Shown here: piece after piece, positions 1-64,000 of the stretch
Numbering within the stretch: position 1 is the first letter of the stretch
Layout of the letters: every line of letters begins with the position of its first letter
Made by a program: the position numbers and the translations under genes
Notes under the pieces: model-generated
Database searches by the model: none
The model's input: the letters and a program-made list of their open reading frames with translations, nothing else
What the model was told of the DNA's origin: nothing
From: Fuscovulum ytuae
Lineage (GTDB): Bacteria; Pseudomonadota; Alphaproteobacteria; Rhodobacterales; Rhodobacteraceae
Direction: 5' to 3'
Assembly: GCF_029953595.1 (NCBI RefSeq)
Contig: NZ_CP124535.1
Span: 372,001-436,000 of the forward strand
DNA: 64,000 nucleotides

Positions 1-1
1 C

Positions 2-955
2 TATGCCTATTCCACATGGCCAAAGGGCACGCCCAACTATTTCGCCCTGCCTGCGATGGGCGACGCGAATGGCTGGTTCTACCGCAAGGACTGGTTCGCC
101 CGTCCCGAAATTCAGGCCGCTTTCAAGGAACAATATGGCCGCGATCTGGGCGAACCGCAGACCCAGAAAGAACTTCTTGAAATCGCCCAGTTCTTCCAAG
201 GGCGCGAGATCGACGGCAAGACCGTCTACGGTGCGTCCATCTTCACGGAACGCGGGTCGGAAGGCATCACCATGGGCGCGACCGGCGCGCTTTACGCTTG
301 GGGCTTCAAATATGAAAACAGCCCCGGCAGCTATGATATGGCAGGTGCCGTGAACTCGCCCGAGGCGGTCGAGGCGCTGGAATTCTACAAGGAACTCTAC
401 AAGACCGGCACGCCTCCGGGCTATGACAACGCCTATATGGAACAGTCGCTCGACGCCTTCAAATCTGGGCAGGTGGCGATGGCGATGAACTGGTTCGCCT
501 TCTTCCCCGGCCTTTATGCCGATCCCAACACCGGGGGCGACAAGATCGACTTCTTCGTGAACCCCGCACAGAACGTCGCGGCCTCCACGCTGGGCGGTCA
601 GGGTATCTCGGTTGTCGCCAATACCGACAACATGGATGGTGCGCTGGCCTATATCAAATGGTTCGCCAATCCGGATGTGCAAAAGAAATGGTGGTCGATG
701 GGCGGCTATTCCTGCCACAAGGCCGTGCTGGATGACCCGAACTTCGTAAACACCGCCCCCTTCGCGGGTGACTTCCTTCAAGCCATGGGTGGGGTGCAGG
801 ACTTCTGGCAGGAACCGGCCTATGCCCAGCTTCTGTTGGCCATGCAGGAACGGCTCCACAACTACATCGTGGCCGATCAGGGCACCGCGCAAGAGGCGCT
901 CGATGGCCTGATCGCGGATTGGACCGAAGTCTTCGAAGACGAAGGCAAGCTCTGA
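2..955 (+). CDS. ABC sugar/polyol substrate-binding protein, 5' truncated by window edge
   Basis: Reading frame 2 is open from the first bases of the window, so the gene starts upstream; 317 residues of the C-terminal part are visible. It resembles family-1 (UgpB/MalE-type) periplasmic binding proteins: an aromatic-rich pocket region (NGWFYRKDWF, MAMNWFAFFP), the typical stretch VVANTDNMDGALAYIKWFANPDVQ where full-length homologues describe resumed residues near the C-terminal lobe, and a C-terminal helix ending in EVFEDEGKL. It would deliver a small sugar or polyol to the two permeases encoded 128 bp downstream. Two strong hairpins separate it from those permeases, an arrangement often linked to higher expression of the binding protein. 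The ligand cannot be read from the sequence; the catabolic neighbours suggest apiose, erythrulose or a related short sugar. Confidence 0.88.
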   Translation, partial: YAYSTWPKGTPNYFALPAMGDANGWFYRKDWFARPEIQAAFKEQYGRDLGEPQTQKELLEIAQFFQGREIDGKTVYGASIFTERGSEGITMGATGALYAWGFKYENSPGSYDMAGAVNSPEAVEALEFYKELYKTGTPPGYDNAYMEQSLDAFKSGQVAMAMNWFAFFPGLYADPNTGGDKIDFFVNPAQNVAASTLGGQGISVVANTDNMDGALAYIKWFANPDVQKKWWSMGGYSCHKAVLDDPNFVNTAPFAGDFLQAMGGVQDFWQEPAYAQLLLAMQERLHNYIVADQGTAQEALDGLIADWTEVFEDEGKL

Positions 956-968
956 TCCGATCCCGGTT

Positions 969-990
969 CCCGCCCCGGTGCCGGGGCGGG
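969..990 (+). promoter_or_regulatory. Intercistronic hairpin after binding-protein gene
   Basis: A perfect 10-bp inverted repeat (CCCGCCCCGG / CCGGGGCGGG) with a 2-nt spacer begins 14 bases after the binding-protein stop. There is no T-tract, and the permease gene follows on the same strand, so an mRNA-stabilising or attenuating structure is more likely than a full terminator. Confidence 0.6.
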
Positions 991-1042
991 GCCCATCCCA
1001 GATCAACCGCACCCCCCTTTCCGCACGGGAAGGGGGCAGGGT

Positions 1043-1062
1043 GAGGGGGCCACCGCCCCCTC
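1043..1062 (+). promoter_or_regulatory. Second intercistronic hairpin before permease gene
   Basis: GAGGGGGC at 1043-1050 pairs with GCCCCCTC at 1055-1062 across a 4-nt loop. It lies 21 bases before the permease start codon and could limit translation of, or readthrough into, the permease part of the operon. Confidence 0.5.
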
Positions 1063-1083
1063 CCGCCCCTACGGGACCATGCC

Positions 1084-2028
1084 ATGACCGACCCGATCAC
1101 CGCCGCCGCCCGCGCCACGCCCGCGCCCGTCGCCCGTCGCATCCGCGGGCTGTCCGACCGTGCCATCGCGTGGCTGTTCGTGGCCCCCACGATCTTTCTT
1201 CTGCTGGCGATCAACATCTTCCCGCTGATCTGGACGATCCGGCTCTCCTTCACCAATTACGCCGCCAACCGCCCCAACCGCGAGGTGGAATGGGTCGGCC
1301 TGCGCAATTACGAACGCATCCTCACCGATGACGGCATCTGGGCCAATATGCAGACCACGGCCCATTTCCTGCTCTGGACGCTGTTCTTTCAGGTGGTCAT
1401 CGGCTTCACCCTTGCCTGGCTCATCAACCGCAAATTCAAAGGCAACGATCTGCTCACGACACTGATCGTGCTGCCCATGATGCTCTCGCCCGCCGTGGTG
1501 GGGAATTTCTGGACCTTCCTCTACCAACCGCAAATCGGTCTGGTGAACTATGTCGTCGAACTTGTGACGGGCATCCCCGCCTCGTCCTTCTCCATGCTCG
1601 GCCCCGGCGGCTATGCCCCTTGGTCCATCATCATCGTCGACACATGGATGTGGACGCCCTTCGTCATGCTCATCTGCCTCGCGGGCCTGCGCTCCATCCC
1701 CGATTACATCTACGAGGCGGCGGAAATCGACCGCGCCTCCAAATGGCGGCAATTCTGGACGATCACCGTCCCCATGGTGCTGCCCTTCCTGATGCTCGCC
1801 GTCCTCTTCCGGGGGATCGAGAATTTCAAGATGTTCGACATGGTGGTCCTGCTCACGGGCGGGGGCCCCGGCAACGAAACCCTCCTCGCCTCTATCGACC
1901 TGAAACGCGAAGCCTTTGAAAAATGGCGCACCGGCTATTCCTCGGCCTATGCCATCATCCTCTTCGTCACGGTCTTCGGCCTTGCCTCCATCTATGTGAA
2001 GGCCCTGAACAAGGTTAAGGAAAGATGA
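1084..2028 (+). CDS. Sugar ABC transporter permease (MalF type)
   Basis: 314 residues, about the usual size of a short MalF-type CUT1 permease. After a basic N-terminal tail comes the first helix (IAWLFVAPTIFLLLAINIFPLIW), then five further hydrophobic segments. The EAA loop that docks the ATPase is visible at YIYEAAEIDRASKWRQFWTI. The ATG at 1084 follows the hairpins. The stop overlaps the next permease start by 4 bp (ATGA), indicating translational coupling. Together with the next gene it should form the inner-membrane channel for the ligand of the upstream binding protein. Confidence 0.93.
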   Translation: MTDPITAAARATPAPVARRIRGLSDRAIAWLFVAPTIFLLLAINIFPLIWTIRLSFTNYAANRPNREVEWVGLRNYERILTDDGIWANMQTTAHFLLWTLFFQVVIGFTLAWLINRKFKGNDLLTTLIVLPMMLSPAVVGNFWTFLYQPQIGLVNYVVELVTGIPASSFSMLGPGGYAPWSIIIVDTWMWTPFVMLICLAGLRSIPDYIYEAAEIDRASKWRQFWTITVPMVLPFLMLAVLFRGIENFKMFDMVVLLTGGGPGNETLLASIDLKREAFEKWRTGYSSAYAIILFVTVFGLASIYVKALNKVKER

Positions 2029-2966
2029 CCGCCTATTCCGTCACCGAACCCACCGGACGGTCGAAATTCGTCGCCGCCTGCCTTGTCACGCTCTACACGA
2101 TCGTGACGCTGCTCCCCTTGGTCTGGATCATCTCTACCGGCTTCAAATCCGGGCCGGACAGCATCTCCTACCCGCCCAAGGTTGTGTTCGAACCTTCGCT
2201 CGAAGGTTATGTGAACCTCTTCACCACCCGCACCCGTGTCGCGGCCGAGGAATTCCAGAACCTCCCCCCGCCCGATACATGGTATGATCAGATCGTCCGC
2301 GACCAAGGCATGGTCATTGCGGGGCCGTCGCGCTTTGGCGAACGGTTCCTCAACTCTGTCATCATCGGCTTTGGTTCAACCTTCCTGTCGATCTTCCTTG
2401 GCACATTGGCCGCCTATGCCTTCTCGCGCTTCAAGGTGCCGCTGAAGGATGACCTTCTCTTCTTCATCCTTTCGACCCGGATGATGCCCCCCATCGCGGT
2501 CGCCATCCCCATCTACCTGATGTATCGCGAACTGGGCCTGTCGGACACGCATCTGGGCATGATCCTGCTTTACACGGCGGTGAACATTTCCCTCGCTGTT
2601 TGGCTGCTGAAAGGCTTCATCGACGAAATCCCCCGCGAATACGAAGAGGCCGCGCTGATCGACGGCTACACGCGGTTTCAGGCTTTCCGCAAAGTGGTCC
2701 TCCCTCAGGCCGCCACGGGCATCGCCTCCACCGCCATCTTCTGCCTGATCTTTGCGTGGAACGAATATGCCTTTGCGGTCCTCCTCACCTCTGGCACCGC
2801 CCAGACCGCGCCGCCCTTCATCCCCACGATCATCGGCGTGGGCGGGCAGGACTGGCCTGCCGTCGCCGCCGGGGCCACGATCTTCCTCTTGCCCGTGATG
2901 ATCTTCACCATCCTTCTGCGCAAACACCTCCTGCGCGGCATCACCTTCGGAGCGGTGCGCAAATGA
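2025..2966 (+). CDS. Sugar ABC transporter permease (MalG type)
   Basis: 313 residues with six predicted helices. The first is LVTLYTIVTLLPLVWIISTGF, followed by a periplasmic loop of roughly 80 residues that is longer than in many MalG proteins. The EAA motif is at REYEEAALIDGYTRFQAFRKV, ahead of the last two helices. It overlaps the MalF-type gene by 4 bp and ends on an ATGATGA junction shared with the small membrane gene that follows, so all are read from one transcript. It is the second half of the CUT1 channel. Confidence 0.93.
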   Translation: MTAYSVTEPTGRSKFVAACLVTLYTIVTLLPLVWIISTGFKSGPDSISYPPKVVFEPSLEGYVNLFTTRTRVAAEEFQNLPPPDTWYDQIVRDQGMVIAGPSRFGERFLNSVIIGFGSTFLSIFLGTLAAYAFSRFKVPLKDDLLFFILSTRMMPPIAVAIPIYLMYRELGLSDTHLGMILLYTAVNISLAVWLLKGFIDEIPREYEEAALIDGYTRFQAFRKVVLPQAATGIASTAIFCLIFAWNEYAFAVLLTSGTAQTAPPFIPTIIGVGGQDWPAVAAGATIFLLPVMIFTILLRKHLLRGITFGAVRK

Positions 2967-3151
2967 TGTCCTTCCTCTCCGGCCTTCTGCGCCTGCGCCG
3001 CCGCCCGTGGGAGATGCTCGCCACGATCCTGATCGGCCTTGGCGTCTTCATGCTGATGCAGCCCTTCGCGCTGGCGCTCTTTACCTGGAGCTTCCTCGTC
3101 ACCCTTCTCGGCACGGTGATGTTCATCATCGTCTCGCATTTCCCGGACTAG
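2963..3151 (+). CDS. Small two-helix membrane protein in sugar ABC operon
   Basis: A 62-residue protein starting on the ATG that overlaps the permease stop; a second in-frame ATG lies immediately after at 2966. A short basic N-terminus (LLRLRRRPWE) precedes two hydrophobic segments, MLATILIGLGVFMLMQPFAL and FTWSFLVTLLGTVMFIIVS, so it should sit in the inner membrane as a hairpin. Glycerol-type ABC operons in rhizobia also carry a small membrane protein (GlpU), but I see no sequence match here. An accessory subunit or stabiliser of the transporter is inferred from position only. Confidence 0.75.
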   Translation: MMSFLSGLLRLRRRPWEMLATILIGLGVFMLMQPFALALFTWSFLVTLLGTVMFIIVSHFPD

Positions 3152-3156
3152 GCCCG

Positions 3157-3522
3157 ATGCTGGAAAAGCTCTCCCCGATCCTTCCCGCCCGCGACATCGC
3201 CAAGACCAAAGCTTTCTGGTCCCGCCTTGGCTTCGAAACCGTCTATGCCGATGCCGAATACCTGTTGATGAAACGCGACGGGGCCGAGGTGCATTTCTTC
3301 CACCACGCCGCGCTCGACCCGGCAAAGAACGACCACGGCGCCTACCTGCGCCCGGCCAACGTTAACGCGCTCGACGCCGAATGGGCCGCCCTTGGCCTGC
3401 CCGCCACGGGCATCCCGCGCCTGATGCGCGCCGAAGACAAACCTTGGGGCATGCGCGAACTTGCCCTCATCGACCTTAACGGCAGCCTCATCCGCGCCGG
3501 ACAGGAGCTTCCCCTTGGCTGA
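3157..3522 (+). CDS. VOC (glyoxalase/bleomycin-resistance fold) protein
   Basis: A 121-residue protein beginning MLEKLSPILPARDIAKTKAF, the standard opening of glyoxalase/bleomycin-resistance proteins of about 120 residues. It shows the paired beta-alpha-beta-beta-beta layout: FWSRLGFETVYAD, AEVHFFHH, then YLRPANVNALDAEW and WGMRELALIDLNGSLIRAGQ. The ATG at 3157 lies 5 bases after the preceding stop, and its own stop overlaps the start of the first ATPase gene. It may modify or sequester a reactive metabolite of the imported sugar, but members of this fold also act as simple binding proteins, so no activity is assigned. Confidence 0.85.
   Translation: MLEKLSPILPARDIAKTKAFWSRLGFETVYADAEYLLMKRDGAEVHFFHHAALDPAKNDHGAYLRPANVNALDAEWAALGLPATGIPRLMRAEDKPWGMRELALIDLNGSLIRAGQELPLG
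3503..3517 (+). promoter_or_regulatory. Shine-Dalgarno and TTG start of first ATPase gene
   Basis: AGGAG at 3503-3507 stands 7 bases before TTG at 3515. That TTG reads directly into the conserved ATPase N-terminus LAEIVIRNLRKEFG. The only upstream ATG (3461) would add residues unlike any transporter ATPase, so the TTG is preferred. Confidence 0.65.
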
Positions 3523-4612
3523 GATCGTCATCCGCAACCTGCGCAAGGAATTCGGCAGCTTCACCGCTGTCCAGCAATCCTCCTTCACCATCGCCGATGG
3601 CGAGTTTTTCATGCTGCTCGGCCCCTCCGGCTGCGGCAAGACCACCACGCTGCGCATGATCGCGGGCCTTGAACTGCCGACCTCGGGCGAGATCCTCATC
3701 GACGGCGAAGATGTCAGCCAAAAGCCCGCCTCGCAGCGCGACATCGCCATGGTCTTTCAGATGTTCGCCCTCTACCCGCATATGAATGTGCGGAAAAACA
3801 TCGCCTATCCACTCGTCAGCCAAGGCGTCGCGAAGGATGAGGTGAAGCGGCGGGTCGAGGAAGTTGCCCGCATCCTGCGCATCGAACACCTGCTCGACAA
3901 AGGCGTGGGCGGCCTTTCGGGCGGCGACCGTCAGCGCGTGGCGCTGGGCCGCGCCATCGTCCGCCGCCCCAAGGCCTTCATGATGGACGAACCCTTGGGC
4001 GCGCTCGACGCCGAATTCCGCGAATTGATGGCGGAAGAGCTTCGCGCCCTTCACGACCGGATGGGCGCCACCACCGTCTATGTCACCCATGATCAGCTTG
4101 AGGCGATGCAAATGGGCGACAAGATCGTCGTGATGAACCATGGCGTCGTCGAACAATTCGGCACGCCACAGGATATCTATGACCACCCCGCCACGCTCTT
4201 CGTGGCCGATTTCATCGGCAGCCCAGCGATGAATTTCCTGCGCTTCGAAGGGGCCTTCCGTGCAGGCGACACCTCCATCATGTTGGGCGGCGTCCCCATA
4301 GAAACCCCTGAACTTCAGGCCGAGGCCGCGCCGCGCCCCCTTGTTCTTGGCGTGCGCCCCGAACATGTGACGCTCACCGATGACGCCCCCTATCGCGGCC
4401 GGGTGGAGGCGACGGAATATCTCGGTACCACCCAGATCGTGACGCTCTCCACCGCCCATGGTTCCGTTAAGGCCCGCATCCCCTCTGGCCATGTCGCCCG
4501 ACCCGGCGAAACAGTGGGCCTCTCCTTCACCGCGCGCAGCCTGTCGGTCTTTGATGCCGCCACGGGCCGCGCCTTCCGCACAGCGGCGAATGCGGGGGTG
4601 CATCATGGCTGA
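3515..4612 (+). CDS. CUT1 ABC transporter ATPase, first of two
   Basis: 365 residues from a TTG start with a well-placed AGGAG; it overlaps the VOC gene by 8 bp. The nucleotide-binding domain has Walker A GPSGCGKTT, Q-loop VFQMFALYPHM, Walker B AFMMDEP, D-loop GALDAEF and switch His in YVTHDQLEAM. The signature is LSGGDRQ rather than LSGGQ. A C-terminal regulatory domain of the MalK/TOBE type follows, with the block VLGVRPEHVTL. It pairs with the next ATPase, since two different ATPases are encoded for one pair of permeases. It energises uptake at the cytoplasmic face. Confidence 0.93.
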   Translation: MAEIVIRNLRKEFGSFTAVQQSSFTIADGEFFMLLGPSGCGKTTTLRMIAGLELPTSGEILIDGEDVSQKPASQRDIAMVFQMFALYPHMNVRKNIAYPLVSQGVAKDEVKRRVEEVARILRIEHLLDKGVGGLSGGDRQRVALGRAIVRRPKAFMMDEPLGALDAEFRELMAEELRALHDRMGATTVYVTHDQLEAMQMGDKIVVMNHGVVEQFGTPQDIYDHPATLFVADFIGSPAMNFLRFEGAFRAGDTSIMLGGVPIETPELQAEAAPRPLVLGVRPEHVTLTDDAPYRGRVEATEYLGTTQIVTLSTAHGSVKARIPSGHVARPGETVGLSFTARSLSVFDAATGRAFRTAANAGVHHG

Positions 4613-5597
4613 CGTCGTCCTTTCCGGCCTGACCAAATCCTACGGCACGACGCGCGCGCTGACCGATATGACGATGACCATCGAGGATGGCTCTTTCGTC
4701 GTCCTCCTTGGCCCCACCGGGGCAGGCAAGACCACCACGCTCCGCCTGATCGCGGGCCTCGACCGCCCCGATCAAGGCGATATCCGCATCGAAGGCCGCT
4801 CGGTGCTTTCCGACACACCCGCCCAACGCGACGTGGCGATGGTGTTCCAGCAATATTCGCTCTACCCCCACCTCACGGTGCGCGAAAACCTCGCCTTCCC
4901 GCTGCGTTCCCCGGTTCTGAACTGGTCCGAACCCGACATCGCCCGCAAGATCGGCGAAGTGGCCGAGGTGCTGCGCATCTCCCACAAGCTCGACAACAAG
5001 GCGACGCAGCTTTCGGGGGGCGAGATGCAGCGCGTCTCCATCGGCCGCGCCCTTGTCCGCAGCCCGCGCATCTATCTGATGGATGAACCGCTTTCCTCGC
5101 TTGATGCCAAACTCCGTGCCGATCTTCGGATCGAACTTAAACGCATCCATGCCGAACTGGGCGCGACCTTCCTCTATGTCACCCATGACCAGATCGAGGC
5201 GATGACCATGGCCTCGCATGTCGGTGTGCTGGATCAGGGCAGGCTCGTGCAATTCGGCACGCCCCGCGACATCTATGAAAACCCCATCAGCACCTATGTC
5301 GCCAGCCGCCTAGGTCAGCCCCGCATCAACCTTCTGCCCGCCGATGCCTTTGGCGCGGCCAAGCCCGGCGCGGCGCAGATCGGCCTTAGGCCCGAACATG
5401 TCCATATGGGCGAAGGCCAAGCCGCCACCGTCCGCCGCGTGGAACATCTGGGCGACCAGACGCGCCTGCATCTGACCATGAGCGGGCATGAGATCATCAC
5501 GCTGGCCGATCCCCACACCACCCTCGCCCCCGGCGATGCCGTGGCGATCCGCCCCGAAACCCCGCTCTGGTTCGATGCCAGCGGCAACCGCATCTGA
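4605..5597 (+). CDS. CUT1 ABC transporter ATPase, second of two
   Basis: 330 residues, starting on the ATG inside the end of the preceding ATPase (8-bp overlap); the sequence MADVVLSGLTKSYG is a typical ATPase opening. It has Walker A GPTGAGKTT, Q-loop VFQQYSLYPHL, signature LSGGEMQ, Walker B IYLMDEP, D-loop SSLDAKL and switch His in YVTHDQIEAM. The C-terminal regulatory domain includes QIGLRPEHVHMGE and is shorter than in MalK. The paired LSGGD and LSGGE signatures suggest a heterodimer, as in the GlpS/GlpT glycerol importer. The kinase gene follows 15 bp downstream in the same operon. Confidence 0.93.
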   Translation: MADVVLSGLTKSYGTTRALTDMTMTIEDGSFVVLLGPTGAGKTTTLRLIAGLDRPDQGDIRIEGRSVLSDTPAQRDVAMVFQQYSLYPHLTVRENLAFPLRSPVLNWSEPDIARKIGEVAEVLRISHKLDNKATQLSGGEMQRVSIGRALVRSPRIYLMDEPLSSLDAKLRADLRIELKRIHAELGATFLYVTHDQIEAMTMASHVGVLDQGRLVQFGTPRDIYENPISTYVASRLGQPRINLLPADAFGAAKPGAAQIGLRPEHVHMGEGQAATVRRVEHLGDQTRLHLTMSGHEIITLADPHTTLAPGDAVAIRPETPLWFDASGNRI

Positions 5598-5612
5598 CGG
5601 AAGGAGACCGCG

Positions 5613-7235
5613 ATGAAGCAGTTCATGAACAGCAAGGAAACGCTGGTCACCGAGGCGCTCGATGGCCTGATCCGCGCCTCCAACGGGCGGCTGGCGCGTC
5701 TCGACGGCTATCCGCATATCAAAGTGGCCCTCCGCGCCGATTGGGACCGCTCGAAGGTCGCCCTCGTCTCGGGTGGCGGGTCCGGGCATGAACCCAGCCA
5801 TGCGGGCTTCGTCGGGCAGGGGATGCTGACGGCGGCCGTCTGCGGCGATGTCTTCGCCTCGCCTTCCGTCGATGCCGTTCTGGCCGGGATCTTGGCCGTC
5901 ACGGGCAAGGCGGGCTGCCTGCTGATCGTCAAGAATTACACCGGCGACCGGCTCAATTTCGGCCTCGCCGCGGAACGGGCGCGGGCCTTCGGCCTCAAGG
6001 TCTCCATGGTCATCGTCGATGACGACGTGGCGCTCCCCGATCTGCCGCAGGCGCGCGGCGTGGCGGGCACGCTATTCGTCCACAAGATCGCGGGCGCCAT
6101 GGCCGAAGCCGGGGCCGATCTCGATACGATCACCGCCGCCGCCCATCGCATCATCGGCGGGGCCATCTCTATCGGCATGTCGCTCGACACCTGCACCGTG
6201 CCCGGATCGCCCAAGGAAGACCGCATCGGCGCGGGCAAGGCCGAACTTGGCCTTGGCATCCATGGCGAGGCGGGGGTGGAACAGGTCGATTTCTCCGGTG
6301 CCCGCGCCGCCATGGCCATGGTGGTGGATCGGCTTCTGCCGCATGTGGGGCAGGGGGAACATGCGGCCCTTCTAAACAACCTCGGGGCCACGACGCCGCT
6401 TGAAATGTCGGTTCTGGCCGAAGAACTCGCCCGCTCCCCCTTGGGCGACCGTGTCAAATGGCTGATCGGCCCCGCGCCGCTGATGACGTCGCTCGACATG
6501 CATGGCTTTTCCGTCTCGCTCCTGCCCGTGACGGGGCAAGAGGTCGCGCATCTCGCCGCCCCCGTCGCGCCGCCGGCATGGCCGGGCCTCTCCACCCTTG
6601 CCCCCATCGCGCTGCGGCCCTTGCCCGATGGTCTGGCCCCGATCCAGCCCGTGCCCTCGGCCCATCCCGCACACCGCGCGCTGCTGGATCGCTGCTGCGC
6701 CGCGCTCATCGCCTGCGAGAAGGACCTGAACGCGCTTGATGCCAAATCCGGCGATGGCGACACCGGCTCCACCCTCGCCGGGGCCGCCCGCGCGCTGCAA
6801 TCCGCGCTGGATCGCCTGCCGCTCGCCGATGCAACACAGCTTTACCGCGCCATCGGAATGGAACTGTCACAGACCATGGGCGGATCGTCCGGCGTGCTGC
6901 TTGCCATCTTCTTCGCCGCCGCAGGCGATGCCTCGGCCAGCGGGCGTGACTGGATCGGCGCGCTCTCGGCTGGCCTTGACCGGGTGATGCAGGTGGGCGG
7001 CGCCGCGCCGGGGCACCGCACAATGATCGACGCGCTGGCCCCCGCCCTCGCCGCCTTGCCACAAGGCATAGAAGCCGCCGCCACCGCCGCCCGCGCCGGG
7101 GCCGATGCGACGGCAGGCATGACCCGCGCCAAGGCGGGCCGCGCCTCCTATCTGACCGCAGACAAGCTCGCAGGCTTCAACGACCCCGGCGCCGAAGGCG
7201 TGGCGCGTCTTTTCGAGACGCTGGCCAAAGCCTGA
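5613..7235 (+). CDS. Dihydroxyacetone-kinase family protein (DhaK-DhaL fusion), possible erythrulose kinase
   Basis: 540 residues, close to single-chain ATP-dependent dihydroxyacetone kinases of about 550. The N-terminal DhaK domain (to about 325) has SGGGSGHEPSHAGFVG and the block GLGIHGEAGVE, whose His corresponds to the residue that binds the ketone covalently. A proline/alanine-rich linker leads to the DhaL domain with GDGDTGSTLAGAA, which binds Mg-ATP. A GGAAGGAG ribosome site precedes the ATG at 5613. This family also includes L- and D-erythrulose kinases. Because the gene lies beside an apionate-type lactonase, erythrulose is a plausible substrate; dihydroxyacetone is the conservative alternative. 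Confidence 0.9.
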   Translation: MKQFMNSKETLVTEALDGLIRASNGRLARLDGYPHIKVALRADWDRSKVALVSGGGSGHEPSHAGFVGQGMLTAAVCGDVFASPSVDAVLAGILAVTGKAGCLLIVKNYTGDRLNFGLAAERARAFGLKVSMVIVDDDVALPDLPQARGVAGTLFVHKIAGAMAEAGADLDTITAAAHRIIGGAISIGMSLDTCTVPGSPKEDRIGAGKAELGLGIHGEAGVEQVDFSGARAAMAMVVDRLLPHVGQGEHAALLNNLGATTPLEMSVLAEELARSPLGDRVKWLIGPAPLMTSLDMHGFSVSLLPVTGQEVAHLAAPVAPPAWPGLSTLAPIALRPLPDGLAPIQPVPSAHPAHRALLDRCCAALIACEKDLNALDAKSGDGDTGSTLAGAARALQSALDRLPLADATQLYRAIGMELSQTMGGSSGVLLAIFFAAAGDASASGRDWIGALSAGLDRVMQVGGAAPGHRTMIDALAPALAALPQGIEAAATAARAGADATAGMTRAKAGRASYLTADKLAGFNDPGAEGVARLFETLAKA

Positions 7236-7244
7236 CGCGGCAAG

Positions 7245-7272
7245 AACCCCTTGCCCTGAAAGGCAAGGGGTT
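7245..7272. terminator. Bidirectional hairpin terminator between convergent genes
   Basis: A perfect 11-bp inverted repeat, AACCCCTTGCC at 7245-7255 and GGCAAGGGGTT at 7262-7272, with a 6-nt loop. It lies between the stop of the kinase gene and that of the convergent dehydrogenase gene, so it can serve both transcripts. The T-tract is short on either strand. Confidence 0.8.
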
Positions 7273-7289
7273 CCCAGCGCGACAGGCCG

Positions 7290-8306
7290 CTAAAGCCGCA
7301 CCACCACCCCCTCATCCGCCGCCCGGATCGCCGCCAGCACCAGCTCCAGCGTGCCAAGGTTATGCGCCCCCGACGGCTCCATTCCCCCGCGCCCCTCCAG
7401 CGCTGCCACCGCCTGCCGCTGAAAGGCCAGAACCGACTCCTGGATCAAATGCCAAGGCCGCGCGCCCCATGTGGGGCAATCCGGCTCCACCGCCCGCGCC
7501 TCGACCCTATCGCCGCGATGCAGCCGCAGGCGGAAGCCTTCCGCCACCTCGATCGTTCCCGCATCCCCCTCCACCACCAGCAGGCTTTGCGGAAACGGGT
7601 CCGGCGACAGCTGCGAATGAAAGGAGCATTCGACCGAACTCACCGCCCCTGACCCATGCCGCAGCAGCGCCTGAAAGGCGTCGAACCCCGCCACTCGCGG
7701 GTTGCGCCGCTGCACTTCGCAGGACAGCCGCTCTACATCCCCCATCAGATGCCGCACCATGTCAAAAAGATGCAGCCCGATATCCGTGAGCGCCAGATCG
7801 CGCACCTCGGCCAGATAAGGCTGGTTGGCATAGATGTCATAGCCATGCCGGAACGACAGGCGCAGCCAGCGGGGCGCGCCGATTGCCCCCTGCTCAAGCA
7901 GGGCCTTCACCTCGCGGATCGGCCGCTGCCAGCGGAAATTCTCATGCACCGCCAGTATCGCACCCGTCGCCGCACAGGCCGCCACCATGGCGCGGGCATC
8001 CTCCATCGTCTCGGCAAAGGGTTTCTGACAGATCACCAGCCGCGCCTGCCCTGCCGCCAATTCCACCAGGGCGCGATGCGACCCCACCGTTGTCGCGATG
8101 TCCACGAAATCCGGGCGCAGCTCTGCCAGCAGTGCCTCCGCATCCACCCCCCAATGCGGAATGCCGAAATCCCGCGCATAGGCACGGGCCTTCTCGGCGT
8201 CGCGGTCACAGACGGCCACGATCTCCACCCCCGGAAGATCGGCCCAAGCCGCCATATGGTTGCGCGCGAAGAATCCGCAGCCGATCAGCACCCCCCGAAA
8301 CGCCAT
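7290..8306 (-). CDS. apsD: Gfo/Idh/MocA oxidoreductase, candidate D-apiose dehydrogenase
   Basis: 338 residues from the ATG at 8306, which has GGGGAGGA 6 bases upstream; longer N-terminal extensions have no ribosome site. The Rossmann motif is LIGCGFFARNHMAAW at residues 6-20, the conserved Lys-Pro of the family is in VICQKPFAETM, and DIGLHLFDMVRHLMG matches the helix carrying the family's catalytic His. D-apiose dehydrogenases (ApsD) belong to this superfamily and oxidise D-apiose to an apiono-lactone. The assignment rests on the lactonase encoded 76 bp upstream in the same direction and on general resemblance to ApsD as I recall it. Another sugar dehydrogenase specificity is possible. Confidence 0.6.
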   Translation of the reverse strand: MAFRGVLIGCGFFARNHMAAWADLPGVEIVAVCDRDAEKARAYARDFGIPHWGVDAEALLAELRPDFVDIATTVGSHRALVELAAGQARLVICQKPFAETMEDARAMVAACAATGAILAVHENFRWQRPIREVKALLEQGAIGAPRWLRLSFRHGYDIYANQPYLAEVRDLALTDIGLHLFDMVRHLMGDVERLSCEVQRRNPRVAGFDAFQALLRHGSGAVSSVECSFHSQLSPDPFPQSLLVVEGDAGTIEVAEGFRLRLHRGDRVEARAVEPDCPTWGARPWHLIQESVLAFQRQAVAALEGRGGMEPSGAHNLGTLELVLAAIRAADEGVVVRL

Positions 8307-8382
8307 GCCCCGTCCTCCCCTGTTCCCAAACCGTGCCGGGGCGGTCAGGTCCGGCCAAAGGCCGGCTGACCGCCCAAGGCGC

Positions 8383-10062
8383 TCAGGCCCCATCCTCGAT
8401 CACCACACTGGCCGGGGCCAGAATCCCTGCGCCAAAAGGATTCTCCCGCGCCTCAACCGTCAGATTTGCGATCAGCCGGCCCTTGGCCGACCTGATCGCC
8501 ACCACCGGCCCCGTCTCCACCGGCCCCGTCTCCACCGGCCCCGTCTCCACCTCCACCGGCTCCCCCGCCCGCGCGGCCGCCCAAGCCACCACCCGCGCCA
8601 GATCGCCACTTGCCCCCAACGGCCCGTCCGCCATCGCCAGCGCCAGCGATGCCACCCCCTCCACCGCCGCCCCGGCCAGCACCCCCACCGCAAAGGCCGC
8701 ATCGAAGCCCGTCCCCTGCCGCGGATCGTCCTGCACCATGGCCAACCGCTCCCGCCCCGGATTGGGCAGGCAGGCTGCGGCATAGGGGTTGGATCGCATC
8801 CCGATGCTGAACAGCCCCAGATGCAAAGGCCGCCCCCCCGCCAAGGCCCGGCCCGATGCGAAAATCTCCGGCAGAGCCTCCAGCGTTTCCAGAACGCTCA
8901 GGTCATCGGCTGCATGCACGATGGCCGTACCGCCCCATGTCACATAATCCACAAGGCCCGCATCCGGGCGGCAGCGATTGAATTCGGTGAAATTCGTCAG
9001 CATCCCGCCCCCCACCGCCACGCCGGGAAAGGCCGCCCGCAAAGGCGCGATCAGGTCGATCGGGCGCGGGCCATCGGGCCAAGGCCCCTCGGGCTGATGG
9101 CTTTTCAGATAGGGCGCGGGCAGGGCCATCACCCGCTCAGGGCGCAATCCCGCCACCGTCAAGCGCTCGGCAAGGCCGCGCAAGACCACCTCTGGGTCAT
9201 CCCCCTCGGCCAGCACGATCTCCAGCGCATCCGCCCTCCCGCCCGCCAGCCCGGCCAGCACAGCATCCGACACCCCGGCCTCCAGCCGGATCAGTCGCGG
9301 CAGATCGGGCAGGTCCGGATGCCGGGGCAGGGCGGTCAGCCCCGGCTCCACCGCCATCTCCACGACGGGCAGGCGGGCACGGCGCGCAGCGACCTGTGCC
9401 GCCGCCCCCTTGGCCCGCCCCGAGAGCGTGATCTCTACCATTTGGCCGACCGGTGCCGTGGGGCCAAGCGTGAAGGGCAAGGGCAGGCGCAAGGGACGGC
9501 AATAGGTCTTGAAACTCGCATCCGACCAGTTCCGCTGATCCTCCATCTCGAAGACTTCGCCCTGCATCGCGATCTCAACCGAGACCCCCTCCACCTCATG
9601 CGCCAGTCCCGCGATGTCAAAGACCGGCTGGCTGGGAGAGATCAGCGCAGGCCAGACCGTGGCCTCCTCATCCCCATCCGCATGACGCACCCGCAAGGCC
9701 TGCCCCGAAACACCCCGCAGCGGATGCAGCAAGGTGAACCCCGCCCGGTTCACCGCCAGATCGGCCTCCGCCTCCAAACTGACCTCGGCCCTGATCCGCG
9801 CCGCGCCATCCTCTGCGGTCACTTCCACCCGAAACACGCCGGTAAAGCCCGCCTCCCTTCCCCGAAAGCGATGAAGATAGCGGATGCGCCCCGCCTCCTC
9901 CTCCAGCCGCTCTTCCAACGTTTCGGTCGGATGGGTGCCCCAATTCGGATCGCGCACCGGATAGGACAGGCGGCGCAGCACCTCGACCCCGTCAAAGGTG
10001 ATGGCCCTCAGATCACCTTCCAGGATCGACAGCCGGACCGGCCCCAATGTGACGCTGCGCAT
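8383..10062 (-). CDS. apnL: Probable D-apionate lactonase
   Basis: 559 residues from the ATG at 10062, chosen because GGAGGGA lies just upstream; an alternative ATG at 10086 adds eight residues. The protein does not resemble SMP-30, gluconolactonase or amidohydrolase lactonases. Its layout fits apionate lactonase: an N-terminal beta-rich region (to about 225) with VRDPNWGTHPTE and EMEDQRNWSDASFKTYCRP, a middle TIM-barrel-like part with GGGMLTNFTEFNRCRP, and a later segment with LFSIGMRSNPYAAA, then a small C-terminal beta domain. It would hydrolyse the lactone made by the neighbouring dehydrogenase. The later enzymes (apionate oxidoisomerase, 3-oxo-isoapionate decarboxylase or kinase) are not in the window. 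A triple ETGPV repeat sits near the C-terminus. Confidence 0.65.
   Translation of the reverse strand: MRSVTLGPVRLSILEGDLRAITFDGVEVLRRLSYPVRDPNWGTHPTETLEERLEEEAGRIRYLHRFRGREAGFTGVFRVEVTAEDGAARIRAEVSLEAEADLAVNRAGFTLLHPLRGVSGQALRVRHADGDEEATVWPALISPSQPVFDIAGLAHEVEGVSVEIAMQGEVFEMEDQRNWSDASFKTYCRPLRLPLPFTLGPTAPVGQMVEITLSGRAKGAAAQVAARRARLPVVEMAVEPGLTALPRHPDLPDLPRLIRLEAGVSDAVLAGLAGGRADALEIVLAEGDDPEVVLRGLAERLTVAGLRPERVMALPAPYLKSHQPEGPWPDGPRPIDLIAPLRAAFPGVAVGGGMLTNFTEFNRCRPDAGLVDYVTWGGTAIVHAADDLSVLETLEALPEIFASGRALAGGRPLHLGLFSIGMRSNPYAAACLPNPGRERLAMVQDDPRQGTGFDAAFAVGVLAGAAVEGVASLALAMADGPLGASGDLARVVAWAAARAGEPVEVETGPVETGPVETGPVVAIRSAKGRLIANLTVEARENPFGAGILAPASVVIEDGA
8503..8547. repeat. Three perfect 15-bp tandem repeats inside the lactonase gene
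   Basis: The unit CACCGGCCCCGTCTC occurs three times head to tail with no mismatch. On the coding (minus) strand it encodes ETGPV repeated in frame between the last helix and the C-terminal beta domain. Identical codons point to recent slippage, and the 15-bp unit keeps the frame. Copy number may vary between strains. Confidence 0.9.
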
Positions 10063-10146
10063 CGGTCCCTCCGTCCCATTCCGCAACTCATCATACCAGT
10101 TGCGACGGCCATCTCAAGTATTGCCGAAACCTTTCGCCACCGCACG

Positions 10147-10194
10147 CTGCGTGCCCACAGTTTGCTGCACAAAATACGGCACAAAACAGGGCAC
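10147..10194 (-). repeat. Tandem repeat with 12-bp period, copy A
   Basis: Read on the minus strand it consists of four 12-bp units: GTGCCCTGTTTT, GTGCCGTATTTT, GTGCAGCAAACT and GTGGGCACGCAG. It begins 5 bases after the stop of the histidine phosphatase gene and ends 84 bases before the lactonase start. It matches copy B at 53717-53764 at 44 of 48 positions, and copy C at 25535-25578 shares the period and the unit GTGCNGCAAACT. The role is unknown. Confidence 0.8.
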
Positions 10195-10199
10195 AGAGG

Positions 10200-10730
10200 T
10201 TACAGCAGATTTTCCGCCCAGATGGGGGTAAAGCTGACCACGGACCCGGTCACCGGACGATAGTCCCGCCCGTCGCCGATCCGACCAAACAGCATCCGAT
10301 TGACCCAGTAATGGCCCACGATCACCACCTCGCCGTCCGCTATAGGGGGCAGATCGCGCCAAAAATCCATCACCCGCTCGGTGACTTGGGCAAGGCTTTC
10401 GCCACCATCTATAGGGGTCGTTGCATGGGCCTTCCGCAAGCTAAGGGATTGCTTTCCCTTGGGGCGCCCTTCCAGAATGCCGAAATCAATCTCCATCAGG
10501 CGCGGATCGGTTCGCAGGGGAAGGCCCGTCGCCTGCGCCAAGGGGGCCGCCGTCTGCACCGCCCGCTGCAAGGGGCTGGCCCAGATCTGCCCGATCCGCC
10601 GCCCCGCCAGCGCCCGCGCCACCCCCTCTGCCTGCGCCTCTCCGATGGCCGTCAAGGGCAGGTCCTGTCGCCCCACATAGCAGCGCCCATTCCCTGCCGT
10701 CTCGCCATGGCGGGCCAAATGAATCAACAC
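10200..10730 (-). CDS. Histidine phosphatase superfamily protein
   Basis: 176 residues. The RHG motif is at LARHGETAGN (His8), and the second catalytic His is in VVIVGHYWVNRM near residue 140. The central LMEIDFGILEGRP matches the family's acid-residue region. The size fits small cobC/GpmB-like phosphatases, which remove phosphate from sugars, nucleotides or small phosphoesters. It is the last gene of a nine-gene minus-strand operon and overlaps the preceding glycosyltransferase by 7 bp. In that setting it could dephosphorylate a product or intermediate made by the operon's kinase-like proteins; this is inference. Confidence 0.9.
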   Translation of the reverse strand: MLIHLARHGETAGNGRCYVGRQDLPLTAIGEAQAEGVARALAGRRIGQIWASPLQRAVQTAAPLAQATGLPLRTDPRLMEIDFGILEGRPKGKQSLSLRKAHATTPIDGGESLAQVTERVMDFWRDLPPIADGEVVIVGHYWVNRMLFGRIGDGRDYRPVTGSVVSFTPIWAENLL

Positions 10731-11851
10731 CTTAGCACCCGTTCATAAAGCGCCTCTACCGCCGCCGTCGCGCGCGGCCAGCCGAAGTCGGCGGCCCGTT
10801 TCCGCCCCGCCACCACCATTTTCGCCCGCATCTTGGAGCCGGTTTCCGCCATCGCACGGGCCAGTTCCCCTGCATCCTCCACCGCCACCAACCGCGCCGC
10901 CCCCCCTGCCACTTCGGGGATTGCGCCCGCGTTGCTCGCAACAACCGGGCAGCCCGCCGCCATCGCCTCGACAATCATCAGGCCGAACCCTTCCCACCGC
11001 GAGGGGGCCACCAGCAGGTCAAGCGCCGCATAAACAGTCGCCATGTCTTTGATATGGCCAAGAAAAATGATCCGATCACCAGCCCCCGCCGCAGCCACGC
11101 GGGCCTTCAATATCTCGGTCAAGGCGGTATCTTCCGCTGCACCGATCAGGGCGAACTGCCCCAAATGCCCCCGCGCCAGCAAGTCCAGCGCCGCCTCTAC
11201 GAACAGGTCTTGCCCTTTCTGGCGGCAGATACGCCCCACGCAGCCGATCACCTCGGCCTCGGCGTCCAACCCAAAGGCTGCCCGTGCCTCCGCCTTTGAT
11301 TGGTTCCCAACTTTCTCGCAGTCGATGCCGTTCGGGATGACCTCAACCCGGTCAATCGCCACCTGCAACCGCGCCGCAACATGCTTTTGCACCGCACCTG
11401 AAACGGCCACCAACGCATCCGTCCCCGCCGCCATCCGCCGCTCCAGTGACAGGGCCGAAGACCCCGGAAGCCACTTGTCATCATATTGGTTGTGATAGTG
11501 AGAAATGATCCGCAAACCATTGTCACGCAAAAGAAAACCAGCCATTCGTCCGAATATGTTCGGCCTGAAACTGTGGCTATGCATGACGCCGATCTCTTGT
11601 TGCATCAGCCAATCGGCCAGTTGCGCCACCGCGTCGATCTTGTCTGCCCCCAGCGCGACATGCACGGTCGCACCAGCCGCTTCGAACTTCTGCCGCAAGG
11701 CCCGCGCGGCTTCTGGTTCGGCAGCAGGCTTCAGGCAATAGACATGCGGCGCAAAGCAGTTCGCCCGACCATGGCGCACCAGTCCCAGAACCGCCTCTGG
11801 CACACCACCCGTGCCAAGCGAGTTAAGAATATGGGCGACCCGTACCGTCAT
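10724..11851 (-). CDS. GT4 family glycosyltransferase
   Basis: 375 residues with the GT-B plan of family 4. The N-lobe opens VRVAHILNSLGTGGVPEAVLGLV and contains HSHSFRPNIFGRMAGFL. The C-lobe has VIPNGID, then GRICRQKGQDLFVEAA, and the E-x7-E nucleotide-sugar site in PSRWEGFGLMIVEAMAAGCPVV. It would add a sugar from a nucleotide donor to a soluble or lipid-linked acceptor in the cytoplasm. Its ATG overlaps the stop of the upstream kinase-like gene by 4 bp. Confidence 0.9.
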   Translation of the reverse strand: MTVRVAHILNSLGTGGVPEAVLGLVRHGRANCFAPHVYCLKPAAEPEAARALRQKFEAAGATVHVALGADKIDAVAQLADWLMQQEIGVMHSHSFRPNIFGRMAGFLLRDNGLRIISHYHNQYDDKWLPGSSALSLERRMAAGTDALVAVSGAVQKHVAARLQVAIDRVEVIPNGIDCEKVGNQSKAEARAAFGLDAEAEVIGCVGRICRQKGQDLFVEAALDLLARGHLGQFALIGAAEDTALTEILKARVAAAGAGDRIIFLGHIKDMATVYAALDLLVAPSRWEGFGLMIVEAMAAGCPVVASNAGAIPEVAGGAARLVAVEDAGELARAMAETGSKMRAKMVVAGRKRAADFGWPRATAAVEALYERVLRC

Positions 11852-12960
11852 GCCAGACTCGCTGCCTCTGCCTTTTCCAGGCCGGCAATGACCCTCCGGC
11901 TTGGCGTACCGCCCTTGCGGATCAGGTGGCGCAGCCTTTCCAGTTCGGCCTTCGCGCGTGCCGGACGCAGGTTTGCAGGAGGCGATGAAATTCTGGAATA
12001 TCCCTCAATAACAAACTGTTCCGCGTTGAAGCTGTGATCCAATGCGGCATCCTGCAAGCCGCATAGCAGCGTCGCAAGGTCACGTCCCGCATCGCCCGCC
12101 CCGGCCCGGTCAAAGTCAAGCAGGGTCAGGTGATCTGGATCCGTCCCGCGATCCACAAGAACCTGGGCCAGCGATAAATCGCCGTGACAAAGTGACAGAT
12201 GCTTTTCATTCCCCTTTGGCAAAGCGTCCCATATCCTTTGCAATCTTGGCGCAAGACCCGGGATGGCGGCTTGCAACCACGGCAACGGATCGTTCGGTAC
12301 ATCCACTTCTGGTAGCCCAGCAGGATCACAATCATGCAAGCGCGCGATCAGCGACCCAAGCGCCTCAAGTCGATTTGCGTTGGCAAGTCCGCCCTCAAGC
12401 GCCTCGCCTTGGCAGAAGGTAAGGCAATAGCCGATCTGATCGGTTTGAAGCCGGGGGATTGGGATGTACTGGCCAGATGCCGCACGCTCGACCATCCTAT
12501 GGCGTGAGATAGCTTCGACAAGCCGTTCTTTTTTCTTGAATTTTTGGATAATCGGTTCGCCGCTGCCCGCCATCATCACGGTGGCGCGGCGTCCGGGGAT
12601 ATAGCGCAGGATGCGTGTTGCGGGGTCTGCGAGCGGCTCATCAAGGTGCAAGGCCGGATCGTCTTCCAGATCGAACCAACACAGCTTTTCCGGCCCAAGG
12701 CATAGTGTGCGCGCCTGCAATCCCGGCGCTGATCGTAGCGGGGCTTGCACCGTCCATAGGATCTGTTTCAGCCGCAAGACACCATCCCGCAGGCGCGTTT
12801 GGATGTCGGTTGATACTGCCGCTCCGGGCTTGCAAAGCAGGGCTTGTGCCGGACGGTCCGCCGCCACAAGGGCATCAGCCTTGGCCAGAAGCGACGCGTT
12901 TTCGCAATGGCCGATCAACGCATAGCGCTGCACCAGTGGGGATGGGGCCAGCATCATCAT
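11848..12960 (-). CDS. APH-fold kinase-like protein 1
   Basis: 370 residues, starting at the first of three consecutive ATG codons (12960), which overlaps the upstream stop. The N-terminal 110 residues match nothing I recognise. Residues 120-370 form an aminoglycoside/choline-kinase-like fold: RYIPGRRAT with a lysine at IIQKFKK (about 140), the loop CHGDLSLAQ (His259, Asp261, Gln266) and the metal site LLDFDRAGAGDAGRDLA. Classical APH enzymes have Asn where this protein has Gln, so activity should not be assumed. A small-molecule O-kinase, perhaps for a sugar in the pathway, is the simplest reading. Confidence 0.82.
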   Translation of the reverse strand: MMMLAPSPLVQRYALIGHCENASLLAKADALVAADRPAQALLCKPGAAVSTDIQTRLRDGVLRLKQILWTVQAPLRSAPGLQARTLCLGPEKLCWFDLEDDPALHLDEPLADPATRILRYIPGRRATVMMAGSGEPIIQKFKKKERLVEAISRHRMVERAASGQYIPIPRLQTDQIGYCLTFCQGEALEGGLANANRLEALGSLIARLHDCDPAGLPEVDVPNDPLPWLQAAIPGLAPRLQRIWDALPKGNEKHLSLCHGDLSLAQVLVDRGTDPDHLTLLDFDRAGAGDAGRDLATLLCGLQDAALDHSFNAEQFVIEGYSRISSPPANLRPARAKAELERLRHLIRKGGTPSRRVIAGLEKAEAASLA

Positions 12961-14117
12961 GCCAGCAGGACCTTGCGAATATCCTGCGCGGCCGACGCGC
13001 CATCCCGCAGTGCCAGGAATTTTGCGGCATGGATGCGTGCAAGACCGTGAAACCAATGGAAATTGGGGCCTGCTGCCTGCCAAAGAACCTTGCGCGCGGC
13101 AATACAAGCCTTGGTCGAGAAGGTCCCGATGACCGATCCAAGGTCCAATCGGGCATCCAGCAGTGCAAGGTCGAAATCAGGATCGCCCCGCTTCATGCTT
13201 TCGGTGTCGATCATGGTGACCCGGCTGGATTCAACGAAGAGATGATCAGGTTTCAGGTCGGCATGAAGTGGGACATGGTGCAAGACAGGTGGATTGGCTG
13301 CGCAAGACTCGATGATGCGCCGCGCCTGCTGGCCCGCTTCGACATCGGCATCAAGAATAAGGCTGGCCGCCCGGCGGGCAGGGAGCAGATAGTCGTCAAG
13401 CGTCATGGCAAGCAGCGCGGGCGCGTCGCAGGACCACAAGACCCGCATCGCCTCATGGCAACGGTTCAAGGTCGTTGTGATCGCCTCGGTATCGCCTTCG
13501 ACCAGAATATCCTCAAGGCTTTCACCTTGGGCGGCGGCATAGGCGATGATCCCGCGTTCCGCCAAAAGACCCGTGACAGGGGTTAGGCCCAAGATACTGC
13601 CCTCGATCTGGCGTTCCAGTCTGGAATGAAGATCGGCATGCGCCTGGGCCTGCATGTTGCGCGCGACCTTCACGAAGAAGGGGCGGCCATCATCCGACAT
13701 CCAGCGAAAGGTTGCCGAAAGACCCGGACGGTAGCGAACAATTTGCGGCAAAGACTGCGCATTGCAACCAAGAAGCCGAGGAGCCAAGTCTCGGCTTTCA
13801 TTTAGAAAAGTTGCAAGTTCCGGCAGCCTGTGATCCATTGGAAAGGCTTCGAAAGCGGCAGGGATCTTCTCATCGATCCGCAGATGGGGGCGCTTGATCC
13901 GCAGATGCAAAAGCTTTTCTCGGCGCAGGAACCAGATCACGCCTTCCCGTCGGGTTTTTCCGATCCCAAGGGCGACATGAAGGGCGGCTCGCAAGCCGGG
14001 ATGGTGACGCAGGCGCAGCACCTCCACTTCTGCGGCGCCTGTGATGCGCGACAGATCCTCCTGCGACAAAGTCTGAAGGCCGCTTAGAACGGGGTCCTTT
14101 GGAAAAGCGGTTCTCAT
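12957..14117 (-). CDS. APH-fold kinase-like protein 2
   Basis: 386 residues. As in its neighbour, a N-terminal region of about 125 residues precedes a kinase-like fold with RYRPGLSATF, a probable ATP-binding lysine in RPFFVKVARNM (Lys150), HADLKPDHLF (His285, Asp287, and His292 where Asn is usual) and the metal-binding MIDTESMKRGDPDFDLALL. RYxPGxxAT is shared with protein 1, so these two probably arose by duplication. It overlaps both flanking genes by 4 bp. The substrate is unknown; a degenerate, non-catalytic partner is possible given the replaced Asn. Confidence 0.8.
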   Translation of the reverse strand: MRTAFPKDPVLSGLQTLSQEDLSRITGAAEVEVLRLRHHPGLRAALHVALGIGKTRREGVIWFLRREKLLHLRIKRPHLRIDEKIPAAFEAFPMDHRLPELATFLNESRDLAPRLLGCNAQSLPQIVRYRPGLSATFRWMSDDGRPFFVKVARNMQAQAHADLHSRLERQIEGSILGLTPVTGLLAERGIIAYAAAQGESLEDILVEGDTEAITTTLNRCHEAMRVLWSCDAPALLAMTLDDYLLPARRAASLILDADVEAGQQARRIIESCAANPPVLHHVPLHADLKPDHLFVESSRVTMIDTESMKRGDPDFDLALLDARLDLGSVIGTFSTKACIAARKVLWQAAGPNFHWFHGLARIHAAKFLALRDGASAAQDIRKVLLA

Positions 14118-15295
14118 ACCTCATCCTCCAGCAGGGCGGAAAGGTTGGCGCGCGGCTCGCCGCTAAAGGCCCAGAGCATGGCCAACCGCAACCGGGCCAC
14201 GCGTCGCCATACTGCGATGCGTGACAGCTTGATTTGTGGGAAAAGCCGTTCTGCAGCCGTGGCATAGGCGGCGAAGCTGCGGTCTTTTCGCAGCCCGGCA
14301 AGATCGAGATGCGCTTGCAGATTGCCCAAATCCATGGCCGGATCGCCGCGCGAAAGCGTGTCGAAATCCAGCAATCCGGCCAAGCCACGAAACAGAAGTA
14401 TCTGCCCTTCATGCAGGTCGCGGTGGCAGGTCACCGGCTCCATGACAGGCAATTCACGCAGGGCTTTGCGGATCGACAGTAGTTTCGGCTGAATTTTGTG
14501 GCCGAGATCGGGGAACACCGTGATGACGCGGTCTTCCCATTGCGACAAAAGCGCGATTTCATCCTCTGCTGTCCAATGCGGCGCGTCGCATCGTGACTGT
14601 TGCAGGGCAGACAGCGCCCGCGCTGTCGCATCAATGCCGGAAAACCCACGCAGTCCGCGAAGCTGCATCGGATGGCCGGGCAACGCTGCGTAAAGGGCAA
14701 GGCCAAGCGCCCGATCCACACCCAAGGGACGGGGAAGCCTCAGGTCATTATTGTGGGACATGGCCTGCCAGAGCGACTGATGCCGCGCGATGGCCGCCGC
14801 TGCGGCTTGCGCAGTGGGGGACCGCAAGCGCGCATAAGCGGTTCCATCGGCGTGGCGGATGCGCAACACGGCCCTCCGGCCAAGCCGATGGGCGACCAAT
14901 GCGATAGTGAAAGGGCCCTTCAAGCCGATGTCCGTCAGGCAGCGCTCCGCTAGTTCTTTGTCGGATAACAGGCGCAGGCCGGGAAGCTTTGCGTCGGTTC
15001 CAGGCCGGCGCAACAAAACCCCGGCCTTTGCATTCCAGCGCAGGCTATCCGGTTGGCCCATGCGCGCCAGACGCTCAGTCTCGGCGTCGCGCCGATCTGC
15101 TGCAGCTTGGCCGAACCATTCAAGAATCCAGACCTGACCCTGATGCAGAATTTGCGCATGGGGCGCGCGACCTGATGGAAAATGCATGCGCATCAACTGG
15201 ATCGGACCGAGGCCGGGCAGCTGCCCGCCGATCATCGCATGGATCAATTCGGTCGGGGGAAGCGTTGGGGTCGGATTGGGCATATGCTGTGTCAT
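14114..15295 (-). CDS. APH-fold kinase-like protein 3
   Basis: 393 residues. The N-terminal 110 residues are not recognised; a kinase-like fold then follows with KGPFTIALVAHRLGRRAVLRI as a glycine-poor N-lobe, the loop CHRDLHEGQILLF (His291, Asp293, Gln298) and LLDFDTLSRGDPAMDLGNL as metal site. Gln again replaces Asn. Genes for proteins 1, 2 and 3 are contiguous, each overlapping the next by ATGA, so their products are probably made in similar amounts and may act in sequence or as a complex. It follows directly after the ABC exporter gene. Confidence 0.8.
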   Translation of the reverse strand: MTQHMPNPTPTLPPTELIHAMIGGQLPGLGPIQLMRMHFPSGRAPHAQILHQGQVWILEWFGQAAADRRDAETERLARMGQPDSLRWNAKAGVLLRRPGTDAKLPGLRLLSDKELAERCLTDIGLKGPFTIALVAHRLGRRAVLRIRHADGTAYARLRSPTAQAAAAAIARHQSLWQAMSHNNDLRLPRPLGVDRALGLALYAALPGHPMQLRGLRGFSGIDATARALSALQQSRCDAPHWTAEDEIALLSQWEDRVITVFPDLGHKIQPKLLSIRKALRELPVMEPVTCHRDLHEGQILLFRGLAGLLDFDTLSRGDPAMDLGNLQAHLDLAGLRKDRSFAAYATAAERLFPQIKLSRIAVWRRVARLRLAMLWAFSGEPRANLSALLEDEV

Positions 15296-17061
15296 GCCTT
15301 GCGCTCCAAGACTAGCGGGGGAAAGCCGTCTTCCGCGAACTTGCGATCCACAAGATGCACGATGCGGTCGGCCATGCTGAGTGTCAGGTCGTCATGCGCG
15401 ATCAGAAGGGTGGTCCGATCCCGGCTGATCATCTTCAAGGTCTGGACAAGTTCGGCAGCCGTCGTGCGATCAAGTCCGGTCAGCGGTTCATCCAGAATGA
15501 GGATCGGGGCGTCCCGCAATAAGGCGCGCGCGATTGCAATTCTTTGACGCTGACCACCGGAAAGCGTTTCGCCGCGTTCGCCAAGGACGGTGTCATAGCC
15601 TTGGGGAAGGCGGCGGATAAACCTGTCCGCACCCGACGCGCGGGCGGCGGCTGCAATGTCTTCCTCATCGGCATCAAGACGCCCATATGCGATATTTTCG
15701 CGGATTGTGGCGGCGAAGAGGGGCGAGTCCTGAAGCACGACGGCGATCTGTTCCCGAAGCGAGTCCAGCGTCAGGTCACGGATATCGGTTCCATCCAGCA
15801 AGATGCGGCCGGATTGCGGTTCATAAAACCGCATCAGCAGTTTGGCGACCGAGGATTTTCCCATCCCGCTTGGTCCGACAAGTGCCACGGTTTCCCCTGC
15901 ACGCAACGTAAGGGTGGCATTCTTCAAGACAGGTTCGCAGCCGGGATAGGCGAAGGTCAGATCTATAATGCTGATCCAGCGACGCAGCGAATGTGCTTTG
16001 CGGGCATTCGGCCGATCGGTGATTTCTGGATTAAGGTCAAGGACTTCCAGCAAACGTTCGCCGCTTGCGGTGGCTTTTGCGACCCGGGCTGACATGCTGC
16101 TCATGCGCCGGATAGGTTTGTGCAGGGTGGTCAGATAAGCCGTGAAGACCAAAAGATCGCCCGGACTGATCCCCCCGGCCTGAACACGGGTGACGCCATA
16201 CCACATCACCAGACAGGTGCCGATCGCAAGAACGACCTGAACCAACCTGTCCATCTCTGCCGAGATGCGCGTGGCCATGACACCTGCTTCGGCTGATGAC
16301 AGGTTTTGTTCAGAAAAGCGGGCCTCTTCATATGCTTCGTTGGCAAAGCCCTTGACCAGAGAGATGCCTGAAATGCCTTCAGTCATGACAACGGCGATAC
16401 GCCCCTCGCCGCGCCTTTGGTGGCGTGCGGCATCCTTGATGCGGCCACCATAGCGGTGGGTCAGAAAGGCAAGTGCGGGAAGAATAGCCATGGCGGCAAG
16501 GGTCAGTCGCCAATCCATCAGTGCCATGATCAGGACGGTCCCGATCAGAACAAGGCTGCGCGCTGCAAAAAGAACGCCGGCCTCGATCAGCAAATCGCGC
16601 ATCATCCGCACGTCGCTGGTAAGGCGTGACACAATCTCGGCCGTTGATACGCTGTCGTGGAAGGAATGCGACAGACGTTGCACATGACGGTACAGATCGA
16701 GCCGGATATCGGCGACGACCCTTTGTCCTACCCCGGCGATCAAAGTTGATTGGACATAGCCTGCCAGACCGCCCAGCACGGCGATCCCAAGAATGGCTAT
16801 ACAGCAGAGCCATAGCAAAGATTGCCCCGACCCAACCCAAGAGAGGACTTGGGTCATCACGAAATCCGGCTGTTCCTGCGGAATGAGAATGCCATCAAAG
16901 ACAATCTTCACAGGCCAAGGGCGGATGATCTCGGCCAAGGCCACAAAGCACATGGCAAGAAAGCCCAAGGCAAGCTTGGTCCGATAGGGCCGCGCGTGGG
17001 GTGACAGTCGGCGCAGCAGCCGCCAGATGGTGGCGGGGTGCAACTTGCGATTCTTGCTCAT
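15292..17061 (-). CDS. ABC exporter, fused permease-ATPase half-transporter
   Basis: 589 residues, the usual length of MsbA/LmrA-type half transporters that work as homodimers. The six-helix membrane domain covers about residues 25-330 and includes EIIRPWPVKIVFDGIL. The ATPase domain has Walker A GPSGMGKSS, Q-loop VLQDSPLFAATIRENIAYG, signature LSGGQRQRIAIARALL, Walker B ILILDEP and switch His in LLIAHDD. There is no peptidase C39 domain and no membrane-fusion protein nearby, so a lipid-linked or small glycosylated product is a better cargo guess than a protein. It sits mid-operon between a glycosyltransferase and kinase-like genes. Confidence 0.93.
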   Translation of the reverse strand: MSKNRKLHPATIWRLLRRLSPHARPYRTKLALGFLAMCFVALAEIIRPWPVKIVFDGILIPQEQPDFVMTQVLSWVGSGQSLLWLCCIAILGIAVLGGLAGYVQSTLIAGVGQRVVADIRLDLYRHVQRLSHSFHDSVSTAEIVSRLTSDVRMMRDLLIEAGVLFAARSLVLIGTVLIMALMDWRLTLAAMAILPALAFLTHRYGGRIKDAARHQRRGEGRIAVVMTEGISGISLVKGFANEAYEEARFSEQNLSSAEAGVMATRISAEMDRLVQVVLAIGTCLVMWYGVTRVQAGGISPGDLLVFTAYLTTLHKPIRRMSSMSARVAKATASGERLLEVLDLNPEITDRPNARKAHSLRRWISIIDLTFAYPGCEPVLKNATLTLRAGETVALVGPSGMGKSSVAKLLMRFYEPQSGRILLDGTDIRDLTLDSLREQIAVVLQDSPLFAATIRENIAYGRLDADEEDIAAAARASGADRFIRRLPQGYDTVLGERGETLSGGQRQRIAIARALLRDAPILILDEPLTGLDRTTAAELVQTLKMISRDRTTLLIAHDDLTLSMADRIVHLVDRKFAEDGFPPLVLERKA

Positions 17062-18227
17062 GCGGCCTGCGCCTTTGGCAGAAGGTCAAGGATGCGGCGG
17101 GCATTCGCGCGCCAATCGTGATGGCTGGCCTGATGCGCTGCCTTGTGGCGCAAGTGGCAGGAGAGGTCGGGGTCAGTCGCCACTTTTTGCAACCCATCCG
17201 CCAAGGCCACAGCATCGCCGGGCCGAACCAGCAATCCGCTGCCGTCTTGCCCCAAAAGATCTGCGGTCTGGCCAATACGGCTTGCCACGATGGCACGCCC
17301 CATCGCGAGGTATTCAAAGAGTTTCAGGGGCGAAAAGTAGTTGTTGACCATTGCCGGGTAGGGGGCGGCAGCCACATCCATGCGCGCAATGAGGCCCGGA
17401 AGGTCCTGATGCGCTACCCATCCGGTGAACGTAACTGATCCGGTCAACCCAAGTCCCTCAGCTCGTTGCATGAGGGTGTCGCGTTCCGGCCCATCACCGA
17501 CGATTAGAAGATGCGCTGGAAGGCGATCCCGTACCAGGGCAAAGGCGTCAAGCAGCACCTCCGTGCCATGCCATGCCTTCAGAGATCCGGTGAAGCCCAC
17601 AACGAAGTCGGTATCGGCAATTCCCGGAACGCGGGCGGCCGCAACTGCCGGGTGGAAGAGAGACGTGTCAACGGCATTCCCGATCACATGCACCTTCGAC
17701 CGTGCCGCCCCGCGCGATTGGGCATAGTCGGCGACCCCCCGAGAAACGACGACAAGTGCGGCTGCCTTTGAAAAGACCTCTGACTCGATCGCACGGGCCT
17801 CGTCGCGCAGCACGAATTTGCGAAATAGCGCCTGTTCTTCGACCAGCGGCGCATTGACCTCGATCACGGCGGGCAGCCCAAGCCGCTGCCCCGCGCGGAC
17901 GCCCGCCGCCGACCATAGCGCGTAACGTTCGTAGATAAGGTCGAAAGGATGGTCGCGGTGACGCTGTTCAAAAAGCCGTTGCATTGCTGCGGCAAGCTCG
18001 ATCAGGCGGCGTTCCTTTGCCTCACGGTCAGCGGCGGTCGGAAAGTCGGGGCCAAGGGCGATCACGGGAAATTCGGCCGCGTCCGTTCCGGCTTCGGCGC
18101 AAAACACCTCTACCTCGTGGCCTTCGTCCCGAAAGGCCTTGATCATGGCGCGAACATGGACCGACCCGCCCTTTTGACCAAAGACAGGAATGCCGCCATC
18201 GGCGCAAAGATAGGCAATGCGCATCAC
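17058..18227 (-). CDS. GT4 family glycosyltransferase
   Basis: 389 residues. The N-terminus MMRIAYLCADGGIPVFGQKG has the glycine-rich donor-site loop of GT-B enzymes. DLIYERYALWSAAG follows, then VIGNAVDTSLFHP, GFTGSLKAWHGTEVLLDAFA, and a C-terminal site with YFSPLKLFEYLAMGRAIVAS, where Glu is in the usual place of the family's second acidic residue. The gene overlaps its neighbours by 4 bp on both sides. Donor and acceptor are unknown. Its position before the exporter gene suggests it acts on the exported product. Confidence 0.9.
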   Translation of the reverse strand: MMRIAYLCADGGIPVFGQKGGSVHVRAMIKAFRDEGHEVEVFCAEAGTDAAEFPVIALGPDFPTAADREAKERRLIELAAAMQRLFEQRHRDHPFDLIYERYALWSAAGVRAGQRLGLPAVIEVNAPLVEEQALFRKFVLRDEARAIESEVFSKAAALVVVSRGVADYAQSRGAARSKVHVIGNAVDTSLFHPAVAAARVPGIADTDFVVGFTGSLKAWHGTEVLLDAFALVRDRLPAHLLIVGDGPERDTLMQRAEGLGLTGSVTFTGWVAHQDLPGLIARMDVAAAPYPAMVNNYFSPLKLFEYLAMGRAIVASRIGQTADLLGQDGSGLLVRPGDAVALADGLQKVATDPDLSCHLRHKAAHQASHHDWRANARRILDLLPKAQAA

Positions 18228-19438
18228 GCGGCCCCCCTGATCTGTCGCCCGTAGGCCTTATGGAAAAGCCCCGCTAACGCCGCGCTGCTGGCCCTAAGGT
18301 CGAACTGCGCTTCGGCCCGCAGGCGACCAGCTTGTCCCATCAAGATTGCCCGCGCGGGGTCACGGATCAGGCTTTGCAGGGCCTCTGCCAATGCGGCGGG
18401 GTCACCGGGTGAAACGAGGTGACCCGTCTTGCCCTCCGCGACGATCTCCGGGCCACCAGTGACGGTCGTGGTCACCACAGGCAGACCTTTCGCCATCGCT
18501 TCAAGAAGGACCGTCGGCAATCCATCGCGATCCCCATCCGGCGTGACGATGCACGGGAGGGTAACAAGACTTGCCTCTTCAAGAATATGGGTCAGTGTTT
18601 CTTGCGGCATCGGACCCAGAAGTTGAACGCGCTCATCAAGGCCAAGCTTCGTGATCTGCTCTGTCAACGCACCATGAAGTGGGCCGTCGCCGATGATGCG
18701 GCAGTCGAAATCCGTGCCCCTTTCGGCCAAGCTTGCGCAGGCGTCGATCAGGTCGCGAAAACCCTTCTTTTCGACCAGACGCCCTACGGCGAGGATGCGT
18801 CCCGGTTTGCGTCTCGCGGGTCCGGCAGGCCGGAAGGACGAAAGGTCAATTCCATTATAGATCCGATGAATGCGGGTTTCTGCTTCGGGACAAAGCGTCG
18901 TCAAATGGCGCAAGTTGAAGTCAGACACGGTCACCGTGAAAGCTGCAGCAATAAGCTTTGTCCTGCGCTTGGCTGTATCGGTTTCTGGGTCTACGTAATC
19001 ATGATAGATATCCCGCGCATGCGCTGTCAGCGAAAACGGCAGGCCTGCACTGCGCGCGGCAAGAAGGGCCACCGTCGTCGCATCCGACGCGAAATGTGCA
19101 TGCAGGTGGTGAAGTCCCCGCGCCCGTGCCAGCTCTGCCACCCGTTCTGCCTTTGCGATCAGCCGGGACGCTGCGGCGGCAGTCGTTCCCGCGAAGAGTG
19201 CCGCATCCTCATCATCGGGCGTCATCATAGGGCCCGATGTATCGGCTAGGCGGGTAATCCGGGCTTTTAGCTTGGCAAGCCCTGCGTGGCGGGGTTCATC
19301 GGGCGGGTCAAGAAGCGAAAACACCTCAACCGTGATGCCCCTTGCTTCAAGGGCCAGCACTTCGTTCAGGATGAAGGTTTCAGAAAATCGCGGAAAGCGT
19401 TTGACGACATATCCGACCCGTAAGTTGCGATCATCCAT
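18224..19438 (-). CDS. GT4 family glycosyltransferase (ExoL/WcaL-like)
   Basis: 404 residues. VGYVVKRFPRFSETFILNEVLALEARG near the N-terminus is typical of exopolysaccharide and colanic-acid type GT4 enzymes. Further landmarks are HLHAHFASDATTVA, IHRIYNGIDLSSFRP, AVGRLVEKKGFRDLIDACA, and GDRDGLPTVLLEAMAKGLPVVTT. It overlaps the REC-glycosyltransferase gene by 8 bp. Resemblance to polysaccharide enzymes favours an oligosaccharide or polysaccharide product for this operon, but no polymerase or flippase of the Wzy/Wzx type is present in the window. Confidence 0.9.
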   Translation of the reverse strand: MDDRNLRVGYVVKRFPRFSETFILNEVLALEARGITVEVFSLLDPPDEPRHAGLAKLKARITRLADTSGPMMTPDDEDAALFAGTTAAAASRLIAKAERVAELARARGLHHLHAHFASDATTVALLAARSAGLPFSLTAHARDIYHDYVDPETDTAKRRTKLIAAAFTVTVSDFNLRHLTTLCPEAETRIHRIYNGIDLSSFRPAGPARRKPGRILAVGRLVEKKGFRDLIDACASLAERGTDFDCRIIGDGPLHGALTEQITKLGLDERVQLLGPMPQETLTHILEEASLVTLPCIVTPDGDRDGLPTVLLEAMAKGLPVVTTTVTGGPEIVAEGKTGHLVSPGDPAALAEALQSLIRDPARAILMGQAGRLRAEAQFDLRASSAALAGLFHKAYGRQIRGAA

Positions 19439-21017
19439 GCGACACCTGCAAACTCTGTTCAGTCTCTTTCGGTGCGCGCTGCTTCAGCAGTGCGGCGATA
19501 TGAACCGCCGCCCGTGTGGCCCCGTCGAATGCCAGAGAAAGTTGCGCGGGACGTATGGATGGCGATGCGCTGGTCCCGCTTAGGTGAAGCGACAAGGCCT
19601 TGGGTGTGAGGTCGGGCCGTTCAATGACCTGAGCAAGCCCAAGAGAGCGCAGCCGTTCCGCACGGATGCGCTGCTCGGATGAAGGTCCGACACGTGGCAC
19701 GACGAGGGCAGGCACACCTATGGCGAGGGCCTCGGTCACAGAGTTGTAGCCGCCCATCGTCACGAAAAGGTCGCTCGCCGCGATGCGGGCTGGCATGTCG
19801 TTGACCTGATCAAGGAAGGTCACATCCAGTTCCGCCGCGCGTATATGCAGCCTTTCGCGAAGTTCGTTGTCCATCAAGGGACCAGCGATCAACGTAAGCT
19901 CGGGGCGGTAACGGCGTGGCAGCAGGGCCTGTGCCTCAAGCGCTGTAGCAAGCAGGAGGAATGCATCCCGACCCCCACCGCCCGAAACGAGAACACGGCG
20001 CGGTCCTTTTTCGCGGCGCTGCATGCGCCGGGCCTGCACTGTTGTGACCGCGCCGCAATATTGCACATGGCCCGGACGTAGAGCATCAAGTCCATAGGCT
20101 CGGCTGGATGGGTAGAAATCGGCATTCCCATAGATCAGGACATCGTCATAAAGCCCCGCGATCACTTTATCCGTTCCGGTTTCGCACCATCGGCTGCGTG
20201 TTCGTTCCGGCTCATCTAGGATGTCTCGTAGGCCAAGGATTGTCTGCGTTCCATGCATTTCCCTCAGGCGGCGCAGAGGGGTCATAAGTTCGTTCCAAAC
20301 ACCTGTCGGTTCGTGGTCGACAAGAAAGATGTCCGGCTTGAAGGTATCTGCGACCTGCTGAAGTATCCCTGCTCGCATCGCGCTTGCGGTTTCCGCATCG
20401 ATGCGCAGGCTGCCCGACTGCCAGCGATCCCGGCCCAGCTTGGCCAGAGAGGGCAGTTTGATGTAGTCGATCCCCGGCTTTGGCGCAAAAATCATACCCG
20501 CCGGGCAGCCCACCAACATCAGAACCGAAAGGCCGGGGACGCGGGCCACCAGTTCTTCGGCAATCGCGCTGTTGCGGCGCATATGTCCCAGCCCGATTGT
20601 GTCATGCGAATACATCATCACCGACGGACCGGGGCGTCGCTGACCTTGTGGCAGGTTCTGCGCCAAGAGTGCAGCGACCAATTCGGACAGTCGCGCCATC
20701 GCGAAGGGCTTTGACAGGAAAGCCGCCACCGCGATTTCTTCGGCACGCAGGCGGTTTGCCGTGGTATCTTGACCGCTCATGACGATGACCGGGCAATCGC
20801 GCAGCCTGTCGATATGCGCAGTCAGCACCTCTAGCCCGTCGCCATCCCCCAAAGAGATATCCGCGATCACGAGGTCGGGCTGCATCCCCGACCCAAGGGC
20901 AAGCCGCGCCGCAGAGGCAGAAGGCGCATGCGTCACGGTATGCCCCGCACGGCCCAGCAAGATAGAGATATTTCGGGCGATGATTGGTTCGTCTTCGATA
21001 AGAAGGATATCCGACAT
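19431..21017 (-). CDS. Response-regulator receiver domain fused to a MurG-like (COG4671-type) glycosyltransferase
   Basis: 528 residues in two parts. Residues 1-120 are a receiver domain: DILLIEDEP with the acidic pair, phospho-acceptor Asp53 in VIADISLGDGDG, and Lys103 in FLSKPF. Residues 132-510 are a GT-B enzyme with MMYSHDTIGLGHMRRNSAIA as the N-lobe loop, SGGGGRDAFLLLATAL and TMGGYNSVTEALAIGVPALVVPR in the C-lobe, as in MurG-related transferases. It is the first gene of the nine-gene operon and is divergent from a histidine kinase gene 206 bp away. Control of glycosyl transfer by phosphorylation is the direct inference. The second such transferase (24532-25512) lacks the receiver. Confidence 0.88.
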   Translation of the reverse strand: MSDILLIEDEPIIARNISILLGRAGHTVTHAPSASAARLALGSGMQPDLVIADISLGDGDGLEVLTAHIDRLRDCPVIVMSGQDTTANRLRAEEIAVAAFLSKPFAMARLSELVAALLAQNLPQGQRRPGPSVMMYSHDTIGLGHMRRNSAIAEELVARVPGLSVLMLVGCPAGMIFAPKPGIDYIKLPSLAKLGRDRWQSGSLRIDAETASAMRAGILQQVADTFKPDIFLVDHEPTGVWNELMTPLRRLREMHGTQTILGLRDILDEPERTRSRWCETGTDKVIAGLYDDVLIYGNADFYPSSRAYGLDALRPGHVQYCGAVTTVQARRMQRREKGPRRVLVSGGGGRDAFLLLATALEAQALLPRRYRPELTLIAGPLMDNELRERLHIRAAELDVTFLDQVNDMPARIAASDLFVTMGGYNSVTEALAIGVPALVVPRVGPSSEQRIRAERLRSLGLAQVIERPDLTPKALSLHLSGTSASPSIRPAQLSLAFDGATRAAVHIAALLKQRAPKETEQSLQVSHG

Positions 21018-21097
21018 GTTTGCCCCCGGCGGATCTTGTGCTGGGGGTCATCCTAGGGTGTTGGATCGCTTGCCGCTGCCTGCTCTAGCCGCGCTTT

Positions 21098-21134
21098 GGG
21101 GCAAATCGCCGGGGCAAAATGGGGCAAAAGCCCC
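21098..21134. promoter_or_regulatory. Triple GGGGCAAA repeat and palindrome between divergent genes
   Basis: GGGGCAAA occurs at 21098, 21111 and 21121. The last copy is part of the inverted repeat GGGGCAAAAGCCCC (21121-21134). The block lies in the 206-bp region between the REC-glycosyltransferase and histidine kinase genes, 80-117 bases from the former's start. It is a candidate binding site for the regulator encoded at 22605-23828. Confidence 0.5.
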
Positions 21135-21223
21135 ATTACCCTCTCTCCGTTCCATCCGACCTGATTTGCGCGCGACGCAAGTTGTGGTTTGGTGCAATCA
21201 CGATGGACCCAGCGGAGGATGGC

Positions 21224-22603
21224 ATGAGCCTTCTGATCGGCGCCACTAGTCTGCGCGATTCACCGCATCATTTGCGGATGCTCACGATCTTTTTCGTGAT
21301 CAGTTTCGTTGCAATCTTTTCCACGGCAGTGATCCTGTCGACGGCGCTTTCACGGTACATCATCGACCAGATGATGATGCGCGATGCGATCGTTTCGACG
21401 GAATTCCTGAACTCCATTGTCCATGTTGAACAGGCCGCCCCCTATTTCCTTGGCATTACGGACGCGCCAACCCCACCTGACGTAAAGGAATTCGTCTCCC
21501 ACGTTTCACGTTTGCCGGATGTCTTCCGGGCGAATGTCTATGGTTTTGACGGACATATTCTTTGGTCTAGCGATCCACAGATGGTTGGAAAGAAATTTGA
21601 TGACAACGAGGAACTCGCCGAGGCGATGGAAGGTCGGTTGGAACCTGAGTTGAGCGTGATCAGTCGCGGCGACAAGGATGAACATGTCGGCTTTCCGGAC
21701 GGCGTGGACCGCTTTATCGAATATTACATTCCGATCCGGCGCGAAATCACGGGTGAGGTTGTGGGCGCTGTCGAAGTGTATAAGGCACCGGAAAGCCTGC
21801 TTGCCTCTATGACCGAAATTCGAAAACTGGCTTGGCTTGGTGCGCTTGCGGCAGGTTGTGCGCTGTTTGGGGGGCTTGCCGTCGTTGTCGCCTATGCCAG
21901 CCGCGTCTTGCAGCGGCAGGAAGCCCGTATCGTCGAAACCGAACGTCTCGCCGTGGTAGGAGAGATGGCCTCTGCCGTCGCGCATGGTTTGCGCAATCCG
22001 CTTGCGGCCATCCGATCCTGCGCCGAATTGACTATGGAAGACGACATCCCCGATCACAGCCGGGACGCCATCCGCGACATCACCAACCAAGTTGACCGTC
22101 TGGAAAGCTGGATTCGCGCCTTCCTGATCCGCAGCCGCAACGACCCCGGCAGCCTTTCCGACCAGGCGCAGATCGATCAGGTGATCCAGCGCTGTTTGGA
22201 AAACTTCGAAGCACAGATGCGCAAGCGGGGCATCGTTGCGGTGATGTCGGGAGGAAGGGGCCATCCGATTGCCTTGGCACAACCTTCCGAGCTTGAGCAG
22301 GTCCTGAACTCGATCATCTCGAACAGTATCGAGGCCATGCAAAAGGGGGGGAAACTGGGTATTGGCTGGTCCACCCGGCCTGACGGCAAAGTGGCCATCA
22401 TTATCACCGACACCGGCCCCGGTATCCCGCCAGACATGGTTGGGCGCCTGTTCAAGCCTTTTGAAACTGGCAAGGCGGCGGGGCTTGGCGTTGGTCTCGC
22501 GCTGGGCCGTCGCATCGTAGAACGGATGGGGGGCTCCCTCGATCTGAAGAACCGCCCGAGCGAGGGTGTGGAAGTCACCCTCATCCTTCCGGGGCATGCT
22601 TGA
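21224..22603 (+). CDS. Membrane sensor histidine kinase
   Basis: 459 residues from the ATG at 21224, which has GGAGG 5 bases upstream. Helix 1 (about 19-43) and helix 2 (about 203-225) enclose a periplasmic domain of about 155 residues that looks Cache-like (ANVYGFDGHILWSSDP, YYIPIRREITGEVVGAVEVY). The phospho-acceptor His254 lies in EMASAVAHGLRNPLAAIRS, followed by a HATPase domain with EQVLNSIISNSIEAM, DTGPGIPPDMVGRLFKPFETGK and GLGVGLALGRRIVERMGG. The downstream regulator gene begins 1 bp after its stop. Likely targets are that regulator and perhaps the receiver domain fused to the divergent glycosyltransferase. Confidence 0.93.
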   Translation: MSLLIGATSLRDSPHHLRMLTIFFVISFVAIFSTAVILSTALSRYIIDQMMMRDAIVSTEFLNSIVHVEQAAPYFLGITDAPTPPDVKEFVSHVSRLPDVFRANVYGFDGHILWSSDPQMVGKKFDDNEELAEAMEGRLEPELSVISRGDKDEHVGFPDGVDRFIEYYIPIRREITGEVVGAVEVYKAPESLLASMTEIRKLAWLGALAAGCALFGGLAVVVAYASRVLQRQEARIVETERLAVVGEMASAVAHGLRNPLAAIRSCAELTMEDDIPDHSRDAIRDITNQVDRLESWIRAFLIRSRNDPGSLSDQAQIDQVIQRCLENFEAQMRKRGIVAVMSGGRGHPIALAQPSELEQVLNSIISNSIEAMQKGGKLGIGWSTRPDGKVAIIITDTGPGIPPDMVGRLFKPFETGKAAGLGVGLALGRRIVERMGGSLDLKNRPSEGVEVTLILPGHA

Positions 22604-22604
22604 C

Positions 22605-23828
22605 ATGACTGACATTCTGATCATCGAAGACGAGGACGTTCTTGCCCGTTCGATTGTGGGTTTTCTTGAAAGACGCGGTTTTTCGGCGGGATTTGCGATT
22701 GACGGACAAAGCGCGGTGGCCCTTTTCCGGCGTGAGAGACCGCGATTGGTGATCCTTGACGTCCGACTTGGGCGCGAGAATGGGCTTGATCTTCTTCCGA
22801 CCCTGCGAGGGATCAACCCCGAAGCGCAGATTGTTGTGATGACAGGGCATGGCGATGTTGGCATCGCGGTCGAGGCGATGAAGCGGGGTGCACGGGATTT
22901 TCTGATGAAACCCGCCCCGCTTGCGATGATCGCCGGGATGGCTGCTGAATTGATCCTTCAGGATAATGCGCGCCCCGTGGATGTAACGGGGGTGGACAGG
23001 ATCGTTGGGCGATCCTCTGCAGCCATTGACCTGCGTGCCACTCTGCGCCGTCTGGCTTCGGCGGCGGAAGGGCTGCAGCCGCCCGGCGTTCTGCTGAGCG
23101 GTCCGCGGGGCAGTGGCAAAACCCTCGCCGCACGGGCCTTGCACGAAACGGTTCAGGACATCCGCGGCAAGATGGAATGCATCGACTGTTCGGTCGGTGA
23201 AGGTCAGGTCGAAACAGCCTTGCAGGCCGGGGCGCGGGTTCTGATGCTAAGGCATGTCGATGCTATGGGCGAAGAAGAGCAGGGAAAACTCGTCCGCGCT
23301 TTGGAGGCCGATCCGGGACTTTGGGTTATTGCCACCACCGCGCGCAACCTTGGCGCTTTGGAGCGTAAGGGAAATTTCCGTCCCGACCTTCTTTATCGCA
23401 TACAAGTTGGCTGGGTCGATGTACCCCCGCTTGCAGATCATAGTTCCGATATCCTGCCTCTGGCCGAGGAATTCGCCCGCCGAACCGCGTTCCGCTTTTC
23501 GAGAACGCGTCCTCGTCTGACCGGGGAGGCAAGGGTAAAGCTGTTGCAACATGATTGGCCCGGCAATGTCGCGGAACTTGAGAACTGCGTTGAACGCGCC
23601 GTCATTCAGTCGAACGACGGCATGATCAGCGCCGGCGATATCAAGATCATCGATCATTCCGAACGTGAAGAAGCGGCCGTGCCCAACCTGACGAAGATGG
23701 AGGAAACCGCACTGGTCAAGGCATTGCGGGTCACGGGCGGAAATGTTTCGCGCGCCGCTGAGATGTTGGGAATATCCCGGGACACGCTGCGCTATCGCAT
23801 GGAGAAATTCGGCATTTCAAGGCGTTAA
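22605..23828 (+). CDS. NtrC-like response regulator lacking the sigma-54 contact loop
   Basis: 407 residues from the ATG at 22605; an in-frame ATG at 22596 would overlap the kinase gene. The receiver domain has Asp52 in ILDVRLGRENG and Lys102 in FLMKPAP. A shortened AAA+ domain has Walker A GPRGSGKT (166-173), ARVLMLRHVDAM in the place of Walker B, and FRPDLLYRIQVGWVDVPPL. The GAFTGA loop required to engage sigma-54 RNA polymerase is absent, and the segment between Walker A and B is short. A Fis-type helix-turn-helix ends the protein (VTGGNVSRAAEMLGISRDTLRYRM). It should act through ordinary sigma factors, as NtrC does in Rhodobacter capsulatus. It converges with a kinase-like gene, overlapping 4 bp. 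Confidence 0.9.
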   Translation: MTDILIIEDEDVLARSIVGFLERRGFSAGFAIDGQSAVALFRRERPRLVILDVRLGRENGLDLLPTLRGINPEAQIVVMTGHGDVGIAVEAMKRGARDFLMKPAPLAMIAGMAAELILQDNARPVDVTGVDRIVGRSSAAIDLRATLRRLASAAEGLQPPGVLLSGPRGSGKTLAARALHETVQDIRGKMECIDCSVGEGQVETALQAGARVLMLRHVDAMGEEEQGKLVRALEADPGLWVIATTARNLGALERKGNFRPDLLYRIQVGWVDVPPLADHSSDILPLAEEFARRTAFRFSRTRPRLTGEARVKLLQHDWPGNVAELENCVERAVIQSNDGMISAGDIKIIDHSEREEAAVPNLTKMEETALVKALRVTGGNVSRAAEMLGISRDTLRYRMEKFGISRR

Positions 23829-24535
23829 ATCAGATATTCAACCTGATGCAGAAGGGAGGTATCGCCCTTTTCCGCCTGTTTCAGCGCCCTGCGAAAGATT
23901 GCAAGTGTCGTGAAATCCCCAAGGCTGAGCAGATCAATGCCGCCTGCCATGGCACGCCATTCCCGAAGGACCGACCGCCGCGCCTGCTCTTGCCGATCTG
24001 CCAGCGCCATGTCCGGTGGACCTTGTTGGGTGGCGAGCCAGGCGATCAGATTGCCGAGATCGGCTTCACTTGGGCCAAGGGCAAGATCATCCAGATCAAG
24101 AAGCCAGCTAAGACCCTCGGCGTCGCGGATCACCTGCGCCGGGTGGAAATCGCCGTGGCAGAGCCTTTGCATCTCGTTCCTCAGCCGCGGCATGATTTGC
24201 CTGATCCGGTTGGTCATCCAGATAGGGGCCAAGGAAAGACGGGGATGGATGCGGGCGAGGGGATCGTAAGGTTGCAGGCTAAGTCCGGGTGGCTTGATCC
24301 GATGCAGATTGACCAAGGGCGCGAGTAGGTCGGGCTTTGAAGCAAGAAGTGCCGTCGCAGTGTCGCCATGAATGCGAGGAAAGCACAAGGTCAGGTCGCT
24401 CGTCCGGGTCGGAACTGGCGTTGTAATCCCTGCCTCGTGCAGCGCCTTTGCGCGCGCCAAGGCGGCCTCTGCTGCTGCTGCCGAAGAAAAGCGCTTTAGA
24501 ACAGTGCTTTGCCCGATGGTAACGCGCGCGTTCAT
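23825..24535 (-). CDS. APH-fold kinase-like protein 4, short form
   Basis: 236 residues, lacking the N-terminal region of the other three. The loop is LCHGDFHPAQVIRD (His127, Asp129, Gln134), followed by LLDLDDLALGPSEADLGNL as the metal site. A probable ATP-binding lysine is Lys14 in TVLKRFSS. As in proteins 1 and 3, Gln replaces the usual Asn. It is the second gene of a two-gene unit with the glycosyltransferase upstream (4-bp ATGA overlap) and ends against the regulator gene on the other strand. It probably belongs to the same pathway as the nine-gene operon. Confidence 0.82.
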   Translation of the reverse strand: MNARVTIGQSTVLKRFSSAAAAEAALARAKALHEAGITTPVPTRTSDLTLCFPRIHGDTATALLASKPDLLAPLVNLHRIKPPGLSLQPYDPLARIHPRLSLAPIWMTNRIRQIMPRLRNEMQRLCHGDFHPAQVIRDAEGLSWLLDLDDLALGPSEADLGNLIAWLATQQGPPDMALADRQEQARRSVLREWRAMAGGIDLLSLGDFTTLAIFRRALKQAEKGDTSLLHQVEYLI

Positions 24536-25512
24536 CCCGTGGCCAAGATCGCTTGCGCTGCTTGGTCTTCACCGCTCGGCCCCAAGATGACAGGCGGGCG
24601 GCGCAGGCGGTGCTGAAGGACCTTGGCGAGCCAAAGGCCGTTTGTCGGGTGGATCGTGCCGTTTGGCGATAGGTGGGGGGCCCAATGGGCGACGCGGTCG
24701 TTTTGGTTGTCGATGGAGCGGGGGATGGCGATCAGATGCGCGGGAGTGGAGGTGGTGGCGAGTTCGAGGACGGAATTGTAACCAGCCGTCGAAATCACGG
24801 CATCTGCTGTCATGAAGTGTTGGTTGAGGTTGCCGCCGGGGTCAATTGTTCCATCGATTCCAGAGACTTGGCCAAAGGCCTTCGCGCGCGGTCCTATGGC
24901 CTGCACCGCATCAAAAGGGACAGGGCAGGCCGCACGTAGTTGGGAAAGAAGAGTCCCAATCCGATCATAGATCTCTGCCGAGGTTTGCGCGGTGCCGCCA
25001 CCGCCCGTCGCAATAAGCAGCAGGGCGCGCCTTCGGGCGGGCGGCGCTGGCATTTCTGTATTTCGGTAAATCCAACCCACAGAAACAAGGCCTTGGCTGG
25101 TTCCATCAGGCATTTGAGGAACCCAGTGATCGGCCGGATTGGCAATCAGGATACGAGTCCAAGGGCAGTGGTGGGGGTGGAAGCGCGAAAGATGCTCGTG
25201 CGGAGTTTCTCGCAGAATGAGGATGCGTGCTTTGGCGCGATCCTCCAGTTCCGGCAGGTTCATTGTATCGAGAACGGCTATGAAGGGCGTGGGGCCTGCC
25301 GCTGCCGGCATCTGGTCACGCTCTGCTACGGCTATGTGGTCAAAGGCAGAAATATCTTCCTTATCAAGGCCTTGTGGGGCGGCGTTGGTAATCAGTCTGA
25401 GGTGGCGGTTGGGGGCGGCGCGGCGCAGGGCGCGGGCGATGGTGGCGCTGCGGCGCAGGTGACCGAGGCCCGATTTCGACGTGGCGAAGAAGACGATCTG
25501 GGTAGAGGACAC
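24532..25512 (-). CDS. MurG-like (COG4671-type) glycosyltransferase, stand-alone
   Basis: 326 residues from a GTG at 25512. That start is chosen because the protein then opens with VSSTQIVFFATSKSGLGHLR, aligning with the transferase part of the receiver fusion; the extension to an upstream start runs into the 12-bp repeat array and looks non-coding. The GT-B features are GLGHLRRSATIARAL in the N-lobe, IATGGGGTAQTSAEIYDRI in the linker region, and ISTAGYNSVLELATTSTPAHLIAIPR at the donor site. No good Shine-Dalgarno is visible, so the start is uncertain. It is a paralogue of residues 132-510 of the fusion, without the receiver domain. Confidence 0.85.
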   Translation of the reverse strand: MSSTQIVFFATSKSGLGHLRRSATIARALRRAAPNRHLRLITNAAPQGLDKEDISAFDHIAVAERDQMPAAAGPTPFIAVLDTMNLPELEDRAKARILILRETPHEHLSRFHPHHCPWTRILIANPADHWVPQMPDGTSQGLVSVGWIYRNTEMPAPPARRRALLLIATGGGGTAQTSAEIYDRIGTLLSQLRAACPVPFDAVQAIGPRAKAFGQVSGIDGTIDPGGNLNQHFMTADAVISTAGYNSVLELATTSTPAHLIAIPRSIDNQNDRVAHWAPHLSPNGTIHPTNGLWLAKVLQHRLRRPPVILGPSGEDQAAQAILATG

Positions 25513-25534
25513 AGCAGAAACCCCGGCTTTTGTT

Positions 25535-25578
25535 GTGCAGGATGCTGTGCCGCAAACTGTGCAGCAAGTTGTGGCCAC
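25535..25578 (+). repeat. Tandem repeat with 12-bp period, copy C
   Basis: Units GTGCAGGATGCT, GTGCCGCAAACT, GTGCAGCAAGTT, then a partial GTGGCCAC. It lies between the terminator of the PotABCD-type operon and the start of the stand-alone glycosyltransferase gene, 22 bases upstream of that start, in the opposite orientation to both genes. It is more diverged from copies A and B than they are from each other. Confidence 0.7.
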
Positions 25579-25615
25579 AGCCACCCTTGGGGCATTTCGC
25601 CCAAGGCCGGGAAAA

Positions 25616-25644
25616 GGGGGCGATCCTATGTTCGGATCGCCCCC
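25616..25644 (-). terminator. Intrinsic terminator of the PotABCD-type operon
   Basis: GGGGGCGATCC at 25616-25626 pairs perfectly with GGATCGCCCCC at 25634-25644 over a 7-nt loop. On the minus strand the stem is followed by TTTT. It begins 5 bases after the stop of the last permease gene, so it closes that operon and insulates the glycosyltransferase gene beyond it. Confidence 0.88.
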
Positions 25645-25649
25645 CCAAA

Positions 25650-26489
25650 TCACTCTTCCGGCGGCGCGTTGGCGCGCATCATCCGTTCGATCCGCCGCCG
25701 CCGCAATTCATAAAGGATCGCGGCCAGGATCGTGACGCTGATCATCACCACGGCCAGCGCGTTGATGGCAGGTGTGATCCCGGCCCGCACCATGGAGAAG
25801 ACATAGACGGTCAAGGTATCCGCCCCGCCACGGGTGAACTGGGTGACGTTGTAATTCTCGATCGATTGGAAGAAAGCCACCGCCCCGCCCGCACCGATGG
25901 CGGGGTAGAGATGCGGCAGAAGGATGCGCCGCATCACTTGCGCATGGCTGGCCCCCAGATCAAGCGCCGCCTCTTCCAGCCCTGCATCAAAGCTTTGCAG
26001 TCGCGCCAGCACCAGAAGCATCACCATGGCAGCGATATAGCTGACTTGACCTAGGACCGAGAGGTGCAGGCCCGCACGGAACAGGAAGAAATCCGTATCC
26101 AACGCATTCCCCACCTTCGTCCAGAGCAGCATGGTCGAGATGCCGATCACCACGCCGGGGATGAGGATGGTGGAGATCATCAGCCCATAGACCATGGTGC
26201 GCACCCGGCCCGAGATGGAGTTGATCAGGATGGCCGATGCGGTGCCCACGATCACGGCAAGGATGGCCACGGCAGCCGCAACCCAGAGCGTATTGACGAA
26301 GGCGAGCATCATTCGGTCGTCGCCTGCCATTTCGCCGAACCATTTCAGGGTCCAGCCCTTCCACGGCACGATGGAAGGAAGGCGCGAGTCGTTGAAGGCT
26401 GCCCCCGCCATGACAAGAAGCGGCGCGATCAGGTAGATCAGGAACAGCGTCGCATAGAGATGCGAGAGGCTAAGGCGAAGTCGGTTCAT
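25650..26489 (-). CDS. ABC transporter permease (PotC type)
   Basis: 279 residues with six hydrophobic segments, starting LSHLYATLFLIYLIAPLLVMAGAAF. The EAA docking loop is at AGLEEAALDLGASHAQVMRRILLP. This is the PotC/YdcV-like permease class used for spermidine, putrescine and related cationic or carboxylated compounds. It is the last gene of a four-gene minus-strand unit, 12 bp after the PotB-type gene, and ends at a strong terminator. The substrate is not predictable beyond the class. Confidence 0.92.
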   Translation of the reverse strand: MNRLRLSLSHLYATLFLIYLIAPLLVMAGAAFNDSRLPSIVPWKGWTLKWFGEMAGDDRMMLAFVNTLWVAAAVAILAVIVGTASAILINSISGRVRTMVYGLMISTILIPGVVIGISTMLLWTKVGNALDTDFFLFRAGLHLSVLGQVSYIAAMVMLLVLARLQSFDAGLEEAALDLGASHAQVMRRILLPHLYPAIGAGGAVAFFQSIENYNVTQFTRGGADTLTVYVFSMVRAGITPAINALAVVMISVTILAAILYELRRRRIERMMRANAPPEE

Positions 26490-26501
26490 CCTATGCCCCC
26501 C

Positions 26502-27425
26502 TTACTTCGCGATATCCGAGAGCTTTACCTTGAAGGCCCACATCGCGATGGCGACGAAGACCGTGCAGAGGAAAAGCAGCAGGAAGGCATAGGCGCTGGC
26601 CGTGTTCCAGTCGAGCGCGTCGTTGAACCACTGGTTGATGGTTTGTGTGAACCATTGCGAAGTGGTGGAGCCAAGGATCGACGGCACCAGCAAGGACCCT
26701 GCCGACAACATGAAAACCATGACAGAGCCAGAGGCCACGCCGGGCTTTGCATGGGGCAGGACGATGCGCCAATGGATCTTCCACCACGGCGCGCCAAGGT
26801 CTTCTGCCGCCTCGATCTGGTTGGTGTCGAGTGAGGACACGGCATTGTAGACCGGGAACAGCATGAAGAGGACGTAGGTATAGATCAGGCCGATCACCAC
26901 CGCGTCATAGTCGGTGATCCAACGGACCGGAGAGTCGATCACCCCGATGGCCAGCAAGAGCGAGTTCAGCGGCCCCTTGAAGGCAAGGATGATCCACCAT
27001 GCAAAGGCGCGCAGCACTTCGGACACCCAGAGGGGCACGAAGATCAGGAGGAGCAGGGTAGGGACGGACCGGGGGTTGGCGATCTTGGCCATGTAATAGG
27101 CCATGGGATAGGCGATCAGAAAACAGAGCGTTGTTACGACCACCGAATACCAGATCGTGAGGAAGAAGGTCATCACGTGGACGGGGACCATGAAGGTGAT
27201 GCCGAAGGGCGAAACCTCCACCTCGCCGCCAAAGACCTTGAGGTAGTTGTCGAAGGAGTACACATCCTTCGGCCCGCCAATCTCTGTCACCGGGAGATAG
27301 GGGCGGAAGGAGCTTTCAAAAAGCGTGATGTTGGGGATGATGACGAGGATGGCCAACCAGAAGAAAACAAGAAGGCATATGATCGTCGTCAGGCCCAGAC
27401 CGTAGCGTCGGATCAGATCCTGCAT
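26502..27425 (-). CDS. ABC transporter permease (PotB type)
   Basis: 307 residues with a N-terminal helix GLTTIICLLVFFWLAILVIIPN, a periplasmic stretch of about 60 residues, and five more helices. The EAA loop is QIEAAEDLGAPWWKIHWRIVLP. It starts 3 bases after the ATPase stop, so the two are translationally linked. With the PotC-type protein it forms the transmembrane channel of the importer. Confidence 0.92.
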   Translation of the reverse strand: MQDLIRRYGLGLTTIICLLVFFWLAILVIIPNITLFESSFRPYLPVTEIGGPKDVYSFDNYLKVFGGEVEVSPFGITFMVPVHVMTFFLTIWYSVVVTTLCFLIAYPMAYYMAKIANPRSVPTLLLLIFVPLWVSEVLRAFAWWIILAFKGPLNSLLLAIGVIDSPVRWITDYDAVVIGLIYTYVLFMLFPVYNAVSSLDTNQIEAAEDLGAPWWKIHWRIVLPHAKPGVASGSVMVFMLSAGSLLVPSILGSTTSQWFTQTINQWFNDALDWNTASAYAFLLLFLCTVFVAIAMWAFKVKLSDIAK

Positions 27426-27428
27426 GGG

Positions 27429-28511
27429 TCAGCCCCTTGTGTCCGCATCGGGCAGGATGGCGGCGTGGCGGGCATCGAAGCCCATCCAGACCTGCGCGCC
27501 CACCTCGGGGATGGCAGAGGAGCCATCGTTGCGAAGTTCCGCCGTCATCTTCATCCCGCTGTCGGTGACGGCGTGGATGGCGATGAAATTGCCTTCGAAC
27601 GAAACCTCTTCCACCCGGCCATGGATGGCATTTTCAGAGGGCGCGCTTTCACTGATAAGCGTGTGTTCGGGACGGACGTAAAGTTTCACGCCCTTGCCCG
27701 TGGCCTTTTCTCCCAGTCTTGCGCGGAACTGGCCGTGCGGGGTGGAGAAACTGGCCAGCCCGTCCGATGTCATCCCGACATCGCCGGAGAAGATGTTGTT
27801 CTCGCCCACGAAAGAGGCCACGAAGCCGTTGACCGGGTTGTTATAGATTTCGCGCGGGTCGGCGATCTGCTGAATGCGGCCATGGCTCATGACGCCGACG
27901 CGATCGGACATGGCAAGGGCTTCGCCTTGGTCGTGGGTGATGTAGATGAAGGTAACGCCCGTGCGTTTCTGGATGGCGCGCAGTTCGGCGCGCATGTGCT
28001 GACGAAGTTTGAGGTCGAGCGCGGAAAGCGGTTCGTCCAGCAGCATGACCTGCGGTTCGACGGCAAGGGCGCGGGCGATGGCGACGCGCTGTTTCTGGCC
28101 GCCGGAAAGCTGCGACACCATCTTGTCGGCGGCACCGGGCAGATCGACGAGTTTCAAGAGCTCCTCGGCCTTGGCGCGGCGGGTCGCTTTGTCGACGCCG
28201 CGCACCTCAAGCCCGAAGGAGATGTTTTCCCAGATCGGCATAAGGGGGAAAAGCGCGAGGTTCTGGAAGATGAGCGCGGTGGGGCGCTGGTTCGGGCGCT
28301 GGCCCTTCATATCCATGCCACCGATGCGGATCACGCCCTTCGTTGGGTCGATGAAACCCGAGATCATGCGGAGGATCGTGGTCTTGCCGCAGCCCGATGG
28401 CCCTAGGAAGGAAAAGAATTCCCCCGGCTTGATCGACACATTGGCATTGTCGACCGCGCGAAAGCTGCCGAAATCGCAGCAGACGTTTTCAAGTTCGATA
28501 CCGGCGCTCAT
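27429..28511 (-). CDS. ABC transporter ATPase (PotA type)
   Basis: 360 residues from the ATG at 28511, where the conserved opening IELENVCCDFGSFRAVDNAN begins; AGGGGA lies 11 bases upstream. It has Walker A GPSGCGKTT, Q-loop IFQNLALFPLM, a canonical signature LSGGQKQRVAIARAL, Walker B VMLLDEP and switch His in YITHDQGEAL. The C-terminal TOBE-type domain includes KLYVRPEHTLIS. A single ATPase is encoded here, unlike the two-ATPase system at the start of the window. A terminator lies between it and the binding-protein gene, so it may be expressed at a lower level. Confidence 0.94.
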   Translation of the reverse strand: MSAGIELENVCCDFGSFRAVDNANVSIKPGEFFSFLGPSGCGKTTILRMISGFIDPTKGVIRIGGMDMKGQRPNQRPTALIFQNLALFPLMPIWENISFGLEVRGVDKATRRAKAEELLKLVDLPGAADKMVSQLSGGQKQRVAIARALAVEPQVMLLDEPLSALDLKLRQHMRAELRAIQKRTGVTFIYITHDQGEALAMSDRVGVMSHGRIQQIADPREIYNNPVNGFVASFVGENNIFSGDVGMTSDGLASFSTPHGQFRARLGEKATGKGVKLYVRPEHTLISESAPSENAIHGRVEEVSFEGNFIAIHAVTDSGMKMTAELRNDGSSAIPEVGAQVWMGFDARHAAILPDADTRG

Positions 28512-28642
28512 CGCGCTGTGTTCCCCTGTCGTTGTTCTTTTGGTTGCCCTCAGGCTAGCAGGCTGGACACCGGGCGCAATGTGTATCGCCAGATGGTCGC
28601 GCCGCATGGGGCCAGATGGTGTGCAGTGCTGAACAAATGAAC

Positions 28643-28666
28643 ACGCCGGGCCATGGGGCCCGGCGT
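28643..28666 (-). terminator. Hairpin after PotD-type binding-protein gene
   Basis: ACGCCGGGCC at 28643-28652 pairs with GGCCCGGCGT at 28657-28666 around a 4-nt loop. It lies 21 bases beyond the binding-protein stop in the direction of transcription. The T content after the stem is modest, so partial termination that leaves more binding protein than transporter is likely. Confidence 0.75.
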
Positions 28667-28687
28667 GCGGCGTTGCTGATCCTGCGA

Positions 28688-29815
28688 TCAGGCGGCCTTG
28701 TACTTGTCGGCATATTCCGCGCGCTTGGCGAGGAATTCGGCCGACTGGTCGGGCCACCACCACAGTTTCGACAGGGCCTCGTCGTTGAAGGTGCCGTTGT
28801 AATAGGCGGCAACATCCGGATCCATGAGTTCCGCCGCGCCCTTGCCGACCGGGTTGGCCGAGAAGGCGGTCGCCCACATGGCCGCGCCTTCGCCGGTGGA
28901 GACCCACTTCACGAATTCATGGGCCTGATCGACGTTGGTGGCGTTCTTCATGATCACGAAGCCCTGATGCCAGGCGAAGGCACCTTCCACCGGAGCAAGA
29001 TAGGCATAGCCGTCATTGCGCAGGTTGAAGCCGGTCGAATCCCAGCACAGGCCGACGGTTGCGCCATTGGCAGTGAAGCCGGCATTGGCCTCATTCTCGC
29101 CCGACCACCACTGGACGACGTTGCCCTTGGCCTTCACGGCCTCGGCCAGCGCGATGTCCCAGAGTTCGGCCATGGCGCCCATATCGGTGTAGCTGTCCAT
29201 CCACGGACGCGGCAGTTTGCCCTGCGCGTCGAGATAGCGGCCCATAGCGGCCAGCGCCGAATGCGGGCGCAGCACGGCCATGTTGTCGGCGCTGAAGAGA
29301 TCGCCCAGCGAGGGCGGGTTCGACAGCTTGGCATCGGCCGTGTTGACCACAAGCGACTCGGTCCCCCAGACAGAGGGGACGTATTTCAGGACGCCGCCCG
29401 GACGCGAACGTTCACCCGCCGCGCCATCGGCGAGGCCGGGAAGGTAGTTGTCCATAGCAAGCTTCGATTCATCGAAAGCGCCCAGAAGGCCGTTCGAATC
29501 CCAAGCGCCGACGCGGTCAATCGTCGGTTCGATCAGGTCGATGCCGCCAGCTTCCAGCGCGACCTTGGCTTCGCCGAACATCGTGTCCTGATCGGGAAGT
29601 TCCTTGAAGTTGACCTTGATGCCGGTCGCGGCTTCGAAGGCCGGGAAGACCTTCTCGGCGAAGGAGGGATAGCCGGCCCAGCCGGTAAAGTTCAGCTCGC
29701 CCGAAGAGGCGAGGGCCTTGCGCGACACGATCGCGGGTGCAGCGAGTGCGCCAATACCAAGGGCGGTGCCCTTGAGCAGCGTACGGCGGTCGAGGGTGGA
29801 GTAGGATTTGGTCAT
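28688..29815 (-). CDS. Extracellular solute-binding protein (PotD type) with Tat signal
   Basis: 375 residues. The start at 29815 is preferred because GGGGAG lies just upstream and the N-terminus then has a twin-arginine signal: DRRTLLKGTALGIGALAAPA, with a likely cleavage site near ALA-S. The mature part begins GELNFTGWAGYPSFAEKVF and continues as a family-1 PotD-like binding protein (GGIDLIEPTID, VPSVWGTESLVVN, HQGFVIMKNATNVDQAHEFV). It is folded before export if the Tat route is used. It is the first gene of the PotABCD-type unit and is divergent from the GT90-like gene. Confidence 0.92.
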   Translation of the reverse strand: MTKSYSTLDRRTLLKGTALGIGALAAPAIVSRKALASSGELNFTGWAGYPSFAEKVFPAFEAATGIKVNFKELPDQDTMFGEAKVALEAGGIDLIEPTIDRVGAWDSNGLLGAFDESKLAMDNYLPGLADGAAGERSRPGGVLKYVPSVWGTESLVVNTADAKLSNPPSLGDLFSADNMAVLRPHSALAAMGRYLDAQGKLPRPWMDSYTDMGAMAELWDIALAEAVKAKGNVVQWWSGENEANAGFTANGATVGLCWDSTGFNLRNDGYAYLAPVEGAFAWHQGFVIMKNATNVDQAHEFVKWVSTGEGAAMWATAFSANPVGKGAAELMDPDVAAYYNGTFNDEALSKLWWWPDQSAEFLAKRAEYADKYKAA

Positions 29816-30133
29816 ATAGCTCCCCATTTCTGGCCGCCCGGTTGCACTGTGCAGCGGGCGGAGTGCTGATCGGACTACCCTGCCGATCTTGGCAGTATTG
29901 GTGGCACGATTCGCGCGGATATCAAACTGTGTTTTCATGATAGTTGCGTGATGGTCGGGGCGAATTTGAAAAGGTGCGTCATCCTGCCCAAGAGACAGGT
30001 CCGAAGAACCGGAAGGATGGGGGCAGGCCGTGTTGAATAGCCTTTTGCCGTTTACCCCTTTTGCGGTGCCTTTCGGCGGGGTGGACTGACACGGACAGTT
30101 TGCGCGGGCCAAGGATGAGGCTAGGTTCCGGCC
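29816..30133. promoter_or_regulatory. 318-bp divergent intergenic region with a leader hairpin
   Basis: This gap separates the PotD-type gene (minus) from the GT90-like gene (plus) and must hold promoters for both, but I see no convincing -35/-10 pair. CCGCCCG at 29834-29840 pairs with CGGGCGG at 29855-29861 and would fold in the 5' leader of the binding-protein mRNA, with an inner GCAC/GTGC pairing. Nothing else is recognised. Confidence 0.4.
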
Positions 30134-31219
30134 ATGTCAGTGAATGCTTTTGTCGAAGAATCGGTTGCCTTGCAGATGGGGGGCTATGCTGGACCCATGG
30201 CGCAGGGCGAGGCGGCGCTGTCGCGTGCTTTGCAGCGTTGCAGCGGCATGGGGATCGCCTTTCGGCCTGCCTTGGGGGAAGCCTTTGCGCTGGATGCAGA
30301 CGGGGTAGGGCTGCGTCGGGTGGAAAGGAAGGCGCTTCCGGTCAAGACGGCGCGCGCCTTGGCCGATCTGTTGGCCTATGCGCCGGATTTTGACTTCATC
30401 ATCGACATGCAGGACCGCCGCGCCGCGCGCATGGCACCGGATGAGGCGCCAACACCCCCGGTCTTTGCCTTTAACCGTTTGCAAGGGGATTCGCGGCGCA
30501 TACTGATGCCGTTGGCCATCTATCATGATTTCGGGACGGGCCAGTTTGCAGATGTGGTGCGACCTGACGCGGTGGCGTGGGAAGATAAGGTGCCGCGGGT
30601 TGTTTGGCGTGGGATCACGGGCGGGCGTGCTGCGATGGATGCAGCGGGGCTTGTCGAAGGGATGCGCATGAAGATGGCGATGCGCCGCCTGCGCGAAGGC
30701 CGGATGACCGAAACGGAACTGCGCGAGGTGCTGGTGGCCTGCCCGCGCTGGGGTCTTTTGGATCGGATGCAGGGCGATCCGCGCTTTGACATGGGCTTTG
30801 TCGATGGGGATGGTTACGTCATCGCGCAGACGCCGCTGCATGCGCATCTGGAGCGACCCCGCGTGCCGCAAGTCGAGATGCAGCGCTATCGTTACATCGC
30901 GGTGTTGCGGGGGCTTGATGTGGGGTCATCCTTCTATTGGGTGATGAATTCCGGCAGTCTTGGCCTTGTGATGGAGACGCCGTTTGAAACCTTTGCCTCG
31001 GCCCATTTCCGGCCGGGGGAGGCCTATCTTCCGTTCCGATTGGATGGATCGGACCTTGGGGAGCGGCTGGACTGGGCCGAGGCGCATCAGAACGAGGTGC
31101 GCGCCATGGTGGCGCAGGCCGGGGAAACGGCGGCACTTCTGCTGCGGGCCGATCTGCGGGCCGAGGTTTTGCGCCGGATCGTGGCGCAGGTGGCGGCCTT
31201 GCCGCGCTTGGAAGGCTAG
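30134..31219 (+). CDS. GT90/CAP10-like glycosyltransferase
   Basis: 361 residues, alone on the plus strand. The C-terminal half matches the pattern of family 90 (lipopolysaccharide and O-glucosyl transferase) proteins: KVPRVVWRGITGG, then QRYRYIAVLRGLDVGSSFYW, LVMETPFETFASAHF and AYLPFRLDGSDLGERLDWA, the region where such enzymes bind the nucleotide sugar. No signal peptide or membrane segment is seen. It converges with the minus-strand glycan operon, with 6 bp between stop codons. It probably adds a sugar to a surface glycan or lipopolysaccharide. Confidence 0.78.
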   Translation: MSVNAFVEESVALQMGGYAGPMAQGEAALSRALQRCSGMGIAFRPALGEAFALDADGVGLRRVERKALPVKTARALADLLAYAPDFDFIIDMQDRRAARMAPDEAPTPPVFAFNRLQGDSRRILMPLAIYHDFGTGQFADVVRPDAVAWEDKVPRVVWRGITGGRAAMDAAGLVEGMRMKMAMRRLREGRMTETELREVLVACPRWGLLDRMQGDPRFDMGFVDGDGYVIAQTPLHAHLERPRVPQVEMQRYRYIAVLRGLDVGSSFYWVMNSGSLGLVMETPFETFASAHFRPGEAYLPFRLDGSDLGERLDWAEAHQNEVRAMVAQAGETAALLLRADLRAEVLRRIVAQVAALPRLEG

Positions 31220-31225
31220 GGTCTC

Positions 31226-32083
31226 TTAGACCAGCCCAAAGAACCGATCCGGCACGATCACAGGAAGACCCTTGTCGGTGGCGCGTGGATCGGTGCTGGC
31301 GCGGGGGCGTCCGGCTGGGCTGCCATCCGCCTCGACCGGGAAATGGGTATGGGCAAGGGTCAGCGCTTCGTCCCAAGCGAGGGGGGCATCCGTCATCCCC
31401 AGCGCATCAAGGCGCAGGGTTTGATGTTCGACGAAAGAGGAATGCTGTGTCAGCCCGCCGCGCGCGGCAAGGCGTTCTTGGCCGATCCCACTGTCGCAAA
31501 GCGCCATGTGGAACAGAAAGAAGTGCTGGCTAAGACGCACATCGCGGTTCAGAAGGCGATGCGCCCCGCCTGCCCAATTGTTCCAGCGCGAGATTACGAA
31601 GGGTTTGGAGTAGCGGTCGGCCACGTAACCGTGCCGCCTTTGCCCAAGGATCGGCGCGGCGCGGTCAAGCGGTGCCGTTTCCGTGGCGGCTTGCACCATG
31701 TCGACCCCCATGGCGAAGATATAGCCCTGATCCCCGAGTTCCCCGAAAGCATCGGGCCAGTCGAGGCCGCTTGTCGGATCGATCACAACATATTCGTCGA
31801 CATCGCCCCGGATCACATGGGTGTATTTCTTGCGCAACCTGTTTGCGCGGGCGGAAAGTTCCTTGGCGATCCAGCGGTCGTTGCGGATGCGCTGGCGGGG
31901 GGCGCCGGTGACGACTTCGACGCTGATGCCCGTCAGGTCGACATCCGGTTCCCAGTCATCGCCGTCGATGACGACGAAAAGGTTCTGCCGGCCCACGATG
32001 GCGCCGTAATGGGCGATCCATTTCGCGAGGAAAAAACTTTCGTGGCGGACATGGGTCAGGGCGCAGGCGAAATCCTTGGCCAT
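31226..32083 (-). CDS. GT2-like glycosyltransferase
   Basis: 285 residues. The opening FACALTHVRHESFFLAKWIAHYGAIVG parallels the 'change in detail, new acceptor site' N-terminus of the GT2/GT92-like transferases found in bacterial polysaccharide clusters. A metal-binding acidic motif is at VIRGDVDEYVVIDP, and RWNNWAGGAHRL follows. It starts on the base before the stop codon of the preceding gene and is the last gene of the operon that runs from 41609 to 31226. Donor and acceptor are unknown. Confidence 0.75.
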   Translation of the reverse strand: MAKDFACALTHVRHESFFLAKWIAHYGAIVGRQNLFVVIDGDDWEPDVDLTGISVEVVTGAPRQRIRNDRWIAKELSARANRLRKKYTHVIRGDVDEYVVIDPTSGLDWPDAFGELGDQGYIFAMGVDMVQAATETAPLDRAAPILGQRRHGYVADRYSKPFVISRWNNWAGGAHRLLNRDVRLSQHFFLFHMALCDSGIGQERLAARGGLTQHSSFVEHQTLRLDALGMTDAPLAWDEALTLAHTHFPVEADGSPAGRPRASTDPRATDKGLPVIVPDRFFGLV

Positions 32084-32980
32084 TCATTCCTCTTCGGTCA
32101 GGTCACCCAGAAACCCTGCGGCGGTGAGCAGCGCCTCGGCTTCGGGTTGGTCAGTGTGGGGGAGACGATCGAGGGCCTGGGCGATCACCTCGGCCGATCC
32201 TGACCAGTCGCGCAGAAAGCGCGCGCGGTGGTAGTGCAGAATCTTGGGCGTGAAGGGATCGGGCAAGGTCCGCCCGTTCGAGATTGAGAAATTCGCCGCT
32301 TCGTCGATGATCTTATGGGCCAGACCGAAGCGGCGCATCGCTACGGGAAGGGCGATCTGGTCAAGCCAAGGGCGTTTGTTGGCGACGCCGACCTCATGGT
32401 CGATTTTGCGGGCGGTATCCAGCCAGAGTTGGCCGAAGGTCTTGCCATCGACCCTATCGGTTTCGCGCTGGGCGATGAACCCTGCGTTGAAATAGGGCGG
32501 TGACCGCCGCCGCGCCCCGCGCAAAAGGCGGATGCGATCTTCGGGCATGGGAAGGCCGAAATGGGCATAGACCCGTTCCCAGCGCCCCTCTTCCTTGCCC
32601 CAGGATTGGATGCCTTCGGGCACCACCGAAACCTCGCCGTGGGCGGGAAGGTCCGTCGGATCAAGCGGGGCGGCCATGACCATGTCGGTGTCAAGGAACA
32701 CAGAAATGGCCGCGTCGCGCGGTTGTGCCAGCGCGATGATCTTGTTGCCATGCGGATAGGCCCCGCGCCAAAGGCCCTGAGACGACGGTAGGGGCAGGAT
32801 CAGGCCGCCCACCGACTTGAACATGGATTGCACGGCGGCAGGGGCCGGATCGGTGCCGATCGGGCGGTAGCCGATGATCATCGAATAGGGGTGATGGCGC
32901 CGGATCGACGCGGCAAGAAGCAGCGACTGTGCCTCTAGTCGCGGGCCTTCGACAACGAAGAGGAAAGCGATATCAGGCAT
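32084..32980 (-). CDS. GT8-like glycosyltransferase
   Basis: 298 residues from the ATG at 32980, which overlaps the GT61-like stop by 8 bp; an in-frame TTG at 32989 is the only alternative. IAFLFVVEGPRLEAQSLLLAASIRRH is the N-terminal strand-helix of nucleotide-sugar transferases, and SVFLDTDMVMAAPLD carries the DxD metal site. SPPYFNAGFIAQRE and WLDQIALPVAMRR follow, as in GT8-like proteins. It is part of the glycan operon. Confidence 0.78.
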   Translation of the reverse strand: MPDIAFLFVVEGPRLEAQSLLLAASIRRHHPYSMIIGYRPIGTDPAPAAVQSMFKSVGGLILPLPSSQGLWRGAYPHGNKIIALAQPRDAAISVFLDTDMVMAAPLDPTDLPAHGEVSVVPEGIQSWGKEEGRWERVYAHFGLPMPEDRIRLLRGARRRSPPYFNAGFIAQRETDRVDGKTFGQLWLDTARKIDHEVGVANKRPWLDQIALPVAMRRFGLAHKIIDEAANFSISNGRTLPDPFTPKILHYHRARFLRDWSGSAEVIAQALDRLPHTDQPEAEALLTAAGFLGDLTEEE

Positions 32981-34109
32981 GGGTGGCAATCACCGGATAG
33001 CGTGTCATGGCTTGACCTTGGCGGGCTTCGATGTCGGCCACGGCTCGGGCGATTTGGTCTTCGCTGGGGGTCTGCCAACGCGTGCCAGCGGGCAGAAAAC
33101 CCGCCTGCGACAGGGCTTGCCCGACATGCGGAAAGTCGAGAAGCGCATGGGTTTCGCGTTTGACCACGCGGCGCCCGGTCGGAAACCAGAAGTCGCGAAT
33201 AGCGTCGATCCGCGTGGGGTCGGTGGCGGCAAAATGGCGGAACTGGCGGATGTAGTCGTCGATGTTCTGTGACGGGCCACGGTTCAGGATGGCAACCTGT
33301 GCCCCTTCCGGCAACACCATGGCCGCAAGGTGCAGGGCCGATCCATCCAAGGCCACGACGGCGCGCGCCGCACGGTAGCGGGCGAGCTGCACCGTCAGCG
33401 GATGTTCCTGCGGATGAAAGACGGTATAGCCCGCCTGTTCCATCTGCGCCTCGATCACGCTTTCCAGAAGGACCGAGCCGCGTTTCGAAGGCAGGCGAGA
33501 GCGGGAGATGTAAAGCTTTTCCGGCCCCTCAGGCGGGGCGGCGCGGGAAAGCCTGTCGCGCATGAAGGCACGGTATTCCGGGCGACCTGCCGCCATGTCG
33601 CCAATGCCGAACCCCTGCTCGGGGATGACCATTTCATCCACGATCACAGGGGATTGCGGCGCGCGTATCCTGAGCCTTTTCAGGCCCATGGCATGAAATA
33701 GCGCGAGATGATCGCGGATCATGCGGTTTTCGTGGCCGAAGCGGAGTTTGGGGTGAAAGAGGATGCCGTCCACGCCCTGAACATGGTCAAGCGCCCAAAG
33801 GCGCGCGGTGGATTCGCACAAGAGATGACCGAAATGGCCGTAGAATATCCCGCCAAAGAGCCAGCGGCCCGGCAGATGTTCGGCTGTGGCGGCAGGATCG
33901 TGGTCGGGCAGGGTGGTGATCGGTTCGCCCCACCAGCGCCAGCATTCGGCGGCAGGGATCGGTGCGCCTGCACCATCAAAGAGGGCGGCGGCGCGGCGCG
34001 CGCCGGGCGGATCGGTCATGCCCCAAGGCACTTGGGTCACGTCCGGGAGTATGTCCAGATCAAGCGGGCGGTCGGGATCGAAGGGGGGGAGGGGGGATGT
34101 GTCAGCCAT
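32973..34109 (-). CDS. GT61-like (DUF563) glycosyltransferase
   Basis: 378 residues from the ATG at 34109, preferred because GAGG lies 6 bases upstream; ATG at 34115 is the alternative. The protein shows the family-61 pattern: YGHFGHLLCESTARLWALD, EKLYISRSRLPSKRGSVLLE, and VVALDGSALHLAAMVLPEGAQVAIL near the C-terminal catalytic region. GT61 enzymes act in capsule and exopolysaccharide synthesis. It overlaps the sulfatase gene by 8 bp, so transferase and sulfatase are made from the same mRNA. Confidence 0.85.
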   Translation of the reverse strand: MADTSPLPPFDPDRPLDLDILPDVTQVPWGMTDPPGARRAAALFDGAGAPIPAAECWRWWGEPITTLPDHDPAATAEHLPGRWLFGGIFYGHFGHLLCESTARLWALDHVQGVDGILFHPKLRFGHENRMIRDHLALFHAMGLKRLRIRAPQSPVIVDEMVIPEQGFGIGDMAAGRPEYRAFMRDRLSRAAPPEGPEKLYISRSRLPSKRGSVLLESVIEAQMEQAGYTVFHPQEHPLTVQLARYRAARAVVALDGSALHLAAMVLPEGAQVAILNRGPSQNIDDYIRQFRHFAATDPTRIDAIRDFWFPTGRRVVKRETHALLDFPHVGQALSQAGFLPAGTRWQTPSEDQIARAVADIEARQGQAMTRYPVIATHA

Positions 34110-36468
34110 CGCCATCCTCGTCTTCCGGGGGGGTGAAGCTGTCGGGGCGCGGGGCGGTGGCGTGATCAAAGCGGTCGATGCGCGAGATTTGCCGCAAGAT
34201 CTGGTCCGGGTCGTGCTGGCCGTGCAAGATCACGGTGGACAGGCCTGCGATGATGCTGACGCCATTGCCTTCGCGGGCGAGTACGGGGTCTTCGGGCCAG
34301 CCTGCAAGGATAAGCTGGTCTTCGCTGGAAAAGCCCGTGATGTCGGTCACGCCGCCCCATGCGACCGTGTAGGTGACGCCACCACCTGCGCCGCTGATCC
34401 GGTTTTCCCCGGGGCCTACGAAGATGCGGTCACGGCCGGGGCCTGAGATAACCTCGTTCCGTCCGGGGCCAGTGTGAATTTCCACGCTGCGGTCGCCTGC
34501 GCGAAGCGTATCATTTCCGGGGCCGCCATAGAGTTTTGCAAAGCCGTCGCCTGCCGTGATGACATCATCGCCGGGGCCGCCGTCAAGCGTGTCACGCCCG
34601 TTGCCGCCGATCAGCGTGTCATTCCCCGCTCCGCCAAAGAAGGCATGGCGGTCATTGCGGCGCATGGATTGGGCGACAAGGCGGTCATCACCCGCGCCGC
34701 CTTCAAAGATCGCGCCCGCATAGACGGGGCCCAGCATCACATCGCCTTGATCTGAGCCGCGCACATGGACGGAGACGCGTTCGGACGCCTCAAATTCGAT
34801 GGCGCTTTCGGGATGGGCGACGATTCGGAGGACCTTGCCGATTTTGCCATCCGCCTCGTTTCTTGCCGTGACGGTGCCAATGCGGACGCAGTCGATATTT
34901 GCGGGCACGCGCAGAACATGGCCGTCGGGTCCGGCCAGATACCAAAGCGTGTCATGCCCGCCATCAGGGCGTTCGACGATCTGGTCGGCGGCGCTGCCAT
35001 AGGCCCAGTAATTATTGTCAGCTGCGCCCCCGTCCAGCACCACGGTGCCATCCATGGCCATCATGGCATGCAGGCCCGCACCGGGATGTTCCATGCCGCG
35101 AAGATCAAGGCCCAGATCGGCGGCTGCCTTGACCAATTCTTGCCTGAGGGCGGGTGTATCGGGGCCGTCGATCAGGTTCGTCGTTTCGCCCGGATCGGCG
35201 ACCACGTTGTAGACATGTTCTTCGCCATTTGGGTAACGGAAATAGCGCAGGTGATCGAGACCCGCGACCGAAGGGCGGACCGAGAGCGTGCCGAAGACGG
35301 CTGTCAGCGGGGATTTGCTGCGGTCATACATGCCGAAAGAGGGGTCGATCAGCGGAAGCAGGCTTTGCCCCGACACCCATTCCTCGGGCGGGGAAAGGCC
35401 CGCGATATCGAGCAGCGTCTTGGGCAGGTTATGCAGCGAAACGGGCAGCGCGACCTCAACCCCGCCGGGCATGGCGGCGTGCCAGATCCCCAAGGGAACA
35501 TGGGCGGCGCTGTCCCACTGACTCATCTTATGAAAGCTGTCATGGGTGCCGAGGTTGAAGCCATTGTCGGAGAGCAGAACAACGGTGGTCTTGGTCCCAA
35601 GCGGCGAGGCGCGCAGTGTGTCCATGAAGCGACCGATTTCATGATCGACATGAGAGCAGGCGGCGAAATAGGCGCGCACCACCTGCCGCCATGCGTGATC
35701 GCCCGCCTTTTCGGGCGTCCATTGCCCGTTGACGATATAGGCCAGTTCATAGACCGCCATGCCGGGTTGCGGCCCGTTAAAATCATCGGGATGGGCGCTG
35801 TCGGGCCAACAGATCGCGTCGGGGTCATAGAGTTGATAGAAGCGGTCGGGGCAGGTCAGGTTGTAATGCGGGTGCTTGAAGCCCAGCTGGATCAGGTGGC
35901 GGCGGTTGGGATCGGCGCGACCGATATAGTCGATGGCGTTCTGGGCAACGGCGTGGTCATAGAACGTGTGATCCATTGACCCGTCGTCATTGGGATAGTT
36001 CACGCCTGCGATCCCCGGCCCCTTGTCGAGATAGGGATGGACATCCCGGCGACGGCCACGATCGGCGGCCTCAACATCCTCGTGGAATAGGATGCGGCGA
36101 TAGTCTTCCGGCATCGGCCTGTAATTCGCGTCGGTCTTGCCGGTGGTGAAGGTGCGAAAGCCCGCGCGGCGCAGGTCATAGACCCATGAGGCGGTGGGCG
36201 GCAGCACATCGCGCCAGAAGCGGTTGAGGTCTACCAGACCGGTACGGAAGGGGGATAGGCCGGTGGAGATTTCTGCCCGGCAGGGGGCGCAGAGCGGGAT
36301 AGTGGCATAGGCATTGGCAAAGCGGGTGCCTTCGCGCATCAGCCGGTCGATATTGGGTGTCTGGATCGTCACGCCAAAGGCCGTGCGCCAAGTGAAGATG
36401 TCGATCATGTCGTCGATCCAGATCAGGCAGAGATTGCCGTTCTGGATCGTCGTGCGGTCAAAGCCCAT
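34102..36468 (-). CDS. Sulfatase fused to RTX calcium-binding repeats
   Basis: 788 residues from the ATG at 36468, which has AAGGGGG upstream. Residues 1-about 470 are a type I sulfatase: metal Asp pair in LIWIDDM, formylglycine motif C60-A-P-C-R64 inside TIPLCAPCRAEISTG, LGFKHPHYN and LLSDNGFNLGTH. From about residue 590 to 700 there are nonapeptide GGxGxDxLx repeats (GGAGNDTLIGGNGRDTLDGG), which bind calcium outside the cell and usually mark type I secretion substrates. No N-terminal signal peptide is present, which agrees with that route. No HlyB/HlyD pair lies in the window. It probably removes sulfate from, or trims, an extracellular polysaccharide. Confidence 0.88.
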   Translation of the reverse strand: MGFDRTTIQNGNLCLIWIDDMIDIFTWRTAFGVTIQTPNIDRLMREGTRFANAYATIPLCAPCRAEISTGLSPFRTGLVDLNRFWRDVLPPTASWVYDLRRAGFRTFTTGKTDANYRPMPEDYRRILFHEDVEAADRGRRRDVHPYLDKGPGIAGVNYPNDDGSMDHTFYDHAVAQNAIDYIGRADPNRRHLIQLGFKHPHYNLTCPDRFYQLYDPDAICWPDSAHPDDFNGPQPGMAVYELAYIVNGQWTPEKAGDHAWRQVVRAYFAACSHVDHEIGRFMDTLRASPLGTKTTVVLLSDNGFNLGTHDSFHKMSQWDSAAHVPLGIWHAAMPGGVEVALPVSLHNLPKTLLDIAGLSPPEEWVSGQSLLPLIDPSFGMYDRSKSPLTAVFGTLSVRPSVAGLDHLRYFRYPNGEEHVYNVVADPGETTNLIDGPDTPALRQELVKAAADLGLDLRGMEHPGAGLHAMMAMDGTVVLDGGAADNNYWAYGSAADQIVERPDGGHDTLWYLAGPDGHVLRVPANIDCVRIGTVTARNEADGKIGKVLRIVAHPESAIEFEASERVSVHVRGSDQGDVMLGPVYAGAIFEGGAGDDRLVAQSMRRNDRHAFFGGAGNDTLIGGNGRDTLDGGPGDDVITAGDGFAKLYGGPGNDTLRAGDRSVEIHTGPGRNEVISGPGRDRIFVGPGENRISGAGGGVTYTVAWGGVTDITGFSSEDQLILAGWPEDPVLAREGNGVSIIAGLSTVILHGQHDPDQILRQISRIDRFDHATAPRPDSFTPPEDEDGDG

Positions 36469-37213
36469 GTCGCCCCCTTTCCCTGCGCAGCGTGAGGGCA
36501 GCTGAAAGGTCGGGCTGGCCGTCCGTGGGCCAAATGAGGATGTCGAAAAGGTGGAAACTGCCAAGCTTGTTCTTCAGCCCCGGTCGGGCATTCCGGCAGC
36601 CGATGTAAAGGTCCGCCGGGCCGCCAATGGCGAGGGGGGCGGTGGCGGCGCTGCGTCCATTCACCGACAGCGCAACATTGCCCGCGCTGAGCGAGATGGC
36701 CGCAAGGATCACCCCATCGGGTGACGGTGCGGTCAGGGACAAATCGCTGTCTTTGCGCCCGATGCGCAGGTGGCCATCCTCATGCGCGAGAAAGAGGTAA
36801 CCGCTGCCATCCTTGGGTTGGATGGAAAGGACCGTGCCTGCTGCCGCCCCCGGCATGGGGCGGAAGAGTGAGGCGCAGGTGACACCGTCCAGATCTGGCA
36901 GCGCGTCGGACAGGCAGAGGCCGGAATTGACGCCCGCTTGGAACAGGAGCGCGCCTTCCGTGCTGCGTGCCGTGCCAGTTTCATTGGCGGGGACAGAGGT
37001 TGCCGCCTGACCTTCCGTCGATGGCCAAAGATGGAGTGGCGTGGTTTCGGGGGCATGGTCGCAAGACAGCCAGAGCGGCGCTGGCGGGCCAGAGGGGGCC
37101 TTTTGTTGCGCCGGGAGCGGTTGCTGTTTGGTGTTGGATGCCGTGGGTGCCTCTAGGGTCGAGACGAGCGCACCATTCGGCAGGCGGCCGGGGAAGTGGA
37201 TCGGATCAGCCAT
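36458..37213 (-). CDS. Concanavalin/LamG-like domain protein, function unknown
   Basis: 251 residues, starting on the ATG that overlaps the preceding stop (ATGA at 37213). The first 110 residues are proline- and alanine-rich and probably flexible. Residues 125-235 look like a beta-sandwich of the LamG/concanavalin class: CASLFRPMPGAAAGTVLSIQ, YLFLAHEDGHLRIGRKDSDL, LAAISLSAGNVALSVNGR and NKLGSFHLFDILIWP. Such folds bind carbohydrate or act as structural modules. No signal peptide is present. Position between the sulfatase and another unrecognised gene suggests a partner in glycan handling. Confidence 0.6.
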   Translation of the reverse strand: MADPIHFPGRLPNGALVSTLEAPTASNTKQQPLPAQQKAPSGPPAPLWLSCDHAPETTPLHLWPSTEGQAATSVPANETGTARSTEGALLFQAGVNSGLCLSDALPDLDGVTCASLFRPMPGAAAGTVLSIQPKDGSGYLFLAHEDGHLRIGRKDSDLSLTAPSPDGVILAAISLSAGNVALSVNGRSAATAPLAIGGPADLYIGCRNARPGLKNKLGSFHLFDILIWPTDGQPDLSAALTLRRERGRHGL

Positions 37214-38652
37214 CACGCCCCCCAGACTGGAAGGATTGCGGGCAGGGCCCAGCGATGTAGGGGCGGACCCCCGGCGGGATCGTCGGCCTTCCAATCATCG
37301 CGGATACCGCCGCGATTTGGCGGCAAGCCGGCTGCGCCGGGAGAAGGCTCTGCCCCATGGGCATAGTGAAGCGTCCCGCCTGTGGCGCAGGCATCGGTCA
37401 AAAGGATCAGCGCCTTAGGGTCATCCTCGGCAAGGGTGACGGCGGTGATCCGTGCGGTTGTGCCGGTAAGGCGGAACCCCAGCGCCGGGCCGGGAGAAAG
37501 GGCGTCAGACAGAACGAGCGGCCCCATGGCCTGCGCCGTGACCCGGATCTGGTTATCCATTGCTTCGGCGAGGAGGAAGGTTGGGCAATGCCAGTCGCGC
37601 CGCGCCAGTGCCTCGGTCAGGGCGAAAGCATCCATACGCGCCATGCGGGCGCGGGCGGTATCCGTCGGGCGCCCAAGGGCTGTCTGTTCGAACATATAGC
37701 CGGGGGCGGGGATCGTCAGGCGATGGGGGCCGGGTCGCCATGACAGGGTCGCATGGGCGGCAATGGCGGGATGGGTCGTGTCGCGGGCGGTGCCGGCTTC
37801 GGCTGTCAAAAGGAAAACTGGGCGGGCGATGTCGCGACGGATCAGCTCTGCCTCAAGCCGCGCCATGAGGGCGCGCAGGCCTTGGGCGAGGGTGGGGGCG
37901 TCACATTGGCGATCCTCTGGCCCGAAATCGATGGCGATGGCGGGGACGGAAAGGCGCGTGCCAAGGCTGCGTGCGGCGGCGATGCCGCTGTCGATCGCGG
38001 TAAGGAGGTTCGCAAAGGCCAATCCGGTTGGCAGGTCATACACGCTTGTGCTGCCATCGGTTTCGGCGCGGCAAAGATGCAGGGGCAGGGCGCGGCCTTG
38101 GGCTAGACGGTCTTGCAGCAGACATTCGGCCAGCAGCGTTTCGCGCGTGGACCAAGGAACCGATTGAAGCTTTGCTGTGGACTGCGCGGTGGCTGTGCCT
38201 TCCAACCCTACCGCGCCGATATCATCGCCGGGCGCGACGATGTGTTGGGCGAAAAGGGGCGGGCGCGAGATAAAGCCTGCTCGGCGCTGCCCGCCGATGG
38301 CGAAAAGCCCAAGAAGGGGGCCGGGCGCTGCGGCGACGATGTCACCTCCGGCGTGAGAGCGGCGATAGGTGCGGGGGCCAAGGGCGGGGTCGAAACGGGC
38401 ATCGAAGAAAAGCCAACCGTCCTGATCGCGCAGGTTCCATGCATCGATATCACCCAGGGCGCGCGCATCCTGGCGCGGTGCCGGCAGGGGCAGGCGCTGG
38501 CGCAGATCGGCCAGCACCTTATCGGACAGGCGAAGGGTCAGGCCGGTTTCATCCCAAGTGACAACATCGCCGTTTTCGGCCCGGATCAGCACGCCTTCGG
38601 AGGGGGCATCCAGGGCGGAAGGCTTGTCTGTGGGCGGCGGGCGACGGGGCAT
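37213..38652 (-). CDS. Uncharacterised protein, possible SGNH/sialate-esterase-like
   Basis: 479 residues from the ATG at 38652, which has GAGG a few bases upstream. I do not recognise the family with confidence. The central part (about 130-330) has an SGNH-hydrolase feel: LLGLFAIGGQ near an early strand, SVPAIAIDFGPEDRQ, VFLLTAEAGTAR. A distinctive C-terminal block reads GGTLHYAHGAEP, then NRGGIRDDW, and ends PLHRWALPAILPVWG. No signal peptide or membrane helix. It lies between a GT32-like gene (with a small candidate ORF) and the lectin-like gene, and overlaps the latter by 1 bp. An O-acetyl esterase acting on a glycan is only a guess. Confidence 0.65.
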   Translation of the reverse strand: MPRRPPPTDKPSALDAPSEGVLIRAENGDVVTWDETGLTLRLSDKVLADLRQRLPLPAPRQDARALGDIDAWNLRDQDGWLFFDARFDPALGPRTYRRSHAGGDIVAAAPGPLLGLFAIGGQRRAGFISRPPLFAQHIVAPGDDIGAVGLEGTATAQSTAKLQSVPWSTRETLLAECLLQDRLAQGRALPLHLCRAETDGSTSVYDLPTGLAFANLLTAIDSGIAAARSLGTRLSVPAIAIDFGPEDRQCDAPTLAQGLRALMARLEAELIRRDIARPVFLLTAEAGTARDTTHPAIAAHATLSWRPGPHRLTIPAPGYMFEQTALGRPTDTARARMARMDAFALTEALARRDWHCPTFLLAEAMDNQIRVTAQAMGPLVLSDALSPGPALGFRLTGTTARITAVTLAEDDPKALILLTDACATGGTLHYAHGAEPSPGAAGLPPNRGGIRDDWKADDPAGGPPLHRWALPAILPVWGA

Positions 38653-38659
38653 CGGCGCC

Positions 38660-38806
38660 TCAGATCCAGTCGAGGTTGACGTGGGACGGGTCGTCGCCTT
38701 CGCCAAAGGCCTTGCTCAGCGCGCACCATTGGCGGTGCCGCTGAGCCTCGGCCAGATCGGCATCTGCGGGCAATGCCTCCGATAGAGCGGGGCGTGGGCC
38801 AAGCAA
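38660..38806 (-). CDS. Candidate 48-residue protein with TTG start
   Basis: This frame fills the 158-bp gap between two operon genes. It opens on TTG at 38806 with GAGGA 8 bases upstream and ends 7 bases before the next start codon. The peptide begins LLGPRPALSEALPADADLAE and ends DDPSHVNLDWI; it is acidic at the end and has no membrane segment. Gene-like spacing and a plausible ribosome site support it, but I recognise no family and it could be non-coding. Confidence 0.4.
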   Translation of the reverse strand: MLGPRPALSEALPADADLAEAQRHRQWCALSKAFGEGDDPSHVNLDWI

Positions 38807-38810
38807 GGCG

Positions 38811-39626
38811 CTATTCCTCAAGCGCTTTCGAGGGGTCGACAGCTTCAATTTCGCACATCCGCGCGGCATAGGAATTGGGCAAAGGCGGGTTCCTGCGCCA
38901 CCATGGTTTGGTGCCGTTGGTGTAAAGATGAACCGATAGGGTGTTGTCGGTGAAATGCCCTTCGACGCGGCCATAGGGATCGTAGAAGACGTCGTTCAAT
39001 TGGAACGGCACAGGGTAAAGGTAATCGGGCGTCAGCGCCTTGTCGTAATCGCCCGTCTGCTGGGCAAACCATGTAAAGGCCTGCGGGCCAAAGGCAGTGC
39101 GTTCGGCGTTGTAGATGCGCACGGCTTGCGGCAGGGAAGAGGGCTGTTTTTCAAGCTTTTTCCTCTGCTGTTTGTTGAACCATGCGGGCGCGTCGGGGAG
39201 GTTTTCGTAATAGTCGAGGAGGCGGTCGATCAACTCGCCCTTTGGCGGGATATAGACCACCCCACAATTCAGCGCGCCGCGGAAGCCATGGCCTGCGAAG
39301 ATGTTCTGCATCTCATCGGGGAAGGGCTTGTGGCAATAGGCGTCGCAATCGATCCAGATCGCGTCGATGGCTTGGATCATCTTGTAGCGGAAGACGTTCG
39401 ACAGGAAGGATTCCGAGGTCTGCGCCACGATATCCATATCGATCTTCATTATGTCGGTCGCTTTGCGGACCTCGACGCCTTCGGGGACGTTTGTCACGTC
39501 ATGCGTGCAGTAAAGGATGGTAGGGTGCCCGTTCCTGACATGCGACAGCAGGCAAAGCTGGTTGAGATAGTGCAAACGGTCGCCGATCCAGAGGGATGCC
39601 ACGGGGCGGCGCTGGGGTACTGACAT
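38811..39626 (-). CDS. GT32-like capsular glycosyltransferase
   Basis: 271 residues. WIGDRLHYLNQLCLLSHVRNGH near the start and IDAIWIDCDAYCHKPFP with its DxD-type metal site match sugar-binding-region glycosyltransferases (families 32 and relatives) that add hexose or HexNAc in capsule synthesis. GALNCGVVYIPPKGELIDRL follows, and a late basic-aromatic segment KPWWRRNPP lies near the end. It is the second gene of the glycan operon, 102 bp after the GT2-methyltransferase fusion. Confidence 0.8.
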   Translation of the reverse strand: MSVPQRRPVASLWIGDRLHYLNQLCLLSHVRNGHPTILYCTHDVTNVPEGVEVRKATDIMKIDMDIVAQTSESFLSNVFRYKMIQAIDAIWIDCDAYCHKPFPDEMQNIFAGHGFRGALNCGVVYIPPKGELIDRLLDYYENLPDAPAWFNKQQRKKLEKQPSSLPQAVRIYNAERTAFGPQAFTWFAQQTGDYDKALTPDYLYPVPFQLNDVFYDPYGRVEGHFTDNTLSVHLYTNGTKPWWRRNPPLPNSYAARMCEIEAVDPSKALEE

Positions 39627-39728
39627 GATGCCTCACTCTGCCCGATGCGGGCTTCTTCTGGTTTTGGGCAGATTGCCCGAAAGCGCGGGGGCCTGTCCAT
39701 CCTTTAGGATGTTCCGGCGCGCTTGGCT

Positions 39729-41609
39729 TTAGGGTGTGGATGCCGGGACACGCCCATAGCCGCGGGTGATCACGGGGTCGAAGCCATATTGCGGCCCATA
39801 CCAGCCCTGGGCGGCGAGGGCCGTTTCGATCTGGGTCAGATCGGTGTGAAAAGCCTCGATCCAGCGACCTGCGAGGAAAAGCTGTTCGGGCAGAGGGTTC
39901 AGATCCGGCAGGGCCGCGATCAGGGCAGCGGGGGGAAGCGTGGCCGTCGCAATATGCAGCGCGTTGGGGCGGTGATCGGCAATCAAGGCGCGCAGCGTGG
40001 TGGCTGGATCGTTGCCAAGCGCCGTACGCAAAAGGCGCAGGCGGGGGTTTTCGGCAAGGCCATTACGCTGGGCCAGGCGGGCGATGACGGGATGAAGCCC
40101 GCTGTCGCATTCCTGCATAAGAAGCGTGAGGTCGGGGCGCGTTCGGGCCAGATGGGCAGGCAGGAAACCGCAGCCCGCGCCAAGGGTGAGAAGCGTGCCA
40201 TCCCTTGGCAGAAGATGCGGCATGCGGCGGGCGAGGCCGCGTTCAAACTTGCCCGCCTCGATGATCAGAAGGGTGGGCGGGGTGAAGATGCGCGGGTCCA
40301 TCGGCACTTCGACTGTATGGTTCGCCTTCCAGTCGAGCGGGATGTCGAGCGTGGCGTCGATTGTCCCCGAAACATAGCTGCCCATGGGCGTGACCGGGGG
40401 CTTCGGTTCGGGGGGGGCGGCCTTGCGATCCTCTTTCGCCTTGGCGTTGCGGCGTTTTTCAACGTCTGACATCAAGGCCGCGATCTTTTCCTTGTCGCGC
40501 GGTTGCGGCGGTTTGGCGGTGATCTGGGTGATCGGGATGGCAGAGGCCTTTGCCAGATCGGCGACCAGTTGGTGATAGGCCTCGGTCTCTTTCAGCTCGG
40601 CAAGGCGGGCCTCTGCACGGGCGAGGGCGGCGTGGTGAAGGCGGTTCAGGACCGGGTCTTCCAGAAGCTGCGCCATGAGGGCATTGCGGCGATCTGTGTA
40701 GCGCAGCATGGTGTCATCGCGCACCTCGTTGCGGTCCTGAAGTGCCCAATAATCGGAATTATACTTGTCTTTCTTGTTGTTGACGTTTCCCCGCATCTTG
40801 CGGATGGCGTAGCTGTCCACTGATTTCACGGCATAGTGGTTCAGTTGCACCCAGTCATAGCCCACCGTGCGGGTGATCGACCGCCAGCCGCGGAATTTGA
40901 AGTAATCCTCCATCTCGCGCCCCGAGCCGTTCAGCCATTTGACGGTGTCGGGAAAGCCCGTTTCGATATGGCGGGTCTTCATCTTGGGGCGGTGGATGCC
41001 AAGCTTCCAGTAATCTGGATCGAAGGTGAAGAGGGTTTTGACCCCCCAGCCCTTGTTCCACATCGGTGGGGCGGCATAGAGGTATTGTTCGGTTACGGGT
41101 GCGCGTGACCAATCGACCACGCCGCCGGAGCCGAAGATGCGCCAAGTCACGACGATGCCATTGGCGTTTTGATCCTTGGCGGCAGTGATCAGGCCGTCAA
41201 GCGTGCCGTCCCCGTGGCGGATCGACAGGAATTCGTCGGCGTCAAAGACCATGACCCAATCAGATTTGCAGACGACGGGTTCTTCCTGTGCATAGTTCAG
41301 CGCGCTGGGCTGCGGGCGCAGGCCTTCGGGGATGACATTGCGGCGGTGATGGGCGAGGCCCAACTCCTCCAGCCGGATGAGCATGTCATCCGTGCCGTCC
41401 GAACAATCATTGGTGTAGACCACGAGGTCGGTGAAGCCCACGGCAAGGTGATGGGCGACCCATTCGATGACGAAGGGGCCTTCGTCCTTCATCATCGAGA
41501 CGGCGGTGACCTGCCCATGCGGGCTGATGTGCCGCCGAAGTGAAAAGGGCACGCTGCCCCACAGATCGGAAGCCCCGCGGGGCCGTCTGGGTTTCTGCTG
41601 CGCCGCCAT
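39729..41609 (-). CDS. GT2 glycosyltransferase fused to a methyltransferase-like domain
   Basis: 626 residues from the ATG at 41609, favoured by AGGG 6 bases upstream over ATG at 41615. The N-terminal part (about 30-330) is a GT2/GT92-like transferase: VSMMKDEGPFVIEWVAHHLA, VYTNDCSDGTDDML, and the acidic site WVMVFDADEFLSI. A charged linker (DVEKRRNAKAKEDRKA) leads to a C-terminal part with LLTLGAGCGFLPAHLA and LLMQECDSGLHPVIARLAQR, which look like the SAM-binding loop and acidic position of FkbM-type methyltransferases. It would transfer a sugar and perhaps methylate the glycan. It is the first gene of the minus-strand glycan operon. Confidence 0.83.
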   Translation of the reverse strand: MAAQQKPRRPRGASDLWGSVPFSLRRHISPHGQVTAVSMMKDEGPFVIEWVAHHLAVGFTDLVVYTNDCSDGTDDMLIRLEELGLAHHRRNVIPEGLRPQPSALNYAQEEPVVCKSDWVMVFDADEFLSIRHGDGTLDGLITAAKDQNANGIVVTWRIFGSGGVVDWSRAPVTEQYLYAAPPMWNKGWGVKTLFTFDPDYWKLGIHRPKMKTRHIETGFPDTVKWLNGSGREMEDYFKFRGWRSITRTVGYDWVQLNHYAVKSVDSYAIRKMRGNVNNKKDKYNSDYWALQDRNEVRDDTMLRYTDRRNALMAQLLEDPVLNRLHHAALARAEARLAELKETEAYHQLVADLAKASAIPITQITAKPPQPRDKEKIAALMSDVEKRRNAKAKEDRKAAPPEPKPPVTPMGSYVSGTIDATLDIPLDWKANHTVEVPMDPRIFTPPTLLIIEAGKFERGLARRMPHLLPRDGTLLTLGAGCGFLPAHLARTRPDLTLLMQECDSGLHPVIARLAQRNGLAENPRLRLLRTALGNDPATTLRALIADHRPNALHIATATLPPAALIAALPDLNPLPEQLFLAGRWIEAFHTDLTQIETALAAQGWYGPQYGFDPVITRGYGRVPASTP

Positions 41610-41683
41610 TTTCATCCCTGCCCAAGCCCGAACCTTCTACGCCACGCCGCCCCCTGATGCCTCTTTGCCGCAGCGCGCGTCAA

Positions 41684-41693
41684 GCCACGTGGC
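41684..41693. promoter_or_regulatory. Palindrome GCCACGTGGC in divergent region
   Basis: A perfect 10-bp palindrome lies roughly midway in the 175-bp region between the minus-strand GT2-fusion gene and the plus-strand methyltransferase gene. It is framed by CAGCGCG (41671-41677) and CGCGCTG (41695-41701), which are themselves inverted, so a larger dyad exists. A dimeric regulator could control both glycan operons from here. No clear promoter elements are seen. Confidence 0.35.
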
Positions 41694-41784
41694 ACGCGCT
41701 GTGGTGGGGTGGACCGGAACCTGTGGCGCTTCTAGCATTGCGGTGCGTGATCGGTGCAGGTGTGCGAGTTTAGGAGTGCGAGTG

Positions 41785-42585
41785 ATGGTTGCGGGTTTGG
41801 ACAGGACCGTGCAGGCGCAGGTTCTTGACCTCTTGGCGGGGGAGGCGGACCAGAGGAAGCTTGTCTCTGCGCTTCGTTTGCTGGCGAAATGGCGGTCAGA
41901 TTTGCTGGGCCGCGCGCTGGTTGGACGGTCGGGGGATCGGGTCCTGTCTGGGCCGTTCCGGGGGATGGCCTATCCGGTGCGGGCGTCAGAGGGGGCGCGC
42001 AATCCACGACTGATCGGCAGTTATGAGGCGAGCCTTGGGCCGGTGATCGAGGAGATTGTGCAGGCAGGCTACGACCGGGTGATCGATGTCGGGTCGGCAG
42101 AGGGATATTACGCGGTGGGATTTGCCCTGCGGATGCCGGGCGCACATGTGATGGCGCGCGACAGCGACGCCAAGGCGCGGGCGGCCTGTGCCGCGCTGGC
42201 GGCGGCTAATGGCGTCGCTGCGCGGGTCGATATTGCGGGGGAGGTGGCACATGCCGATTTCGAAGCGCAGATCATGGGGCGCTGTTTGATCCTGTGCGAT
42301 ATCGAGGGGGCAGAGGTCGAATTGCTGAACCCCGAGGTGGCGCCAAGCTTGAGGCGGGCAGACCTGTTGGTCGAAGTGCATTAAGGAATGAGGCCGGGAA
42401 GCCTTGGCCTGATCGAACAGCGCTTTGCCGCCAGCCATGATATCCGACGGATCGGACGGCGACTGGAGGACAGGGGCTTGCCCGACTGGGCAGAGCAGCT
42501 TTCGGATATGGATCGGTTGCTTTTGTTATGGGAATGGCGGTCGTCGCCCACACCATGGCTGTGGATGCGGCGGAAGGGGGCATGA
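41785..42585 (+). pseudogene. FkbM-type methyltransferase interrupted by in-frame TAA
   Basis: The frame opens at ATG 41785 and encodes VIDVGSAEGYYAVGFALRMP (SAM-binding loop) and LILCDIEGAEVELL (the conserved IEGAE of FkbM-type enzymes). A TAA at 42382-42384 stops it after LLVEVH. The same frame then continues without another stop for 66 codons with the expected C-terminal part of the family: IEQRFAASHDIRRIGRR, LSDMDRLLLLWEWR and PTPWLWM. The final TGA overlaps the next gene's ATG, as a coupled full-length gene would. A single nonsense change is the simplest cause. The first 199 codons alone may still yield a protein; stop-codon readthrough or a sequencing error are alternatives. Confidence 0.82.
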
Positions 42586-44279
42586 TGGTGACGGGGTTGG
42601 GTGGTCGGGCAGGCGCGGCGGGTTTTGAAAAGACAGCGCGGAATGCGGCGATTTGGTTTTCCCCCGATGGTTATGACCCCGACAAGGGGGTGAACGGGCG
42701 TCGCATGGCGGGCGACAGCTTCTTGCGCGGCTGGTTCCGCCATGCTGGCGTGGAAGAATGGCTGGGCGTGGCGCATTCGCCATCGAGCGAAAGGGCCTTC
42801 CGTGCTTTGGCCGAAATGCATCGCCCCGGCGATGCGGTGCGGGTGGAACGGCTGGAAAATGCCCGCGCCATTGCGCCTGTCGGAACGATGTTCTTTTCCG
42901 GCCCGAATTTCGATGCAGAGACGTGGCGGCGCGCAATCTGGGGGGCGACGGCCTATTCGATCTGCGGGATCACGCATACGATTTCGACCAAGGCGGTGAT
43001 GGAGGGGGCGTGGCATCTGCGAGCCAGTCCGCAGGCGGAATGGGATGCGGTGATCTGCACGTCGCGCGCGGTGAAGGCGGCGCTTTCGACGCAGTTGGAC
43101 ATGATCGACGACTTCCTTGCCAATCGGTTCGGGAGCGTTATGCCGCCGAGGGCGCAGATGCCGATCATCCCCTTGGGCGTCGAATGCGATGCCTTTAACC
43201 CCGACCCCAAGGCCGGGGCCACGCTGCGGGAGGAACTGGGCATCGCCAATGCAGACAGCGTGGCCTTGGTGGTGGCGCGGCTAAGCCCGCATGAAAAGTT
43301 TGACCCTTTGCCGGTCTATCTTGCCTTGCAACGGGCACAGGCGGGGACGGGGCGGCGGTTGCATCTGATCCTTTATGGCGATTTCGCGGATGAGTATGGG
43401 CGGCGGATATTCCTTGCGACGGCGGGTGAGGTCATGCCTGATGTCACCCTGCATCATCTTCCTCATCGTGATGCAGAGCGGCGTCTGGCAGCCTTGTCTG
43501 CGGCCGAGATGTTCCTGTTTCCTATCGACAATCTTCAGGAAAGCTTTGGCATCGCTCCGGTTGAGGCGATGGCGGCGGGCCTGCCCGTCGTCGCGTCGGA
43601 TTGGGACGGCATCCGCGATACGGTGGATGGTGACGCGGGCATTCGCATCCCCGTCATCGGGGCGCGGGTGGAACATGTGACGGGCACGGGGCTGCTCTAT
43701 CAGGGCGGAACGGATAATTACGTTCAGTACCTTAGCCAGCTTTCGGCCGTCACGGCGATTGATGTCGCCAAGATGGCGGATGCGGTTCGCGCCCTTATGA
43801 CCCAGCCAGATTTGCGGGCAAAAATGGGGGCGGCAGGGCGTGCGCGGGCGCGATCCCTTTTTGATTGGAGCGCGGTCGTTCCGGTCATGCAGGATTTGTT
43901 TGCCGAACTGGGCGCTATCCGGCAAAGGGCCGATCCGGCGCGTCATCCGCCGATCCCTGCCGCGCGTTTGCCCGTTGCGCCGTCGCCCGCGCTGTATTTC
44001 TCAAGCTTTCCCACCCGCGCCTTGCCGCGCGAGATGACCTATCGCTGGGTCGGGGGCGCGCTTGCGTTGGCCCGGTTGTGGTCTTTGCGCGATTATGCGA
44101 CCACACGCCGTGTCTTTGAGACAGCAGGGGATGTGGAGGCTGCGGCCGAAGCCTTGGCCGCGCTGGGTGAGGCGACAGCAGCCGGGATCGCGGCGGTGAC
44201 GGGAAAGACCACCATTCGCACGGAGCGCTGTCTTCTTTGGCTGATGAAATACGGATACGCAGAGGAAAGCAGGCCATGA
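42582..44279 (+). CDS. GT4 glycosyltransferase with extended C-terminus
   Basis: 565 residues from the ATG at 42582, overlapping the previous stop (ATGATG, so 42585 is also possible). The GT-B core is clear: ITHTISTKAVMEGAW and AVICTSRAVKAALS in the N-lobe, IIPLGVECDAFNP, VVARLSPHEKFDPLPVYLAL, and DNLQESFGIAPVEAMAAGLPVVASDWDG with the E-x7-E site. After about residue 430 comes an extra C-terminal region of some 130 residues rich in alanine and arginine, not typical of the family. It is coupled to the SDR gene by a 4-bp overlap. Confidence 0.88.
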   Translation: MMVTGLGGRAGAAGFEKTARNAAIWFSPDGYDPDKGVNGRRMAGDSFLRGWFRHAGVEEWLGVAHSPSSERAFRALAEMHRPGDAVRVERLENARAIAPVGTMFFSGPNFDAETWRRAIWGATAYSICGITHTISTKAVMEGAWHLRASPQAEWDAVICTSRAVKAALSTQLDMIDDFLANRFGSVMPPRAQMPIIPLGVECDAFNPDPKAGATLREELGIANADSVALVVARLSPHEKFDPLPVYLALQRAQAGTGRRLHLILYGDFADEYGRRIFLATAGEVMPDVTLHHLPHRDAERRLAALSAAEMFLFPIDNLQESFGIAPVEAMAAGLPVVASDWDGIRDTVDGDAGIRIPVIGARVEHVTGTGLLYQGGTDNYVQYLSQLSAVTAIDVAKMADAVRALMTQPDLRAKMGAAGRARARSLFDWSAVVPVMQDLFAELGAIRQRADPARHPPIPAARLPVAPSPALYFSSFPTRALPREMTYRWVGGALALARLWSLRDYATTRRVFETAGDVEAAAEALAALGEATAAGIAAVTGKTTIRTERCLLWLMKYGYAEESRP

Positions 44280-45010
44280 ACGGACATATCCTGATCACGG
44301 GCGCAGGCAGCGGCATCGGGCGTGCGACTGCACGGGCCTTCCTTGCCGCAGGCTGGCAGGTGGCGCTGGTCGGGCGGCGGCGGGATGCGCTGGAGGAAAC
44401 GGCAGGCGACAGTGGCGCGCTGATCCTGCCTGCGGATGTGGGCGATCCGGCAGAGGTGGAGGCGGTCTTCGCCGCAGTGGCGCGGGATTGGGGGCGGTTG
44501 GATGTTCTGTTCAACAATGCCGGGATTTTGGTCAAGGCCGCGCCGATCGACGAAATTCCGGTGGAGGATTGGCTGCGGCTTGAACGTGTGAACATCACCG
44601 GTATGTTTTTATGCGCGCGTGCGGCCTTTGGCCTTATGCGTCGGCAGACGCCGCAGGGCGGGCGGATCATTAATAACGGGTCGATCTCGGCCCATGCGCC
44701 CCGGCCCGGATCGGCGCCCTATACGACGTCGAAACATGCGGTAACGGGGCTTACGAAAACGCTTGCCCTTGACGGGCGGCGTTTTGATATCGCCTGCGGT
44801 CAGATCGATATCGGCAATGCCCTGACCGAAATGGCCGCCGCTTTCACAAAAGGTGTGCCGCAGGCGGATGGGTCGGTAAAGGTAGAACCCGTCATGGATG
44901 TTTCCCATGTCGCCGAAGCCGTGTTGCACATGGCAAACCTGCCGCTGTCGACGAACATCCCCTTCCTGACGATCATGGCGCGGGACATGCCATTTGTCGG
45001 ACGGGGATGA
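44276..45010 (+). CDS. Short-chain dehydrogenase/reductase
   Basis: 244 residues from the ATG at 44276 (AGAGGAAAG upstream). The cofactor loop is ITGAGSGIGRAT, the structural motif FNNAGI is at about residue 81, and the catalytic Ser and Tyr-x3-Lys are in NNGSISAH and APYTTSKHA. These are classical SDR features for NAD(P)-dependent oxidation or reduction of an alcohol or ketone. It ends the three-gene plus-strand unit with the methyltransferase and GT4 genes, so a sugar or nucleotide-sugar substrate is possible but not shown. It converges with the ArsR-type gene. Confidence 0.92.
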   Translation: MNGHILITGAGSGIGRATARAFLAAGWQVALVGRRRDALEETAGDSGALILPADVGDPAEVEAVFAAVARDWGRLDVLFNNAGILVKAAPIDEIPVEDWLRLERVNITGMFLCARAAFGLMRRQTPQGGRIINNGSISAHAPRPGSAPYTTSKHAVTGLTKTLALDGRRFDIACGQIDIGNALTEMAAAFTKGVPQADGSVKVEPVMDVSHVAEAVLHMANLPLSTNIPFLTIMARDMPFVGRG

Positions 45011-45013
45011 CCC

Positions 45014-45376
45014 TTACACCTCGCGGCAGAACATGTCGTAGACCAGCGCGATGGTGCGGCTGACCTTGGGGTCTTGAATGGAGTAGAAGATCGCCTTGCC
45101 TTCGCGGCGGCAAGCGACGAGGCCTTCCAGACGCAGGCGCGCCAATTGCTGGCTGACGGCGGCCTGACGTTGATCGAGCAGGCGTTCCAGTTCGGTGACC
45201 GACTTTTCGCCCGACGAAAGGTGGCACAGGATCATCAGCCGCCCCTCATGCGACAGCGCCTTCAGAAATGCCGCCGCCGCCGTGGCGCGTTCGGTCATTT
45301 CATCCACGGCAAGATGGCCGCAGCCATCCTGTGCGTCATCGGGTTGAAGTTCGCTCAGAGGCACCCGCAATTGCAT
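45014..45376 (-). CDS. ArsR-family regulator of the SqrR/BigR persulfide-sensing type
   Basis: 120 residues from the ATG at 45376 with AAGG upstream; a GTG at 45409 is the alternative. The winged helix is clear: ALSHEGRLMILCHLSSGEKSV, TELERLLDQRQAAVSQQLARL, then LVACRREGKAIFYSI. Cys51 (in MILC) and Cys117 (in DMFC) are 66 residues apart, the same spacing as the redox cysteines of SqrR (41/107) and BigR, which sense sulfane sulfur. Two further cysteines (19, 89) are present. No sulfide:quinone reductase gene is adjacent, so targets may lie elsewhere or include its own promoter in the 132-bp gap upstream. Confidence 0.85.
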   Translation of the reverse strand: MQLRVPLSELQPDDAQDGCGHLAVDEMTERATAAAAFLKALSHEGRLMILCHLSSGEKSVTELERLLDQRQAAVSQQLARLRLEGLVACRREGKAIFYSIQDPKVSRTIALVYDMFCREV

Positions 45377-45508
45377 GTCCTGCCTTACCCTTTCCTTAGC
45401 CTGTATCACAGCAAGGCGCTGCTGGCGATATGGTCCGCCATGCCATCTTGCCGCGTTCGCTGCTCTCTTGCGCTTCAGATGGGGTATGTCTTGCCGATTT
45501 AAAGTGGA

Positions 45509-46012
45509 TCAGAAGGCAAAATCGCCGAAATGCCCTTGGGAAAAGATCAGCGGGGCACCGTTTCGGAACGCCGCGCGTCGCACCGCGCCGATAAGGATTA
45601 GGTGATCGCCTCCATCGTGAGTGGCGTGGCGGGCACATTCAAAGCGGGCAAGAGTGCCGTTCAGGACGGGCAGGCCATCTGGGCCACTTGTCCAGTTCAG
45701 ACCATCGAAACTGGCCCCATTGCGGGTGAAGCGGGCGGCGATGTCGCGTTCTTCACGCCCAAGGATGTGGATGGCAAAGGTGTCCGCCGCAACAAAGGCG
45801 GCGGCGCGCGAAGAGGCGCGGTCGACTGACCAAAGCACCAGCGCCGGGTCAAGCGAGACGGAGGCGAAGCTGTTTACCGTGATCCCCAGCGGGCCGTCAG
45901 GGCCGCGGCAGGTGATGACGGTGACGCCCGTGGCAAAGCGCCCAAGCGCATCGCGCAAGGCGCGGCCTGTTTCGGGGCCTGGTGTGAATTCAAGCGGGGA
46001 CGGGTCGGTCAT
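45509..46012 (-). CDS. Flavin reductase family protein
   Basis: 167 residues. RDALGRFATGVTVITCRGPDGPLGITVNSFASVSLDPALVLWSV spans the FMN-binding strand-loop of the flavin reductase/DIM6 family, given here in pieces: RFATGVTVIT, GITVNSFASVSLDP and FAIHILGREERDIAARF. The length is typical. These proteins use NAD(P)H to supply reduced flavin to a partner monooxygenase. No monooxygenase gene is adjacent, so the partner is unknown. Confidence 0.88.
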   Translation of the reverse strand: MTDPSPLEFTPGPETGRALRDALGRFATGVTVITCRGPDGPLGITVNSFASVSLDPALVLWSVDRASSRAAAFVAADTFAIHILGREERDIAARFTRNGASFDGLNWTSGPDGLPVLNGTLARFECARHATHDGGDHLILIGAVRRAAFRNGAPLIFSQGHFGDFAF

Positions 46013-46148
46013 GGGGCGGGCCTCGTGCGATGCGGGCTGTTCAGATAAGGGTTTTCACCTCGAGGGCAATGGCGGATCTGAAGGCAGGGGGATGCGCCCG
46101 TTACAGAGCGGCGCTAGGCTGCGGCGCGACTCAGCGAGGAGGATCTTC

Positions 46149-47102
46149 ATGCAGCGACCGCTTTCCGCCTTTACGGCATCGGGACGCTTTTGGCGCGGCA
46201 ATCTGCATACCCATTCCACCCGGTCGGACGGGGTGCTTTCACCAGAAGAGGTGTGCCGCCGCTATCGCGCGGAAGGCTATGATTTCCTTGCCCTGACCGA
46301 TCATTTCGTGGGGCTGTGGGGCTATCCGATCGTGGATACGGTTCCCTTCCGAACCGAAGGCTTCACCACCATCCTTGGGGCAGAGCTGCATTCGGGCGCG
46401 ATGGCCAATGGCGAGTTGTGGCATATCCTTGCCGTCGGCCTGCCGCCGGATTTCGCCCCGTCGCATTCCCCGGATTTCCTGCCGCGCCCCGATCAGGAAA
46501 CGGCGGCCGAGATTGCCGCGCGGGCGGTGGCGGCGGGGGCTTTCGTGGCCATTGCCCATCCGCAATGGTCTGGCCTGACGCTGGCCGATGCGCGGACGAT
46601 CACGGCGGCCCATGCGGTAGAGGTCTATAACCACGGTTGCGCCGCAGGCTGCGACCGACCGGACGGCTTTGCCATCGCGGACCTTCTGCTGAGCGAAGGG
46701 CGCAAGCTTTCGATGATCGCCACGGATGACGCCCATTTCTCGGAACCCGATCATTTTGGCGGCTGGGTCATGGTGAAGGCCGAGGAGAACGCGCCGGAGG
46801 CCTTGCTTGCCGCGCTGAAGCGGGGGGATTTCTATTCCTCGCAAGGGCCGGAATTGCGCGACGTGCGGATCGAGGGGGATGCGGTGGTGGTCGAAAGCTC
46901 TGCCGTGGCCTCGGTCATCGTGCAGGGCTGGGGGACGGGGGCGAAAGGGGTGCACGGGGCATCCATGACCCGGACCGAGGTGCCGCTGGCGCGGCTCCTC
47001 AACAGTCCGTGGCTGCGTGTGACGGTGATCGATGCGGCGGGCAAGCGGGCGTGGTCAAACCCGTTCTGGCGCGATACCGAAGGCGGGAACCCACGGGTCT
47101 GA
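46149..47102 (+). CDS. PHP-domain phosphoesterase-like protein
   Basis: 317 residues from the ATG at 46149, with GAGGAGG 6 bases upstream. The metal-binding motifs of PHP hydrolases appear in order: NLHTHSTRSDG (about 19-29), FLALTDHF, ILGAELHSG, FVAIAHPQWSG and IATDDAHFSEPDHFGG. The C-terminal third is beta-rich and ends WSNPFWRDT. PHP proteins of this kind hydrolyse small phosphoesters. The natural substrate is unknown. It is divergent from the flavin reductase gene and convergent with hutU. Confidence 0.88.
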   Translation: MQRPLSAFTASGRFWRGNLHTHSTRSDGVLSPEEVCRRYRAEGYDFLALTDHFVGLWGYPIVDTVPFRTEGFTTILGAELHSGAMANGELWHILAVGLPPDFAPSHSPDFLPRPDQETAAEIAARAVAAGAFVAIAHPQWSGLTLADARTITAAHAVEVYNHGCAAGCDRPDGFAIADLLLSEGRKLSMIATDDAHFSEPDHFGGWVMVKAEENAPEALLAALKRGDFYSSQGPELRDVRIEGDAVVVESSAVASVIVQGWGTGAKGVHGASMTRTEVPLARLLNSPWLRVTVIDAAGKRAWSNPFWRDTEGGNPRV

Positions 47103-47111
47103 GGCGCGCAA

Positions 47112-47139
47112 CCCCTTCATTTTCTGTCTGAAACTATCC
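47112..47139 (+). repeat. 3'-flanking element with core CATTTTCTGTCTGAA, copy 1
   Basis: The core CATTTTCTGTCTGAA (47118-47132) is preceded by CCCCTT and followed by a TATCC block. It begins 9 bases after the PHP gene stop. The same core occurs at 63924-63951 and, inverted, at 53931-53949, each time just after a stop codon and beside a G/C-rich hairpin. Confidence 0.7.
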
Positions 47140-47169
47140 TGCGGGGGATGAATGCGTCGCAGGCGAAGA

Positions 47170-47188
47170 GGGGGGCGCAAAGCCCCCC
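47170..47188. terminator. Terminator between PHP gene and hutU
   Basis: GGGGGGC at 47170-47176 pairs with GCCCCCC at 47182-47188 over a 5-nt loop, 8 bases from the hutU stop. It is suited to ending the minus-strand hut transcript and can also act on the plus strand, where a short T-rich stretch follows. Confidence 0.8.
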
Positions 47189-47196
47189 TGTCTGTT

Positions 47197-48879
47197 TCAA
47201 TTCCCCAGAATACCCGGCAGACGCAGGTTCATGGCGCGGGCATGATCGAGCGCGATGTCATAGCCCGCATCGGCATGGCGCATCACGCCCGTGGCCGGGT
47301 CGTTCCAGAGCACATTGTTCAGGCGGCGCGCGGCATCCTCGGTACCATCCGCCACGATGACCATCCCGGAATGCTGTGAAAAGCCCATACCAACGCCGCC
47401 GCCATGATGCAGCGACACCCATGTCGCGCCCGATGCCGTGTTCAGAAGCGCATTCAGAAGTGGCCAGTCCGATACCGCATCCGATCCGTCCCGCATTGCC
47501 TCTGTCTCGCGGTTGGGAGAGGCGACAGAGCCGCTATCGAGATGGTCGCGGCCGATGACAACGGGGGCCTTCAACTCGCCCGATTTCACCATATCGTTGA
47601 ACATCAGCCCGGCGCGGTGCCGGTCGCCCAGCCCGATCCAACAGATGCGGGCGGGCAGGCCTTGGAAGGCGATCCGTTCCTGCGCCATATCCAGCCAGCG
47701 GTGCAGATGGGCGTTTTCGGGGAAAAGCCGCTTCATCGCGCGGTCGGTGGCGTAGATATCCTCGGGGTCACCCGACAGCGCGCACCAGCGGAAGGGGCCG
47801 ATCCCTTTGCAAAAGAGGGGGCGGATATAGGCAGGAACAAAGCCGGGGAAGGCGAAGGCATTCTCCAACCCCTCATCCAGTGCCACCTGTCTGATATTGT
47901 TGCCATAATCCAGCGTGGGCACGCCCGCATTCCAGAAATCCACCATCGCGGCGACATGGGCGCGCATAGAGGCGCGGGCGGCCTTTTCCACGGCCTTTGG
48001 ATCGGTTTCCTGCTTGGCCCGCCATTCCGCGGTGGTCCAGCCTGCGGGGCAATAACCATGTAGCGGATCATGGGCCGAGGTCTGGTCGGTGACGATGTCG
48101 GGGCGGGGGCCGCCTGCCTTCATCCGGGCGACGAGTTCAGGAAAGATTTCGGCGGCATTGCCGAGAAGGCCCACGGATTTCGCCTCTCCCTTCGAGGTCC
48201 AGTCGGCGATGAGGGCAAGGGCTTCGTCCAGCGTATGGGCCTTGGCATCCAGATAGCGGGTGCGGATGCGGAAATCGATGCGGGTTTCATCCACCTCGAC
48301 CGCAAGGCATGAGGCACCCGCCATGACAGCTGCAAGGGGTTGCGCACCGCCCATCCCGCCAAGACCCCCGGTCAGAATCCAGCGGCCCGAAAGGGAGCCG
48401 CCGTAGTGCTGGCGGCCTGCTTCGGCGAAGGTTTCATAGGTGCCTTGGACGATGCCTTGCGTGCCGATATAGATCCACGACCCAGCGGTCATCTGGCCAT
48501 ACATGGCCAGGCCTTTCTTATCCAACTCGTTGAAATGATCCCAATTTGCCCAATGAGGGACGAGGTTGGAATTGGCGATCAGAACACGCGGCGCGTCCTT
48601 GTGGGTGCGGAAAACGCCCACAGGTTTGCCGGATTGCACGAGAAGGGTTTCGTCATCGTTCAGGGTTTTCAGCGTAGCAACGATGCGGTCGAAATCTTCC
48701 CATGTCCGGGCAGCGCGGCCGATGCCGCCATAGACCACCAGTTCATGAGGGTTCTCGGCCACATCGGGATGCAGGTTGTTCATCAGCATCCGCATCGGGG
48801 CCTCTGTCAGCCAGCTTTTGGCGGTGATTTCCGGGCCGGTGGGGGGGTAGATGTCGCGGAGATTATGACGCTTGTTCAT
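47197..48879 (-). CDS. hutU: Urocanate hydratase
   Basis: 560 residues, the normal length. It converts urocanate to imidazolonepropionate with tightly bound NAD+, the second step of histidine breakdown. The N-terminus [20 protein letters not shown] and the segment [15 protein letters not shown] are highly characteristic, as are [20 protein letters not shown] (NAD-binding) and [20 protein letters not shown], which contains the cysteine near the active site. A short leader separates it from hutH (12 bp between stop and start). It is the last gene of the hutIHU transcript. Confidence 0.97.
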
Positions 48880-48891
48880 AGGGTTTACCCT

Positions 48892-50410
<1,519 letters not shown>

Positions 50411-50421
<11 letters not shown>

Positions 50422-51598
50422 GATGGCCTCCGAAGATTGATTTGTGCAAAGCCTCGGCCCCGATGCGGTAGGAAAGTTCGGCCGGATGGGTCAGGTTCCA
50501 AAGGCAAAGATCGGCGCGCATGCCGGGGGCAAGGGTGCCGCGATCGGCCAGACCCAGCGCGCGGGCCGCATGGGCGGTCGTGCCAAGAAGCGCCTCTTCC
50601 GGGGTCATGCGAAAGAGGGTGCAGGCCATGTTCATGGCCAAGGGCAGCGAGGTCATGGGGGATGAGCCGGGATTGCAATCGGTGGCGACGGCCATCGGGA
50701 CACCCGCCGCACGCAGGGCCGTGATCGGGGGGATATGGGTGTCGCGAAGTGTGTAGAAGGCCCCCGGCAGGATACCCGCCACGGTGCCCGCGCGGGCCAT
50801 TGCCGCGATGCCTTCGGCAGAGAGATGTTCCAAGTGATCGGCAGAGAGGGCGGCATGGCGGGCCGCGAGTTCCGCGCCGCTTTGATCTGAGAGTTGTTCG
50901 GCATGAAGTTTCACCCGCAGGCCCAAGGCGCGGGCGGCGGTGAAGAGGCGGTCCACCTGCGCAGGCGTGAAGGCAATGGTTTCGCAGAAGGCGTCTACGG
51001 CATCGATCAGGCCTTCGGCCTTCGCGGCGCTGAGCGAGGGGATCGCAACCTCATTGATATAGCCATCCGCATTTCCCTTATATTCCGGGGGGATGGCATG
51101 GGCGGCGAGGTGGGTGGTGGTGATCGTGACAGGGCGCAACTGGCCGAGGCGGCGGGCGGCGCGGAGCATTTTCAGCTCATCCTCCGCAGTAAGGCCGTAG
51201 CCGGATTTGATTTCGACGGTGGTCATGCCTTGGGCGATCATCGCGTCGAGGCGGGGGAGGGATTGGGCGATCAGGTCGTCTTCGGAAGCAGCGCGGGTGG
51301 CAGTGACGGTGGAGAGGATGCCGCCGCCTTGGCGGGCGATCTCTTCGTAGCTGGCGCCTTGCAGGCGCAGTTCAAATTCGGCGGCGCGGTTGCCTGCGAA
51401 GACCAGATGGGTATGGGCATCGATCAGGCCGGGGGTAAGGAGTTTTCCATTTAGGTCAATGGTTTGCGCCTTTGGTGCCGCGCTGCGAGGCCCGATCCAG
51501 GCGATCGTTTCGCCTTCGATCAAAAGGGCCGCATCTGGGATTAGCCCATAGCCGCCCTGCATCGTGGCCGCCGTGATCCCGGTGAGGAGAATCGCCAT
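50411..51598 (-). CDS. hutI: Imidazolonepropionase
   Basis: 395 residues from the ATG at 51598. It opens imidazolonepropionate to formiminoglutamate, the third step. The amidohydrolase metal site is in [20 protein letters not shown], followed by [39 protein letters not shown] and [11 protein letters not shown], all typical of HutI. The gene is first in the hutIHU unit and is preceded by the palindromic operator and a strong promoter. A long open frame continues upstream but crosses that operator and is not coding. Confidence 0.97.
50427..50431 (-). promoter_or_regulatory. Shine-Dalgarno for hutH TTG start
   Basis: On the minus strand GGAGG stands 5 bases ahead of the TTG at 50421, inside the end of hutI. 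It fixes the non-ATG start of hutH; no ATG lies nearby in frame before the conserved N-terminus. Confidence 0.7.
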
Positions 51599-51629
51599 CC
51601 CATCTTGCCTTATGTCTGAGGTTGACGTT

Positions 51630-51657
51630 ATTATGTATATACATAAAGACCTGTCAA
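51630..51657 (-). promoter_or_regulatory. hutI promoter
   Basis: On the minus strand a perfect -35 TTGACA (51657-51652) is followed after 16 bases by CATAAT (51635-51630), one base from the -10 consensus. The predicted start would lie about 25-30 bases before the hutI ATG. The operator palindrome fills the spacer, so bound repressor would block polymerase. Confidence 0.78.
51631..51646. promoter_or_regulatory. HutC operator palindrome
   Basis: TTATGTATATACATAA is a perfect 16-bp palindrome in the 72-bp hutI-hutF divergent region. Its centre GTATATAC fits the GT-N-TA-N-AC core bound by HutC/FarR-type GntR regulators. A HutC-like gene lies downstream of hutF, so one site can control both arms of the locus, with urocanate as the likely inducer. 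Confidence 0.85.
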
Positions 51658-51670
51658 GCGAGGGGCTGAG

Positions 51671-53017
51671 ATGTTGATCCATGCAGAACGCGCGTTGTTG
51701 CCAAAGGGCTGGGCGTCGGATGTGGGGGTGCGTATCGAGGGCGGGCGGGTGGTGGCGGTGGGGCCAGCCATGGGTGGCCAGCGGGTGGGCTGCCTGTTGC
51801 CCGCGCCCGTAAACCTGCATTCGCACGCCTTTCAGCGCGCGATGGCGGGGATGACAGAGCGGCGAAGTGCCGGGCAGGACAGTTTCTGGACCTGGCGTTC
51901 GTTGATGTATCGCTTTCTGGACCGCTTGACGCCCGAGGATGTGGAGGCAATCGCCGCGCAGGTGATGGTTGAGATGGCAGAAGCCGGGTTCGCCGCCGTG
52001 GCGGAGTTCCATTATCTGCATCATCAGCCCGGAGGCGTGCCTTATGCCAATCTGGCAGAAATGTCTGAACGCATCGTCAACGCGGCGGAAGAAACCGGGT
52101 TTGGCCTGACGCTGCTGCCGGTTCTCTATCAGCGTGGCGGCTGTGACGGGCGGGCGCTGTCGGCAGGGCAGATGCGGTTTGGCAATGATCCGGAGCGGTT
52201 CGCACGGATGTGGGAGGGGGCGGCCGCGGCGGTGAAACGGTTGCCGGATGGGGCAACGGGGGTTGCGCCGCATTCGCTGCGGGCGGTGGATGTGGCGGGG
52301 TTGCAGATGGCAGAGCGGCTTGCCCCCGATGCGCCGATCCACATTCATCTGGCTGAGCAAGTGGCTGAAGTGGAAGAGGTTTCTGCCGCTTATGGGGCGC
52401 GTCCGGTAGAGTGGCTTTTGGCCAATGCGGCGGTGGATGGGCGTTGGTGCCCGATCCATTGCACCCAGATGACCGAGGCCGAAACAGTGGCCTTGGCGCG
52501 TTCCGGGGCCGTGGCGGGGCTGTGCCCGATCACCGAGGCAAATCTGGGCGATGGCATCTTTGACGGGGTGCGCTTTGCAGGCGCGGGAGGGCGCTGGGGC
52601 GTGGGGTCGGACAGCAATGTGCGTATCTCGTTGGCCGAGGAATTGCGGCTGTTTGAGTATTCGCAGCGGTTGCGCGATCGGGGGCGGGCGATGCTGGCCG
52701 AGGGTTCCCGGTCGACCGGGCGAGTGCTGTGGGAGGGGGCGGTGCAAGGGGGGGCGATGGCGGCGGGCCGCGCCTCTGGCGCGATCTGCGAGGGGGCGGT
52801 GGCGGATCTTGTGGCGCTGGATATGGGATCGGTCCATCTGGCGGGGCGGGAAGCGGATGAGATCCTTGATGCCTTTGTTTTTGCAGGAAATGATGCGCTT
52901 GTGGCCGAGGTCTGGTCGGCCGGGCGGCATATCGTGACGGGGGGGCGGCATGTGGCGCGGGAGCGCGTGGAAGGGCGGTTCCGCGCGGTGATGGCGGGCC
53001 TGCGGGAGCGGGCGTGA
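51671..53017 (+). CDS. hutF: Formimidoylglutamate deiminase
   Basis: 448 residues with GAGGGG 5 bases before the ATG. The enzyme removes ammonia from formiminoglutamate to give N-formylglutamate, which defines the five-step histidine route. Amidohydrolase motifs are APVNLHSHAFQRAMAGM, AEFHYLHHQPGG, IHIHLAEQVAEVEE, PIHCTQMTEAE and VGSDSNVRISLAEELRLFE, typical of HutF. Its stop overlaps the hutC start. The last enzyme expected, N-formylglutamate deformylase (HutG), is not in the window. Confidence 0.96.
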   Translation: MLIHAERALLPKGWASDVGVRIEGGRVVAVGPAMGGQRVGCLLPAPVNLHSHAFQRAMAGMTERRSAGQDSFWTWRSLMYRFLDRLTPEDVEAIAAQVMVEMAEAGFAAVAEFHYLHHQPGGVPYANLAEMSERIVNAAEETGFGLTLLPVLYQRGGCDGRALSAGQMRFGNDPERFARMWEGAAAAVKRLPDGATGVAPHSLRAVDVAGLQMAERLAPDAPIHIHLAEQVAEVEEVSAAYGARPVEWLLANAAVDGRWCPIHCTQMTEAETVALARSGAVAGLCPITEANLGDGIFDGVRFAGAGGRWGVGSDSNVRISLAEELRLFEYSQRLRDRGRAMLAEGSRSTGRVLWEGAVQGGAMAAGRASGAICEGAVADLVALDMGSVHLAGREADEILDAFVFAGNDALVAEVWSAGRHIVTGGRHVARERVEGRFRAVMAGLRERA

Positions 53018-53700
53018 TGGGCTGGGAAGGGGTGCGGGACGAGGTGTTGCGCCGAATTCGGGCGCGGGACTGGGCGCCGGGAGAGGTTATTCCGGGGGAA
53101 GAGGCCTTGGCGGTGGAATTCGGGGTGGCGCGGGCGACGGTGAACCGGGCGCTGCGCGATCTGGCGGAGGCGGGGCTTCTGGAGCGGCGCAGGAAGGCGG
53201 GAACACGGGTGGCTCTGTTGCCGGTGCGCAAGGCGACGCTGGAAATTTCCATTATACGGCAAGAGGTTGAGGCGCGAGGCGAGGTCTATGGCCATCGCGT
53301 GTTGGAGAGCCGGATGGAAGGCGTGCCCTTGGCGGTGGCCTTGCGGATGGGGGTGGCGGCGGGGGCGCGGATGATGTTCCTTGAGACGCTACATCTGGCG
53401 GGGGGGCGGCCCTTTGCGCATGAGGTGCGGTGGTTGAATATTGCTGTGCTGCCGGGGGGCGTGGTGCCCGATTTTGGCGAGGTGAGCGCCAATGAATGGT
53501 TGGTGCAGAATGTGGCCTATGCCACTGGGGATATTGAGTTTTCTGCCGAAAGCGCACGGCCTGAAGAGGCGGCGGCATTGGGGATAAGGGCAGGCGATCC
53601 GGTTTTTGTGACAGAGCGGGCGACATGGACGGCGGAGGCCCCGATCACCTTTGTGCGGCTGCTGCATGGGCCGGGATATCGGCTGCGGACGATGGTCTGA
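53014..53700 (+). CDS. hutC: HutC-type GntR-family repressor of histidine use
   Basis: 228 residues from GTG at 53014 overlapping the hutF stop; the adjacent ATG at 53017 is equally possible. The winged helix is IRARDWAPGEVIPGEEALA, then FGVARATVNRALRDLAEAGLLERRRKAGTRVA in part, and the UTRA effector domain follows (MFLETLHLAGGRPFAHEVRW, VTERATWTAEAPITFVRLLHG). It should bind the palindrome between hutI and hutF and release it when urocanate accumulates. Co-transcription with hutF means it controls its own level. Confidence 0.92.
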   Translation: MMGWEGVRDEVLRRIRARDWAPGEVIPGEEALAVEFGVARATVNRALRDLAEAGLLERRRKAGTRVALLPVRKATLEISIIRQEVEARGEVYGHRVLESRMEGVPLAVALRMGVAAGARMMFLETLHLAGGRPFAHEVRWLNIAVLPGGVVPDFGEVSANEWLVQNVAYATGDIEFSAESARPEEAAALGIRAGDPVFVTERATWTAEAPITFVRLLHGPGYRLRTMV

Positions 53701-53716
53701 GGCGCTGTCATCGGCT

Positions 53717-53764
53717 GTCCCCTGTTTTGTGCCGGATTCTGTGCAGCAAACTGTGGGCACGGAG
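53717..53764 (+). repeat. Tandem repeat with 12-bp period, copy B
   Basis: Four units: GTCCCCTGTTTT, GTGCCGGATTCT, GTGCAGCAAACT, GTGGGCACGGAG. It starts 16 bases after the hutC stop, on the same strand, as copy A does after the histidine phosphatase gene. The unit GTGCAGCAAACT is identical in A and B. It lies in the 259-bp gap between hutC and the LysR gene. Confidence 0.8.
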
Positions 53765-53897
53765 CGCGCGCTTTGGCGGGGTTTGGCGCAACGGGTATAG
53801 GCAGGGGTTATGGCGGGAGCTTTGGCGATAGGGCTGGCGTCTGGGCCGTGGGGTTTTGGGGAAATTGCCTTCGGCGTCGCGTGGGGTGGCGGGCCCC

Positions 53898-53916
53898 CGG
53901 GGGCTGTCTGCCCCCG
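53898..53916. terminator. Hairpin between hutC and the LysR gene
   Basis: CGGGGGC at 53898-53904 pairs with GCCCCCG at 53910-53916 over a 5-nt loop, within a larger G/C-rich block. It lies between convergent genes and is next to an inverted copy of the CATTTTCTGTCTGAA element. Confidence 0.6.
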
Positions 53917-53930
53917 ACCCCCCCGAGGCG

Positions 53931-53949
53931 CTTTTCAGACAGAAAATGG
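53931..53949 (-). repeat. CATTTTCTGTCTGAA element, copy 2 (inverted)
   Basis: On the minus strand CATTTTCTGTCTGAA lies 12 bases after the LysR gene stop, ahead of the hairpin at 53898-53916. Orientation and distance from the stop match the copies after the PHP gene and after the last gene of the window. Confidence 0.65.
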
Positions 53950-53959
53950 AACAGGGACG

Positions 53960-54811
53960 TCATCGCCCCGTCAGGCGGCGCTGGACGATGCGGTGGAGTT
54001 TGCGGTGCAGGGGGGTGATGCGGTGGCGCAGATGGGTTGCGGCATAGACGGGCTGGCGCAGGACCGGGGCATCGGCCACCTCGCGGAAGCGGCCTGAGGC
54101 GAGCATCTGGGTGGCGGTGCGTTCCAGCACATAGCCCGCCCCGCCCATCGCGGTGAGGAGGGAGGCCACCGTCGCGCTTTGTCCGACCGAGACGGGGGCA
54201 GAGGCGAATTCGGGCGTCAGGTCGCGATGCATCGCCTCAAAGGCCGGGGAGAAATGGGCGAAGATGAAGGTCTGTGGGTTCACCTCGGCCCGGCGGTCGG
54301 TATCGGTGCTGACCATGCGGTAGGTCACCTCACCCAGTTGTGCGAAATGCAGGTCGGGATGGGGTTTTGGGGAATACATCACCGCGAAGTCGAGGATGCC
54401 CGTCAGGACATCGGCGCACATCTGGTTGGAATAATCGGGTTCGATATAGAAGGCCGTGTCGGGAAGCGCGCGGCGGAAATCGGCGATCCATTCGCCGATA
54501 TGCTGGGCGGCGAGGTCGTTCTGGATGCCAAGGCGGATCAGATGGGCGGCGCGGTCGGGGACTTTGATCCGGCGCCGCGCCTCGTGCCATTCGTGGCGGA
54601 GCGCGCGGGCATGGGATTCGAAGCGGCCGCCTTCGATGGTGAGGTCCGTGCCCGCGCGGGAGCGGGTGAAGAGTTTCGCCCCCAGCGCCTGTTCCAGTGC
54701 CGCGATGCGGGCAGAGACGGTGGATTGGGTCAGCCCCATCCGTTCTGCCGTGCGGTTGAAGCTGCGGGTTTCGGCAAGGTCGAGGAAGGTGTCGAGAAGG
54801 TCGATCTGCAT
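53960..54811 (-). CDS. LysR-family transcriptional regulator
   Basis: 283 residues. The N-terminal helix-turn-helix is FLDLAETRSFNRTAERMGLT and QSTVSARIAALEQALGAKLF; the effector domain follows from about residue 90 (IRLGIQNDLAAQHIGEWIADF, then SVGQSATVASLLTAMGGAGYVLE). It is divergent from the methylamine-type catabolic operon, 123 bp away. LysR regulators usually control the divergent genes, so it is the likely activator of that operon, with the pathway substrate as effector. Confidence 0.93.
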   Translation of the reverse strand: MQIDLLDTFLDLAETRSFNRTAERMGLTQSTVSARIAALEQALGAKLFTRSRAGTDLTIEGGRFESHARALRHEWHEARRRIKVPDRAAHLIRLGIQNDLAAQHIGEWIADFRRALPDTAFYIEPDYSNQMCADVLTGILDFAVMYSPKPHPDLHFAQLGEVTYRMVSTDTDRRAEVNPQTFIFAHFSPAFEAMHRDLTPEFASAPVSVGQSATVASLLTAMGGAGYVLERTATQMLASGRFREVADAPVLRQPVYAATHLRHRITPLHRKLHRIVQRRLTGR

Positions 54812-54934
54812 GGTGCCTCTGATCGGATTTTCCGATCAATAGGCGCGAATTGCCCGAATTGAAAGCGCGCTGAAGCGCTGTCATCCTGCCGCGCGAAATG
54901 CGCCCTTTGCGGGCACGGGACGGTGGAGGATGGC

Positions 54935-57376
54935 ATGGCGGATTTTCCCACGAGCGCGCGGGTGGTGATCATCGGGGGGGGGGCTGTCGGGGCCTCATCC
55001 CTTTATCATCTGGCGAAGGCCGGGTGGACGGATTGCGTCCTTCTGGAGAAGAACGAATTGACCGCAGGGTCCACTTGGCATGCGGCGGGGAATGTGCCCA
55101 CCTTTTCGTCAAGCTGGTCGATCATGAACATGCAGCGCTATTCGGCCCAGCTTTACCGGGGTCTGGGTGAGGCGGTCGATTATCCGATGAATTACCACGT
55201 CACCGGATCGGTGCGGTTGGGGCATTCCAAGGAGCGGTTGCAGGAATTCAAGCGTGTGGTGGGGATGGGGCGGTATCAGGGAATGGACCTTGATATCCTG
55301 TCGCCTGACGAGGTCCGGTCGCGCTATCCGTTTCTTGAGACACATGATCTGAGCGGGGCCTTGTATGACCCCTATGATGGCGACATTGATCCGGCGCAGT
55401 TGACGCAGGCCTTGGCCAAGGGCGCGCGCCAGATGGGCGCGCGGATCGAGCGGTTCTGCCCCGCGACGGGCGTGCGGCGCGAGGGCGATGAATGGGTGGT
55501 GGAGACGCCGAAGGGCGAGATCCGTTGCGAGATCGTGGTGAATGCCGCCGGATATTACGCCCGTGAGGTGGCCAAGATGTTTGGCCGCGATCTGCCGATG
55601 ATGGTGATGAGCCATCAATATCTGCTGTTCGACACGATCCCCGAACTGGAAAGCTGGTCCAAGGGGGTGGGGCATAAGCTGCCGCTTTTGCGCGATGTGG
55701 ACAGTTCCTACTATCTGCGGCAGGAGAAATACGGCTTTAACCTTGGGCCTTATGAGGGGAATTGCCGCGCGCATTGGGCGACGGCGGATGATCCGATGCC
55801 GGAGGATTTTTCCTTCCAGCTGTTCCCCGACGATCTGGAGCGGCTGGAATGGCATATCAATGACGCGATGGCGCGGGTGCCTTTGCTGGCGCAGGCCAAT
55901 CTGACCAAGGTCATCAATGGGCCGATCCCCTATACGCCGGACGGAAACCCTTTGATCGGGCCGATGCCGGGGGTGCCCAATGCCTTTGAGGCCTGCGTTT
56001 TCACCTTTGGCATCTGTCAGGCGGGTGGCGCGGGCAAGGTTCTGGCGGAATGGGTGACGGAAGGGGCGACGGAATGGGACATGTGGTCCTGCGATCCGCG
56101 CCGTTTCACAGGGTTCGAGGACCCGCAATATTGCGTCGACAAGGGGATGGAGGTTTACGGGCACGAATATGCCATCCATTTCCCGCATCATGTCTGGCCA
56201 GTGGGGCGGGGGAAGAAGCATTCCGCCGTGCATGACCGGGTGGCGGCGATGGGGGCGCAGTTCGGGCCCTATAATGGCTGGGAGCGGGCGCTGTGGTATG
56301 CGCGGCCCGGTGATGACACATCGGAGGACGCGCAGCGGACATGGGACCGGGAAGGCCCGTGGTTCGGTGCGGTGCGCGAGGAATGCCTTGCGGTGCGGGA
56401 TGCTTGTGGCATCCTCGACCTTCCCGGGTTTTCGCGGTTCGTGCTGACGGGCGACGGGGCGGCGGCGTGGCTGTCGGCGCAGGTCACGGGCAAGCTGCCG
56501 TCGGTCGGGCGGCTGGGTCTGGCCTATTTCGCGGATGACAAGGGCCGGATCGTGACCGAGATGTCGGTCGCGCGGATGGGGGAGGATCAGTTCCTTCTGA
56601 TCACCGCCGCCACGGCGCAGATGCATGACAAGGAATGGCTGCAGCGGCATCTGGTGCCGGGGCTGCGCCTTGAGGACGTGACGGAGGATTGGTCCTGCCA
56701 AATCCTGACAGGGCCGAAATCGCGCGAGGTGCTGGCGGCCTGTTCGGATGCGGACCTGACGAAGGGCTGGCTGACGTTCCAGACGGCGCGGATCGCGGGG
56801 GCAGAGGTCACGCTGTTCCGGGTGAGCTTTGCTGGGGAATTGGGTTGGGAGATCCATTCGCGGGTGGCGGATACGCCTGCGGTCTTTGACGCGGTGATGG
56901 CGGCGGGTGTGCCAGCGGGCTTGCGGCCTTTTGGGATGTTCGCGCTGAATTCCTTGCGGGTGGAGAAGGGTTATCGGGCGTGGAAGGGGGATCTTTCCAC
57001 CGATTACACCGTGCTTCAGGGCGGATTGGAGCGGTTCGTCGATTGGGCCAAGCCGGACTTCCGGGGCAAGGCTGCGCTGGAGGCGGAAAAGCAGCGGGGC
57101 GTGGCGAAGCGCTTTGTCACCCTGACGGTCGAGGCGGGGGAGTGTGACCCGCCTTACATGAGCACGATCTGGCATGACGGTGCTGTCGTGGGCGAGACGA
57201 CGAGCGGCTATTTCGGGCATCGGGTGGGCAAGGTGGTGGCCTTGGGCATGCTGCGGGCCGATCTGGCCATGCCGGGGACGGCGGTCGAGGTGGAGATCTT
57301 CGGGGAGCGCTGCAAGGCGGTGGTCTGCGAGGATGCGCCGCTTTGGGACGCAAAGAACGAGCGGCTGCGCGCGTGA
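54935..57376 (+). CDS. FAD-dependent oxidoreductase with GcvT domains (dimethylglycine/sarcosine dehydrogenase-like), copy 1
   Basis: 813 residues from the ATG at 54935, with GGAGG 5 bases upstream. The N-terminal FAD domain has VVIIGGGAVGASSLYHLA and GSTWHAAGN, whose His is the usual covalent FAD attachment site in dimethylglycine dehydrogenase relatives. After about residue 400 come the GcvT-like folate-binding domains (GPKSREVLAACSD, SFAGELGWEIHSR, GMFALNSLRVEKGYRAW). Such enzymes oxidise an N-methyl group and pass the one-carbon unit to tetrahydrofolate. It is first in the operon with a second copy, an MttB-like protein and two dehydrogenases. Confidence 0.9.
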   Translation: MADFPTSARVVIIGGGAVGASSLYHLAKAGWTDCVLLEKNELTAGSTWHAAGNVPTFSSSWSIMNMQRYSAQLYRGLGEAVDYPMNYHVTGSVRLGHSKERLQEFKRVVGMGRYQGMDLDILSPDEVRSRYPFLETHDLSGALYDPYDGDIDPAQLTQALAKGARQMGARIERFCPATGVRREGDEWVVETPKGEIRCEIVVNAAGYYAREVAKMFGRDLPMMVMSHQYLLFDTIPELESWSKGVGHKLPLLRDVDSSYYLRQEKYGFNLGPYEGNCRAHWATADDPMPEDFSFQLFPDDLERLEWHINDAMARVPLLAQANLTKVINGPIPYTPDGNPLIGPMPGVPNAFEACVFTFGICQAGGAGKVLAEWVTEGATEWDMWSCDPRRFTGFEDPQYCVDKGMEVYGHEYAIHFPHHVWPVGRGKKHSAVHDRVAAMGAQFGPYNGWERALWYARPGDDTSEDAQRTWDREGPWFGAVREECLAVRDACGILDLPGFSRFVLTGDGAAAWLSAQVTGKLPSVGRLGLAYFADDKGRIVTEMSVARMGEDQFLLITAATAQMHDKEWLQRHLVPGLRLEDVTEDWSCQILTGPKSREVLAACSDADLTKGWLTFQTARIAGAEVTLFRVSFAGELGWEIHSRVADTPAVFDAVMAAGVPAGLRPFGMFALNSLRVEKGYRAWKGDLSTDYTVLQGGLERFVDWAKPDFRGKAALEAEKQRGVAKRFVTLTVEAGECDPPYMSTIWHDGAVVGETTSGYFGHRVGKVVALGMLRADLAMPGTAVEVEIFGERCKAVVCEDAPLWDAKNERLRA

Positions 57377-57386
57377 CAGGCGGCGG

Positions 57387-57437
57387 GACCGGGGGCCAGC
57401 CCCCGGACCCCCGGAGTATTTTTGGCCAAGATGAAGG
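57387..57437 (+). repeat. Hairpin plus GGCCAAGATGAAGG element, copy 1
   Basis: A hairpin (CCGGGGG at 57389-57395 with CCCCCGG at 57400-57406) is followed by GGAGTATTTTTGGCCAAGAT and then GAAGG. It fills the gap between the two oxidase genes. The terminal GAAGG lies where the Shine-Dalgarno of the second oxidase would be. A close relative occupies the next gap. Confidence 0.75.
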
Positions 57438-57445
57438 ACGGGGCG

Positions 57446-59890
57446 ATGGGAATTCCGGGCAAGGCGCGGGCGGTGGTCATCGGCGGGGGCGTGTCGGGCT
57501 GTTCGGTGGCCTATCATCTGGCCAAGGCCGGGTGGACGGATGTGGTGTTGCTGGAGCGCAAGCAGCTGACATCGGGGACGACTTGGCATGCGGCGGGGCT
57601 GATCGGGCAGTTGCGCGGATCGGCCAATATGACGCGGCTCGCGAAATATTCGGCGGATCTTTATGTGAAGCTGGAGGCGGAGACGGGGGTTGCGACGGGG
57701 ATGCGGCAGGTGGGCAGCATCTCGGTCGCGCTGACCGAGCATCGGCGGGAGGAGTTGCTGCGGCAGGCCACCGTGGCGCGCATCTTTGGGGTGGATGTGG
57801 CGGAAATCTCGCCGTCTCAGGTCAAGGAGATGTATCCGCATCTGAATGTGGGCGATGTGGTGGGGGCGGTGCATCTGCCGCTGGATGGGCAATGCGACCC
57901 GGCCAATATCGCGATGGCGCTGGCCAAGGGCGCGCGGATGCGCGGGGCGCAGATTTTTGAGCATACGAAGGTTACCGGGGTGCGGCAGGCGGGCGGCCGT
58001 GTGACGGGGGTGGAGTATGTGAGCGCGGATGGCGAGCCGGGCTTTATCGCCGCCGATGTGGTGGTGAATTGCGGCGGTATGTGGGGGCGCGACTTGGCGG
58101 CGCAATCGGGCGTCACGCTGCCTTTGCATGCCTGCGAGCATTTCTATCTGATCACCGAACCCGTGGAGGGGCTTGGCCATCTGCCCGTGCTGCGGGTGCC
58201 GGATGAATGCGCCTATTACAAGTCGGACGCGGGCAAGATGATGATCGGGGCCTTTGAACCCAAGGCCAAGCCTTGGGGGATGGAGGGCATCCGCGAGGAT
58301 TTCATGTTCGACACGCTGCCCGAGGATTGGGATCATTTCATGCCGATCCTAGAGCAGGCGATGCACCGGATGCCTTTGTTCCAGACATCGGGGATTCATA
58401 CCTTTTTCAATGGCCCCGAGAGTTTCACGCCGGATGACCGATACTATCTGGGCGAGGCGCCGGAACTGGGGGGGTATTGGATTGCCGCCGGGTATAACTC
58501 GGTGGGCATCGCAGGGTCGGGGGGCGCGGGGATGGCGCTGGCTTCGTGGATCACGGAAGGGGAGCCGCCCTTTGATCTGTGGGAGGTGGACATCCGGCGG
58601 GCGCAGCCGTTCCAGCGCAACCGCGCCTATTTGAAGGAGCGGGTGAGCGAGACGCTGGGGCTGCTTTATGCCGACCATTTCCCCTATCGGCAGGTGGAAA
58701 CGTCGCGCGGGGTGCGGCGGACGCCGTTGCACGAGCATCTGAAGGCGCGGGGCGCGGTGTTCGGCGAGGTGGCCGGATGGGAGCGCGCGAATTGGTTCGC
58801 GCGGCCGGGGCAGGAGCGGGAATATCGCTATAGCTGGAAGCGGCAGAACTGGTTCGAGAACCAGAAGGCCGAACATATGGCGGTGCGCGAGGGGGTTGGG
58901 TTCTTTGACATGACCTCTTTCGGGAAGATCCGGGTGGAGGGGCGCGATGCGGCGGCCTTTCTGAACCGGGTCTGTTCGGCGGAGGTGGATGTGGCGCCGG
59001 GGCGCATCGTCTATACGATGTTCCTGAATGCGCGGGGTGGGATCGAGGCGGATTTGACGGTCACGCGCCTGTCGGAGACGGCCTATCTCTTGGTGGTGCC
59101 GGGGGCGACCTTGCAGCGCAATCTGGCGCATCTGCGGCGCTGTCTGGGGGAGGAATTCGTCACCATCACCGATATGACGGCGGCGGAATCGGTGCTGTGC
59201 GTGATGGGGCCGAAGGCGCGGGACTTGATGGCGCGGGTTTCTCCGGACGATTTTTCGAACGCTGCGCATCCGTTCGGGACGGCGCGGGAGATCGAGGTCG
59301 GGATGGGATTGGCCCGCGCGCATCGGGTGACCTATGTGGGCGAGCTGGGCTGGGAGCTGTATGTCAGTTCTGACCAGACGGCGCATGTCTTTGAGGCGCT
59401 GGAGGCGGCGGGCGAGGGGCTTGGGTTCACGCTTTGCGGGCTGCACACGCTGGACAGTTGCCGGATCGAAAAGGCCTATCGCCATTGGGGCCATGACATC
59501 ACGGATGAGGATCATGTGCTGGAGGCGGGGCTGGGCTTCACCGTTTCCAAGAAGAAGGCTGGCTTCATCGGGCGTGAGGCGGTGCTGCGCAGGCAGGAGG
59601 CGGGGCTTTCGCGCCGGATGGTGCAATTCCGCATGGAGGACCCGGAGGTGATGCTGTTCCACAATGAGGCGATCGTCAGGGACGGGCGCATCGTGGGACC
59701 GGTGACGAGCGGGAATTACGGCCATTTCCTTGGGGGCGCGGTGGGCATGGGATACGTGCCTTGCGCAGGCGAGAGCGAGGGGGAGGTGCTGGCGTCTTCC
59801 TACGAGATCGAAGTGGCGGGGGTGCGGCATCGGGCGGTCGCCTCGCTGGTGCCGATGCATGATCCGAAATCGGAACGGGTGCGGATGTGA
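57446..59890 (+). CDS. FAD-dependent oxidoreductase with GcvT domains, copy 2
   Basis: 814 residues from the ATG at 57446; AAGG lies 8 bases upstream, whereas earlier in-frame starts (57422, 57431) fall inside the repeat element. The FAD domain has VVIGGGVSGCSVAYHLA and GTTWHAAGL; the GcvT-like part has VYTMFLNARGGIEADLTVTR, GPKARDLMARVS, TYVGELGWELYVSS and GLHTLDSCRIEKAYRHWGHD. It is clearly diverged from copy 1, so the two probably act on successive N-methylated intermediates or as alternative enzymes. The MttB-like gene follows 117 bp later. Confidence 0.9.
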   Translation: MGIPGKARAVVIGGGVSGCSVAYHLAKAGWTDVVLLERKQLTSGTTWHAAGLIGQLRGSANMTRLAKYSADLYVKLEAETGVATGMRQVGSISVALTEHRREELLRQATVARIFGVDVAEISPSQVKEMYPHLNVGDVVGAVHLPLDGQCDPANIAMALAKGARMRGAQIFEHTKVTGVRQAGGRVTGVEYVSADGEPGFIAADVVVNCGGMWGRDLAAQSGVTLPLHACEHFYLITEPVEGLGHLPVLRVPDECAYYKSDAGKMMIGAFEPKAKPWGMEGIREDFMFDTLPEDWDHFMPILEQAMHRMPLFQTSGIHTFFNGPESFTPDDRYYLGEAPELGGYWIAAGYNSVGIAGSGGAGMALASWITEGEPPFDLWEVDIRRAQPFQRNRAYLKERVSETLGLLYADHFPYRQVETSRGVRRTPLHEHLKARGAVFGEVAGWERANWFARPGQEREYRYSWKRQNWFENQKAEHMAVREGVGFFDMTSFGKIRVEGRDAAAFLNRVCSAEVDVAPGRIVYTMFLNARGGIEADLTVTRLSETAYLLVVPGATLQRNLAHLRRCLGEEFVTITDMTAAESVLCVMGPKARDLMARVSPDDFSNAAHPFGTAREIEVGMGLARAHRVTYVGELGWELYVSSDQTAHVFEALEAAGEGLGFTLCGLHTLDSCRIEKAYRHWGHDITDEDHVLEAGLGFTVSKKKAGFIGREAVLRRQEAGLSRRMVQFRMEDPEVMLFHNEAIVRDGRIVGPVTSGNYGHFLGGAVGMGYVPCAGESEGEVLASSYEIEVAGVRHRAVASLVPMHDPKSERVRM

Positions 59891-59898
59891 GGATAACG

Positions 59899-59998
59899 CC
59901 GGGGGGGCCATGCGCCCCCCCGGACCCCCCGGCGCGGGACCACGGGCGTGGCGCGGTTGGGAGCGGGGGAAGATGAGTATTTGGGCCAAGATGAAGGG
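59899..59998 (+). repeat. Hairpin plus GGCCAAGATGAAGG element, copy 2
   Basis: A hairpin (CCGGGGGGG at 59899-59907 with CCCCCCCGG at 59915-59923) is followed by about 50 G/C-rich bases and then GAGTATTTGGGCCAAGATGA with AGGGG. It lies between the second oxidase and the MttB-like gene. As in copy 1, the last bases provide a Shine-Dalgarno-like AAGGGG 9 bases before the next start. Confidence 0.72.
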
Positions 59999-60007
59999 GC
60001 TTGCGAA

Positions 60008-61561
60008 ATGAGCGATATCGGTGAGGTTTGCGAACCGGCACGGGCGCGGCGGTCGGGCGGGCGGTCGGCGCGGGTGGCGCTGCGGGCGGCCCCCTTGGCG
60101 GATGACGTGCGGCCCGTGCGGGCGGGGATGCCGGGGGGGCAGTACAAGCCCCTGACGGATGCGGGGATGGCGAAGATTCACCAATCGGCGCTGGAGGCGC
60201 TGGAGGTGATCGGCCTTAGTCAGGCGCCGAAATCGGGCGTCGAGATCATGACAGCGGCGGGGGCCATTCAGGGTGATGACGGGCGGCTGCGGTTCCCCCG
60301 CGCGCTGGTTGAGGATATGTTGGCGGTGGCGGCGCGGGACATCACGCTTTATGCCCGCGATCCCAAGCATGACCTGCATCTGTCGGGGACCAATGTGCAT
60401 TTCGGCACGGCGGGGGCGGCGGTGCATATCGTGGACCCGGTCACGCTGGAATACCGGGAGTCCACGGCGCAGGACCTGTATGACGGGGCGCGGTTGGTCG
60501 ACAACCTTGACAACATCCATTTCTACCAGCGCACGATGGTCTGCCGCGATGTGGTGGACAATAAGGAGATGGACCTGAACACGCTTTATGCCTGCCTTGC
60601 GGGCACGAAGAAGCATGTGGGGACATCCTTTAGCGATCCGTCCCATGTCGCGGATTGCTTTGACATGCTTTACATGGTTGCCGGGGGTGAGGAGAAATGG
60701 CTGGAGCGGCCATTTGTTTCGAACTCCAACTGTTTTGTCGTGCCGCCGATGAAGTTTGCCGAAGAGTCCTGCATCACGATGGAGGATTGCATCCGGCGCG
60801 GCATGCCCATGCTTTTGTTGAGCGCGGGTCAGGCGGGGGCGACGGCGCCTGCGCCCATCGCCTTGACCATTGTGCAGGCGGTGGCGGAATGCCTTGCCGG
60901 GGTCGTCTATGTGAATGCGATCAAGAAGGGGGCGCCTGCCATTTTTGGCACATGGCCCTTTGTCAGCGATCTGCGGACCGGGGCGATGAGCGGGGGCAGC
61001 GCGGAGCAGGCGCTTTTGACGGCGGGCTGCGCGCAGATGCACCGGTTCTATGACCTGCCGGGTGGGGCGGCGTCGGGGATTTCCGACAGCAAGCTGCCCG
61101 ATATGCAGGCCGGGTGGGAGCAGGGGATCACCAATTCGTTGGCGGGCCTGTCGGGGTTGAACATGTGCTATGAGGCGGTGGGGATGCATGCCTCGCTCTT
61201 GGGCTTCTGCCTTGAGTCCTTGGTGCTGGGGGATGACCTTCTGGGGCAGGCGATGCGTCTGGTGCGGGGGATCGATGTGACGGAGGACTCGACCTCCATC
61301 GAGGCGATGAAGGAGGTCTGTCTGGGCGGTCCGGGGCATTACCTTGGATCGGAGCAGACGCTGTCCCTGATGCAGACGGAATATATCTATCCCAATGTGG
61401 GCAACCGCATGAGCCCGAAGGAATGGAACGAGGCAGGGAAACCTTTGTTGCTGGACACCGCGATCCGGCGCAAGAATGACATCCTTGCCAAGGCGGGATG
61501 CCGTGTCGATCCCGAGATCGATGCCGCCATCCGGGCCCGGTTCAACATCTATTTCCGGTGA
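60008..61561 (+). CDS. MttB-family (non-pyrrolysine) methyltransferase
   Basis: 517 residues from the ATG at 60008. It belongs to the trimethylamine methyltransferase superfamily: YKPLTDAGMAKIHQSALEAL, VHFGTAGAAVHIVDP, HVGTSFSDPSHV, then FSNSNCF-type segment PFVSNSNCFVVPPMKFA and LLLSAGQAGATAPAPI. There is no in-frame TAG, so it is a non-pyrrolysine member like the glycine-betaine and proline-betaine methyltransferases. Characterised members pass a methyl group from a quaternary amine to a corrinoid protein, yet no corrinoid protein gene is adjacent. With two GcvT-fused oxidases alongside, stepwise demethylation of a betaine-type compound is likely. Confidence 0.88.
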   Translation: MSDIGEVCEPARARRSGGRSARVALRAAPLADDVRPVRAGMPGGQYKPLTDAGMAKIHQSALEALEVIGLSQAPKSGVEIMTAAGAIQGDDGRLRFPRALVEDMLAVAARDITLYARDPKHDLHLSGTNVHFGTAGAAVHIVDPVTLEYRESTAQDLYDGARLVDNLDNIHFYQRTMVCRDVVDNKEMDLNTLYACLAGTKKHVGTSFSDPSHVADCFDMLYMVAGGEEKWLERPFVSNSNCFVVPPMKFAEESCITMEDCIRRGMPMLLLSAGQAGATAPAPIALTIVQAVAECLAGVVYVNAIKKGAPAIFGTWPFVSDLRTGAMSGGSAEQALLTAGCAQMHRFYDLPGGAASGISDSKLPDMQAGWEQGITNSLAGLSGLNMCYEAVGMHASLLGFCLESLVLGDDLLGQAMRLVRGIDVTEDSTSIEAMKEVCLGGPGHYLGSEQTLSLMQTEYIYPNVGNRMSPKEWNEAGKPLLLDTAIRRKNDILAKAGCRVDPEIDAAIRARFNIYFR

Positions 61562-61568
61562 GGGAAGA

Positions 61569-62999
61569 ATGACCTACGCAAATCTGTCGAAGTTCTACAT
61601 CAACGGGGAATGGGTGGCACCGCTGGGGGGCACCACGATGGGGGTGGAGAACCCTGCCACCGAAGAGATCGTGGCGCAGGTGGCGCTTGGCACGGTGGCC
61701 GATGCCGACCGGGCCATCCTGGCGGCGCGGGCTGCGTTTGACGGGTTCACCGCCTGGAAGGCGGCGGATCGGATCGCGCTGCTGGAGGCCATTTTGGCCG
61801 AGTATAACAAGCGCTATGAGGATTTCGCCGTTGCGATGAGCACCGAGATGGGTGCGCCAATGGCCTGGGCGCGCGAGGCGCAGGCCTGGGCGGGGCAGGT
61901 GCATCTGGAGGCCACGATCAAGGCTGCGAAGGAGTTCCACTGGGAAGAGATGCGGGGCGAGACGCTGTTGATCCGCGAAGGGATCGGGGTTTGTGCCCTG
62001 ATCACGCCGTGGAACTGGCCGATGAACCAGATCGCCTGCAAGGTGGGGCCTGCCATTGCCGCGGGCTGCACCATGGTTCTGAAACCGTCGGAGATCGCGC
62101 CCTTGTCGGGCATCCTGTTTGCCGAGGTCTGCCATGCGGCGGGGGTTCCGGCGGGGGTGTTCAATCTGGTGAACGGCACGGGGCCGGAGGTTGGTGCGCG
62201 GATGTCGGCCCATCCGGAGGTGGATATGGTGTCCTTTACCGGGTCCACCCGCGCGGGCACAGCGGTTGCGGCGGCGGCGGCCCCCACGGTGAAGCGGGTG
62301 GCGCAAGAGTTGGGCGGCAAATCGGCCAATATCATCCTGCCTTCCGCCGATCTGGCGGCGGCGGTGTCGGGCGGTGTCGAGGGCTGCTTTGGCAATACGG
62401 GGCAATCCTGCGATGCGCCGACGCGGATGTTTGTTCCTGCCGCGCGGATGGATGAGGCGCTGGCCGTGGCGAAGGCGGCGGCCGAGGCCGTTGTGGTGGG
62501 CGACCCGAATGACCCTGCGGTGACGATGGGGCCGCTGGTGTCCAAGCTGCAATTCGACAAGGTGCAGGCATTGATCCAGAAGGGGATCGATGAAGGGGCG
62601 ACGCTGGTGACCGGGGGCGTGGGCCGACCGGTGGGCGTGAACCGGGGCTGGTTCGTGCGGCCCACCATCTTTGGCCATGTGACGAATGACATGACAGTGG
62701 CGCGAGAGGAAATCTTTGGCCCTGTTCTGTCTGTCATCGGCTATGACACGGTCGATCAGGCGGTGGCGATGGCGAATGACACGGTCTATGGCCTTGCCGC
62801 CTATGTGCAGGGCGATACGGCCGAGGCGATCGCAGTGGGGCGGCGGCTGCGGGCGGGTCAGGTCAGCCTGAACTATCCGGCTTGGGATACGTTCGCGCCC
62901 TTTGGCGGTTACAAGCAATCGGGGAACGGACGGGAATATGCCGATTGGGGCATCCATGATTTCTGCGAGGTCAAGGCCATCGTGGGACATGGGGCATAA
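61569..62999 (+). CDS. Aldehyde dehydrogenase family protein
   Basis: 476 residues, ATG at 61569 with GAGGGAAG upstream. Family motifs: ITPWNWPMNQIACKVGPAIA, cofactor site SFTGSTRAG, general base Glu in AQELGGKSANIILP, and the catalytic Cys in NTGQSCDAPTR (about residue 280). C-terminal EEIFGPVLSVI and FAPFGGYKQSGNGRE complete the pattern. NAD(P)-dependent oxidation of an aldehyde to an acid is expected. In this operon the aldehyde may arise from the carbon skeleton left after demethylation, or be a betaine-aldehyde-type substrate; formaldehyde is also possible. Confidence 0.93.
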   Translation: MTYANLSKFYINGEWVAPLGGTTMGVENPATEEIVAQVALGTVADADRAILAARAAFDGFTAWKAADRIALLEAILAEYNKRYEDFAVAMSTEMGAPMAWAREAQAWAGQVHLEATIKAAKEFHWEEMRGETLLIREGIGVCALITPWNWPMNQIACKVGPAIAAGCTMVLKPSEIAPLSGILFAEVCHAAGVPAGVFNLVNGTGPEVGARMSAHPEVDMVSFTGSTRAGTAVAAAAAPTVKRVAQELGGKSANIILPSADLAAAVSGGVEGCFGNTGQSCDAPTRMFVPAARMDEALAVAKAAAEAVVVGDPNDPAVTMGPLVSKLQFDKVQALIQKGIDEGATLVTGGVGRPVGVNRGWFVRPTIFGHVTNDMTVAREEIFGPVLSVIGYDTVDQAVAMANDTVYGLAAYVQGDTAEAIAVGRRLRAGQVSLNYPAWDTFAPFGGYKQSGNGREYADWGIHDFCEVKAIVGHGA

Positions 63000-63023
63000 G
63001 GACCTGGGGGGTAAGAGGCGAGA

Positions 63024-63923
63024 ATGAAATACGGATATGTGGGCCTGGGCAATCTGGGCGGGCACTTGGCGGCAAGCCTGATCCGTGCCGGGCATGAGGT
63101 CACGGTCTATGACCGCGATGAAAGCCTTGCTGAACGGCATCGGGCGATGGGGGCCAAGGTCGCTTCTAGCCCGGCCGAGGTGGCGGCGGCGTCGGATCAT
63201 GTCTTTACCTGCCTGCCTTCGCCTGCCGTGTCCGAGGCGGTGCTGGCGCAGCTTTTGACCACGATGAAGCCCGGCGCGACATGGATCGAGAATTCGACGC
63301 TTGGGCGCGAGGATATTCTGCGGCTGGCGGGATTGGCGCATACGGGGGGCGTCCGGCTGCTCGAGGCGCCGGTGACCGGGGGCGTTCACCTTGCCGCGCG
63401 GGGCGAGATCACGGTGCTGGTCGGCGGCGATGCCGAGCTTTTCGAGATGCACAAGCCCGCGCTTCAGGCGATCGGCAGCCGGATCTTCCATATGGGGCCG
63501 TTGGGATCGGCGGCGATCATCAAGGTGATCACCAACATGCTCGCCTTCATCCATCTGGTCGCGGATGGCGAGGCCTTGATGCTGGCCAAGCGGGGGGGGC
63601 TGGACCTCAAGACGGCATGGGAGGCGATCACGGCCTCGTCCGGCACGAGTTTCGTGCATGAAACGGAAGGTCAGCTGATCCTGAATGGCAGCTATGACAT
63701 CGCCTTCACCATGGACCTTGCTCTGAAGGATCTGGGCTTTGCGATGGGCTTTGGCAAGGAATTCGGGGTGCCCCTCGACCTTGCCTCCTTGACCAATCAG
63801 ACCTTCATGAAGGGCAAGGCCGTCTATGGCGGCACGGCGCAATCGACGCAGATCGTGAAACTTTTGGAAGATGCGTTGGGCACCGATCTGCGGGCCGAAG
63901 GCTTCCCCGCACGGCTTGAATGA
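63024..63923 (+). CDS. Beta-hydroxyacid dehydrogenase (3-hydroxyisobutyrate dehydrogenase-like)
   Basis: 299 residues. The Rossmann loop is YGYVGLGNLGGHLAASLIRAG, the substrate-binding motif is LEAPVTGGVHLAARGE, and the catalytic Lys lies in GSAAIIKVITNML at about residue 171. This family oxidises 3-hydroxyacids (3-hydroxyisobutyrate, tartronate semialdehyde, gamma-hydroxybutyrate relatives). It is last in the catabolic operon, 24 bp after the aldehyde dehydrogenase gene, and a terminator follows. An apionate oxidoisomerase role is conceivable because that enzyme shares this fold, but the neighbours argue against it. Confidence 0.9.
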   Translation: MKYGYVGLGNLGGHLAASLIRAGHEVTVYDRDESLAERHRAMGAKVASSPAEVAAASDHVFTCLPSPAVSEAVLAQLLTTMKPGATWIENSTLGREDILRLAGLAHTGGVRLLEAPVTGGVHLAARGEITVLVGGDAELFEMHKPALQAIGSRIFHMGPLGSAAIIKVITNMLAFIHLVADGEALMLAKRGGLDLKTAWEAITASSGTSFVHETEGQLILNGSYDIAFTMDLALKDLGFAMGFGKEFGVPLDLASLTNQTFMKGKAVYGGTAQSTQIVKLLEDALGTDLRAEGFPARLE

Positions 63924-63951
63924 CCCCTTCATTTTCTGTCTGAAGATATCC
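63924..63951 (+). repeat. CATTTTCTGTCTGAA element, copy 3
   Basis: It begins immediately after the last stop codon and carries the same core (63930-63944), preceded by CCCCTT and followed by a TATCC block as after the PHP gene. A long hairpin follows at 63962-63986. Confidence 0.7.
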
Positions 63952-63961
63952 CCTGGTGGGT

Positions 63962-63986
63962 CCGGGAGGGCGGGCAGCCCTCCCGG
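63962..63986 (+). terminator. Hairpin ending the methylamine-type operon
   Basis: CCGGGAGGGC pairs with GCCCTCCCGG over a 5-nt loop (63961 region to 63987). It lies 38 bases after the stop of the last gene. There is no T-tract, as is common in high-GC genomes. Confidence 0.7.
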
Positions 63987-64000
63987 CGGGTGCCGCTGGG

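Follow-up and report, generated by a model that had tools for sequence, protein, structure and literature searches.

Glycosyltransferases are usually viewed as being controlled by gene expression, by c-di-GMP, or by tyrosine kinases. In archaea, MTH_548-type regulators are reported, in which a receiver (REC) domain is fused to a BcsA-like glycosyltransferase (PF13641) and which have a narrow distribution (PMC5847659); the island reported here contains a fusion like this, which is likewise narrowly distributed. At the level of transcription, the GAFTGA-less NtrC of Rhodobacter capsulatus is reported in a preprint to act at sigma-70 promoters; according to this preprint, the NtrC proteins of R. 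capsulatus and Caulobacter have a deleted sigma-54 contact loop and that of Caulobacter has many sites near polysaccharide genes (PMC10274813). In the 64,000-nucleotide stretch of DNA analyzed here (the window), from the aquatic bacterium Fuscovulum ytuae, we consider it probable (roughly 0.6), on the basis of sequence comparison, that a horizontally acquired, conserved regulon makes and exports a short phosphorylated glycan, i.e., a free oligosaccharide or a glycolipid. The first-pass annotation knew of no described pathway with this composition, and a literature search covering chiefly open-access papers likewise found no account of the gene set or of the REC-glycosyltransferase of this cluster.

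The island is a 15.6-kb insert at approximately 10024–25651 of the window. These limits were obtained by comparison with an island-free relative (G005), whose DNA matches positions 28493–25652 and then 10023–8564; the empty site is seen in relatives, and the island is discrete and adjoins an ABC-importer gene. All 13 island genes are open at the coordinates first assigned to them, and 12 of the 13 proteins pass Pfam cut-offs. The nine minus-strand genes overlap at every junction, by 8, 4, 4, 4, 4, 4, 4, and 7 bp, which is within the 4–8 bp noted earlier; the divergent histidine kinase and NtrC-like regulator are confirmed by their reading frames and Pfam domains, and the second adjoining unit is present as a pair consisting of a GT28-like enzyme and an APH-family kinase. 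Simple promoter and terminator scans gave results below the shuffled expectation. Two other assignments were considered and rejected. The importer operon at 25650–30112 (substrate-binding protein, ATPase, and permease) is not regarded as part of the system: it adjoins the cluster only in the window and in its two nearest loci (L061 and L062), and it sits beside a MocA gene in relatives without the island. An anti-phage defence system was also rejected, as a PADLOC scan of ten island proteins (all except the histidine kinase, the regulator, and APH-family kinase 4) matched only the exporter, through its generic ATPase part.

The gene set was found in 20 named loci, 19 of them distinct (L066 and L067 match at 99.7%). 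The hosts belong to the Rhodobacterales, the Rhodospirillales, and a Rhizobiaceae-group MAG, and include named strains such as Silicimonas algicola, Pelagibius litoralis, and Tabrizicola sp. TH137. Homologues co-occur well beyond close relatives, in Pelagibius and Denitrobaculum (Rhodospirillales), in a Kiloniellaceae assembly, and in the Rhizobiaceae-group MAG, so that the refuting outcome named in the first-pass annotation, co-occurrence limited to close relatives, does not apply. The core order is GT28, APH / regulator, kinase / REC-GT28, GT4, GT4, ABC exporter, APH, APH. When the window is included and only loci whose contig reaches the gene are counted, the second GT28-like gene (GTx) and APH4 are present in 18/18 loci, the kinase and regulator lie beside the REC-glycosyltransferase in 20/21, and the exporter and APH3 are each present in 14/14. 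All 13 genes of the proposed set exist here, but the conserved core comprises only 10, because the phosphatase, GT4-c, and APH1 are optional. The overlap between the REC-glycosyltransferase and GT4a is 8 bp in 13 of 17 measurable loci and 17 bp in the remaining four. The recurrence of the order in distant species and the retention of this overlap argue against a chance arrangement, and the view of a tightly coupled set is supported in the sense of a co-inherited unit.

The first gene of the minus-strand unit (19431–21017, minus strand) encodes the REC domain fused to a glycosyltransferase, as established by Pfam (Response_reg and Glyco_tran_28_C, the latter with 46.1 bits against a cut-off of 22) and by alignment. 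The fusion had been recognized from the start; the enzyme, however, is of the GT28/MurG-like and not the GT4 type according to Pfam, and it is not a MurG equivalog (NCBIfam murG, 36.6 bits against a cut-off of 250.25). Among 17 aligned proteins (four of the 21 loci were left out as incomplete or broken), Glu8, Asp53, His145, Glu429, and Gln449 are invariant. The acidic pair, phospho-acceptor Asp, Thr/Ser, and Lys of the receiver are present, with Ser/Thr at position 81 in 17/17 and Asp9 and Lys103 in 16/17. The phosphorylation residues are changed only in L080, a single MAG (Asp9 to Gln and Lys103 to Arg, with Asp53 kept), which is also the only locus without an adjacent kinase and regulator and which has no operator. 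In L079, the REC-glycosyltransferase is broken and no GT4a lies behind it. Derivation of the REC domain from the neighboring regulator is not supported, as other receivers of the same genome match equally well or better.

The remaining glycosyltransferases are GT4a (18224–19438, minus strand; Pfam and NCBIfam), which is nearest to the exopolysaccharide families EpsE and WcaL but below their cut-offs; GT4b (17058–18227, minus; Pfam); the optional GT4c (10724–11851, minus; Pfam; 6/13 loci); and GTx (24532–25512, minus), which has a likely GTG start within a nominal reading frame extending to 25653. The Pfam match of GTx is weak (Glyco_tran_28_C, E = 0.044, below the cut-off), and it is called GT28-like based on its GLGHLRRS motif and its position in the cluster. 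Against sequences of solved structures, the REC-glycosyltransferase matches receivers and MurG, and GT4a matches general GT4 enzymes. The best structural match of the predicted REC-glycosyltransferase model is the macrolide glycosyltransferase 2iya, i.e., it resembles natural-product GT1 enzymes. This resemblance would suit secondary metabolism that yields a glycosylated aminoglycoside-like compound, with the APH proteins shielding the producing cell and the phosphatase restoring the activity of the compound once it is exported; the combination of APH proteins and an exporter is reminiscent of antibiotic self-protection. Nevertheless, we regard such a pathway as very improbable, since aminocyclitol, PKS, NRPS, and other scaffold functions are missing from the 13 island proteins, two to four diverged kinases are kept across groups, and the GT4 enzymes are of the cell-envelope type.

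The sensor histidine kinase (HisKA and HATPase_c) is placed at 21203–22603 on the plus strand with an assumed start; the nominal frame, 21119–22603, probably begins too early because the operator at 21120–21135 would then fall inside the gene. The response regulator (22605–23828, plus strand) contains Response_reg, a sigma-54-type AAA domain, and HTH_8 according to Pfam, so that the REC, AAA+, and Fis-type HTH parts of an NtrC-like protein are all present; its nominal start at 22566 is probably too early, and 22605 fits the alignment. The nearest other copy in the same genome, found at E ≤ 1e-30, is only 30% identical. GAFTGA is absent from all 11 aligned homologues (the regulators of nine further loci were left out of this alignment), and in a reading of 20 loci in any frame, the only GAFTGA belonged to an unrelated activator in L075. 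This regulator is therefore not a classical sigma-54 activator.

A palindrome, TGGGG-N6-CCCCA, which was first spotted by eye in the gaps between the kinase and the REC-glycosyltransferase, lies in that gap in 18/20 loci and ahead of GTx/APH4 in 8/18; at ≤ 1 mismatch, it was not found in the former gap of L065 and L079 or upstream of GTx in the other 10 loci. In the window, the putative operator TGGGGCAAAAGCCCCA lies at 21120–21135, 103–118 bp before the REC-glycosyltransferase start, and a motif search placed a putative copy, TGGGGCATTTCGCCCA, upstream of GTx/APH4 at 25588–25603. There are 32 matches in the 19,082 bp of the two promoter regions, where shuffled sequences would be expected to give 1.43, and six in the remaining 330,000 bp of these loci. 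Extra copies occur just after the kinase in L069 and L077 and at the start of a GalU-like gene in L068, and three Pelagibius (L070) units have the operator. In the F. ytuae genome, the pattern TGGGGSAWWWSCCCCA at ≤ 1 mismatch is found in nine places, only two of which are here; of the seven outside the window, two are in candidate reading frames and the rest lie between genes or at gene ends. With two mismatches allowed, TGGGGSAWWWSCCCCA gives 126 matches on both strands versus 33 for a reversed control. The presence of the palindrome before each unit links the two into a single regulon, with the NtrC-like regulator as the probable binding protein. The GT28/APH4 pair should not be taken as a mere continuation of the importer operon: the intervening gap (25513–25649, 137 bp if GTx starts at 25512) holds the operator copy as well as an inverted repeat with an 11-bp stem at 25616–25644. 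Together with the kinase and regulator beside the REC-glycosyltransferase in 20/21 loci, this shared operator bears out the suggestion of signal control.

All four kinase-like proteins exceed the Pfam APH cut-off (23.2 bits). They are APH1 (11848–12960, minus strand; Pfam), which is limited to this genus (3/13 loci) and starts at the ATG at 12960 rather than at the longer mechanical start at 13107; APH2 (12957–14117, minus; Pfam and alignment); APH3 (14114–15295, minus; Pfam, alignment, and AlphaFold model); and APH4 (23825–24535, minus; Pfam). In APH2, which was assigned at only 24–26% identity in the distant loci L074, L075, and L070, Lys150, Asp287, and Asp304 are invariant (12/12 aligned), and in APH3, HRDxHExQ and DFD are invariant (14/14), i.e., the catalytic and metal-binding Asp residues are kept in both. 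The usual APH motif is HxDxxxxN. Its Asn is absent from the four proteins, with Gln in APH1, APH3, and APH4 and His in APH2, and the ATP-lysine position of APH3 is Arg in 11/14 and Lys in 3/14. It is plausible that these proteins are active kinases, although the substitutions at the Asn and ATP-lysine positions count against it. The phosphatase (10200–10730, minus; Pfam) belongs to histidine phosphatase branch 1 (His_Phos_1) and occurs in 6 of the 13 loci reaching it.

The APH3 model (pLDDT 89) has generic fold matches, with aminoglycoside, macrolide, choline, glucosamine, homoserine, and methylthioribose kinases scoring alike, and only weak matches to sequences of solved structures. The second-ranked fold match, glucosamine kinase, aligns over the whole length, though with a high rmsd, and would be in keeping with sugar salvage or recycling, in which the APH proteins are anomeric sugar kinases feeding nucleotidyltransferases whose products the glycosyltransferases use. 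A GalU-like gene, just under the NCBIfam cut-off, is indeed present in L068 and L069, with the above-mentioned operator copy in L068, and GalE is present in L070; the observation that nucleotide-sugar genes are missing is thus true of this island but not of some other members. We nevertheless judge salvage improbable, because only two loci yielded a nucleotidyltransferase (a same-size gap in L077 lay outside the scan), GalU uses glucose 1-phosphate from ordinary metabolism, and the exporter and the lack of a cluster-wide importer argue for synthesis.

The exporter (15292–17061, minus strand; Pfam ABC_membrane and ABC_tran) is MsbA-like, with fused membrane and ATPase domains. It shares this architecture with MsbA and ChvA/NdvA but misses both equivalog cut-offs, with 410.6 against 602 bits for the MsbA lipid A exporter and 247.3 against 585.4 bits for the cyclic glucan exporter. 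An alginate-export-type porin gene lies directly before the REC-glycosyltransferase in Pelagibius, which fits an exported saccharide. Such a product could also come from an ordinary accessory surface-polysaccharide locus (capsule, exopolysaccharide, or LPS), in which the kinases decorate the polymer and the REC domain is a regulatory leftover, and the EpsE/WcaL affinity of GT4a agrees with this. However, a Pfam search of the 13 proteins found no Wzx, Wzy, or chain-length (Wzz) protein, as noted at the outset, and no ABC-2 transporter (KpsM/Wzm) or initiating glycosyl-phosphate transferase. The fused MsbA-type exporter, the four kinases, and the phospho-acceptor Asp kept in 17/17 REC domains also make such a locus unlikely, if by no means negligible.

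Our best reading is that a phosphorylated glycan, either an oligosaccharide or a glycolipid, is made and exported when the two-component system turns these steps on, possibly with additional gating at the enzyme level. The membrane histidine kinase would sense a cue and phosphorylate the NtrC-like regulator, which would bind the palindrome upstream of both units and, as it lacks GAFTGA, work at a sigma-70 promoter in the way reported for the NtrC of R. capsulatus. The GT28 and GT4 enzymes would build the glycan from NDP-sugars; UDP-sugars are the probable donors, given the MurG-like residues and the presence in relatives of GalU-like, GalE, and UDP-glucose dehydrogenase partners. The REC domain of the first GT28 may gate activity or assembly through phosphorylation of Asp53, probably by the same kinase. 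The APH-type kinases would phosphorylate sugar hydroxyls of the precursor or product, the optional phosphatase may trim or recycle, and the exporter would move the product across the inner membrane. A more specific version, with control at two levels (GAFTGA-less NtrC-like transcription and the receiver in the first glycosyltransferase) and an undescribed class of phosphorylated exported glycan spread horizontally among Alphaproteobacteria as the output, is offered only tentatively. If true, a phospho-aspartate switch fused to a GT28 enzyme would constitute a direct route from signal to glycan and a handy tool, and the putative phosphoglycan pathway would be accessible in the named strains. 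GT28 relatives, almost all of them lacking REC, were found in 95 of 394 genomes, or roughly one in four of the sampled genera of Rhodobacteraceae type, so the underlying pathway is common; the literature search, chiefly of open-access papers, found no explanation of it.

Two groups of related clusters allow a closer comparison. Class C clusters, found in Rhodobacteraceae and Rhizobiaceae (e.g., Ruegeria TM1040 RS03915–RS03945 and S. meliloti pSymB), have a GT28–GT4 pair like that of the island, with the GT28 31–38% identical, and frequently carry one more GT4, a histidine phosphatase, and another GT28. The members examined by Pfam or annotation have UDP-glucose dehydrogenase, deacetylase-like, and MscS-like genes, and the pSymB cluster lies beside a polysaccharide lyase; the dehydrogenase, deacetylase-like, and lyase neighbors favor the surface-polysaccharide alternative. 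Unlike the island, class C yielded neither a REC nor an APH match across the nine stretches read and has no close exporter, although a distant ABC match (22–24%) lies alongside in three of the nine (L037, L038, and L041). A connection of class C with the S. meliloti KPS genes smb20804/smb20805 (PMC5539429) was considered, but these tags could not be tied to the position of the cluster in the unannotated record. Class B clusters (L056–L060) resemble the island in having a GT28, GT4a, GT4b, an MsbA-like exporter, and APH-like halves; four of the five also have a match to a histidine kinase in divergent orientation. They differ in that the REC is not fused, the regulator is of the OmpR type (L056 and L057), both APH-like halves share one frame of 700–840 aa, and the palindrome is limited to two of the five, each with a single match in a coding region. 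Compared with R. capsulatus and Caulobacter NtrC (PMC10274813), the island regulator is a diverged paralogue that is located in one conserved cluster with its own palindrome. Finally, whereas the MTH_548 type is described as cellulose-synthase-like and from Methanobacteriaceae (PMC5847659), the island enzyme is a GT-B, GT28-type glycosyltransferase of Alphaproteobacteria that has a kinase and a regulator of its own and belongs to a conserved operon.

All thirteen genes that the first-pass annotation had proposed were present as described, judging from their open reading frames and Pfam domains, and the tight coupling it had claimed for the nine minus-strand genes of the REC-GT operon, with overlaps of 4–8 bp, was borne out by measured junctions of 8, 4, 4, 4, 4, 4, 4, and 7 bp. 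The window corresponds to G000:C1:372001-436000 in a genome of 4.19 Mb on three contigs. Both the exporter and REC-GT were present in 4 of the 19 genomes of this genus; REC-GT is the receiver domain fused to a GT28 glycosyltransferase (19431–21017, minus strand). An importer permease gene and a MocA gene were separated by ∼17 kb in the window and in genomes G008 and G010, and by ∼250–295 bp in G001, G004, G006, and G018. REC-GT and the exporter were absent from G001, G004, and G006 at the search thresholds used, and G018 carries its own copy of the cluster on a different contig from the importer/MocA site. Neither gene was found in G005 at the search thresholds used, and its DNA breaks off from the window at base 25652 and resumes at base 10023, the two parts being separated by 1.3 kb of unrelated sequence. 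Because the G005 DNA matches up to 25652 and from 10023, the limits of the island were placed at about 10024–25651.

Three further features were observed around the island and elsewhere in the genome. Directly after the island is a 567-aa frame (8383–10086, minus strand) with no Pfam match; a homologue (64%) precedes MocA in G005, and none was present in the stretches read from G001 and G006. An inverted repeat with perfect 11-bp arms (25616–25644), between the importer permease gene and the gene for GTx, a second GT28-like glycosyltransferase (24532–25512, minus strand), looks like the terminator of the importer operon and was not listed by the terminator scan. A second group of glycosyltransferase genes, with four PF00534 matches (G000:C1:3510573-3526502), is perhaps an ordinary polysaccharide region.

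Scanning genome contigs with a seven-row REC-GT alignment yielded 20 loci, or 21 with the window; two of them, L066 and L067, were 99.7% alike over 3,762 bp, and therefore 19 of the 20 are distinct. The carriers include Pseudaestuariivita, Silicimonas (Rhodobacterales), Tropicibacter, Palleronia, Marivita, Defluviimonas, and Tabrizicola, and further carriers are Pelagibius and Denitrobaculum (both Rhodospirillales), one Kiloniellaceae assembly, and one Rhizobiaceae-group MAG. This neighborhood check, suggested in the first-pass annotation with REC-GT as the query, thus indicated that the set recurs beyond close relatives, in Rhodospirillales and the Rhizobiaceae-group MAG. Genes for a sensor histidine kinase and an NtrC-like regulator adjoin REC-GT in 20 of the 21 loci, the exception being the MAG locus (L080), and GTx and the kinase APH4 were present in all 18 loci whose contigs reach far enough. 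The glycosyltransferase GT4a follows REC-GT in 18 of 19 loci, the one miss being L079, in which REC-GT is broken; the two genes overlap by 8 bp in 13 of 17 loci and by 17 bp in the other four. The exporter and APH3 were found in 14 of 14 loci reaching them (L079 would be a miss if counted), with the exporter placed after APH3 in L074 and L075. A downstream APH2 was detected in 12 of 14 loci, at an identity of just 24–26% in L074 and L075; it is absent from L072, and in L070 the sole further APH match lies upstream. GT4c and the phosphatase were present in 6 of 13 loci, a count that leaves out L073, whose contig ends before them, and APH1 in 3 of 13. In L080, the GTx–APH4 pair continues directly into REC-GT, which shows that the two units belong together. 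In the Tropicibacter alexandrii copy (L072:10001-12757), REC-GT is interrupted and the GT4a frame is split, by either decay or an assembly error.

The fused enzyme was compared in a 17-row alignment, from which four loci with an incomplete or broken REC-GT were left out. Receiver residues E8, D53, and S/T81 were kept in 17 of 17 rows, and D9 and K103 in 16 of 17. In the exception, the REC-GT of the Rhizobiaceae-group MAG (L080:10001-11584), these positions are Gln9 and Arg103; this is the sole locus with neither an adjacent kinase and regulator nor an operator palindrome. If the histidine kinase acts on the receiver, a residue change where the kinase is missing would be expected, as in this one case from a MAG, and the switch may have decayed upon the absence of the kinase. 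In the GT28 part (Glyco_tran_28_C, 46.1 bits; cut-off, 22), G142, G144, H145, E429, and Q449 were kept in 17 of 17 rows, and we take these to match the donor-site residues of MurG. The AlphaFold model (pLDDT 80) resembles GT-B enzymes, with fold matches to the macrolide glycosyltransferase 2iya (E = 1e-13) and MurG 1f0k (E = 1.6e-10).

The regulator has REC, AAA+, and Fis-type HTH domains, and its nearest other copy in the same genome is just 30% identical, so it is a separate paralogue. The GAFTGA motif was absent from 11 of 11 aligned homologues; according to a preprint, Rhodobacterales NtrC likewise lacks GAFTGA, the R. capsulatus NtrC reportedly acts through sigma-70, and many NtrC sites in Caulobacter lie near polysaccharide genes (PMC10274813, preprint). 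We infer that the regulator, or less probably another protein, binds a candidate operator, the palindrome TGGGG-N6-CCCCA, which was first noticed on reading the gaps between the kinase gene and REC-GT. With ≤ 1 mismatch, the two promoter regions, which total 19,082 bp across the 21 loci, contained 32 matches against 1.43 expected from dinucleotide shuffles, and the remaining 330,000 bp (mostly coding) of those loci contained 6. Of the 20 loci, 18 had the palindrome in this gap (17 of 19 if L067 is set aside), with L065 and L079 lacking it; upstream of GTx, a region outside the motif definition, it occurred in 8 of 18. Across the 17 tabulated loci, it lies 91–120 bp upstream of the start of REC-GT, and a second copy 23 bp on agreed at 7 or more of 10 positions in 9 loci and at 6 of 10 in a further two. 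In L068, it is located at a GalU-like gene and not before REC-GT; none was found in L080, the locus without the regulator. Nine places in the whole genome match at ≤ 1 mismatch, two of them in this cluster.

All four kinases belong to the APH family by Pfam and are strongly divergent from one another. APH3 kept HRDxHExQ and DFD in 14 of 14 aligned sequences, with Arg (11 sequences) or Lys (3 sequences) at its likely ATP-lysine position, and APH2 kept Lys150, Asp287, and Asp304 in 12 of 12. The APH3 model (pLDDT 89) was matched about equally by many small-molecule kinases; the second match, a glucosamine kinase, aligned along its full length, though with an rmsd of 13 Å. As for accessory genes, L068 and L069 contain GalU-like genes (305 and 321 bits, under the cut-off of 326.8), L070 and L074 contain DUF1194, and Pelagibius L070 adds GalE, an additional APH, and an alginate-export-type porin. 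In this Pelagibius litoralis locus, the extra APH and the outer-membrane porin lie directly upstream of REC-GT (L070:6908-9773), with an operator copy before them. The accessory genes appear to point to UDP-sugars and export, and we therefore favor an exported, phosphorylated oligosaccharide or glycolipid as the probable product.

A GT28 of the REC-GT kind was detected at E ≤ 1e-40 in 95 of 394 genomes of the family, and five of these matches, one a fragment, start at the beginning of REC. The class-level search returned 3 of 385 genomes at E ≤ 1e-80, two spanning the full REC-GT length, and the REC-GT query matched 3 of 61 genomes at E ≤ 1e-100 in the order of genome G741. Two classes of related clusters lack the fusion. 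In class B (six genomes found, five read, L056–L060), a GT28 without REC occurs with GT4a, GT4b, the exporter, and a long frame of two APH-like halves, recognized by Pfam in L056 and by BLAST similarity alone in L057; a histidine kinase match was present in 4 of 5, and in L056 and L057 Pfam identified both the kinase and an OmpR-type regulator. Class C (nine stretches, L034–L042, together with clusters in Ruegeria TM1040 and on S. meliloti pSymB) has GT28 and GT4a, adjoined by UDP-glucose dehydrogenase and MscS-like genes in L034 and L036, the two scanned with Pfam; a phosphatase was seen in L034, L035, L036, L041, and L042, and a distant ABC-exporter match (22–24%) in L037, L038, and L041. 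The S. meliloti and Ruegeria clusters lie on pSymB (L084) and a megaplasmid (L085:10004-16547). Among the class B and C loci, seven were scanned for the operator; two gave a single match each, both in coding DNA. The class C GT28–GT4 pathway, widespread in Rhodobacteraceae and Rhizobiaceae, is apparently uncharacterized. The first-pass annotation had known of no described pathway with this composition, and the openly accessible literature searched likewise gave no description of the gene set or of a REC-GT28 fusion. We regard the locus as a glycan cluster under two-component control whose unusual feature is its REC-GT28 enzyme; the single glycosyltransferase-output response regulator met in the literature is an archaeal REC-BcsA-like fusion (PMC5847659).
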